Shown here piece by piece: positions 1 through 35,335 of a stretch of 35,335 nt of DNA. The stretch covers positions 1 to 35,335 of the forward strand of contig JASHNT010000100.1 in NCBI GenBank assembly GCA_030041495.1. Reading direction: 5' to 3'. The notes below the pieces were generated by a model. That model worked only from the letters and a program-made list of their open reading frames with translations, was not told the DNA's origin and searched no databases. How positions within the stretch are numbered: position 1 is the first letter of the stretch; each line of letters opens with the position of its first letter. The position numbers were made by a program, and so were the translations under genes. Origin of the DNA: Bryobacteraceae bacterium. GTDB lineage: Bacteria > Acidobacteriota > Terriglobia > Bryobacterales > Bryobacteraceae.

Positions 1-1059
1 CTGCGCGAGTCCGGCGCTTCGCAGAAACGTGGATTTTCCCCCTCGGTTCGCGCCCGTGATCATCACGAGTAGCTTCCCATCGCCGGCCACGTCGTTGCCG
101 ACCGCCCTGCCCTCCAAATTCAGACTGAGGCAGACATCGTACAAGCCACAACTCGAAAACGCCGCGCTACCCATCGGCGACGGTTCGGGAAAACAAATGG
201 GTTCGCCCTTCTGCGCCAATCTGTCCCACAGATTCAAACAGGCGACATAGAAGCCCAGTTCCAGCCGGACGGCGCCAAAGAAATTCAGAATATGCTCGGT
301 CGATTGAGCGAGGGCAGCGGCAACGTGTCCGATCCCCATCCCGCGGAGTTCCGACAGCGCCCGAAAGCCGGCCTCATCACGGTCTGGGATTTTGTAAGCA
401 TACGCGGAGCGGCCTTTAGGGTTGAGATGCATCCAGTTCGGCAGATGATCGATCCATGTCTTCTTTGTTTCGATTGGCTTCCGCAGGATGTAGTTGACTC
501 CCTTATTTCCTTTGCCGAGTTCGGCAGTCATCAGGACACCTTTGCGAAATTCCAATTGCCAGATGTGTTCCTGCACTTCGCCCAGGTATTCATCCGTCAG
601 CTCGGCGGTCAGCATGCGAAAGAATCGCGTAAATCCTTCGGAATCGAATTTCCCCCCGTGCTCCTCCGCGATACGTCTCAGACGCTTCAGTAACCCCACG
701 AATAGCTGGAGCACTTCCAGAGACCGGTGCAGCAGCCCATCCGGGTATCGGGCAAACATCCCTCCCCAGACCTTGCGTTCGCGCTCGACCGCCTCCACGG
801 CAAGTCCGTAGATCTGCCGTGCAATTTCGGGCTGATCCAGGCAGTCGGACAGTATCCGTTGGCGATAGACGATCGCCTCCGGATCGCGCAGACTTACCAA
901 GACCGATTTCTTTGCTACGTCGAGCAAAAACCCATCGCCCCCAGACATTGCCTTGAAGAGCGTCTCCAACTCCAGATCCTGCATCAGGTTCGCCGCATGC
1001 GGGGGCTGATCCTCTTGAAGGCCAGCATCTCGATCTTTATACAGCAGGAATGCGTTCAC
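1..1059 (-). CDS. MutS-like ATPase, second of a tandem pair (cut by left edge)
   Basis: An open frame of 353 codons runs from a GTG at 1059 off the left edge without a stop. Its GTG overlaps the stop of the upstream MutS-like gene (GTGA), so the two are probably translationally coupled. The N-terminal part is helical and matches the core of MutS-related proteins outside the classical mismatch-repair group. Near the edge stands a MutS-type Walker A, ITGANRGGKSTFLRS. The Walker B and C-terminal half lie outside the window. It differs clearly in sequence from its neighbour, so the pair could form a heterodimer; that is inference. I see no MutS1 mismatch-recognition domain (no Phe-X-Glu motif near the start), so a role in ordinary mismatch repair is unlikely. 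It is the last visible gene of the minus-strand fluoride-riboswitch unit. Confidence 0.85.
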   Translation of the reverse strand, partial: MNAFLLYKDRDAGLQEDQPPHAANLMQDLELETLFKAMSGGDGFLLDVAKKSVLVSLRDPEAIVYRQRILSDCLDQPEIARQIYGLAVEAVERERKVWGGMFARYPDGLLHRSLEVLQLFVGLLKRLRRIAEEHGGKFDSEGFTRFFRMLTAELTDEYLGEVQEHIWQLEFRKGVLMTAELGKGNKGVNYILRKPIETKKTWIDHLPNWMHLNPKGRSAYAYKIPDRDEAGFRALSELRGMGIGHVAAALAQSTEHILNFFGAVRLELGFYVACLNLWDRLAQKGEPICFPEPSPMGSAAFSSCGLYDVCLSLNLEGRAVGNDVAGDGKLLVMITGANRGGKSTFLRSAGLAQ

Positions 1060-2591
1060 GATGCAATTCGCCGTTTTACTTGGTTGTAGGTGAGGCGGTA
1101 TTTCTCCGCGATCGCCACGGCATACGCAATGCCGTCGGCAGGTCTTCGAATTACTTTGAACGTACGAAGTGCCGGATCGCTGGGGTCGACCGTACTCACC
1201 ATGCTCACAGTGGTCTTACTCATGGAGGCCAGCTCGTCCAGGAACGTTACGGAGACGCACAGCATATGGCGCTGGATGATCCTCTGCATCACCTCTCTGC
1301 TGAGGAACAGGGCATCGCTCAGAGTCGTCGCCAGAAAGCTTTCGTTCATGATCAGGATGCTTCTTGGCGTGGCCGATTCGAGGATGCGGTGTATCCTGAC
1401 CAGTTCGTCCTCCAGCTTACTGCTCAGGTTCTGAAGATCTTCCTCGCGCTCAAAGTGCGTGAACAATTTGTCAAACAGAAACAGTCTCGCTTCACGGCCC
1501 GGCACCGGGCATCCGATGCTGGCCAAATAATGGAGCTGCCCGAAGGTACGGGCGAAGGTCGTCTTGCCGCCTTGGTTCGGTCCGGAAACAACAATGATGC
1601 GCTCCGGATCGCGCAAATAGAAATCGTTAGTCACAACGGCGGCATCCTCGCGGATGAGCCGGTTGGCGAGTGCAAGGTCGAAGGTATCTCGGGCGGAGAC
1701 ATCCTTGGATTGGTCGCCGACGGCAGGGTAGCAAAAAGGCAATCCTGCTTTTTTGAAGTGTTCGATGTGTTCGATGCAGGCAAGATAGAACTGCACCTCC
1801 CGGTCAAATGTTTCGATGACGTTGTCGAGATATCCGCGGTGACCAGCGCAATACTGCTCCAACGAGGAGAACAGCTCCGGATACAACAGCGCTACCATAT
1901 CGAGGATCACCGCCTCGATGTGATTCATCTCCGGCGAAGCAGAAAATGTGAAGCGATACTCCTTGGGTGCCTGCCGTTTAAACTTCTCGAACGTTTGCAA
2001 CACCTCCGCGCCGTAATCCGGTTCGGACTCATATCGGGAGACCTCGATACGACTTCCTTCTATATAGATAGAGTATTTGACCTCAGCCAGTCCTGCCTTG
2101 AGCTTCTGCGTCTCGCTGGTGAGAGAAGCGAACGCGGCCGAATCGCCGTACTGGGTAACGTATTCGCGTAGCGCAAGGAAGGCTCGCGCGTGGAGGTCGA
2201 TTGCTTTCAGATCATGAATCAGTTCCCGCACCGCTCCGCAATAGATTCCGACCGCGTCGAGGAACCAGCTTTGCTTTTGGCGATTGTAGTAAAGCTTCTC
2301 AGCTTGCGCGAGATGAGCTCGCATATTTCGCATTTGCTGCGCGAATGAGCGTACACAAGCAAGCAGAGCCTCGCTCTTGAGGTCCCTGAATGTGTCGTAG
2401 CGATAATCGACCGTTTCGAGCCGATCGAGCGGCGTGTGGAAGATCGGCTTTAGGTTGTACTCGTCTCGATTTGCCGTGATCGATGCGACCACCTGGTCGA
2501 GATTTAGGTCTTTGAAAAATTCAGGCGCTTCGCGCTTTTCGGTGCCGGCCAGAGGTTCGGATTCATCGAAAAGGACACTTAAGCGGGCCAC
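1056..2591 (-). CDS. MutS-like ATPase, first of a tandem pair
   Basis: A 511-residue MutS-related ATPase. The open frame extends upstream to 2717 inside enolase, but the likely start is the GTG at 2591, just after the enolase stop, giving the N-terminus VARLSVLFDES. A helical lever/core region is followed by Walker A VSGPNQGGKTT (about residue 340) and a Walker-B-like ILIMNES with the acidic residue kept. The C-terminal region is the usual ABC-type dimerisation end. At about 510 residues it is much shorter than MutS1 (about 850) and lacks the N-terminal mismatch-binding domain and a Smr nuclease domain. It follows enolase and overlaps the next MutS-like gene, so all are probably co-transcribed from the riboswitch near 6.4 kb. 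Its DNA or RNA substrate is unknown; MutS-family genes are among those reported downstream of fluoride riboswitches. Confidence 0.85.
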   Translation of the reverse strand: MARLSVLFDESEPLAGTEKREAPEFFKDLNLDQVVASITANRDEYNLKPIFHTPLDRLETVDYRYDTFRDLKSEALLACVRSFAQQMRNMRAHLAQAEKLYYNRQKQSWFLDAVGIYCGAVRELIHDLKAIDLHARAFLALREYVTQYGDSAAFASLTSETQKLKAGLAEVKYSIYIEGSRIEVSRYESEPDYGAEVLQTFEKFKRQAPKEYRFTFSASPEMNHIEAVILDMVALLYPELFSSLEQYCAGHRGYLDNVIETFDREVQFYLACIEHIEHFKKAGLPFCYPAVGDQSKDVSARDTFDLALANRLIREDAAVVTNDFYLRDPERIIVVSGPNQGGKTTFARTFGQLHYLASIGCPVPGREARLFLFDKLFTHFEREEDLQNLSSKLEDELVRIHRILESATPRSILIMNESFLATTLSDALFLSREVMQRIIQRHMLCVSVTFLDELASMSKTTVSMVSTVDPSDPALRTFKVIRRPADGIAYAVAIAEKYRLTYNQVKRRIAS

Positions 2592-2614
2592 GGGGTCGAA
2601 TTCTGCTCTCCTGC

Positions 2615-3892
2615 CTACCGCGCAAAGGCCTCCCGGCCGGCGAATCGTGAGCCTCCGTTCAGCCGTTCTTCGATGCGCAGGAATTGGTTGAATTTGGCGA
2701 CGCGTTCGCTTCGGCATCCAGAGCCAGTTTTAATGTGGCCAGCCCCGGTCGCTACGGTGAGGTCTGCGATGAAGGTATCCTCCGTTTCACCGGAGCGATG
2801 GGAGACAAAGCATCGGTAGCCGTTTCGTTCAGCGAGCCGCATCGTATCGAGTGTTTCCGTCACCGTTCCGATCTGGTTGAGCTTGATCAGAATCGAGTTG
2901 GCAATGCCCTGCGAAATACCTTGTTCCAAAAGCCGTGGGTTGGTGCAGAAGTTGTCGTCCCCGACGAGCTCGACCTTTGACCCGAGTGCGGCGGTGAGGT
3001 TCCGCCAGCCTGTCGAGTCATTCTCGCCCATCCCGTCTTCAAGCAGGATGATCGGGTATTGGCGCACCCAGGACTCCCACAGGCGTACCAGTTCATCGGA
3101 AGGAAGGAACTGCTTTGTCGATTTGAATAAGACGTATTTTCCGTCCTCCCACATCTCGCTGGCCGCAGGATCAATGCACAAAGAAACGTCTTCCGATGGC
3201 TTGTAGCCGGCCTTCGTGATCGCTTCCAGGATCACTTCCACAGCTTCTTCATTGGACTTGAGATTCGGAGCAAAACCGCCTTCGTCGCCCACGGAGGTGT
3301 TGTACCCACGGCTGTGCAACACGGCCTTGAGAGCGTGAAATGTTTCGATGCCCATGCGAATCGATTCGGCAAACGAAGGAGCATGATGGGGCGCAATCAT
3401 GAACTCCTGAAAGTCGACTGTGTTGTCGGCGTGCCGGCCGCCATTCAGCACATTCAAGCAGGGGACAGGAAGAGTCGCGGCGTTGGCGCCGCCCAGATAC
3501 CGGTACAGCGGCAGCGAATGCGCGTTCGCAGCGGCTCTCGTAACGGCCATTGAAACGGCGAGTATGGCGTTGGCCCCTAGCCTGCTCTTGTCGGCATCAT
3601 CCGCCGCGATCATAGCCGCGTCGATGGCGCGCTGATCGCAAGCGTCGCGTCCAACAACGATTGCTGCAATTTCATTGCGGACGTGGCCGACCGCTTTCTT
3701 TACGCCTTTGCCGTTGTAGCGGGCTTTATCGCCATCCCGCAACTCGACCGCTTCTTTTTCTCCAGTAGACGCTCCGGATGGCACGGCAGCAACACCGATC
3801 GCCCCACCGTCGAGCCTGACGTCGGCCTCGACCGTCGGGTTGCCGCGAGAATCCAGAATCTCGCGAGCCGTTACATGCGTGATCAAAGTCAT
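2615..3892 (-). CDS. eno: Enolase (phosphopyruvate hydratase)
   Basis: Glycolytic enolase, which interconverts 2-phosphoglycerate and phosphoenolpyruvate in the cytoplasm; 425 residues, the normal length. Conserved segments run in order: N-terminal [17 protein letters not shown], the mobile loop [27 protein letters not shown] with the catalytic Glu, the Mg-binding [13 protein letters not shown] and LVGDDNF, catalytic Lys in IKLNQIGT, and [15 protein letters not shown]. Near the end the usual GAPSRSERVAK reads [11 protein letters not shown], a small deviation. The start at 3892 has an AAAGGA site upstream and lies 13 bases after the phosphoesterase stop, so the gene is inside the fluoride-riboswitch operon. 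Enolase is strongly inhibited by fluoride plus phosphate. Placement here suggests an induced extra copy, possibly less sensitive; resistance cannot be read from the sequence. Confidence 0.97.
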
Positions 3893-3905
3893 CTATGGTT
3901 TCCTT

Positions 3906-4619
3906 TTAGACAGTTGTCAAACGTCCACCCGAACGCAACACAGCTTTTAAGTCTTCTCGAACGCTCTCCGGGATTGGCATCCGGTCGATTTTCGCTAGAG
4001 TACGATCCACATCGTAACTGGCCGAATGAAGCGTGACCCCTTGATCCCAGATGGCCCAACATATCTTAGCCTCGCCCGTCTTCGACTGGCCTAGACTCCC
4101 CGGGTTGGCGACCACCGACGTGCCGACCCCCCGAATAAACGGCGTGTGAGTGTGGCCCACCAGTAGGAAATCAGTGCCAAGGCCGTCTATCTCCTGCTCC
4201 CACTCCGTTGAATTGGCGGGCATGTATTTGTATAGCGGATCTGAGGGAGCGGCATGGCAGAGGACGAATTGCGTTCCGTCGATCACGCGCTCGACGGTAA
4301 GCGGCAGGCTCGCCAGATACTGAATCTGGTCAGAGGACAAGGCCGCACGCGTGAATTTCATTGTCTCCTTCGCCATTTCTCGATACGGCGCGGAGCAGCA
4401 CGGATTCCGGTCGAGGCCCACCGCATGGTCGTGGTTCCCTCCCACCACCACCGTGGCGTGCGAACGCACGAAATCGATGACGGCGCCGGGCTCGGGCCCA
4501 TAGTTCACTAGATCGCCCAGTACCCACAATTCGTCATACGGTTCCTTCGCGGTTTGCTCCAGGAACGCAGCGATCGATTCCATGTTCCCGTGAATGTCTG
4601 AGATGATGGCGATTCTCAT
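3906..4619 (-). CDS. Calcineurin-like metallophosphoesterase
   Basis: A 237-residue metallophosphoesterase (MPP superfamily, YfcE-like subgroup). The two-metal site motifs appear in order: ISDIHGN (Asp8, His10), LGDLVNYGP, GGNHDH, LCHAAP and GHTHTPF. No signal peptide or membrane segment is visible, so it is likely cytoplasmic. The usual substrates of this subgroup are phosphodiesters or phosphomonoesters; the actual substrate is not evident. The start ATG overlaps the stop of the dynamin-like gene (ATGA), and enolase follows after 13 bases, so the operon order is GTPase, phosphoesterase, enolase, MutS-like pair. Binuclear metal phosphatases are commonly fluoride-sensitive, so this may be a compensating copy or a hydrolase for fluoride-damaged metabolites; both ideas are inference. 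Confidence 0.9.
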   Translation of the reverse strand: MRIAIISDIHGNMESIAAFLEQTAKEPYDELWVLGDLVNYGPEPGAVIDFVRSHATVVVGGNHDHAVGLDRNPCCSAPYREMAKETMKFTRAALSSDQIQYLASLPLTVERVIDGTQFVLCHAAPSDPLYKYMPANSTEWEQEIDGLGTDFLLVGHTHTPFIRGVGTSVVANPGSLGQSKTGEAKICWAIWDQGVTLHSASYDVDRTLAKIDRMPIPESVREDLKAVLRSGGRLTTV

Positions 4620-6304
4620 AAAGGGTAGCCTTCGACTCGACTCGCTTCGCGGCTTGCGCCCGCCAGAAGCTGCAGACGCCTCAGATCCGCTCTGATTTGC
4701 GGCGCGCTCTCGCAGCTGGCGGAGACTAATCCCTGGACTGTAGCCAGCAACTCGTCCATTCTCTGGTCAGCTTCGCGCCGGAGCTCAAAAATCGCAGAAT
4801 TGACGATCCCCTCCCATTGCGAGGTGAGACGCGAGAGGTTCTTGAAGGTCTCGTCCTCGATTTTCCATCTGAAACGGTTCAGCACTGGTCCGCGCAGAAT
4901 AGACATCGGCAGGACGGGCGAAAGGAGTTCCCAGTTGTGGTCGAAAGCCTTACCGATGCTCACGTCCGGCATCTTGTGCGGCTGCGGTAAGATATCCGGC
5001 TCCGTAGTTTTCAGCGGGACTCCGTACAAAGCGAACGTCCGGTCGGAGAGGCGGTTGCGAAAATTCTGAAGAACGCGCTGATACTGGCGCTGCACGTCTA
5101 CCAGCGGCTGAATGATTTCGCTTCGTTTGGATGCAGAAAGCGCCTGAAGTTCGCTGGAGATCGCGTCTTGCAGCCAATCGCTGAAAGCATCGATCAGTTT
5201 GTCCAGCCCGCGCGGGAAGTGATCCGCTTGTTCTTCGAACATCGCCAGCAGTCTCTGCCGGATCGCGCTGTCGTAAGGCGCCAGGGCACGCTCGATGGAG
5301 GAACGCGTGCCGGCAGCTGAGTGCTGCGCAATCAGTCGCACTTCCAGATGCGTGTCGGCGAGAGCCTCCTTCTCAGCCAGGAACTGCTGTTGGAGCCGTA
5401 CCCGCTCTGCATCGAGCATCTCGGCAGATTTGAGTGTCAGGCGAATGTATTGCTCACAGTCGGTGAGCAGGGTGTTGAGTTTGCGATCGGCAATAGCGCG
5501 CCGCTGCGCTGCGGCATCGCCAGCGACCTTCTCCAGGAGACCCTCCTCGAAGTCGTGTTTCAGTTTTTCAGATCCGCTCCTCGTCGAATACGGATAGATC
5601 GGTATGCTCTGGTTGAACCGCGCCGCAAGTTGACTGCACACGTAGCGGATCACTTCCTCCAGCTGCGCCGCATCCAGGAGGTCAGCCTTCGTGAGTAGCA
5701 CGGCCACGCGTGGCGTATAGCGAAAGAGCATCTCAATTAGGGAAATGTCGCGTTCCGAAAGCGGGGGATCGACTCCAATGGCAATCACGGCAATGTCAAC
5801 CTTTGGCGCCCATCCGAGGGAGGCTTCCGTATTGTGCGCGAACACGCTCTCCAGCCCAGGCGTGTCGATGAACCGGAGATTGGGCCAGCGCGCCAGTTGC
5901 GGAACGCGCACAATAACTGTGTCGGCATGCTTGCGATTCAACGGGTTTTCGGCCTCCGTCACATACAACCGAAGGTTGGAAATCGGAATCGGAGCTTCGC
6001 CGCCCCCGGTAAACCGGACAATGGCTGCGTCCCTTTCACCGAAGCCTATTTCAGTGATGACGGCCGTAACGGGGATGACGCCCACGGGAAGCACTTCCCG
6101 GCCGAGCAGATGATTCAAAAAACTGCTTTTGCCTGCCTTGAACCGGCCCAGCACCGCGATGCTTAAGTCCCCGCGCTCATCTCCCCCGGCCCTACAGATT
6201 TCCAGGAGGGGACGGATTGAAGCAAGCTGATAACGCTCGGCCAACTCGGCCACCAGCGCGATCGAGTCAGACTTCTCGATCAAGCGGCGCTCCCCCGGTC
6301 CCAC
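4616..6304 (-). CDS. Dynamin-like GTPase 1
   Basis: A bacterial dynamin-family large GTPase of about 560 residues. Motifs: G1 LGRFKAGKSSFLNH, a G2 threonine in IPVTAVITE, G3 FIDTPGLES and G4 LLTKADLL. A long helical stalk-like region follows, with a mildly hydrophobic stretch about two-thirds along (LLSPVLPMSILRGP) that could act as a membrane paddle. The frame stays open to a TTG at 6370, but that has no ribosome-binding site. The GTG at 6304 lies 10 bases after AGGAG and the TTG at 6283 follows GGGGGAG, so one of these is the likelier start. It is the first gene after the minus-strand fluoride riboswitch at 6416-6460 and overlaps the phosphoesterase. It is related to, but distinct from, the GTPases at 8476 and 25324. 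A role in membrane fission, fusion or repair is inferred from the family. Confidence 0.9.
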   Translation of the reverse strand: MGPGERRLIEKSDSIALVAELAERYQLASIRPLLEICRAGGDERGDLSIAVLGRFKAGKSSFLNHLLGREVLPVGVIPVTAVITEIGFGERDAAIVRFTGGGEAPIPISNLRLYVTEAENPLNRKHADTVIVRVPQLARWPNLRFIDTPGLESVFAHNTEASLGWAPKVDIAVIAIGVDPPLSERDISLIEMLFRYTPRVAVLLTKADLLDAAQLEEVIRYVCSQLAARFNQSIPIYPYSTRSGSEKLKHDFEEGLLEKVAGDAAAQRRAIADRKLNTLLTDCEQYIRLTLKSAEMLDAERVRLQQQFLAEKEALADTHLEVRLIAQHSAAGTRSSIERALAPYDSAIRQRLLAMFEEQADHFPRGLDKLIDAFSDWLQDAISSELQALSASKRSEIIQPLVDVQRQYQRVLQNFRNRLSDRTFALYGVPLKTTEPDILPQPHKMPDVSIGKAFDHNWELLSPVLPMSILRGPVLNRFRWKIEDETFKNLSRLTSQWEGIVNSAIFELRREADQRMDELLATVQGLVSASCESAPQIRADLRRLQLLAGASREASRVEGYPL

Positions 6305-6373
6305 ACAGTAGTGGCTCCTAAAACCAGAAGGTAATGTTTGGGGAAGTTTGTTCTCACTCCGAGTTCCCAATTC

Positions 6374-6422
6374 GCTGTTGGGAGCTCTATCCCGCTCCCA
6401 CAGTTGTGCCCAACTGCAGGAG
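6374..6422 (-). promoter_or_regulatory. Expression-platform hairpins downstream of riboswitch 1
   Basis: In the minus-strand RNA the 3' strand of the aptamer (CTCC) can extend a perfect 6-bp hairpin CAGTTG-GGCA-CAACTG to pair with GGAG. A second stem, GGGAGC with GCTCCC extended by CTGT/ACAG, overlaps that GGAG and so competes with it. This arrangement would let fluoride binding choose between structures. No U-tract follows, so simple intrinsic termination is not obvious. Confidence 0.5.
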
Positions 6423-6460
6423 TCATTGGCCGCGTCGCGACGTTAAGCGGACTCCACCGC
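6416..6460 (-). promoter_or_regulatory. Fluoride riboswitch 1 (crcB motif), controls GTPase-MPE-eno-mutS unit
   Basis: Read on the minus strand: GCGGTGGAGTCCGC, then TTAACG, a short P3 stem, and GGCCAATGACTCCTGC. This matches the fluoride aptamer pattern: a P1 stem (GCGG with CCGC), the GGAGT strand that forms the pseudoknot with ACTCC, the conserved UUAAC junction, and the 3' signature (A/U)GACUCCU. The first gene of the minus-strand operon begins roughly 110 bases downstream. Fluoride binding normally turns the downstream genes on. Confidence 0.9.
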
Positions 6461-6490
6461 TGCCGGTCTACCCGCCAACATAATAGCACC

Positions 6491-6519
6491 TTGACTCGGA
6501 CGAAAGATGCCTGCAGAAT
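6491..6519 (+). promoter_or_regulatory. Sigma-70-type promoter for riboswitch 2
   Basis: TTGACT at 6491-6496 and CAGAAT at 6514-6519 are separated by 17 bases. The predicted transcription start falls about where the plus-strand fluoride aptamer begins (6527), as expected for a riboswitch at the extreme 5' end of a transcript. On the opposite strand, TATTAT at 6485-6480 is a possible -10 for the divergent unit, without a convincing -35. Confidence 0.6.
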
Positions 6520-6526
6520 ATCCTGA

Positions 6527-6573
6527 GGCGTTGGGTTCGCCTTTAACCGCCCCCTGGGGCAGATGACTCCTAC
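6527..6573 (+). promoter_or_regulatory. Fluoride riboswitch 2 (crcB motif), controls small membrane protein gene
   Basis: GGCGTTGGGTTCGCC forms P1 (GGCG/CGCC) and carries the 5' pseudoknot strand. It is followed by TTTAACCGCC, a CCCC/GGGG P3 stem, and CAGATGACTCCTAC, the 3' signature. The pseudoknot strand is GGGTT here instead of GGAGT, leaving wobble pairs to ACTC. It lies back to back with riboswitch 1, the two aptamers 66 bases apart, and directly precedes the gene at 6638. The downstream hairpin AGGAATG/CATTCCT is a possible expression platform. Confidence 0.88.
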
Positions 6574-6637
6574 GAGGAATGGCTCTCGCACGTGTCTTCG
6601 GCCTGCGGCTCGGCATTCCTTCTGATAGCGATTTCGA

Positions 6638-7030
6638 TTGAATGAGCGGCCGGCCAGCATGATCCCCTGGTTCGGAGTCGCGAAGGAGGCTCCGGTGGCC
6701 AACTGGTTCCTCATTTCTAGCAGCGGCCACTACGTGTGCCGGGAGTGCAACCGGTTCGTTTCGCGCAGTAAACATGTGCTTGCTGCCACTGAAGGCCGAT
6801 GCGACTGCGGAGATGAGCTGATCGCTCTTCGGCCAGCAGCTTTGACGTTTGGCGTCGGAGCCGCATGGGCGTGCATTGTCATATTCGGGAGTGTCCTTGC
6901 CGCTCGGGTCGCGCCTGAGCTGAAAGAGATGTTCTTGAACGCGGGACTTGCGATTACTGCGGCTCTTGCCTGTATCGGGCCCTTGAGGCGAGTCGCTATC
7001 GTAATCGACCCGAGCCCGCAGCGTCGGTAA
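6638..7030 (+). CDS. Small zinc-ribbon-like membrane protein
   Basis: A 130-residue protein not assigned to a named family. Near the N-terminus it has CRECNRF and then CDCGDEL, a CxxC...CxCG arrangement typical of a short zinc ribbon. Two hydrophobic stretches follow (FGVGAAWACIVIFGSVLAA and AGLAITAALACIGPL), so two membrane helices are likely with the zinc ribbon in the cytoplasm. The start could be the ATG at 6638 or at 6659; neither has a strong ribosome-binding site. Evidence that it is real: it is the only plus-strand gene between fluoride riboswitch 2 and riboswitch 3, and the cysteine pattern is orderly. It forms a single-gene fluoride-controlled unit. Function unknown; a membrane sensor or a partner of the transport proteins are both possible. 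Confidence 0.6.
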   Translation: MNERPASMIPWFGVAKEAPVANWFLISSSGHYVCRECNRFVSRSKHVLAATEGRCDCGDELIALRPAALTFGVGAAWACIVIFGSVLAARVAPELKEMFLNAGLAITAALACIGPLRRVAIVIDPSPQRR

Positions 7031-7174
7031 CCCGCCAAACCTTCGCGGAGGCGGCAGGGGCGTTCTTCGCGCTAGTAGTAGGTAGCTTGCTGCCGCTGCG
7101 CTAAAACGAAATGCAGCATGAGATCCGGTTGCTGGAGGATCTCGCGGACGCCTCTTTATGGTATGCTTCGGGCA

Positions 7175-7219
7175 GCGGTGGAGTTCGCTTAACCGCCGGA
7201 AACGGCCAATAACTCCTAC
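7175..7219 (+). promoter_or_regulatory. Fluoride riboswitch 3 (crcB motif), controls DUF190-GTPase-MFS unit
   Basis: GCGGTGGAGTTCGC, TTAACCGCC, a GGAAAC loop, then GGCCAATAACTCCTAC. All aptamer elements are present: P1 GCGG/TCGC, pseudoknot GGAGT/ACTCC, the TTAACCGCC junction and P3 CCG/CGG. TATGCT at 7162-7167 is a candidate -10 box. A leader of about 170 bases separates the aptamer from the first start codon at 7388. Confidence 0.92.
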
Positions 7220-7237
7220 GGTGGTTACTGTAGGAGT
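7212..7237 (+). promoter_or_regulatory. Expression-platform hairpin of riboswitch 3
   Basis: ACTCCTAC (7212-7219), the 3' pseudoknot strand of the aptamer, is perfectly complementary to GTAGGAGT (7230-7237) across a 10-base loop. Forming this 8-bp hairpin destroys the aptamer, so it is the natural ligand-free alternative. It is followed by GTGTGGGC and not by a U-tract. Confidence 0.7.
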
Positions 7238-7387
7238 GTGGGCAGCCCCCCCAGCAGTAATTCCCGCAAAACAACTTGGATGAGAGTTTCTGATCTATGG
7301 GTCAGACCGCTTTTGCCACGAACGCATCGGCGCTGCATCGGCTTCGAGAGAAGCGTTGCAGGCAACTGGACAGCCAAGGAGTCTCAC

Positions 7388-8125
7388 ATGCTTTCTAAAG
7401 GTCCTGCAAAGAGGGTCACAATTTTCGTGAACGAGGACACCCGTCATGGAACAGAGCCGCTCTGGCGAGCAGTCTTCGACCTGCTAGTACACAAGCGCGC
7501 CGCAGGGGCGAGTGTGACTCGGCCAGCGATGGGCTTTGGGAGCCACCATAAGGTGCATTCCCCCGATATGGAAGCGACCATGGAGCATCTTCCCGTTCGT
7601 ATTGAATTCATTGATGCGCCGGAGAAGGTGGAGGAACTGCTCCCCACGTTGTACGACCTTGTCACCGACGGAATGATCGACGTTCAGGACACCACGATCG
7701 TCAAGGTTGCCCAGAAGGAGAAGAAGCCTCAGGCGAAGGTGCCCCATAGCAGGACGGCTGGCGCGGCTCGTCTGCTACGGATCTTTCTCGGAGAGGCGGA
7801 TAAGTGGCACGGAGAGCCGCTCTACGATGCCATCGTGAAGAAGCTTCGGATGGAAGACATTGCCGGCGCCACCGTGTACAAAGCAATCCTCGGGTACGGC
7901 GCAAAGGGACATACCCACAAGGGACAGAGTTTCCTTCATCTCGCGCATGACAGTCCGGTCATGATATCGGTTGTTGATTCCGCTGTAAAAATCAAACAAG
8001 CTGTAGAAATTGCTGAAGGCATGTTGCAAGATGGATTGGTGGTCATTTCGGACGTGGACATCATTCGCCTGGCGCATCCTTCGCCCATGATGGAGGTTGC
8101 AGATGCCGGAAACGCAGCGCGGTAA
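7388..8125 (+). CDS. Tandem DUF190 protein (PII-like)
   Basis: A 245-residue protein made of two DUF190 domains, small PII-like folds that often neighbour CrcB. Domain 1 covers roughly residues 1-110 and begins MLSKGPAKRVTIFVNEDT. Domain 2 covers about 125-235 and contains GATVYKAILGYGAKGHTHK, the family's glycine-rich loop. Domain 1 has lost much of that loop. The frame is open 50 codons further upstream, but the ATG at 7388 follows AAGGAG at 7377 and matches the start of the paralogue at 22787 (MLPKGPAKKVT), so I chose it. First gene of riboswitch unit 3; the next DUF190 gene overlaps its end. A ligand-sensing or regulatory role is inferred from the PII-like fold. Confidence 0.88.
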   Translation: MLSKGPAKRVTIFVNEDTRHGTEPLWRAVFDLLVHKRAAGASVTRPAMGFGSHHKVHSPDMEATMEHLPVRIEFIDAPEKVEELLPTLYDLVTDGMIDVQDTTIVKVAQKEKKPQAKVPHSRTAGAARLLRIFLGEADKWHGEPLYDAIVKKLRMEDIAGATVYKAILGYGAKGHTHKGQSFLHLAHDSPVMISVVDSAVKIKQAVEIAEGMLQDGLVVISDVDIIRLAHPSPMMEVADAGNAAR

Positions 8126-8447
8126 GCTTCTCCGCATACACGTGTCTGAGCATGACCGGTTTGACGGGAAGCCGCTGTATGAAGCGATTGTGCAAAAGTG
8201 CCGTGAGATGAAAATCGCCGGCGCAACGGTTTTCAAAGGACTGGAGGGCTACGGACGAACCGCTGAAATCCACCGTTCGCACCTGATCGGCCACGATCAA
8301 CCGATTTTGATTACGATCGTCGATTCGGACTCCCAGGTCCGCAAGCTGATTCCGATTCTTGACGACATGCTCGACACCGGACTCATGTCGGTTTCGGACG
8401 TCGAGGTGATGAGGTTCCAAAGAAGCTTACCGGACCAACACACCTGA
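8103..8447 (+). CDS. Single-domain DUF190 protein (PII-like)
   Basis: A 114-residue DUF190 protein. It shows the domain's typical features: an N-terminal strand KLLRIHVSEHDRFDGKPLY, the loop GATVFKGLEGYG, and the C-terminal strand ISDVE-like VSVSDVEVMRF. The ATG at 8103 follows GGAGG with a 6-base gap, better than the in-frame TTG at 8097. It overlaps the preceding tandem DUF190 gene by 23 bases, so translation is likely coupled. With the double-domain protein it could assemble PII-like trimers from three related but different domains; that is inference. Its loop ends RTAEIHRS, close to the TAEIHRS-type sequence common in this family. Confidence 0.88.
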   Translation: MPETQRGKLLRIHVSEHDRFDGKPLYEAIVQKCREMKIAGATVFKGLEGYGRTAEIHRSHLIGHDQPILITIVDSDSQVRKLIPILDDMLDTGLMSVSDVEVMRFQRSLPDQHT

Positions 8448-8475
8448 GCGGCCGTGGGCCGAAGGCTCCCTCAGC

Positions 8476-10563
8476 ATGGCGAACTCAGCCGGACTCAATG
8501 ATCCGCAAAAGCACCATCTGCTTGCAAGCTGCCAGTATGCGGATAAGCTGCTTTTGGAGGTCGAAGCGATTCTCCACGCCGCTCATTCAAAATCCGTCTT
8601 CCCAAAGTATGCCGGCACTTTGGCCCCTGCCCAGGTCCGTGTGGTCGAAGACTACGTGGCACGAATCCGCGCTCAAATCGTGCGGGCCCTCCAAAGCCAG
8701 GACATCGCGATCCCAGAGCCGCCGTTTCCGACGGTTCGTTCCCTTCGCGTCACACTAACCTTCGCGGGCATCGCCCTCGAAGAGTGTACGGCCGAGAAGA
8801 TGCGAGGGTATGGAGAGGTCCCCGCGGAGGTAGCTCCGGAGTTGAACGGTCTCGTGAACGAGATCAAAGCCATCCTGGATCAGCTCAGCGGCTATCTCGG
8901 GCAGAATCTTGAACAGGACCCTGGAGAACGGCTGCGTCGGCTCCAGCAGACGGGAGACGAGGTCCAGTTGCTGAAGAAACTGGAGCAGGTAATCTCGCAG
9001 CAGGGCTTGGTGGATTACCGCGACCGCCTGTCCGCCATCTTGGACAGGGTCGAATCGACGAGTTTCGAAATCGCGCTATTCGGCCGAGTCAGCTCCGGGA
9101 AATCATCGCTATTGAATCACATCGTCGGTTTCGACGTCCTACCGGTGGGGGTCAATCCGATCACGGCGGTGCCAACTCGAATTGTTTTCGGACGCGAGCC
9201 TCGCTTGTTGGTGCACATCGCAGGTCAGCAGCCACAAACATTCGGAGTTGAGCGAGTTCCGGAATTCGTAACCGAACGGCGGAATCCTTCTAACCGAAGA
9301 CGGGTCGAGCGGCTGGTTGTTGAATTTCCGTCAGACCGGCTAAAGGACGGTGTAGTGCTGGTCGACACCCCCGGCCTCGGGTCTCTCGCCAGCGCCGGAG
9401 CAGCCGAAACGCTCGCTTATCTGCCCCGTTGCGACTTAGGAGTGGTACTGATTGACGCAGGTTCCACGCTCACTTCGGAGGATCTCTCGACGCTTGAATC
9501 GCTCAACCGGGCAGCCATTGAGACCACCGTGCTGCTGAGCAAAGCGGACCTTCTTGCGTGCGAGGATATTGGGCACGCCACTGAATATATCTCCCAGCAG
9601 ATCCGTACGAATCTTCGACTGAATCTCCCCATCCATCCGGTCAGCATCAAGCCGGGGTTCACTCAGCTCCTCGATAAATGGTTCGCAGATGAACTCGCTC
9701 CGCTCTATCAGCGGCACTGCGAACTCACCCAACAATCGCTTCGCCGAAAGATAGGTGGGCTGCGGGATTCGGTTGTTGCCACTCTTCGGGGACGTTTGGA
9801 TCGAAACGCGCGTCCAGCCTCTGCCGCCAAACGATCAGATCCGGAATTCAGCGAAGCCGAAAGCCGGTTGCGGCGCGTGACCGGCCGGTTTGAGGACATC
9901 CGCGACCAATGGTACCGCGACACATTGGAGATTCGCGAATATACACCGAGGTTCTTGCACGAAGCAGCGGCACATATCATTGACACGTGGCGCTCTCAAA
10001 ATTCCGCGCTTCCCGTCACCTGGGGGTCACTGAGCGAACTTGCCACAACGATGGTGGCGGAAAAGGCAAAGCCCCTTCGCACATTGTTCGAGGACTTGGC
10101 TCGCGAGCTTTCGGAAACGATACGAGCGGTCGCCGAAGTGTTGGGAGAGGAGAGCGGTGCCGCTTCCGAAGAGCTGGCATCTGTAGTCAAAGAGATGCCG
10201 AGGATAGATCTCGGGTCTGGTGAGTTGACTGTAAGGCGGCCTTGGATGACGAACCTCAGCGTGCGGTTGGCGCGACGCGAAGTTGAAAATCAGTTGTGCG
10301 CGTCGGCTGGCGATCAGCTCAGGGAATCGTTCGGCATCTTCGCAAGCGTGCTCGATGCCTGGAGCAGGCGTGTATCAACAGAATTGCAACTGTGGTTCAA
10401 CAGCTACGCGGACTCGCACCGGAGCCAACTTGCTCGCCTCTCGGGAGGAGCGAGTACTGCAGAGGACGCATCTGCGATTCGAGCAGCCCTGGAGGAGATA
10501 GAACAGCCTGCCGGAGGAGATCCCGCTTGCGCGGACAACACCGCTATCGAAGTTCGGAAATAA
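8476..10563 (+). CDS. Dynamin-like GTPase 2
   Basis: A 695-residue dynamin-family GTPase. It has an N-terminal helical region of about 190 residues, then G1 LFGRVSSGKSSLLNH (residues 202-216), G2 in NPITAVPT, G3 LVDTPGLGSLA and G4 LLSKADLL. The remainder is a long mostly helical stalk. No transmembrane helix is obvious, so membrane attachment would be peripheral. It lies 28 bases after the DUF190 gene and 21 bases before the MFS gene in riboswitch unit 3. Compared with GTPase 1 it has the same domain order but an extra N-terminal helical domain. Bacterial dynamin-like proteins often act in pairs on membranes, so it may work with the GTPases at 4616 and 25324; that is inference. Confidence 0.92.
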   Translation: MANSAGLNDPQKHHLLASCQYADKLLLEVEAILHAAHSKSVFPKYAGTLAPAQVRVVEDYVARIRAQIVRALQSQDIAIPEPPFPTVRSLRVTLTFAGIALEECTAEKMRGYGEVPAEVAPELNGLVNEIKAILDQLSGYLGQNLEQDPGERLRRLQQTGDEVQLLKKLEQVISQQGLVDYRDRLSAILDRVESTSFEIALFGRVSSGKSSLLNHIVGFDVLPVGVNPITAVPTRIVFGREPRLLVHIAGQQPQTFGVERVPEFVTERRNPSNRRRVERLVVEFPSDRLKDGVVLVDTPGLGSLASAGAAETLAYLPRCDLGVVLIDAGSTLTSEDLSTLESLNRAAIETTVLLSKADLLACEDIGHATEYISQQIRTNLRLNLPIHPVSIKPGFTQLLDKWFADELAPLYQRHCELTQQSLRRKIGGLRDSVVATLRGRLDRNARPASAAKRSDPEFSEAESRLRRVTGRFEDIRDQWYRDTLEIREYTPRFLHEAAAHIIDTWRSQNSALPVTWGSLSELATTMVAEKAKPLRTLFEDLARELSETIRAVAEVLGEESGAASEELASVVKEMPRIDLGSGELTVRRPWMTNLSVRLARREVENQLCASAGDQLRESFGIFASVLDAWSRRVSTELQLWFNSYADSHRSQLARLSGGASTAEDASAIRAALEEIEQPAGGDPACADNTAIEVRK

Positions 10564-10584
10564 CCTCGTATCAGCCTTTTCTCT

Positions 10585-11823
10585 ATGTCCAAACCAGAAA
10601 CGCATCGCTGGCTTACCAGAAACGTCATTGCCATTGGGATGCTCAGCCTGTTCTCCGACATGGGGCACGAGCTTACCACAGCCGTGCTGCCTCTCTTCCT
10701 AGCCACATTCGGCGGCGGAGCTCTGGCGCTTGGAACCATCGAGGGCGTTTCGGATGGCGCGTCGAGCTTGGTGAAACTGTGGATGTCTTACTATTCGGAT
10801 CGAATCGGGAAGCGAAAGCCGATACTCGCTGCCGGCTATCTGGCGACGGCGCTGATGGGCGGTTTTGCGTTCGTAACTGCCTGGTGGCAATTACTGGCGA
10901 TTCGAACCGTGGGGTGGATGGGCCGCGGAGCACGTGGACCGGTTCGCGATGCCCTCCTTTCAGAAAGCGTTCCAGCGGAGGTTTACGGCCGTGCGTTCGG
11001 CTTCGAAGGCGCAATGGACACGCTCGGAGCGATTATCGGTCCCGCCATTGCGCTGGCCCTGGTCGGAATTGCGTCGCTGCGGCACATTTTTCTGATTTCA
11101 TTCCTTTCCGGAGCGATCACTGTCTACGTCGCGGCCGTCATACTTCGGGAGCGGCCGCGAGCCCGGCAGGCTCATAAGACTCTGCTGCCATCGATTGCCT
11201 CACTGCCGAGATCATTCCGCCGCTTTGTTGGCACCGTCACAATTTTTGGGCTCGGGAACTTCGCCCATACCTTGCTGGTGCTTCACACCGTAGCCGTCCT
11301 GACGCCGTCGCGCGGTAGCGTAGCCGCTCAACGGATCGGACTTGGCTTGTACCTTCTGCACAATGTGCTTTGTGCTGCGGTCTCGTATCCGGTGGGAGCT
11401 CTGGGAGATCACCTCAGCGAGCGATCACTGCTGGGGGTGGGGTACGCGCTATTCGGTATTCTCTGCCTCGGCTTTTTGGTAGCCGGCGCGAATCTCATAC
11501 TGCTGACGTTCTTTTTTGTGCTCGCCGGTATTTACATCGGGATCGTCGACGCGATGGAGCGCGCATTTGCGGCTGATCTTACATCCCCTTCACAACCTGG
11601 CACCGGCTATGGCTTGTTGGCCACTGCAAATTCAATTGGTGATCTGTGCTCAAGTGTCGTGGTTGGATTTCTATGGAGCCACGTTTCGACGGCCGCCGGG
11701 TTTCTCTACGGCGCCGTATTCACGCTAGCCGGCGCGGCGGCGCTGGTGACGATTCCGCCACGTCCGCAGTTGAAACTGGAACCAGCAGCGTTTAGCACCG
11801 AACGCTCCGGTTCCGCGGATTGA
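10585..11823 (+). CDS. MFS transporter
   Basis: A 412-residue major facilitator superfamily protein with about 11-12 hydrophobic helices. The MFS signature between helices 2 and 3 is present as YYSDRIGKRKPI. The following RTVGWMGRGARGPVRDAL and GRAFGFEGAMDTLGAIIGP are typical of a subgroup with an Asp-rich helix 4-5 region often annotated as antiporter-like. It closes with a short cytoplasmic tail. The substrate cannot be deduced; drug, metabolite or ion export are all possible. It sits between the second dynamin-like GTPase and the HEAT-like gene with very short gaps, so it is under fluoride riboswitch 3. A direct role in fluoride export would be new for MFS and is only a hypothesis. Confidence 0.92.
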   Translation: MSKPETHRWLTRNVIAIGMLSLFSDMGHELTTAVLPLFLATFGGGALALGTIEGVSDGASSLVKLWMSYYSDRIGKRKPILAAGYLATALMGGFAFVTAWWQLLAIRTVGWMGRGARGPVRDALLSESVPAEVYGRAFGFEGAMDTLGAIIGPAIALALVGIASLRHIFLISFLSGAITVYVAAVILRERPRARQAHKTLLPSIASLPRSFRRFVGTVTIFGLGNFAHTLLVLHTVAVLTPSRGSVAAQRIGLGLYLLHNVLCAAVSYPVGALGDHLSERSLLGVGYALFGILCLGFLVAGANLILLTFFFVLAGIYIGIVDAMERAFAADLTSPSQPGTGYGLLATANSIGDLCSSVVVGFLWSHVSTAAGFLYGAVFTLAGAAALVTIPPRPQLKLEPAAFSTERSGSAD

Positions 11824-11833
11824 GGGGCACGGG

Positions 11834-12805
11834 ATGAGTGAGAATCCACCAACGTGCGGTAAGAACAGCTCTGAAAGTCCGCGACGGGAATTGAAATTCT
11901 GGATCGCCCGCTTGAATTCACTGATTGACGGCGAGGATGCCAGCCGCCAATTGATCCTCTTTGGAGACGCTGCGATTCCAGCCTTGCGCGATTTCCTCTT
12001 GTCGGGACGGCCCAGTGGAATTTACCAGCCGCGACAATGGGCTGTTCAGGCGCTAGCGTCTCTGGGCGCAAAAGAGGTCCTTCTGGAGTACCTCGCGCGT
12101 GAGGATCGTAATTCCGATCCCGTCATCCGGGAGGGAGAGGACGCGGTTTGCAACACCGCGGCACGGCTCGTTTCTTGTTGGAAGACTGAGGATGTTTTCC
12201 GGACCCTGTTTACGCTCAGCGAGAAGCGTCTCCTGCCGGGTGCAATATTCGCGCTGGGCGAGTTTCAGCGACCGGGAGCTCTGGCGGTGCTGGACAGGGC
12301 ATTGGAGGACGATGTCGCAGGTCCCTCGGCGGAGGAAGCATTGTTGAAGTTTGGCCACGTCGCTGCGGAGACATTAGTCTCATCCGCGCTTCGAAAGAGA
12401 ATGAACCAGGAGCAGGAGTCGCCGTCCAGTCTCCGTCGCAGGCGCGCAGCCGTCAAGATTCTCGCAGATACCGGGCTGGGGCGCCAATCCTGGCCCGAGT
12501 TGCGGGTGTTGCTCGATGAGCGCGATCCCGAACTCGTCGTGCATGCCGCGAGGCTTGCAGTAACTGCTAGCTCTGAACAGGATAAGCAGCGAGCGTTAAG
12601 ATCACTCCTGCGGGTCTTGCCTGAGGCTCAATGGTACCTGCGGGAAGACGCGGCCAGCTCCCTTGGCTCTCTCTACTCCTTTGGCGCGAACCTGATTGAG
12701 CAGGAGATCGCCCGGCGTTTGACAAAGCCGTCAAATGTCCGAGCTTCGGACGGCGCTCTCATTGTGCTGCTTCGCCTTCGAGCGCGTGGGGGGAGAGCTG
12801 GCTAA
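11834..12805 (+). CDS. HEAT-repeat-like protein
   Basis: A 323-residue soluble protein of regular paired helices. Recurring units such as IPALRDFLL, AVQALASLGAKEVLLEYL, AIFALGEFQRPGALAVLDRAL and VHAARLAVTASSEQDKQRAL are characteristic of HEAT/PBS-lyase-type alpha solenoids. No catalytic motif is visible, so it is probably a scaffold. The ATG follows GAGGGGCACGGG and begins 10 bases after the MFS stop; it is the last gene of riboswitch unit 3. Its partner may be the MFS protein or the GTPase; the sequence does not say which. About 64 bases separate its stop from riboswitch 4 and no clear terminator is visible between them, so read-through is possible. Confidence 0.75.
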   Translation: MSENPPTCGKNSSESPRRELKFWIARLNSLIDGEDASRQLILFGDAAIPALRDFLLSGRPSGIYQPRQWAVQALASLGAKEVLLEYLAREDRNSDPVIREGEDAVCNTAARLVSCWKTEDVFRTLFTLSEKRLLPGAIFALGEFQRPGALAVLDRALEDDVAGPSAEEALLKFGHVAAETLVSSALRKRMNQEQESPSSLRRRRAAVKILADTGLGRQSWPELRVLLDERDPELVVHAARLAVTASSEQDKQRALRSLLRVLPEAQWYLREDAASSLGSLYSFGANLIEQEIARRLTKPSNVRASDGALIVLLRLRARGGRAG

Positions 12806-12869
12806 TTCCGTACACTCTGCCAATGAACAGGGCCTTGCCACGCCCCTTGACGTGTGCTTGAATTAAGTT

Positions 12870-12937
12870 GGTAATGGAGTTTACCGTCCCGGTTTGGACC
12901 GGGAAAACTGCCGCGATCTGCGGCTGATAACTCCTCC
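12870..12937 (+). promoter_or_regulatory. Fluoride riboswitch 4 (crcB motif), controls Ehr/Hyf-like operon
   Basis: GGTAATGGAGTTTACC forms P1 (GGTAA/TTACC) with the GGAGT strand inside. A 5-bp stem TCCCG/CGGGA follows as an inserted extra helix. Then come AAAACTGCCGC, a short loop, GCGGC (P3), and TGATAACTCCTCC, the 3' signature. The AAACTGCC...GGCTGAT core is like the crystallised Thermotoga aptamer. TTGACG at 12847 could be a -35 element, but no well-spaced -10 is evident. Confidence 0.87.
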
Positions 12938-12981
12938 CTGAGACCGAAAGCCTGGAGCTGAAGGATCTACCATGGGAGGAG
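12931..12981 (+). promoter_or_regulatory. Alternative pairing downstream of riboswitch 4
   Basis: CTCCTCCC (12931-12938), the 3' aptamer strand, is fully complementary to GGGAGGAG (12974-12981), 35 bases downstream. Pairing would dismantle the pseudoknot. The bases after it are CGGCAAAAAA, not a U-tract, so the mechanism is uncertain. Confidence 0.6.
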
Positions 12982-13063
12982 CGGCAAAAAAGCATCGAAC
13001 TGTAGTGGGGCGCGGAAGTCCTGTTCAGACATCTTCCCTTGAGCAATCCCACGGAGGCGTTCG

Positions 13064-14017
13064 ATGATCCGAACGGTCTCCTACAACATCGTGCAGGTGC
13101 TGTTCATCATGGCATTTGCGCCGTTGTATGCGGGCGTGCTCTCAAGGTTGAAGGAGATTATTCAAAGCAGGCGAGGGCCAAGCATCCTTCAACCTTATCG
13201 GGACATCTGGAAGCTGTTTCACAAGGATCAGATTCTTTCCGAGGAGACGACGTGGATCTATCGCCTGACACCTTATCTTGTTTTCGCTGTTCCCATATTT
13301 GTCGCGATCCTGATTCCGGTCCTTACGGATTATCCCCTCATCTTTGCATTCATGGGCGACATGCTCGCCGGCGGCTTCTTCCTCGCCTTGGGCGGATTCT
13401 TCGCTGCGCTTGCGGCCGTCGACACAGGAAACCCCTATGGACCAATGGGCGCAAGCCGCACACGCATGGTGGGCTTCCTCGCGGAACCTGTGTTCATGAT
13501 CGTCTTCTTCACGGTTTCCTTTGTCGCTCAATCGACGATTCCGTTTATCGTGCAACAAAAGTGGATCGCCAATCCGGCAGCGTTCTTCTCGCCGGCACAC
13601 ATCCTTTTGCTGATCGCATTTTTGATGCTGATCCTGGCGGAAGGGGGAAAAATTCCCGTCGACAACCCAACCGGACATTTCGAGCTCGCGATGATCGATG
13701 AGTCGAAAGGATTGGAATTCTCCGGGCGCGGCGCCGCCTTGATGAAATGGGGCGGAGAGATGAAGTTTCTGGTACTAGCGTGCATTTTCCTGAACGTGTT
13801 GGTGGCGCCGTGGGGATTGGCGGACAGTCAATCGCCTTTGGCCGTACTTGCCGCGGTGCCGCTGATCCTTGTCAAGATTCTTCTATTTGCGATCGCGCTC
13901 GTGGTGATCGAGTCGTCGCTGGCGAAGTTGCGGTTGTTCCGGATCAGCGAATTTCTGGGAGCCGCATTCATTACTGCCGTGGCCGCGATGGTCACGAGCG
14001 TGTTTCCTGGAGCCTGA
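13064..14017 (+). CDS. hyfC: HyfC/HycD-like membrane subunit (NuoH family)
   Basis: A 317-residue membrane protein of the NuoH/HycD/HyfC family with about eight helices; this subunit joins the peripheral arm of complex-I-like enzymes to the membrane arm. Family landmarks include RLKEIIQSRRGPSILQPY with DIWKLF just after it, the loop AVDTGNPYGPMGASR, and the acidic loop KIPVDNPTGHFELAMIDE, which keep the conserved Glu and Asp residues of the proton path. The start follows GGAGG with an 8-base gap. It is the first gene of the six-gene unit behind fluoride riboswitch 4, 126 bases after the aptamer. Length matches E. coli HyfC (about 315). Confidence 0.93.
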   Translation: MIRTVSYNIVQVLFIMAFAPLYAGVLSRLKEIIQSRRGPSILQPYRDIWKLFHKDQILSEETTWIYRLTPYLVFAVPIFVAILIPVLTDYPLIFAFMGDMLAGGFFLALGGFFAALAAVDTGNPYGPMGASRTRMVGFLAEPVFMIVFFTVSFVAQSTIPFIVQQKWIANPAAFFSPAHILLLIAFLMLILAEGGKIPVDNPTGHFELAMIDESKGLEFSGRGAALMKWGGEMKFLVLACIFLNVLVAPWGLADSQSPLAVLAAVPLILVKILLFAIALVVIESSLAKLRLFRISEFLGAAFITAVAAMVTSVFPGA

Positions 14018-14020
14018 ACT

Positions 14021-14713
14021 ATGGCCGACCCGCGGGTCTCAGTACCGGAAGCGCTCAACACGCTGAGCGCCGGACTCGTTCTCATCTCAGCATTCGCCAT
14101 GGTCGCCACCCGGCAAGTGCAAGGTGTGGTGCGATCCTTCGTGATTCAGTCTCTACTTCTGTCGGCCTCCTGCTTTTTGATCGGCTACAGCCGCAGCTCG
14201 GAACATCTCTGGACCTTGGGTGGCCTCACTCTGGCAGCTAAGGTGATCGCAATTCCCCTGATTCTGCGGCGCCTTCTCCCTGGAGAGTACTACGAACGGC
14301 GCGAAATCTCCCAGGCGGTCAATATTCCGGCATCTCTGTTGATTTCATTGCTCCTGGTAGTGGTGTCCGAGTTCCTCGTGGGTCCCGTGGCCGCGGGTAG
14401 CGCAGATCAGGTGGTTCGCACGAACCTGCCGATTGGCCTGGCAGGCGTTTTGATCGGGGCATATTCTTTGATTGCCCGCCGCGAAGCGATTCCGCAGTTG
14501 ATCGGAATCCTCGCAATGGAAAACGGAGCGTTCTTCGCTGGAATCGCGATCGCGAGCGACCTCCCCCTGATCGCGGAATTGGGCGTGGCTGTGGGTGTGA
14601 TGCTCATCGCGATCGTCGTTGGACTTCTCACGCGAAACATTCGTCAGAAACTCGGAACCACCGAGGCAGCGGCGCTGAGCGAACTGAAGGAGGAGGCGAC
14701 GACATGGCGTTGA
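14021..14713 (+). CDS. hyfE: HyfE-like membrane subunit
   Basis: A 230-residue integral membrane protein with about six or seven hydrophobic helices. The N-terminal half resembles NuoK and the C-terminal half is the extension typical of HyfE. It begins 3 bases after hyfC (EAL-type spacing with GGAGCC upstream) and its end overlaps the start of the HyfF-like gene by 10 bases. Recognisable family segments are LTLAAKVIAIPLILRRLL, with a lysine inside a helix, and GILAMENGAFFAGIAIA with a buried Glu, as in NuoK helices. Its role is a membrane-arm spacer or proton channel component. E. coli HyfE is 216 residues, so the size fits. Confidence 0.88.
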   Translation: MADPRVSVPEALNTLSAGLVLISAFAMVATRQVQGVVRSFVIQSLLLSASCFLIGYSRSSEHLWTLGGLTLAAKVIAIPLILRRLLPGEYYERREISQAVNIPASLLISLLLVVVSEFLVGPVAAGSADQVVRTNLPIGLAGVLIGAYSLIARREAIPQLIGILAMENGAFFAGIAIASDLPLIAELGVAVGVMLIAIVVGLLTRNIRQKLGTTEAAALSELKEEATTWR

Positions 14714-16161
14714 ATCCCATCGTGCTGGATGCAGTGGTCGCGATTCCCCTCCTTGCGGCGTTGCTTTGTTGGCTGCCTCCTCTGCGAAACAGAGCATGGG
14801 TCGTGACCGTGATATCGGCGTGGATCGTTCTGCCGCTCACATTTTTTGTGGCGGCAAATGTACTGACTGGGCGCAGGGTCATCAGTGTCCGGGGCTGGAT
14901 CGAGGCGGATGCGTTAAGCGCGCTTGTGCTCACCCTTGTCGCTCTTGTCGCAGCGCTTGCGGCCGTGTTTTCCGGTGGGTACATGCGGCGGCGGGAGCAC
15001 GACCACTCCCGCCTATGGTGGTTTTACTGCAACTACAATCTCTTCGCATTTGCACTGCTCCTGGTGCCGGCGCTTGCCGATCCCAATCTTGTCTGGGTGG
15101 GAATCGAGCTTGTGACCCTCTTCGGGGTACTGTTGGTCGGTTTCGAGCAAACCAAGGGCGCGCTCGAGGCGGCTTGGAAATTTGCGGTATTGACCGTCAT
15201 GGGAGCCCCCATTGCACTGCTTGGGCTTTTCGTTCTGTTTTGGGCATACCGCTCTGCCGGAGGCGGCCGGGAGACGTGGGAGGGACTTCAAGCCGCTGCT
15301 CCCTCTATCAGCCCAAACCTTTTGAGGCTTTCTTTTCTCCTCGTATTTGTGGGATTCGGGGCGAAGTCCGGTCTAGCTCCTACGCATACCTGGCTCCCGG
15401 ACGCTCATAGCCAGGCTCACTCGCCGGTTTGCGCGGTCCTGTCGGGAGTGAAAACGACTGTGCCTCTGTATGCAATCCTCCGATTCCTTTCGATTGTCCT
15501 TGCGTCGCCCGCCGCGCGAGTCGGGAACTGGATGATCGTGCTGGGGCTGGTTTCCGTGGGAATCGCCGCGTTCCTACTCCTTCAGGTTCGCGATTACAAA
15601 CGGATGTTCGCCTACTCAACGGTGGAACACATGGGCATTATTCTAACGGCGGCGGGCTTGGGGACCAGGGCTTCGGATTTCGGCGCGGTGTCGCAAATGA
15701 TGAACCACGCAATCACCAAGTCGCTCTGCTTTTATGTCGCCGGCGCCATCCTGCTGACTCTGAGCACGCGTGAGATCAAATCCATTCGGGGGTTACTCCA
15801 GGTTGCGCCCTTTGAGGGAGCCGCGTTTTTGTTTTGCGCTTTCGCGATTGCCGGCGCTCCACCATTTCCCATCTTCTTGAGCGAGTTTTCCATCCTCTCG
15901 GCGGGAGTTAGCGGAGGCCAGCACGCCACGGTAGCCATCTTGGCCGCGCTCATCGTGATTGCGTTCATCGCGATCCTTTGGAACGTCAATCGTATGGTGT
16001 TCGGACGCGCTGGAACACATGACTCGGTCGAATCCCTGCCAATCAGTTGTCGCGTAGCGGTATTCGGAGCCGCGGTTCCGGTAATGCTGTTGGGGGTATA
16101 CATCCCGGCGCCTGTGCACGAGCTTCTGCGGCTCGCCGCGCAGCAGTTAGGAGGTCAATAG
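14704..16161 (+). CDS. hyfF: HyfF-like antiporter subunit (NuoL/M/N family)
   Basis: A 485-residue protein of the Mrp-antiporter/NuoLMN superfamily with about 14 helices. Hallmarks: helix-7/8 segment KSGLAPTHTWLPDAHSQAHS with PVCAVLSGVK just after it, containing the conserved Lys and His, and YSTVEHMGIILTAAGLG. It should form one proton- or ion-translocating half channel of the complex. The gene overlaps its neighbour upstream (the ATG at 14704 lies inside the HyfE-like end) and ends one base before the HyfG-like start, so translation is tightly coupled. E. coli HyfF is about 526 residues; this copy is a little shorter. The key Lys residues look intact, in contrast to the lost metal sites in the soluble subunits. 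Confidence 0.92.
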   Translation: MALNPIVLDAVVAIPLLAALLCWLPPLRNRAWVVTVISAWIVLPLTFFVAANVLTGRRVISVRGWIEADALSALVLTLVALVAALAAVFSGGYMRRREHDHSRLWWFYCNYNLFAFALLLVPALADPNLVWVGIELVTLFGVLLVGFEQTKGALEAAWKFAVLTVMGAPIALLGLFVLFWAYRSAGGGRETWEGLQAAAPSISPNLLRLSFLLVFVGFGAKSGLAPTHTWLPDAHSQAHSPVCAVLSGVKTTVPLYAILRFLSIVLASPAARVGNWMIVLGLVSVGIAAFLLLQVRDYKRMFAYSTVEHMGIILTAAGLGTRASDFGAVSQMMNHAITKSLCFYVAGAILLTLSTREIKSIRGLLQVAPFEGAAFLFCAFAIAGAPPFPIFLSEFSILSAGVSGGQHATVAILAALIVIAFIAILWNVNRMVFGRAGTHDSVESLPISCRVAVFGAAVPVMLLGVYIPAPVHELLRLAAQQLGGQ

Positions 16162-16162
16162 A

Positions 16163-17776
16163 ATGATCACGACGCCCATCTCGCCGACTGGCCGCACTGT
16201 TTCATCTTTGGGCGCGGACGTGGCGACCCGGTTCGGTAGTGTCATTACGTTGTCCGAAGGTCCTGGCGAGGATACGCTGGTCGTCGTAAAACGTGCTTCC
16301 GCCCTGCCGACGCTCTGCAAGTACCTCTTTTGGGAGGCCGGATGTTCATTCGGCGGGATCGTCGCCGAAGAGCAAAAAGACCAATGGAACCTGCTTTATC
16401 TTTTTCTCTTGCCCGGCGCAGGGTGGATTCACCTCCGTCTCGCGTTTCCGGTCGAAACCCGAACTCTGCCTAGCATTAGTGCGGAGGTTCATGCCGCGGA
16501 TTGGTACGAACGAGAAGCAGAGGATCTATTTGGATTGCGCTTCGAGGGTCATCCGAGGCTAGGCGACTTCATCCTGCATGATCAGGTCTGGCAGGAAGAT
16601 CTCGCGCCCATGCGTTTGGCGTTTGATCCGAGACAGCCGCGCCTGGAACGCCGGCCGAACCAGGAATGGCGGCCAACGCTGGTCGTAAAAGATCCGGGGG
16701 CGTTCGCGATGCCGGTCGGCCCTATCTATGATGGTGGCCTTGGTGAATCGATCCATTTCCTTTTGGAAACGGTGGGTGAAGACGTGATTCGAGCCGTTCC
16801 TCGATTGTTCTACAACTATCGCGCCGTAGAGAAGCTCGCCGAGGGCAAAACCGTTTCGAGCGGAATCCTTCTCGCTGAGCGCTTTGCGGCCAAATCGGCG
16901 TTTGCTCATTCTCTCGCCTATTGCCAGGCTGTCGAAAGGGCCGCCAGAATAAACGTTCCTGCGCGAGCCACACGCCTGCGCGTCATCTTGTGTGAGCTCG
17001 AACGTCTAAGACATCACGCCGGAGCAATTGAAGGCATCTGCCAATCGACGGCTCTAAGTGTCTCGGAGGCGCAGGCCGCAATTATAGAAGAGGAGCTGCT
17101 CCGCGCCTCGTGTGTCTTCACTGGTCACCGGTACTTATTTGGCCTGAACACTCCGGGAGGCTTGCGGCGCGACTTCGATGCCGAAAGCTGCAGCGCTTGC
17201 TTGGCTGCTGTCAACCGCGCGGTAGAGCAATTGTGTCGGCTCGAAGATCGGCTGCGGTATACCAGTAGCTTTCTCGACCGTCTGGAAGACGTCGGCGTCA
17301 TTACCCCGGAAGCCGCGCTTGATTTAGATCTGGTCGGACCGATTGGGCGTGCGTCAGGGCTCGCGAAGGATTTGCGGGCCATCTGTCCATATGCCAGCTA
17401 TCAGAGGTTCCGGTTCGAGGTACCTTGCGAAATGGAAGGCGACGGGTACGCCCGTCTGCGGATCCTCTTTGCTGAAACGAAGCAATCGGCGAGTCTGATC
17501 CGGCAAGCGATTGAGTCGCTGCGGCCTGGGGAGATTTGCGCGGAGGCGATCGACTCCGTCACAGGCTCGGCTCTGGGTTGGGTCGAAGCTCCTCTCGGCA
17601 CCGCCCTACATTATGTGAAGTTTGGGGAAGGTGGCCGGATTGACCGCTACAGGATTCTTCCACCATCGTTTCGGAATTGGCTTGGGCTGCACGTCGCGGT
17701 GGAGGACTTCGCATTTCAAGATTTTCCAATCATTTTGGCTACTTTCGGTTTGTCGGCAACCGAGTGCGATCGCTAA
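16163..17776 (+). CDS. hyfG: HyfG/HycE-like large subunit without NiFe ligands
   Basis: A 537-residue fusion of a NuoC-like domain (about 1-165, with ADWYEREAEDLFGLRFEGHP) and a NuoD/hydrogenase-large-subunit domain (from about 180, MPVGPIYDGGLGESIHF). In true NiFe enzymes the first metal motif is RVCGIC before the GFAHS segment; here the same place reads ERFAAKSAFAHS (residues 239-250) with no cysteine. The second, C-terminal DPCxxC motif is replaced by ILATFGLSATECDR at the very end. The protein therefore cannot bind a NiFe centre in the known way. This is the defining feature of energy-converting-hydrogenase-related (Ehr) complexes. No C-terminal maturation extension is present either, and no hyp maturation genes lie nearby. 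Catalysis, if any, is unknown; ion or proton movement driven by another reaction is the family-level guess. Confidence 0.9.
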   Translation: MITTPISPTGRTVSSLGADVATRFGSVITLSEGPGEDTLVVVKRASALPTLCKYLFWEAGCSFGGIVAEEQKDQWNLLYLFLLPGAGWIHLRLAFPVETRTLPSISAEVHAADWYEREAEDLFGLRFEGHPRLGDFILHDQVWQEDLAPMRLAFDPRQPRLERRPNQEWRPTLVVKDPGAFAMPVGPIYDGGLGESIHFLLETVGEDVIRAVPRLFYNYRAVEKLAEGKTVSSGILLAERFAAKSAFAHSLAYCQAVERAARINVPARATRLRVILCELERLRHHAGAIEGICQSTALSVSEAQAAIIEEELLRASCVFTGHRYLFGLNTPGGLRRDFDAESCSACLAAVNRAVEQLCRLEDRLRYTSSFLDRLEDVGVITPEAALDLDLVGPIGRASGLAKDLRAICPYASYQRFRFEVPCEMEGDGYARLRILFAETKQSASLIRQAIESLRPGEICAEAIDSVTGSALGWVEAPLGTALHYVKFGEGGRIDRYRILPPSFRNWLGLHVAVEDFAFQDFPIILATFGLSATECDR

Positions 17777-17788
17777 CGAGGGCAATTT

Positions 17789-18547
17789 ATGGCGTTTTGG
17801 TTCTGGCACGGATTACGAAACGGAGTTCAGTCGACGCGGTACCCCCATACTTCTGAGTCAGCCGCAGGCGTTTCTCCCGGGCATCCGCTCAGCACGCGAT
17901 TCCCAAGTGCGACCGACGCGGCACGAGTCGCCGCAGCCTGCCCGGTCGAAGCAATAACGGCTGTAGACGATTTGGCCCAGATTGAACACAAGCGATGCGT
18001 CTATTGCCAGCGTTGCCATTTCGGCGGGACCGAACGGGTGCATTGGGATTCAAGCTTTGAATGGACTCGACCCCACTCCATCAGAGCGCGGTACGATCCG
18101 CTCCCGCGTGACTTTTCTGCGTCGCTCCATATCATAGTCGTGGACGCCGGCGACTGCGGAGCTTGCTTGAACGAGGTAAAGCAGCTCAACAATCCTCTCT
18201 ACAACATGCATCGCCTTGGGTTCTTCTTCACCCCCACGCCTCGGTCGGCGGACGTCCTTATCGTCGTGGGACCGGTTAGCGAGAACATGCGCGGACCGCT
18301 GCTTAAGACCTACGAAGCCATGCCAAATCCCAAGCGCGTAATTGCCGTAGGTGCGTGCGCGATCACCGGGGGAGTATTTGAGCGCACGTTCATGTCTGCG
18401 GGAGGAGTTGGATCGGTACTTCCGGTCGATCTGGACGTTCCGGGCGATCCCCCTCCACCGCTCGCCATTCTGCATGGGCTGCTTGTCGTCACAGGGAGGA
18501 AGCAACCGGTCCCGCACGGCATGTTAGCCGCTGGAGCGCTGAAGTGA
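17789..18547 (+). CDS. hyfI: HyfI/NuoB-like subunit with fused single-cluster ferredoxin domain
   Basis: A 252-residue protein. Residues about 40-80 keep half of a HyfH-type ferredoxin: C51-P (ACPVEAI) and C70-x2-C73-x2-C76 (KRCVYCQRC). In 2[4Fe-4S] ferredoxins exactly these four form one cluster, so one cluster may survive here. The C-terminal NuoB domain has C123 and C126 (DCGACLNEV) and C190 (VGACAITGG), but the fourth ligand of cluster N2, normally PGCPP, is PGDPP (Asp220). The remaining NuoB features (NNPLYNMHRLGF, SADVLIVVGPVSENM, TYEAMPNPK) are well kept. There is no separate hyfH gene, which fits the fusion. It follows the large subunit by 12 bases and overlaps the HyfB-like gene (GTGA). 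Confidence 0.9.
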   Translation: MAFWFWHGLRNGVQSTRYPHTSESAAGVSPGHPLSTRFPSATDAARVAAACPVEAITAVDDLAQIEHKRCVYCQRCHFGGTERVHWDSSFEWTRPHSIRARYDPLPRDFSASLHIIVVDAGDCGACLNEVKQLNNPLYNMHRLGFFFTPTPRSADVLIVVGPVSENMRGPLLKTYEAMPNPKRVIAVGACAITGGVFERTFMSAGGVGSVLPVDLDVPGDPPPPLAILHGLLVVTGRKQPVPHGMLAAGALK

Positions 18548-20691
18548 CTGCTGCCATAGGGGATACTCTTCTCTCCTTCTTCGTGCTGTGCGGGTTGGGC
18601 CTGCTACTATCGCAAGCTGGCAAACGCCGTGCGGCCGTCATCATTGCTTGCCTGGGGACATTGTGCTCCATGTTGCTCATAGCCGCCGCTGCACTTCGCT
18701 TGATCGGTGGACAGGACTTCGATGCGTCGCTGTGGACGTTGAATGGCTGGGGAGCGCTGTCTCTTCATCTCGACGCATTATCTGCGGTCTTTCTTTTCAC
18801 CGCCGGGCTGGTATACCTCTCATGCTCATTGTTTGCGCCGGACTATTTTCTGAACTATTTCCAGGGACGCTATCCTGCCGGCCGGTTCGGTGCGCTGCAT
18901 TTCGCTTTGATGGGCCTGGTCGTACTGGTTCTAATCGCAGGAGACGTGCTCACGTTCTTGTTGTGCTGGGAATGCATGACACTCCTCATCTACCTACTGG
19001 TGAATTATGAGCAGCATCAGCAAACCGATTCAAATGCCGGGTACATCATGCTGGCCATGAGCGAGGCGGGATTTTTAGCCGTCGTTATCGCTTTTCTCAT
19101 CGTCGCGTCACACGCCGATGGCTTCTCGTTTTCGGCGCTCCGCGCAGCCTCGGTTAGTCTCTCCAACTCGGGCAGCGGGGGCGTTTTCGTCCTCGGATTC
19201 CTGGGATTTGGAGTCAAGGCAGGGCTGGTGCCCGTGAACTTCTGGTTGCCCCGCTGCTACACCGCTTCGCCGTCTGCATTCGCTCCGGTCCTGGCGGGAG
19301 TAACCTTAAACCTCGGTCTCTACGGAATTGTTCGTCTGAATGGAGACTTGGCTCCCGGGCACAGTCTGGGGGCGGGTCTGGCGGCTCTGATTGTCGGAAG
19401 CGTTACGGCCCTGGTCGGTATTCTCTACGCCACAACGGAGAACGACTTGAAAACGATGCTTGCCCATAGTTCCATCGAGAACGCAGGCATAATCGTGGCC
19501 GGCTTCGGAGCATTTCTCGTGTTCCGGAATTCCGGCGACGCCGTTCCGGCGGCGATTGCTCTAACGGCCGCACTATACCATATGGTGAATCATGCCGTTT
19601 ACAAGGCCCTCCTGTATGAGGGAGCCGGGCACATCGAAGCCTCGACCGGTACGCGCGACATGGACCGGCTGGGCGGGCTCATTCGTGTGCTTCCCGCCCT
19701 CTCGGTGCTTTTTCTGGTGGGTTGCCTGGCAATTTCCGCCGTACCGCCGTTCAACGGCTTTGTAAGCGAATGGATGACCTTGCAGACGTTCCTGCGAAGC
19801 GCCCTGCTCCCTTCGGCTGTAGTGAAGGTGGTTTTTGCGCTCTGTGGCGCGATTCTGGCGTTGACGGCGGCCCTGGCAGTGACCTGTTTCGTCAAGACGT
19901 ATGCGATGACGTTCCTTGGGATTCGACGCGGAGCGTGGACGCCCAACACTATCCTTCCCGCTCGCAAGCCCCGCTTCTCCTTGACGATTTTGGCGGTCTC
20001 GTGCTTTTTGCTGGGCATCCTGCCGACGCACGTGATTCCGGTGTTGGATCGCGCGGTTCAACCATTGGCAGGCACCAGTGCGACGGCTGCCCTGGTCCCG
20101 CCCTTTTTTACGGCCACTTCTGAAAACCAACAACTGCCGACCGGGTTTTTACAAGACTTCCACAATTTGGGCGCTCAGACTGGAGCCGGTCTGATTCCAG
20201 GCCGGGGGCTCGTGATTCTTTTGCGAGGCTCCGAACAGAACCCGGTTGTGTTCGCGATGTCACCATCGTACAGCCTCATTGCGTTAGCCGCTCTCTTACT
20301 GCTGGCCTGGTTTATCGTCGGCCATCTGACGCGTCAACGCGTCACCTCAAGGCGTGAAGTCTGGGCGGGCGGCATCCCACGGCTCCTGCCGGAAATGAGT
20401 TACACGGCGACCGGTTTTTCGAATCCGGTACGCGTTGTCTTCCAGGCGATCTTCCGTCCCAACATCGTGGAAGACACCCGAGAGACCGTCAGCGTCCATT
20501 TCCGGACCGCGATATTGCGGCGGCGCGATGAGACCCATCTGGTCGATCGTTTGTTTCTGCATCCTGTAGGCGACGCAATCAGCTGGGTGGCGCGCTCCCT
20601 GGCCGCGATGCACCATGGCAGGCTCAATGCTTACGTGAGCTACTTTGTAGGCTTTCTTGTGCTGATCCTGTTCTTGTACCGGCTCACATAA
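18544..20691 (+). CDS. hyfB: HyfB-like large antiporter subunit (NuoL family)
   Basis: A 715-residue NuoL/HyfB-type membrane protein with about 16 helices plus a C-terminal part. The GTG start overlaps the stop of the HyfI-like gene. Hallmarks: LLCWECMTLLIYLLV, KAGLVPVNFWLPRCYTASPS, LAHSSIENAGIIVAGFGA and NHAVYKALLYEGAGHIE, the usual Lys/Glu/His residues of the ion path. E. coli HyfB is about 672 residues. A second, HyfD-like antiporter subunit is absent, so the complex would have the subunits C, E, F, G, I and B only. It is the last gene of unit 4 and ends 15 bases from the end of the convergent ilvD gene. No formate dehydrogenase gene is nearby. Confidence 0.93.
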   Translation: MTAAIGDTLLSFFVLCGLGLLLSQAGKRRAAVIIACLGTLCSMLLIAAAALRLIGGQDFDASLWTLNGWGALSLHLDALSAVFLFTAGLVYLSCSLFAPDYFLNYFQGRYPAGRFGALHFALMGLVVLVLIAGDVLTFLLCWECMTLLIYLLVNYEQHQQTDSNAGYIMLAMSEAGFLAVVIAFLIVASHADGFSFSALRAASVSLSNSGSGGVFVLGFLGFGVKAGLVPVNFWLPRCYTASPSAFAPVLAGVTLNLGLYGIVRLNGDLAPGHSLGAGLAALIVGSVTALVGILYATTENDLKTMLAHSSIENAGIIVAGFGAFLVFRNSGDAVPAAIALTAALYHMVNHAVYKALLYEGAGHIEASTGTRDMDRLGGLIRVLPALSVLFLVGCLAISAVPPFNGFVSEWMTLQTFLRSALLPSAVVKVVFALCGAILALTAALAVTCFVKTYAMTFLGIRRGAWTPNTILPARKPRFSLTILAVSCFLLGILPTHVIPVLDRAVQPLAGTSATAALVPPFFTATSENQQLPTGFLQDFHNLGAQTGAGLIPGRGLVILLRGSEQNPVVFAMSPSYSLIALAALLLLAWFIVGHLTRQRVTSRREVWAGGIPRLLPEMSYTATGFSNPVRVVFQAIFRPNIVEDTRETVSVHFRTAILRRRDETHLVDRLFLHPVGDAISWVARSLAAMHHGRLNAYVSYFVGFLVLILFLYRLT

Positions 20692-20705
20692 CCGCGAGCG
20701 GTCCG

Positions 20706-22385
20706 CTATTCGTCCGTCACGCAGCCGAGGCTCGCGCTCTTGACCAGCCGAATGTACTTGGCGAGTGTTCCACGATTCGCCTTGTAAGGTGGCATCGCCC
20801 AGTCCTTTCGCCGCTCCTCAATCTCGCCATCCGAAAGCTCCACCTGAAGCAGGTTCGCGGTAGCGTCGATCGTGATCCGGTCACCATTGCGAACTAATGC
20901 GATCGGACCGCCCTCCTGCGCCTCTGGTGTGACATGGGCGACGATGAAGCCGTGGGACCCGCCTGAAAATCGGCCATCCGTGATCAAGGCAACATCTTTC
21001 CCGAGTCCAGCTCCGACCACTGCGGACGTAGGCGTCAGCATTTCGGGCATGCCAGGCCCACCCTTGGGGCCTTCATACCGGATCACGATGACGTCGCCTT
21101 TCGCGATCTCCCGCTGCTCCAGCGAATGAAGCATCTCCTCTTCTGAATCGTATACTCGTGCGGGTCCTGAAAAGCGCAGCCCTTCCTTTCCGGTGATCTT
21201 GGCAACGGCGCCTTCCGGCGCCAGATTTCCCTTCAGGATTTGGATGTGTCCAGTCGCTTTTAAGGGTGTTGAACGCGCCTGCACGATCGTTTGTCCTGGC
21301 TTCAGATCCGGGAGATTCTCCACGTTCTGCCGGAGCGTCCGGCCCGTAACCGTTAAGCAGTCACCGTTCAACAGACCCTCTTTGAGCAGCATTCTGATCA
21401 CGGCAGGGATACCGCCGACCGCGTGGAGATCCTCCATGACGTGGGGGCCGCTCGGCTTGAAGTCGGCGAGCAACGGAGTTCGTTGGCTCACCCGCTGGAA
21501 ATCGTCGATGCCGAGCTCCACGTCGACGGAGCGCGCCATCGCGATAAGATGAAGCACGGCATTCGTAGAGCCGCCCAGAACATTTACCAGCACCATCGCG
21601 TTCTCGAACGCTTCGCGGGTCATGATCTGCCTCGGCTTTAGGTCGAGTTCCAGCAGATTCTTGATGGCGGCTCCCGCGCGGAAACATTCTTCGAGCTTCA
21701 AGGGGTCTTCGGCTGGCGTCGATGAGCTGTACGGAAGGGACATACCCAAGACCTCAATGGCGGATGCCATCGTGTTCGCAGTGTACATTCCGCCACAAGC
21801 GCCTGCGCCGGGGCAAGCGTGACGAACTATTTCGGCTCGCTGACCTTCATCGATGCTGCCTGAAAGATATTGTCCGTAGCTCTGAAACGCCGAGATTACG
21901 TCCAGCTTTTTCCCGCCGGACGAGCCCGCGTGAATCGTCCCGCCGTAGATCATGAGCCCGGGCCGGTTCACGCGGCCCATCGCCATAATGCACCCAGGCA
22001 TGTTCTTGTCGCACCCCGGAATCGAGATGTTCGCGTCGTACCATTGCGCTTCCATGGTGGTCTCGATTGAGTCGGCAATCAAATCGCGCGACTGCAATGA
22101 GAAACTCATGCCATCGGTGCCCATCGAAATTCCATCGCTCACGCCGATAGTGTTGAAGCGCAAACCGACTAAGCCAGCTGCGGCGACCCCTTCCTTCGCC
22201 TTGGCGGCTAGATTGAGCAAGTGCATGTTGCACGGATTGCCTTCGAACCAAACGCTGGCGATTCCCACCTGCGGCTTATCCAGATCTTCCGGCCGAAGTC
22301 CGATGGCGTGGAGCATGGCTTGCGAAGCTCCCTGCGATCTCGGCTGCGTGATGCGCGAGCTATAGCGATTCAATTGCTTGTCCAC
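20706..22385 (-). CDS. ilvD: Dihydroxy-acid dehydratase
   Basis: Dihydroxy-acid dehydratase, an Fe-S enzyme of branched-chain amino acid synthesis that dehydrates 2,3-dihydroxy acids to 2-keto acids; 559 residues, the usual length. Cysteine motifs in order are [20 protein letters not shown] and [15 protein letters not shown], three cluster-ligand positions as in the [2Fe-2S]-type enzymes. GTG start with AGGAGG 7 bases upstream. It lies 42 bases after a DUF190 gene and is the last gene of riboswitch unit 5. No other ilv gene is present, so this is not an amino acid operon. Like enolase it is a metal-dependent dehydratase, which suggests an induced replacement for a fluoride-sensitive or stress-sensitive enzyme; that is inference. 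Confidence 0.96.
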
Positions 22386-22427
22386 GGTTCTTCCTCCTAG
22401 TGTTTTTCGTTCAAAGTCCGCAAAAGC

Positions 22428-22787
22428 CTACGCCTGTGATGGAGGAGCATTCTCAGGCAGCCTGTGCACCGGTCGAATGATTTCGGCGTCTGAGAGCACG
22501 AGTCCATCCTGAAGCGTCGGCCTGATCGCATCGATCGCAGAGTCGATCTTCTCCGGCTTATCGATTACTGTGATCATTACGGGCAGGTCGTGATGGAAGC
22601 ACACAGGCTGTGACCTATGGGTCTGACCGTTGGCACCGTAGCCAAGAATCCCGCGATACACAGTCGCGCCCGCTGCGCGCTTGTGCTCAAGAAAGTTGAG
22701 GACGGCGCTCCACAGTAATCTGCCGTGATAATGAGTGTCCTCATTGAGGTACATCGTTACCTTCTTGGCCGGGCCCTTGGGAAGCAC
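22428..22787 (-). CDS. DUF190 protein (PII-like)
   Basis: A 119-residue DUF190 protein with the start MLPKGPAKKVTMYLNEDT, almost the same as the tandem protein at 7388. It has the full glycine loop GATVYRGILGYGANGQTHRS and the C-terminal strand LSDAEIIRPVHR. The start ATG lies inside the end of the NUDIX gene (31-base overlap), and ilvD follows 42 bases later. It makes a fourth DUF190 domain in this locus, in a different riboswitch unit from the other three, which argues that these PII-like proteins are a general part of the fluoride response here. Ligand unknown. Confidence 0.9.
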   Translation of the reverse strand: MLPKGPAKKVTMYLNEDTHYHGRLLWSAVLNFLEHKRAAGATVYRGILGYGANGQTHRSQPVCFHHDLPVMITVIDKPEKIDSAIDAIRPTLQDGLVLSDAEIIRPVHRLPENAPPSQA

Positions 22788-23197
22788 ATACTCTCCGGAT
22801 GCAGCAAGAGCCTATACATGTCCTCCAGCGTGAACCATCCCGTTGCCTCTGTTTCCTGCACGCAGTAGGCAGGGAACGGGCGGTCGACTTCGGCCATCAC
22901 GACATGAAACTGCCAGTTGCCGCCGCAGTCCTGCACCTGGACGTCCGTCACCCGATACGGCGGAAGCGGGCCGATTTCCTCCTTCGCTTCTCTTTTCGCC
23001 GCTGCTTCGGGTGTTTCTCCTTCCCGGATGGCCCCGCCGGGCATGCCCCATCTGCCTGCGTAGTCCTTCGATTTCGACCGTTGTTGCAGAAGATAACGCG
23101 GCTCACCCTGTTCGGGACTATAGCGGAACAGAAGCCCTGCTCCGCCGAGTCTTCCCCAGTGGACATGGCCTTTCTCGCAAACTGTCCAAAGGTCCAT
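22757..23197 (-). CDS. NUDIX hydrolase
   Basis: A 146-residue NUDIX protein that would cleave a nucleoside diphosphate linked to another group. The Nudix box is complete: GAIREGETPEAAAKREAKEE followed by IG, matching Gx5Ex7REUxEExGU. It is preceded by the usual YAGRWGMPG. The N-terminus CEKGHVHWGRLGGAGLLF is a form seen in bacterial 8-oxo-dGTP-type or ADP-ribose-type NUDIX proteins, but specificity cannot be assigned. The reaction needs Mg2+, which links it to fluoride chemistry only loosely. It lies between the small membrane protein and the DUF190 gene, overlapping the latter by 31 bases, in riboswitch unit 5. Confidence 0.9.
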   Translation of the reverse strand: MDLWTVCEKGHVHWGRLGGAGLLFRYSPEQGEPRYLLQQRSKSKDYAGRWGMPGGAIREGETPEAAAKREAKEEIGPLPPYRVTDVQVQDCGGNWQFHVVMAEVDRPFPAYCVQETEATGWFTLEDMYRLLLHPESMCFPRARPRR

Positions 23198-23286
23198 GCA
23201 TTATTGTCGTCTCTCCGGCGCTTGAGGCGCGCAACGAGAAGAGTCTTGCGTCGGGGTACTCGCCCGGAGAACGGAATCGGGGTAGC

Positions 23287-23658
23287 TCAGCGACGGCGCT
23301 TGCGCGAAGAAATACCTAGGCCGGTCTGTCTTTTGGGCACAGTGCCCGCCTTGATCCTGCTGCGCACCACGAGATACCAAGGAAACATAACGAACCAGAG
23401 AACGTACATTGCGTTGAACAGAATCATCGGATGAAGGGCGATCCACGTTTTATAAGCTTGAAGATCAATATACACAGAATCGACGGCCGCCCAGGTGCTC
23501 GTCAGAAGGATGAACAAGACCGCGAGAGCCAGCAACCTACCCTCATGCGCGAGGAGCACAACCAATGCGATCAGGCAGGCCGCCATCACGGCCAGCATCA
23601 ATTGAGTTGTGGCCTCTGGCAGGGGTTTCGGCGGGCGCACAGGTCGCGGCATTTTCAT
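23287..23658 (-). CDS. Small three-helix membrane protein
   Basis: A 123-residue protein I cannot assign to a family. It has three hydrophobic segments, at about 18-40 (LMLAVMAACLIALVVLLA), 43-62 (LALAVLFILLTSTWAA) and 79-98 (ILFNAMYVLWFVMFPWYLVV). The N-terminus is proline-rich (MKMPRPVRPPKPLPE) and the C-terminus strongly basic (SSRKRRR), which suggests the C-terminus is cytoplasmic. It is the first gene after fluoride riboswitch 5, about 134 bases downstream of the aptamer, and precedes the NUDIX gene by 89 bases. No ribosome-binding site is clear. Being first in a riboswitch-controlled unit supports it as a real gene; a role in ion handling is possible but unsupported by motif. Confidence 0.75.
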   Translation of the reverse strand: MKMPRPVRPPKPLPEATTQLMLAVMAACLIALVVLLAHEGRLLALAVLFILLTSTWAAVDSVYIDLQAYKTWIALHPMILFNAMYVLWFVMFPWYLVVRSRIKAGTVPKRQTGLGISSRKRRR

Positions 23659-23773
23659 CGCGAGAGTGGTGGCTCACCACACATTATGGGTTCCACAATC
23701 CGCGAGCCCGCCGCTCCCGCGCCGTGGGATTGGACGATCTCAATGTGGCCGGAGGGGCCGGTATGGACCTTGG

Positions 23774-23815
23774 GCATTGGGGACCAATTCAGGTAGGAGT
23801 CATCTTCCCCAATGC
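23774..23815 (-). promoter_or_regulatory. Expression-platform hairpin of riboswitch 5
   Basis: On the minus-strand RNA, GCATTGGGGA (part of P3, 23815-23806) is perfectly complementary over 10 bases to TCCCCAATGC (23783-23774), looping out the 3' signature ACTCCTAC. Forming this stem breaks the aptamer. No U-tract follows. Confidence 0.7.
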
Positions 23816-23843
23816 GGGGCGGTTAGCGGCGAACTCCAACGCC
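23793..23843 (-). promoter_or_regulatory. Fluoride riboswitch 5 (crcB motif), controls membrane protein-NUDIX-DUF190-ilvD
   Basis: On the minus strand: GGCGTTGGAGTTCGCC (P1 GGCG/CGCC plus the GGAGT strand), GCTAACCGCCCC, a GCATT loop, GGGG, and AAGATGACTCCTAC. Every conserved element of the fluoride aptamer is present. It is back to back with riboswitch 6, with 91 bases between the two aptamers that hold both promoters. Confidence 0.92.
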
Positions 23844-23850
23844 TCGATAT

Positions 23851-23880
23851 TCTTTATCTCACGACCAGGCTCTTTGTCAA
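23851..23880 (-). promoter_or_regulatory. Sigma-70-type promoter for riboswitch 5
   Basis: A perfect TTGACA on the minus strand (23880-23875), 18 bases, then TAAAGA (23856-23851). The expected start point is at the 5' end of riboswitch 5. The -10 match is weak, so the exact box may differ. Confidence 0.5.
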
Positions 23881-23898
23881 GGTATTTGAAGAAAGCCA

Positions 23899-23928
23899 TT
23901 GACTACCATCGAGAAACGCGTTCATAAT
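23899..23928 (+). promoter_or_regulatory. Sigma-70-type promoter for riboswitch 6
   Basis: TTGACT at 23899-23904, 18 bases, CATAAT at 23923-23928. The predicted start of transcription coincides with the first base of riboswitch 6 (23935). Confidence 0.65.
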
Positions 23929-23934
23929 GACTCA

Positions 23935-23987
23935 GGCGTTGGAGTTCGCCTCTAAATGCCCCCATCCCGGGGGAAGATGACTCCTAC
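23935..23987 (+). promoter_or_regulatory. Fluoride riboswitch 6 (crcB motif), controls CFA-GTPase-PP2C unit
   Basis: GGCGTTGGAGTTCGCC (P1 and GGAGT strand), TCTAAATGCCCCC, ATCC loop, GGGGG (P3), AAGATGACTCCTAC. It differs from the consensus in ATGCC instead of ACCGCC in the junction. Downstream, CTACCAG (23984-23990) pairs perfectly with CTGGTAG (24001-24007), and GATGA (23976-23980) with TCATC (24011-24015), giving a long alternative hairpin that consumes the 3' aptamer strand. Confidence 0.9.
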
Positions 23988-24086
23988 CAGGGCCGCTTCT
24001 CTGGTAGAGCTCATCATCCGAATGCGCTCCCCGCGGAAGCCCTGCAAAAATTGATCCAGTCGCCCTGCGAGGGTGAGGAGGCTTAC

Positions 24087-25331
24087 GTGCGGGAGAACGC
24101 CAGAGGAACTTTTCACGCCCTACATTCACCGGAGCCGTCCCGATCGGCGGATCGGCGACGCGATAGCGGAGCTTCCGTCAGTTATCAAGTGACTTACAGG
24201 GATGGCACCTCATTCCGTAAAGGCGCAGAACGCCCCGCATTCACACTACTCTTGAAGGATCCGGGACAACTTGAGCGATTTCTCGATTCAGATATCTACT
24301 CTGCCGCAGTTAAATTCATCCGGGGAGATGTCGACATCCGCGGCGACATCATCGCTGCGATTCGATTCAAGACGGCGACTACAACGCGAGGCTTCAGATA
24401 TTCACTGGCGTGCCTCGTTGCGCGCTTGGAGGCCTTATGTATTGAGTCGTGGATTCGGTCACCGCACCGGGCGGCACGAAACATCCGCTTCCACTATGAC
24501 CGCTCAAACGAGTTCTACCGGGCCTTCCTCGATTCGAGGATGGTCTACTCGTGTGCTTATTTCAAGAATGGTCCGCAAGATAGCCTGGACGACGCACAAC
24601 TGGCCAAGTTGGATCATATCTGCCGGAAGCTCGATTTGCGACCGGACGAGCTATTCCTGGATATAGGATGCGGCTGGGGGGCGTTGGCGGTTCGCGCGGC
24701 TGAAAGATATGGAGCGTTCGCGACCGGTTGCACGCTTAGCCTCCGGCAGGATCTGTTCACGGCGAATCTGATTTCCGAGAGGAGGCTGCAACATCGCGTG
24801 CGGATTCTTGAATCTGACTATGCCAAGCTCAGTGGTCAATTCGACAAGGTCGCTTCGGTCGGCATGTTCGAGCACGTCGGCCGTCGCCGCCTGAGGCGAT
24901 ACTTCCGCAAAGTTTTTACTCTTCTCAGAGACGATGGTTTGTTTCTGAACCATGGGATCGTCCGTCCAGAGGGAGCCACGGACGGTCCCGAGACGCTGTT
25001 TCTTCAAAAAAAGGTGTTCCCTGGAGGTGAATTAGCGACCCTCTCGACAGTGATTCGAGAAGCAGGACGAGCAGGATTCGAAATCCTCGACGTTGAGAAC
25101 CTTCGGCCTCACTATGCCCTAACCTGCCACCGCTGGGTGGAACGGCTTCAGCAAAACGTCGAAGAATGTCTCAGGCACGTCAGCCGCGAAGCCTATCGCA
25201 CATGGCTGCTCTACCTCGCCGGATCGGCCATCAGCTTTGAAAGCGGCGCGACGGATGTGTGTCAGATTCTGATGGCCAAGCGGCGCCCCACGACTTTGCG
25301 CCGGCTTACCCGCGAGTACATGTATGCCTGA
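24087..25331 (+). CDS. cfa: Cyclopropane-fatty-acyl-phospholipid synthase-like methyltransferase
   Basis: A 414-residue SAM-dependent enzyme of the CFA synthase family, which adds a methylene bridge to unsaturated acyl chains of membrane phospholipids. An N-terminal lipid-binding-type domain with GDVDIRGD (about residues 85-92) precedes HYDRSNEFYRAFLDSRMVYSC and the SAM motif FLDIGCGWGALAVRAAERYG. The C-terminal HYALTCHRWVERL is also typical. The frame is open to a TTG at 24051, but the GTG at 24087 follows GAGGAGG by 5 bases and is preferred. First gene of riboswitch unit 6; it overlaps the next gene by 8 bases. A denser membrane that slows HF entry is one possible reason for fluoride control; that is inference. 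Related methyltransferases acting on other lipids cannot be excluded. Confidence 0.92.
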   Translation: MRENARGTFHALHSPEPSRSADRRRDSGASVSYQVTYRDGTSFRKGAERPAFTLLLKDPGQLERFLDSDIYSAAVKFIRGDVDIRGDIIAAIRFKTATTTRGFRYSLACLVARLEALCIESWIRSPHRAARNIRFHYDRSNEFYRAFLDSRMVYSCAYFKNGPQDSLDDAQLAKLDHICRKLDLRPDELFLDIGCGWGALAVRAAERYGAFATGCTLSLRQDLFTANLISERRLQHRVRILESDYAKLSGQFDKVASVGMFEHVGRRRLRRYFRKVFTLLRDDGLFLNHGIVRPEGATDGPETLFLQKKVFPGGELATLSTVIREAGRAGFEILDVENLRPHYALTCHRWVERLQQNVEECLRHVSREAYRTWLLYLAGSAISFESGATDVCQILMAKRRPTTLRRLTREYMYA

Positions 25332-27825
25332 TTCTCTTGTCCCAAACTCAACTCCGACGGAAAATCATTCGAATGGAGTTCCAGCAGCAATGGCCCCGGC
25401 TTCGGATATTCTTCGCTACTATACGCACCTGAAGCTAGAGCTTGGTGCGATAATCCGCGCACTTCTCCATACCGCGGACCGCCGTCATGACGACCTCTCC
25501 GTCCAGGACTGCCGCCGCCTCTTGGCTCGACTGGCGGAAGACCGATTTAACCTGGCAGTCGTCGGCCAATTCAGCAGAGGAAAAAGCTCCCTGGTGAACG
25601 CTCTGCTCGGTTCTGAGAAGCTGCCGACCGGAATTCTTCCCCTGACTTCGGTGATCACAACAGTTGCCTACGGGGAAGCCGAAAGAGTGCTGCTTCAGCG
25701 CGAAGGTTGGACGCTGCCCCAGGAGATCACGCTGGATCAGCTCCCGGAATACGTCACGCAGCCGCAAAATCCAGGCAATGAAAAGCGCATCATCTTGGCG
25801 GAGGTTCGACTCCCCCACGAGCTTCTCCGCCTGGGCCTACACTTTATCGACACGCCGGGTATCGCTTCGGCGATCGCAGCAAACACCAGGACCACGCGGC
25901 GGTTCTTGCCAGAAATCGATGCAGCCATCCTGGTTACGAGCTTCGAATCTCCGATGACGGCGGCTGAAATAGGTTTCCTCCACGAGTTGCGCGAGCACGT
26001 TCGGAAGGTTTTCATCGTCGTCAACAAGCTGGATTTGGCTGGGGACGAAGAATGCCCAGTCGTGCTGGAGTCGGTGAGCCGTACTGCTCGCGAGATCTTC
26101 CCAGATGGGCAAGCAGCGGTTTTTGCAGTCTCCGCGGAATCGGCACTTCGAGGAAAACAAACTCATTCGGTTGAAGAAGTCGCTCAAAGCGGCATCCTGG
26201 CCTTGGAAGACTCGTTGTCGACTTTTCTTCGAAAGGACAAGGCTCGGGAGGTTCTACTTCGCGCAGCAGGACGTGCCGGGCAGATTGCCCAGCAGGTGGA
26301 GCGATCACTTTTGATATCGGAACGGGCTCATAATCCTGAGGAGTCCGCTGCAATCGAACAGCGTCTCGAAGATCTCTCCCTAAGCATCTCTCGCGACCGC
26401 GAACTAATGATCTTCTCTATGAGGCGACGGCTCCCCCATCTGTTTTGGGAACGTTGTGCGGCCGTCGCGCCGCTGTGGGCGGACACGGACGAAGAGTTGT
26501 TTGGACGCGAAATCGAAGGTTGGCTATCCCGCGAGAACGCCGGCATGCTCGGCAAGACGTTTCAAGGCTATCTCGAAACTTTGCTGCAGCGGATTTTTTC
26601 GGATTGGCAGTCTGTCCACCGAAATCAGATCGAGCGGATTTTTCAGGAACTCACCAACAACGAAGGTAAGGCCGCAGGTGGTCTCGCGAAAAGGATCGCA
26701 TATCTGCCCTCAGGTGCTCTGGAAAACGAAAACGCTCTGGGAAACGAAGCCAGCTCACCCTCGGCCTGGCCACTTAACTCGCATCCTTTGCTGCTGCCTA
26801 AGATTGAGTTCTCATTTGGGAACGTGGCCGTACCTTGGTGGTACGAACTGATTCCGCCCGGGCGGTGGCGCAATTATTTTGTCCACCGCTGGAGCCGTCA
26901 CGCCGGCGAATTTGGCCCCATGTACCGCCAGGCAGCTTCCGAGGCGCTCGAAATAGCGATGACTGACTGGATCAACGGCGTGGGTCGAAGTTTGGAGGCT
27001 CGGGAGGTACAAGCGAAAAAACAGATTACTGACCTGTTGCATCAAGAGCCGGCGTCCGCAGACTTGGTTGAGATCCGGCGGTCAATGGATCGCGTGCTCG
27101 AATTCAAAAAGGCGCTCTCGTCCTTGGCAGCCCCCCCGGACAAGCTGCGGACGTTCTCAAATCTAGCCGGAACTGACAATCGGGCCGAAATCAGGCCGTG
27201 CTCGATTTGCCTGCGCATTGAGAGGGCCCTCGACGAATTCATGGCTCATCGCCAATACGAACTCAGCATAAACGAGGTTGAACAGCGGAACCATGCGTTA
27301 AGGTCGGGCTTCTGCCCGCTCCACAGCTGGCAATATGAAGCGATTTCATCTCCGCATGGCCTTTCTGCGTCTTACGCGGAGCTGCTGAGTCTCTACGCGA
27401 AGCGGATTCGTATACTGGCCGGGGATTGCCCCTCCGTGGAAGCAATGGCGACCGGCCTCCAGCGTATGCTTCCTACCAGTAAGTCGTGTGAGGTTTGCCA
27501 GCTCATTGCGTCGACGGAAGTCACCGCGGCTCACGAGCAAGCTCGGCAGCTCCCTAAGCAGGATGCGGCGGATCAGCCTGCCCTCTGCGCGTTCCACCTC
27601 CACGCTGTGTTGATCGCTAGTCCGGATCTGAAGGCGGCTGCGGCGCTCTTGCTGCGAGAGGCCGGGATGTTTGATCGTCTCGCCGAGGACATGCGCAACT
27701 ACGTGTTAAACCATGAAGCTCTGCGTCGCAATCTATCGACGAATGCCGAGGGGGATGCGGCGACGGTGGGCCTGGCTCACTTAGTCAGCCGCCGGAATTT
27801 AGTTGCCGCACGAAGAATCGAGTGA
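25324..27825 (+). CDS. Dynamin-like GTPase 3 with C-terminal Cys/His module
   Basis: An 833-residue dynamin-family GTPase. GTPase motifs: G1 VVGQFSRGKSSLVNALLG (residues 80-97), G2 in LPLTSVIT, G3 FIDTPGIAS, G4 VVNKLDLA. A helical stalk follows, with a hydrophobic region around 500-520 (VAVPWWYELIPPGRW) that might touch the membrane. From about residue 625 a C-terminal module carries CSICLRIERALDEF, GFCPLHSWQYE, SCEVCQLIAS and ALCAFHLHAV: a CxxC followed by a CxxH, twice, which suggests two metal-binding units. The other two GTPases here lack it. It overlaps the CFA-like gene and precedes the PP2C gene by 12 bases. The pairing with a lipid-modifying enzyme supports a membrane role. Confidence 0.92.
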   Translation: MPDSLVPNSTPTENHSNGVPAAMAPASDILRYYTHLKLELGAIIRALLHTADRRHDDLSVQDCRRLLARLAEDRFNLAVVGQFSRGKSSLVNALLGSEKLPTGILPLTSVITTVAYGEAERVLLQREGWTLPQEITLDQLPEYVTQPQNPGNEKRIILAEVRLPHELLRLGLHFIDTPGIASAIAANTRTTRRFLPEIDAAILVTSFESPMTAAEIGFLHELREHVRKVFIVVNKLDLAGDEECPVVLESVSRTAREIFPDGQAAVFAVSAESALRGKQTHSVEEVAQSGILALEDSLSTFLRKDKAREVLLRAAGRAGQIAQQVERSLLISERAHNPEESAAIEQRLEDLSLSISRDRELMIFSMRRRLPHLFWERCAAVAPLWADTDEELFGREIEGWLSRENAGMLGKTFQGYLETLLQRIFSDWQSVHRNQIERIFQELTNNEGKAAGGLAKRIAYLPSGALENENALGNEASSPSAWPLNSHPLLLPKIEFSFGNVAVPWWYELIPPGRWRNYFVHRWSRHAGEFGPMYRQAASEALEIAMTDWINGVGRSLEAREVQAKKQITDLLHQEPASADLVEIRRSMDRVLEFKKALSSLAAPPDKLRTFSNLAGTDNRAEIRPCSICLRIERALDEFMAHRQYELSINEVEQRNHALRSGFCPLHSWQYEAISSPHGLSASYAELLSLYAKRIRILAGDCPSVEAMATGLQRMLPTSKSCEVCQLIASTEVTAAHEQARQLPKQDAADQPALCAFHLHAVLIASPDLKAAAALLLREAGMFDRLAEDMRNYVLNHEALRRNLSTNAEGDAATVGLAHLVSRRNLVAARRIE

Positions 27826-27837
27826 GGGGTTCCCTGT

Positions 27838-28605
27838 ATGCTCAAAGCGTTCGGTCTGACAAATATTGGTTGTACGCGATCGAACAATGAGGACTTGTTC
27901 GTGCTTGCCGCGGACGAACAGCTCTATGTCGTTGCCGACGGAATGGGCGGCACTCAGGGGGGTGAGGCGGCAGCCGAGTTGGCTGTCGACGCAGTTGTTT
28001 CGCATGTTCGTCAGAGCGATTCGCGGAACGCTGCAACACTAGTCGCCGCTTTCAACGCGGCGCATAACCGTGTAGCCGCCGAAAGCATCGAACCAGACCG
28101 CAAGGGGATGGGTTGCACTCTTGTGGCCGCGCTCATTCACCGGATGATGCTGTTTTTCGCGAACGTTGGCGATAGTCGAGGATACGTTTTTGCGCACGGG
28201 GCCTGCCAGCAGGTGACCGCGGACCAAACTTGGATCAATGAGGTGGGTCGAAAGCTGGGAATTCCGGATGGCGATTTGAAGCAGCACCCATACCGGCATG
28301 TTCTTACGGTTGCCGTTGGTGTGGCTGAAGCTCTTCGTGTGAATTCCTACTCACTACCGATCGCAAAGGATATGCAGGTACTGCTGTGTACAGATGGACT
28401 GCACGATGTCGTATCCGGCGAGGACATTCAAAGGATCATGCTTTCGGCCCAGTCGGCGGAGGGTAAGTGCCGTTCGCTGCTGGCGGCGGCGATCGAAGCC
28501 GGTGCGCCGGACAACGTCACGTGTGTGGTTTTGGATTTGGCTCACTACCGAAATGAAATGCTCGCGCTTCCGAGAGCAATTCACGACTCATCAAACCCCC
28601 AATGA
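27838..28605 (+). CDS. PP2C-family serine/threonine phosphatase
   Basis: A 255-residue PP2C/PPM phosphatase of the bacterial Stp/PrpC type. Metal-binding and catalytic motifs: GCTRSNNEDLF, VVADGMGGTQGGEAAAELA, FANVGDSRGYVF, LCTDGLHDVV and GAPDNVTCVVLDL. The Asp residues for two metals are all present. It starts 12 bases after the GTPase stop and is the last gene of riboswitch unit 6. No Ser/Thr kinase is encoded in the window, so the partner kinase, if any, is elsewhere. It lacks membrane segments. PP2C enzymes are metal-dependent and fluoride-sensitive in general, so again a compensating copy or a stress signalling role are both possible. Confidence 0.93.
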   Translation: MLKAFGLTNIGCTRSNNEDLFVLAADEQLYVVADGMGGTQGGEAAAELAVDAVVSHVRQSDSRNAATLVAAFNAAHNRVAAESIEPDRKGMGCTLVAALIHRMMLFFANVGDSRGYVFAHGACQQVTADQTWINEVGRKLGIPDGDLKQHPYRHVLTVAVGVAEALRVNSYSLPIAKDMQVLLCTDGLHDVVSGEDIQRIMLSAQSAEGKCRSLLAAAIEAGAPDNVTCVVLDLAHYRNEMLALPRAIHDSSNPQ

Positions 28606-28837
28606 TTCCTGGCTTCCGAGCAAGACGCGGCGACCACGGCCTTATCTTACTTGGTGGGTATGGGCCCGAGGCGGGCGTTGAAATCGATTGGCAGAAAGAA
28701 ATCGGGACCGCGAGCGACGAGGCCGCGCTGGACTGCGCTGGTGGGGTTATTGGACCTGCAGGTGCGTAGAGATGCTCAAATTCACCACGTCCTCCGGCGC
28801 GTCCTTGGCGCCGCTTCCGCAATCACCTTTGCGGAAC

Positions 28838-29629
28838 TCAGAGAAACTTCATTAGAACGTCGATTCGAAGAGGAGCGAATTTTATGTGCCGGCCGGAGAC
28901 GTAGATCGGATTCGAAGCCAACCTGCACATCTCGATGATTTGGCCGGGATTGCCATTTGCCGCCTCGATCACCTTGAGTCGGAACTCCTCAATATCGAGA
29001 TGGCTGATGCCGAAACGAGCGACCGCCAGATCGAAAATCCGGTTTGCTTCCCCCTCCTTCAACGGGTGGAGATGAATCGCATTCCGCGGGTCCCAGAAAA
29101 GGCGGGCGAGGGTGCCGAGAGCCGCCGGATCCCTCGCTGAGGCGAGCAGTGCCATGCCTTTGAGGAAATAGAGCCGCTGAAGGAAGCGGTATGTCGGAAA
29201 GCCAGCACCTTCTATGCCATCCAAGACGATCACGCGCGGCTCAGCGTCCAGCGAGGCCCATAGAATGCCCTTCAAATGAATGCTGGTTTGCTCCGAGAGC
29301 CATTTCTCGTCGTCGGTGCTAGGATGCGCCCGCTTGCGAAGGGCCCCATGTCCGCCTTCCAACAAGGCGCGCGCCAAATCGATCAGCAAGTTATGGAGGA
29401 CTGACGAGTACTGAAGCAGAACAATTCCCTCAGACTTTGGCAGCGTCGCAAGGGCGGAGGCGAGCAGCTTACTTTTGCCCGATCCTGCCGGACCCAGAAT
29501 AAGGAGCGGCTCGCGCCTTCGAAGACCGGCCACCACGCGCTCATACTCGTTGGCCCGCCCGATCAGGGGGAACGATCGCCCCATTTCCTGCGGAGTAACC
29601 TTCGAGCCAGGTAATGAATCTGCTGGCAT
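28838..29629 (-). CDS. AAA/STAND-type ATPase
   Basis: A 263-residue P-loop ATPase. Walker A is LILGPAGSGKSKLLAS and Walker B RVIVLDGIEG, followed by a sensor-like LLASARDPAALG and a small helical lid with NGNPGQIIEMCRLA. The N-terminal FPLIGRANEYERVVAGL is the usual box of ORC/STAND ATPases. The open frame begins at 29665, but the ATG at 29629 lies directly after the crcB stop and is preferred (translational coupling). It ends with a short basic and hydrophobic tail and has no DNA-binding domain. It is the second gene behind riboswitch 7. An ATPase next to CrcB is not a standard pairing to my knowledge; its role is unknown. Confidence 0.8.
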   Translation of the reverse strand: MPADSLPGSKVTPQEMGRSFPLIGRANEYERVVAGLRRREPLLILGPAGSGKSKLLASALATLPKSEGIVLLQYSSVLHNLLIDLARALLEGGHGALRKRAHPSTDDEKWLSEQTSIHLKGILWASLDAEPRVIVLDGIEGAGFPTYRFLQRLYFLKGMALLASARDPAALGTLARLFWDPRNAIHLHPLKEGEANRIFDLAVARFGISHLDIEEFRLKVIEAANGNPGQIIEMCRLASNPIYVSGRHIKFAPLRIDVLMKFL

Positions 29630-29631
29630 GA

Positions 29632-30006
29632 CTATCGCTTTGCCGCGAGGACGGCGCCAAGCCACACGGCCAAATATCCAACGACCAGGCTACCCAAGCC
29701 GTTCACAAGTCCCAACCATTCACCCTCATCGCGGAAGAGGCTGAGTGTTTCCCATTGAAAACTGGAAAATGTCGTATATCCACCCAGATAGCCAGTCACA
29801 ATTAAGAGTCGCCAATTGGGGTTCACGTGCGGTCGCTCCGTCAGGAACGTCATGGCGAATCCAATCAGGCAAGAGCCGGTAATGTTGATGAAAACGGTGC
29901 CGAAAGGAAACCTGGCACCTAGTCTCGCTGCAATAGCCGTACCGACCATGAAGCGGGTTAAAGAGCCAACGGCACCGCCGATGAGCACCATAATGTAGCG
30001 ATCCAA
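29632..30006 (-). CDS. crcB: Fluoride ion channel CrcB/Fluc
   Basis: A 124-residue four-helix membrane protein of the CrcB (Fluc) family, the dual-topology dimeric fluoride channel that lets fluoride leave the cell. Signature segments: GGAVGSLTRFMVG, FPFGTVFINITGSCLIGF (with the pore Asn) and TGYLGGYTTFSSFQWET (the Gly-Tyr-Thr-Thr-Phe-Ser element with the phenylalanine box and central Na+ site). The start is a TTG at 30006, 7 bases after GGAGG. Length is the family norm. It is first behind fluoride riboswitch 7 and followed immediately by the ATPase gene. It firmly ties the whole locus to fluoride. Confidence 0.97.
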   Translation of the reverse strand: MDRYIMVLIGGAVGSLTRFMVGTAIAARLGARFPFGTVFINITGSCLIGFAMTFLTERPHVNPNWRLLIVTGYLGGYTTFSSFQWETLSLFRDEGEWLGLVNGLGSLVVGYLAVWLGAVLAAKR

Positions 30007-30158
30007 GTCGAGACCTCCAAAGACATGTTCAGTTCCTCACTCCGCGTGTTTTTGCGATCCCAGCATTCTTCGATTCGCTCATCCCCATGCGGGCCGAAGG
30101 TTGTGCCGGCTTATCGTAATCGAGGTAGGAACCACCGGGGAGGGACTGAACAGGGAGC

Positions 30159-30185
30159 CTCCTGAGGCGATTCCGCCGACAGGAG
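30159..30185 (-). promoter_or_regulatory. Expression-platform hairpin of riboswitch 7
   Basis: In the minus-strand RNA CTCCTG (30185-30180, the 3' aptamer strand) pairs with CAGGAG (30164-30159), with the inner stem GGCG-GAAT-CGCC. It is the ligand-free alternative to the aptamer. The following GCTCCCTGTTC contains no U-tract. Confidence 0.65.
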
Positions 30186-30226
30186 TCATTGGCCGCACGT
30201 ACACGGCATTAAGCGAACTCCACCGC
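30179..30226 (-). promoter_or_regulatory. Fluoride riboswitch 7 (crcB motif), controls crcB
   Basis: On the minus strand: GCGGTGGAGTTCGC, TTAATGCCG, TGTACGT loop region, CGGCCAATGACTCCTG. P1 (GCGG/TCGC), pseudoknot GGAGT/ACTCC and the TTAA junction are all clear. It lies 173 bases upstream of the crcB start codon. TATCCT at 30243-30238 is a candidate -10 box. Confidence 0.92.
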
Positions 30227-30383
30227 TTTCTTTTCCAGGATACACCGAACGCACTCGGCACGGAGCAAGGATGGTACGTTCAACGGCCTCTCATCTCCGG
30301 CCGCAAAAGGATTCTTGTGTAGTGCGTCAGAAAGAGAGAGACATATCAGCGGGAGCTGTGTTTGCCATAGTAGGAGGCAAACT

Positions 30384-30866
30384 GTGCGGATCGCTCGGGT
30401 CATTCGTCTTTCGGAAGATCAACGGGCACAACCGGAGGCTTACGCCCTCGGGCGTCGAGTCGAGCAGCGAATCGTGGAACGGGCCAAGGTCATCCTGATG
30501 GCGACTGCTGGCAAAGAGAACCTGGCAATCGCGGCCCAGTTGGGCCTCAGCCGGCATACAGTGGCCCGCTGGCGGGAACGGTTTGCCGAACAAGGCACTG
30601 TCGGCATTGAAAAAGACGCGCCCCGGCCAGGGCGCACGCCGAGAGTGGACGCCGAAGAGGCTGTACGCCGAACCACGCAAGAGAAACCGGCCAACGCCAC
30701 TCACTGGAGCACGCGGAGCATGGCGAAGGCCGTAGGTGTCAGCGAAGCCAGCGTGCGCCGCATTTGGCGTTGGCATGGGCTCAAGCCACATTTAAGTGGA
30801 ACTTTCAGGTCAACAACGATCCGCAGTTCGCCGATGGAGGTATCCCTAAAAGAGACAGACGGTTAA
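30384..30866 (+). pseudogene. IS630-family transposase remnant (N-terminal half)
   Basis: The N-terminal helix-turn-helix part of an IS630-type transposase: LSEDQRAQPEAYALGRRVEQ, then AAQLGLSRHTVARWRERFAEQ and RIWRWHGLKPH. A GTG at 30384 follows AGGAGG. At the point where relatives continue with TFKVSNDPQF the frame slips: the same words continue one frame over (bases about 30800-30830), and the DDE catalytic domain is then missing altogether. It is therefore a broken, inactive copy, truncated where the IS3 remnant begins. It lies just upstream of the crcB riboswitch in the opposite orientation and may mark the edge of the fluoride locus. Confidence 0.8.
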
Positions 30867-30898
30867 GACACAATTTTCATCGAATGGGGAATTGTGTC
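30867..30898. repeat. Short inverted repeat at the IS junction
   Basis: GACACAATT (30867-30875) and AATTGTGTC (30890-30898) form a perfect 9-bp inverted repeat around a 14-base loop. It sits exactly between the truncated IS630 remnant and the start of the IS3 remnant, so it may be part of the IS3 end. Confidence 0.5.
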
Positions 30899-31445
30899 AT
30901 GGGAACACGACGGATGTTCAACCAGAGAGTTTAAGGAAGAGGCGGTGAGACATCTGGCCTGGGGGTGTCGGTGGCCGAGGTGGCCAGGGCCTGCGAGTTC
31001 AATGCGAATGTGCTGCACCAGTGGCGTCGAGAGATCCAGGATTACGGTGCGAAGGCTTTCACCGGAAACGGATTGCGCCGCGCGGACGAAGGCCGGGTAG
31101 CCGAACTGGAGCGGAAGGTCAGCCGCCAGGCGCTGGAGATCGATTTTTTGCGGCGTTGCTTGCAGCATGTCGAGGAGCAGCGGAAGCTGCAAGCGTTGAA
31201 TACCCGCAGCTGGTCTACCCGTACTCCAAAAGGAAATGAGTTTGGCGACGCCCATTCCTGTGGAGCGGCTCCGCCGGCTGGCGCTGGTCAGCCGAGCAGG
31301 CTTTTATCGATGGCGCATGCTCCCGAAGCCGCGGATCGGGATCTGGACCTGCGTGATGGGATCCAGCGAATCGCGCTGGAGTTTCCTTACTACTGCTGGC
31401 CGCGTATCACGCGCGAGTTGAGTGACCGCGGCTGGCCAGTGAACC
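30899..31445 (+). pseudogene. IS3-family transposase remnant (orfA and start of orfB)
   Basis: Pieces of an IS3-type element spread over three frames. OrfA starts ATGGGAACACGACG at 30899 and stops after 11 codons. Its continuation EFKEEAVRHLA lies in the next frame (about 30929) and VAEVARACEFNANVLHQWRR in the third (from about 30970), so at least two frameshifts are present. A leucine-zipper-like stretch (VAELERKVSRQALEIDFLRR) completes OrfA. OrfB begins near 31236 (IPVERLRRLALVSRAGFYRW) and again changes frame near 31315 to EFPYYCWPRITRELSDRGW. The rest of OrfB, with the DDE motif, is gone. The element is non-functional. Confidence 0.8.
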
Positions 31446-31899
31446 ACAGGGGACAACCCAATTCAAACTCTTCTAATGGCTCCTGTTCCCAAAAGGCCGT
31501 TAGGCGACTGCGAACCATCGCCAACTCGTGTGGTGTCCACGCGCGCGGGGTCGGAGCCTCGTGCGAGGAACTTCCCCGTGAAGCGGTCGGCTTTGGGTGT
31601 TCGGCTTTGCCTTTGGCGTTTTCGCTCAAAGAAATGTCACACCCCGCACGGGCACCGGTTCGCGCTTTTTGCGAACTGTGCCCGCAATCCGCCTGATGCG
31701 CCTTTCCTCCCGAAGCGAACTCCGAACAAGCGGACTCTGAAGACTCTAAGTGTTGTACTCCCGTAAGAGTACAGTCCCGTACTCCTACGGGCTCACGGAG
31801 ACGCTGGATACGTCGAATGACGACGAGATAGCAGCGCAGTTGAGCCGGAGACAAGCTCATAAGCATTTGCTCGTCGTCGGGCACTCGAAACCAGTACAT
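31446..31899 (-). pseudogene. Broken gene with helix-turn-helix-like N-terminus
   Basis: The minus-strand frame from 31899 starts MYWFRVPDDEQMLMSLSPAQ and continues RCYLVVIRRIQR, resembling the start of replication-initiator-like or helix-turn-helix proteins of mobile elements. After about 35 residues the expected continuation is lost and replaced by low-complexity sequence containing a perfect hairpin. A later stretch (WTPHELAMVRSRLTAFWEQE) looks protein-like again. The reading frame then runs into the IS3 remnant. I take it as a decayed gene; it may also be a short real protein. Apart from this, 31446-32090 holds no gene I can support. Confidence 0.3.
31760..31791. repeat. Near-perfect 13-bp hairpin
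   Basis: CCCGTA-A-GAGTAC (31760-31772) pairs with GTACTC-C-TACGGG (31779-31791) around the 6-base loop AGTCCC, with one A/C mismatch. No U-tract on either side; a mobile-element end or a replication/regulatory structure is possible. Confidence 0.55.
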
Positions 31900-31985
31900 C
31901 GAAATTGGCTGTGAAGTGGGCGCAAAAGACGCGTTTTAGATGATCGGCCAGAAGGGGTCGAACGGGGCCGGATTGCCGTCGTCCG

Positions 31986-32201
31986 TGGACGCTACGTGGA
32001 CCATATGGACATTAAGTGGACAGAAACTTCGCGAGCAAAAGGTCTGCGCAGGGTTTTCGAGGGCCGAGAGGCCGCTAAGTCTTTGAGAAGTGGTACGCCC
32101 GAGAGGATTCGAACCTCTGACCTTTTGCTCCGGAGGCAAAAGACCGCAGTCGTCTTATCAAACACTTGCATGCGTTTTTTGGACGCTACGTGGACAGAAA
32201 C
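31986..32201. repeat. GTGGAC-type direct repeats flanking the tRNA fragment
   Basis: The 16-base sequence TGGACGCTACGTGGAC occurs at 31986-32001 and at 32180-32195. GTGGACAGAAAC also occurs at 32016-32027 and 32190-32201. The copies lie on both sides of the tRNA-Arg fragment, so they could be arm-type binding sites of the adjacent integrase; that is inference. Confidence 0.5.
32091..32140 (-). other. 3' fragment of tRNA-Arg(CCG), likely att site
   Basis: Read on the minus strand: anticodon stem-loop TTTGC-CTCCGGA-GCAAA (anticodon CCG, Arg), a 5-base variable region, T arm AGAGG-TTCGAAT-CCTCT, then CGGGCGT-A-CCA, the 3' acceptor strand with encoded CCA. The matching 5' acceptor strand ACGCCCG and a D arm are absent upstream, so this is not a complete tRNA. 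Such 3' halves next to an integrase are the duplicated end (attR-like) left when an element integrates in a tRNA gene. The orientation puts the element on the high-coordinate side, with the intact tRNA beyond the right edge. Confidence 0.75.
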
Positions 32202-32208
32202 CCGCTCT

Positions 32209-33576
32209 TCAGTCATTTCCCACCGCCGTCTTGATGGGAATCACCTTGACGGTTCCCGGCTTCAGCTTCGCAGCGGCGACAAGCTTTTCGGATAGCCTCT
32301 CTAGCACTTCCGAGGCCCTCTCAGTCGGCACGTGGGTGTACTGCAGTGTCATCTCCGCGCGTCCGTGTCCCATCAACTCTTTGCGCTCTCCGATCGAGAG
32401 CTTTTCCTGATCGGCCAGCGTAGCGAACGTGCGTCGGAGGTCATGCCAGGCTAGCCACGGTATACCAAGCTTCTGGCCAGCGGGCTTGAGATAGCGCTGG
32501 ACGATCGCGTTCTCGCACAGCGGCTTGCCGCTTTCACCGGCGAACACCGGATCCTCAGGTTCAGTCCACTGTTTCCGTTGCCGCAGCTCCCCAAGCTCCT
32601 GAATGACCCATCCCGGCAGCGGGACGTAGCGCCGTCGTGCCTTCGCCTTCACCGAGCCCCATTCGGATTTGTAGTACTGCTCCCTCACGCCAGCCATGCC
32701 AACGGGCAGCAGTTCGTCGTCCATCATTATCAGGTCAGCAGTCAAGTTGATCCTTTTCCATCTCAACCCGCAGATTTCGGCGATGTTCATGCTGGTCATA
32801 ACCGCCATGAATGCCATCAGCCGTGGCACCCTCGGCAGGAGCTGTAACAGCGCCGCAACCTGGGCGAAGGTCAATGCGTGGGCGGTGGCCCGCGTCATCT
32901 CCGGGAGCTTGACGAACCGGGCAGGATTGGTTCCCGCGAAGCATCCGCCCTGTTCCGCATGCGTGTAGATTGCTGATACCACGGTTTTGACGTGTTTCAT
33001 CGACTGGGTGCTATAGCCGCGGAGTCGCATCGTTCCAATGAGCTGCTGGACGTTTTCGCGGCCCACGTCGCGAAGACGCATGTCCCCGATGCCGAACTTT
33101 CGACCGATGACTGGCCGCTCCTCACCGTCTTTGAACCTTGTCTTCCCTCCTCGTTTCCCTTTTTGGTTGGGTATACCGTCCAGCACGAACGGCAGTTGCG
33201 AAGTGTAATGTTCACGCCCGGCTTTTTTCAAGTAGACCACCTGGTCCAGCAGGAAGCGGCGCTCGACGTACTCGCGCACGGTCATCACCGACTGCGGCGT
33301 GCGGTTATTGTGGTCCAGCCTGGAGAGGAAATTGTCCCAAGCGAGACGCTGCGCCTCTTTCTTCGTAAGAGCGCCGGGACCCTCCGCAGGCCCGATCGTA
33401 ACGGACTTACTCCAGCCTCGCTTGAATTGCCCGTCCGATCCGATTTGATCCTCGTGCCAACGGAGCTTCCACCAGCCGCCGCTGGGGTAAAGATCACCTT
33501 TCTGCTGTAGCCGTCGACGCGCCACACTCCTCCTGTCCAGAGGAACATTACCTCCGGTCGAGGGCAAAAAGGTCAT
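32209..33576 (-). CDS. Tyrosine recombinase (site-specific integrase)
   Basis: A 455-residue phage/ICE-type integrase. The N-terminal arm and SAM-like core-binding regions (with TLTVREYVERRF-type VMTVREYVERRFLLDQV) precede the catalytic domain. Catalytic residues: Arg in EICGLRWKRI, His-x-x-Arg in AWHDLRRTFATLA, His in LMGHGRAEMT and the nucleophile Tyr in LQYTHV. The length is normal for this class and the frame is intact. Its stop lies 69 bases from the tRNA-Arg fragment, the classic integrase-att arrangement. It would catalyse integration and excision of the element that continues to the right. Confidence 0.95.
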   Translation of the reverse strand: MTFLPSTGGNVPLDRRSVARRRLQQKGDLYPSGGWWKLRWHEDQIGSDGQFKRGWSKSVTIGPAEGPGALTKKEAQRLAWDNFLSRLDHNNRTPQSVMTVREYVERRFLLDQVVYLKKAGREHYTSQLPFVLDGIPNQKGKRGGKTRFKDGEERPVIGRKFGIGDMRLRDVGRENVQQLIGTMRLRGYSTQSMKHVKTVVSAIYTHAEQGGCFAGTNPARFVKLPEMTRATAHALTFAQVAALLQLLPRVPRLMAFMAVMTSMNIAEICGLRWKRINLTADLIMMDDELLPVGMAGVREQYYKSEWGSVKAKARRRYVPLPGWVIQELGELRQRKQWTEPEDPVFAGESGKPLCENAIVQRYLKPAGQKLGIPWLAWHDLRRTFATLADQEKLSIGERKELMGHGRAEMTLQYTHVPTERASEVLERLSEKLVAAAKLKPGTVKVIPIKTAVGND

Positions 33577-33638
33577 GGCTGCTGTGGTCTAGGAAATGTT
33601 TTGGATTATAGGCTGCGGACTATTGTCGCCTGAACGGG

Positions 33639-34784
33639 ATGGCGTCAACCAGGAGATCCATGCCGGCATATCCCGTTGTGGTCACTTGGAGGGCACTCCA
33701 TTCTCTGTTAGACCGGCCGATTCTAAATCTGTGGGGCGATAGGGGTGGTCGGCGCGCACGTTACCACCCTCTTCAAGAAACCGGTGCTCGTAGCGCCCGT
33801 GCTCGGTTCGCAGTGAACGACTACCGCGCGAGGCAAGGAGCGTCCGAATATCGCTCAATGCTGAACTCGAAGGCGCTTCTATTGTTTTCGATGCGCGATC
33901 CCTCCGGCGCTCTGGCGACCCTCGCGCCCGCACTTGAAAACTTTGCATTCGAGGACGATCCAGCGCAATGGATCCAAACGAACGTGAACAGGTGCTTATT
34001 CATCAGCGGCCTTTCCGCTGTCGAACGCCGTCCTCTGCTGCCTGGGTGCGTGACGGATCTTCAATTGGCCGTGCGCCGGCAGCCGCTTACGCTTTCTTAC
34101 AGCGCTCGTGGCGCGTTGAACAATATGCTGGCGATGACGTACGTGGCCACCGATGAAGGCGACTCGGTACGAATCGGCATGGCGCTTCCCTATTACGAAG
34201 AAGCTGAGGGTTTGTTCCGAGCCCTTTGCGATCGCGACGCGGGCTTTTGCTACTCCCTGGGTGCGGTGCAGACCAACCTTGCCCATGCGCTTCTTGAGAG
34301 TCGTTCGGGCGACCGTGCCAGGACCCTGGCCCGAGTGGAGTCGCTGCTCGTGGAAGCGCAAAAGTACCGGACGCGCGAAAGCGACGCTAATGCCTGGGCC
34401 ATCACCACACTTCTGCTGGCCCGAGAACGAGCAGAGCGTGGTGAGCTTACAGGGCTTCAGAGCCTAGTGGAGGAGGCCGTCAGGACCACCGACAGAATCG
34501 TTGGCGATGCTGGTTTTAGGAGCGATCCCGGGCGTCGGGCTATGGGTGCGGAAGTTCAAGGCATCATTCACTCGAATTGGCAGGGACCGAAACGCTCCGC
34601 CCACCTCGAGCGCGCTGCCGAGCTCATCGATCAAGCCGAGCTCTACTACGAAACTACGCTCGATCACGAGGGAGCGCATCGGTGCGATCAAGAAACAAAA
34701 CGCCTGAAGGCACAGCTCGCGAGCCTTAAGAAACGGTATCGGATTGACGGCTACGCAGAAACGGCTGAGGCTGTTGGACACTGA
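33639..34784 (+). CDS. Hypothetical alpha-helical (TPR-like) protein
   Basis: A 381-residue open frame not assigned to a family. From about residue 75 it is strongly helical, with repeating pairs such as ALLLFSMRDPSGALATLAPAL, MALPYYEEAEGLFRALCDRD, NLAHALLESRSGDRARTLARV and TLLLARERAERGELTGLQSL, which resemble tetratricopeptide repeats. The first 60-70 residues are rich in Arg and look non-coding, so a later start, for example the ATG at about 33858 (MLNSKALL), is plausible. No catalytic or export signal. It is divergent from the integrase and lies inside the putative element, so it is probably cargo. Confidence 0.55.
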   Translation: MASTRRSMPAYPVVVTWRALHSLLDRPILNLWGDRGGRRARYHPLQETGARSARARFAVNDYRARQGASEYRSMLNSKALLLFSMRDPSGALATLAPALENFAFEDDPAQWIQTNVNRCLFISGLSAVERRPLLPGCVTDLQLAVRRQPLTLSYSARGALNNMLAMTYVATDEGDSVRIGMALPYYEEAEGLFRALCDRDAGFCYSLGAVQTNLAHALLESRSGDRARTLARVESLLVEAQKYRTRESDANAWAITTLLLARERAERGELTGLQSLVEEAVRTTDRIVGDAGFRSDPGRRAMGAEVQGIIHSNWQGPKRSAHLERAAELIDQAELYYETTLDHEGAHRCDQETKRLKAQLASLKKRYRIDGYAETAEAVGH

Positions 34785-35232
34785 TTTCCCGGATGTCTCG
34801 TGTTCGTTCGCGGCACCCTACAGTCGCTTTGGTCTACGACCTTTACCTGTTAGACCTAAAGGCCGACGGGAGCCCGGGAGAGATGCGCCGAATTACCTTT
34901 GCTCAACAAAGTTATGGAGAACTGTACGCATACTGAATCCGAGATGGCTTACCCTAGGGCTGACGCACAACAAATGGGAAGAAGGGATTCCGTCGTGGAG
35001 ACGCGTTTCCGTTCGCTGACGGCGCTGTTTTCCGAGAATCCGTCTGATGGCAGAAGACCGATTCTCCGAGCGGCCGACCTGCCGGTGGTTCAGTCGGATC
35101 ACGCAAGACTCGTAAAAAGTTCGGTCTGGTTCAGGTGCCGATAACACCACATAACAGGCACCAAACCACGGCCTTGACTGCTTCCGCCGAACGGAGCCAT
35201 GGATGTGACGACCGCCACAGCGCGGTGCGCCC
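34785..35232. other. Stretch with no supported gene
   Basis: I see no convincing gene, RNA or repeat here. The open frames on both strands are short, lack ribosome-binding sites and have no protein-like character. Confidence 0.5.
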
Positions 35233-35335
35233 ATGCAGCTCGAAACTAGGTTTGTGCGATTGAAGATGCCCGTGACCGTCGGCTCCTACTTCGGTGATTG
35301 GCGTGTGACGTGGGCGGGCGGCTGGACCCGCCACA
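35233..35335 (+). CDS. Possible start of a gene cut by the right edge
   Basis: An open frame from the ATG at 35233 runs to the edge (34 codons, beginning MQLETRFVRLKMPVTVGSYF). No clear ribosome-binding site. It could be the N-terminus of a real protein, but this is weak evidence. Confidence 0.25.
   Translation, partial: MQLETRFVRLKMPVTVGSYFGDWRVTWAGGWTRH

Follow-up and report, generated by a model that had tools for sequence, protein, structure and literature searches.

A candidate fluoride-defence island with seven riboswitch-headed gene units and a complex-I-like complex lacking nickel-iron cysteines

Seven gene units headed by fluoride aptamers

The window, the whole 35,335-nucleotide stretch of a Bryobacteraceae contig that was analysed, carries seven fluoride riboswitches (crcB motif, RF01734), heading seven units with 26 predicted genes in all. 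This agrees with the original prediction of seven aptamers, each with its own gene unit, and more than twenty genes including crcB; all seven lie where it had placed them and on the same strands. Three fall inside about 0.8 kb, two pairs stand back to back, and no further RF01734 match occurs in the window at E values up to 5. Scores below refer to RF01734 (gathering score 34 bits) or to R1, a second aptamer model whose 26 training rows include all seven window copies.

6410..6470, minus strand: aptamer 1, G6-C38 type; RF01734 21.7 bits, E 0.073, below gathering; R1 43.1 bits (training row); heads the dynamin-like/phosphoesterase/enolase/MutS-like unit
6518..6579, plus strand: aptamer 2, U6-A38 type; RF01734 36.5 bits; one base short in the GGAG loop
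7165..7225, plus strand: aptamer 3, G6-C38 type; RF01734 34.3 bits; heads the DUF190/dynamin-like/MFS/HEAT unit
12861..12943, plus strand: aptamer 4, A6-U38 type; RF01734 43.1 bits; heads the complex-I-like operon
23787..23852, minus strand: aptamer 5, U6-A38 type; RF01734 41.6 bits; heads the ORF123/NUDIX/DUF190/ilvD unit
23926..23993, plus strand: aptamer 6, U6-A38 type; RF01734 36.9 bits; heads the CMAS/dynamin-like/PP2C unit
30173..30236, minus strand: aptamer 7, G6-C38 type; RF01734 25.3 bits, E 0.0046, below gathering; R1 45.2 bits (training row); heads the crcB/AAA unit

Apart from the six subunits of the complex, listed further on, the predicted genes are as follows.

1..1059, minus strand: MutS-like partner protein; open ORF that runs off the contig end
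1056..2717, minus strand: MutS domain V ATPase-like protein (PF00488, E 7e-19)
2615..3892, minus strand: enolase (PF00113/PF03952)
3906..4619, minus strand: calcineurin-like phosphoesterase (PF12850)
4616..6370, minus strand: dynamin-like GTPase A (PF00350)
6638..7030, plus strand: 130-aa ORF without a Pfam family; its residues 24-112 are conserved in G008
7238..8125, plus strand: double DUF190 protein (PF02641, two stretches); the true start is probably the ATG at about 7388, judged by eye
8097..8447, plus strand: DUF190 protein (PF02641)
8476..10563, plus strand: dynamin-like GTPase B (PF00350)
10585..11823, plus strand: MFS transporter (PF07690)
11834..12805, plus strand: HEAT-repeat protein (PF13646)
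20706..22385, minus strand: dihydroxy-acid dehydratase, IlvD (PF00920/PF24877)
22428..22787, minus strand: DUF190 protein (PF02641)
22757..23197, minus strand: NUDIX hydrolase (PF00293)
23287..23658, minus strand: ORF of 123 aa (ORF123); no Pfam family; conserved in G008
24051..25331, plus strand: cyclopropane-fatty-acid synthase-like methyltransferase, CMAS (PF02353)
25324..27825, plus strand: dynamin-like GTPase C (PF00350)
27838..28605, plus strand: PP2C-type phosphatase (PF13672)
28838..29665, minus strand: AAA ATPase (PF13191)
29632..30006, minus strand: CrcB/Fluc fluoride channel (PF02537; NCBIfam TIGR00494 above cut-off)

G008 is a second genome of the same genus, in which the island was compared over two contigs. 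Six of the seven aptamers (6410 to 23926) are conserved there, in syntenic gene order. The 6410 copy differs at three of 61 bases (counted by eye) while the neighbouring DNA has diverged, and its G008 counterpart, which is not an R1 training row, scores 42.5 bits with R1. The MutS-like partner protein at 1..1059 has no Pfam match and shares 31% identity over 96 residues with the MutS_V region of G008. The two G008 contigs yielded no crcB, which leaves the 30173 copy without a comparison there.

Aptamer pairing and putative switching signals

The aptamers share with the known fluoride riboswitches the P1 stem, the pseudoknot, A40/U48 and a position upstream of genes. Among 146 distinct aptamers, window copies included, P1 is paired in 98.3% and the pseudoknot in 98.2% of cells; A40 occurs in 150 of 150 aptamer rows and U48 in 149. 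The earlier claim about the signatures of every copy needs one correction: the GGAG loop of the 6518 copy reads GGG in the window and GGGG in G008, and with this base missing the pseudoknot is probably weaker there than first claimed. When the window was searched with the Rfam model, most copies passed the gathering cut-off (five of seven, 34.3-43.1 bits), leaving those at 30173 and 6410 below it.

Both of these weak copies carry G-C at positions 6 and 38, which swaps the bases of the A6-U38 contact yet keeps them paired, and the two positions are complementary in all seven window aptamers. RF01734 does not score 6-38 as a pair. In the 146 aptamers the combinations are A-U (96), G-C (27), U-A (20), G-U (1) and unpaired (2), so that 98.6% are complementary although the model did not treat the positions as a pair. 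For one measure of covariation out of five, the count of additional pair types, 119 of 500 shuffles attained the observed value. Compared with the RF01734 riboswitches, swapped pairs (U-A, G-C) are common in this set, and the swap may be part of the reason why some probably genuine fluoride switches score too low with Rfam. Covariation at 6-38 finds no mention in the available portions of the text of PMC13273304, PMC10687018, PMC11586693, PMC8004769, PMC11077080 and PMC7657543, figures and supplements aside.

With R1, the lowest score among the window copies is 43.1 bits; for the two weak copies such scores arise partly by construction, because all seven are training rows. A false-match check on 20 related genomes (~113 Mb) without an Rfam match returned three R1 matches of at least 20.7 bits (38.5, 28.8 and 23.6), some of which are possibly real aptamers. 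A separate sR47 match at 14037 fell below its own cut-off and was put down to chance. The two copies under the Rfam cut-off and the base lost from the 6518 loop could also mean that several of the seven are decaying duplicates and only four or five still function. We consider this unlikely, given that G008 holds same-place counterparts of all the copies from 6410 to 23926, six of the seven, and that the 6-38 positions are complementary in every copy.

A hairpin competing with the pseudoknot is predicted in 91 of 150 aptamers, with 40.9 expected from shuffles; the criterion used finds none in the other 59. Five of the seven window aptamers have one, including aptamer 4 (12861), where it is predicted in G008 as well, and aptamer 3 (7165), where a competing ACTCCTAC/GTAGGAGT hairpin is predicted downstream; none is predicted in the G008 counterparts of the 7165 and 23926 copies. 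Promoter-like sequences lie by aptamer 2 (6518; TTGACT-17-CAGAAT at 6491-6519) and aptamer 6 (23926; TTGACT-18-CATAAT at 23899-23928), and promoter-like and terminator-like sites are overall no more frequent than in shuffles. The window copies differ from other RF01734 riboswitches in standing seven side by side and in having no canonical terminator visible after them. None of the window aptamers is followed by a visible U-tract terminator, and intrinsic terminators in the two regions scanned show no excess over shuffles, with none directly after an aptamer. Fluoride control of the seven units is suggested by the aptamers themselves.

The six-subunit complex and its pairing with fluoride switches

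Aptamer 4 heads the genes for a membrane complex.

13064..14017, plus strand: cxB, NuoH/HycD-like membrane subunit (PF00146)
14021..14713, plus strand: cxE, HyfE-like membrane subunit, named by position and a weak match (PF00420 23.1 bits, below the 26.1 cut-off)
14704..16161, plus strand: cxF, HyfF/NuoM-like antiporter subunit (PF00361); conserved E135, K221, K339
16163..17776, plus strand: cxG, HycE/HyfG-like large subunit without NiFe cysteines (PF00346/PF00329; aligned to HycE, 7z0s)
17789..18547, plus strand: cxI, ferredoxin-like plus NuoB/HycG-like subunit (PF01058; 7z0s_G alignment); ferredoxin-type cysteines
18544..20691, plus strand: cxN, HyfB/NuoL-like antiporter subunit (PF00361; NF005086, hydrogenase 4 subunit B, 500 bits, below the 667 cut-off)

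Its subunits, of NuoH, NuoB, NuoCD and antiporter type with conserved channel residues, form a complex-I-like set, and channel-type Glu/Lys residues are conserved in both antiporter subunits. In subunit set and sequence similarity the complex resembles formate hydrogenlyase and hydrogenase 4 (Hyc, Hyf), from which it differs in that it lacks NiFe cysteines, that the window yielded no formate dehydrogenase domain, and that the fourth ligand of its N2-type cluster is mostly not Cys (Cys in 16 of 67 among the rows listed). The paired-cysteine NiFe motifs are absent from all 81 large subunits examined: a single Cys lies in the first motif region in five, and no row has two in the second.

Ehr and Mbs are known examples of energy-converting complexes that are related to hydrogenases yet lack NiFe. 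These share with the island complex a complex-I-like architecture without a hydrogenase site, but the switch-linked sequences keep to their own side of a branch and have a different motif. In the large-subunit tree that branch has SH-aLRT support of 100. The branch by which they join the rest is long, at 1.7, and drew a warning from the tree program.

An alternative is that the complex is a genuine formate hydrogenlyase, or some other group 4 [NiFe] hydrogenase, which fluoride would induce so as to shift metabolism to fermentation, as a review suggests. This would fit the best solved match of cxG (formate hydrogenlyase subunit 5, 7z0s, E 5e-56) and the part of that review available to us (PMC11139923), where formate hydrogen lyase is listed with the enzymes most often associated with fluoride riboswitches. 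Against this stand the nickel-binding motifs found in none of the 81 large subunits, the Pfam scan of 30 window ORFs that returned no formate dehydrogenase domain, and the HypD maturase, which has no match at E 1e-10 in 10 of 25 genomes with the complex. The window's own genome does have HypD, and its cell is therefore probably capable of nickel maturation. A complex without the nickel-iron cysteines is very unlikely to be formate hydrogenlyase; on the missing motifs we rejected that reading, and the wider hydrogenase explanation seems to us highly improbable. The likeliest identity, judged from sequence, is a complex-I-like ion pump fed via a ferredoxin-type cluster.

The complex is closely associated with fluoride switches. 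Among loci found by protein similarity alone, all 64 with more than 3.7 kb of upstream DNA have an aptamer upstream on the same strand, within 5 kb in 60 of them, as do four of four further loci of the window's phylum. More distant homologues have none of at least 20 R1 bits at any of 26 loci, 23 of which offer at least 3.7 kb upstream; two matches below 20 bits occur in these control loci, one (13.9 bits) upstream on the same strand. A control on 25 homologue loci gave no R1 match at E<=1 within 1.5 kb, a flank too short for a switch 3.4 kb upstream. Families that recur in 80 complex loci are enolase (19), dynC-like (19), crcB (19), phosphoesterase (18), HEAT (13) and MutS_V (12).

The pairing in 64 of 64 loci, the two antiporter-type subunits and the presence of crcB in only 19 of 80 fetched stretches could be taken to mean that the complex moves fluoride itself, or swaps F-/H+ through its antiporter-like subunits, and does not merely energise CrcB. 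However, these subunits retain ordinary channel Glu/Lys residues, crcB may sit outside the fetched stretches, and no relative is known to be a halide carrier; we hold this to be quite improbable. With the switch found in every testable locus, the long-listed, unexplained "formate hydrogenlyase" association becomes testable.

A probable fluoride-defence island and its distribution

What the sequences show are the aptamers, their pairing covariation, the conservation of six of them in the second genome and the gene layout; fluoride binding, activation and co-transcription within each unit we infer. We consider it probable, with good confidence, that the window is a fluoride-defence island in which each of seven riboswitches turns on its own operon as intracellular fluoride rises, the complex being likeliest a nickel-free ion pump. 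In some copies, activation would perhaps work by keeping the leader out of the hairpin that competes with the pseudoknot. Judged by their families, the products would have four jobs. CrcB would export fluoride. Enolase, phosphoesterase, PP2C, NUDIX, GTPases, MutS-like ATPases and perhaps IlvD would replace or protect fluoride-inhibited Mg- and phosphate-handling enzymes, while cyclopropane synthase and the dynamin-like GTPases may adjust the membrane against HF entry. The complex resembling hydrogenase 4/formate hydrogenlyase would supply energy, as a pump that offsets HF acidification and maintains the inside-negative potential driving F- out through CrcB.

Such clusters are rare. RF01734 matches (E 1e-3) occur in 133 of 396 genomes of the window's phylum, and none exceeds four but the window's own, with five; this agrees with the expectation of one or a few per genome in most cases. 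Of 299 genomes drawn from a second phylum, the single one with more than two was the centre genome, which had been chosen on purpose. The island is unusual, as had been proposed, but a unique seven-switch cluster is ruled out: seven R1 aptamers fall within 17-33 kb in three other genomes. The suggested search for aptamer clusters elsewhere found six or seven within 35 kb in 7 of 20 genomes that carry the complex, a sample selected mainly for having several switches, and similar many-switch islands built round the complex occur in distantly related bacteria.

An integrase (32209-33576) adjoining a tRNA-Arg, transposase-like ORFs at the right end and the many phylum labels borne by switch-linked large subunits raise the alternative of an integrase-borne mobile element inserted at the tRNA. 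We doubt it: the tRNA 3' end has no second copy in the contig, where only the tRNA itself matched, plasmid large-subunit homologues are less than 36% identical among the matches listed (40 of 87 PLSDB records), and G008 shares the island, yet its two contigs yielded no crcB. The contig stops 3.2 kb past the tRNA-Arg. Spread by plasmids was discarded, no close large-subunit homologue being present among those same matches.

Beyond the defence island of the window, we propose more tentatively, and at somewhat less than even confidence, that widespread fluoride super-loci (a dozen bacterial phylum labels) are built round a nickel-free complex-I-like machine devoted solely to fluoride stress, which would turn reducing power into a fluoride-expelling membrane potential or direct ion exchange; at least part of the riboswitch-linked "formate hydrogenlyase" would then be this machine, misnamed. 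The multi-switch fluoride regulon of Methylobacterium DM4, reportedly credited with about ten fluoride switches by Baker et al. in 2012, would offer a comparable case. Reported targets of fluoride riboswitches include mutS, enolase and "formate hydrogen lyase" (PMC2864571, PMC11139923, in the portions available), and the review PMC11139923 describes extensive riboswitch-based regulation in Methylobacterium DM4 and S. cattleya. In the genomic island GI3 of Enterobacter cloacae FRM, a fluoride riboswitch governs crcB, enolase and pyrophosphatase, with transposases alongside (PMC5533749); in the accessible text it has one riboswitch and six genes, against seven and 26 here, plus the membrane complex and dynamin-like GTPases. 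The fluoride islands we found in print have one switch and few genes, whereas the seven separately switched operons here resemble one regulon. Dynamin-like GTPases, cyclopropane synthase, HEAT and PP2C proteins are gained for the candidate fluoride response, and the island may supply parts for organisms meant to free fluoride from organofluorines.

Seven aptamers and their gene units

The original prediction placed seven fluoride aptamers in the window, here named by the start coordinate of the Rfam match: 6410(-), 6518(+), 7165(+), 12861(+), 23787(-), 23926(+) and 30173(-). With cmscan and Rfam 15, five of the seven reach the gathering score (34 bits) of the fluoride riboswitch model RF01734, whereas the other two are matched below it. 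All seven score 43-70 bits with R1, an aptamer covariance model that we built from an alignment of 26 aptamers; because every window copy is among its training rows, these scores are partly obtained by construction. The counterpart of 6410 in G008, a genome of the same genus, lies outside the training set and scores 42.5 bits. False hits were gauged on 20 related genomes (~113 Mb) without any match in the relatives' Rfam search: R1 returned six matches there with E no higher than 0.01, of which three score at least 20.7 bits. At seven multi-switch loci the Rfam model at gathering confirms 20 of 30 R1 matches, the remaining 10 being found by R1 only.

As predicted, each aptamer heads its own unit, with 5, 1, 5, 6, 4, 3 and 2 predicted genes respectively, and the expectation of more than twenty genes behind the switches is borne out by a count of 26. 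Switches 6410 and 6518 form one back-to-back pair, 23787 and 23926 another. Both 6518 and 23926 have a promoter-like site ending beside them, although such sites occur overall no more often than in shuffles. U-tract terminators were not seen 3' of the window's aptamers. For 91 of 150 aptamers, where 40.9 would be expected, the pseudoknot-forming strand of the leader has a predicted pairing partner in the RNA downstream, an excess that fits a competing hairpin. Five of the seven window aptamers show this predicted pairing; in G008 it is not predicted for the counterparts of 7165 and 23926.

One of the seven aptamers, a further element of the window's genome and the right end of the contig are described here in more detail.

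6518-6579, forward strand: aptamer whose pseudoknot loop reads GGG, one base short of the GGGG in G008; the switch may be weakened, or the G run may be misassembled
51402-51480 of contig C143: eighth aptamer-like element (25.1 Rfam bits, 40.2 R1 bits), preceding a second crcB with DUF190 genes
30315-33576: right end of the contig, with transposase-like ORFs, a phage-type integrase and tRNA-Arg(ccg), whose end is not repeated elsewhere in the contig as an att-like copy

Switch counts, clusters and a related island

That most genomes carry one or a few fluoride switches agrees with the Rfam search of Acidobacteriota, in which 133 of 396 genomes gave a match and the window's genome led with 5, followed by one with 4 and three with 3; the strict filters of these genome-scale searches lose weak copies, the window's genome retaining 5 of its 7. 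At least five Rfam matches were found only in the window's genome and G008 among 61 relatives. In a deliberately chosen genome of a second phylum (299 genomes) there are 8, every other genome having at most 2. With R1, up to 13 switches were counted in one genome of a 20-genome sample, made up of G008 and 19 genomes behind chosen loci, most of them multi-switch. Clusters comparable to the predicted one do exist elsewhere: within 35,335 bases R1 finds 7 aptamers in three genomes (one in 17.0 kb), 6 in four and 4 in seven, counts that are not a frequency because the genomes were picked mostly for several switches.

The part of the island between the MutS-like gene and PP2C, both included, is split over two contigs in G008. 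Identity in the best matches, some of which are partial, is 67-97%, and neither crcB nor the AAA gene was found on the two contigs. Six window aptamers are kept in place, and the whole-genome R1 count is eight. The two extra aptamers precede DUF190 and, by eye, a glutamine synthetase-like ORF, the latter aptamer being weak (L040:11024-11207, 23.0 R1 bits).

The 6-38 long-range pair

Two reports on the Thermotoga petrophila aptamer describe a reversed Watson-Crick A6-U38 and a Hoogsteen A40-U48 contact (PMC11586693; PMC10687018). In the window, read by eye, 6-38 is A-U in 12861, U-A in 6518, 23787 and 23926, and G-C in 6410, 7165 and 30173. Over 26 aptamers the counts are A-U 12, U-A 7, G-C 6 and other 1. 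Over 146 distinct rows, aligned with a model that did not score 6-38 as a pair, they are A-U 96, G-C 27, U-A 20, G-U 1 and other 2; with the rows from the window, from G008 and from the second crcB locus set aside (n=135), the counts become A-U 95, G-C 23, U-A 14, A-C 2 and G-U 1. Four of five covariation measures exceed shuffles; the fifth, the number of further pair types, was reached in 119 of 500. Related rows share ancestry, so the changes are not independent events. In columns 15, 118 and 119 of the A3 alignment, position 39 is A in 29 of 30 G6-C38 aptamers and G in 74 of 97 A-U ones; judged by sequence, G6-C38 with A39 is a linked subtype.

A switch-led complex without nickel motifs

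The unit behind 12861 is a six-subunit HycE/Nuo-like operon. Published work calls the gene set formate hydrogen lyase (PMC2864571; PMC11139923). We reject a hydrogenase identity, since the NiFe cysteine motifs are absent from all 81 large-subunit rows; a single Cys occurs in the first motif region in 5 of the 81. The small subunit retains CxxC and a third Cys in nearly all rows shown. Its fourth ligand is Cys in 16 of the 67 rows shown; the other rows have Asn, Asp, His, Ser, Gln or Ala there, except for 4 with a gap. Both antiporter-type subunits keep Glu and Lys residues typical of antiporter-type channels in no fewer than 90% of rows (69 cxF, 64 cxN). Of 25 host genomes, 10 gave no HypD match at E 1e-10, three of these 10 being 96-99% complete; HypD is present in the window's own genome.

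The 85 switch-linked large subunits form one side of a branch in a quick tree (SH-aLRT 100), which has length 1.7 and carries a long-branch warning. Record titles give them 12 phylum names, with 13 rows unnamed, and these labels may be wrong because most records are metagenome bins. Among homologues outside this set, some rows have the cysteine motifs and others a GD-type replacement. The GD-type replacement of the first nickel motif was seen in many same-phylum homologues (L051, L052, L054-L060, L062-L067, L069 and L070), near which R1 gave no match reaching 20 bits; these are apparently, by sequence, another group without nickel.

Besides the window's own, the 396 phylum genomes hold four large-subunit homologues at 49-52% identity, all four with an aptamer upstream of the complex, and 26 at 40% or less, at whose loci (23 with at least 3.7 kb upstream, 20 with at least 7 kb) R1 gave no match of 20 bits. 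The 26 loci hold two weak matches, one of 16.4 bits and one of 13.9 bits that lies upstream on the same strand. A one-genome-per-species scan with the window and the four close sequences was made by protein and not by switch, yet all five queries come from switch-linked loci. Among the best 80 of its 163 relatives an aptamer is present in 71. It lies upstream on the same strand in all 64 loci with more than 3.7 kb 5' of the large subunit, at a median distance of 3,371 bases (range 2,544-6,568). Two of the other 16 have an upstream aptamer (L108, L126), and the remaining 14 have 7 to 3,334 bases available, mostly too little for a switch.

The complex may be a nickel-free ion pump that would sustain potential under HF stress. 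Such a pump would fit the dependence of fluoride export on proton-motive force and the place of Na+/H+ antiporters as the next commonest switch-associated class, as given in a review (PMC11139923). In literature searches that lay mostly outside subscription papers, work on the fluoride riboswitch with hydrogenase, the same with complex I added, and work linking any three of fluoride, riboswitch, dynamin and cyclopropane yielded no description of such a pump in the parts available (PMC12595759 among them).

At L140 two complexes stand in tandem, a 34% identical copy lying just upstream of the switch-led one. Three other aptamers precede, by eye, ORFs resembling S-adenosylmethionine synthetase (L139:9998-10063), 6-phosphofructokinase (L109:4180-4251) and an Na+/H+ antiporter (L153:18651-18715).
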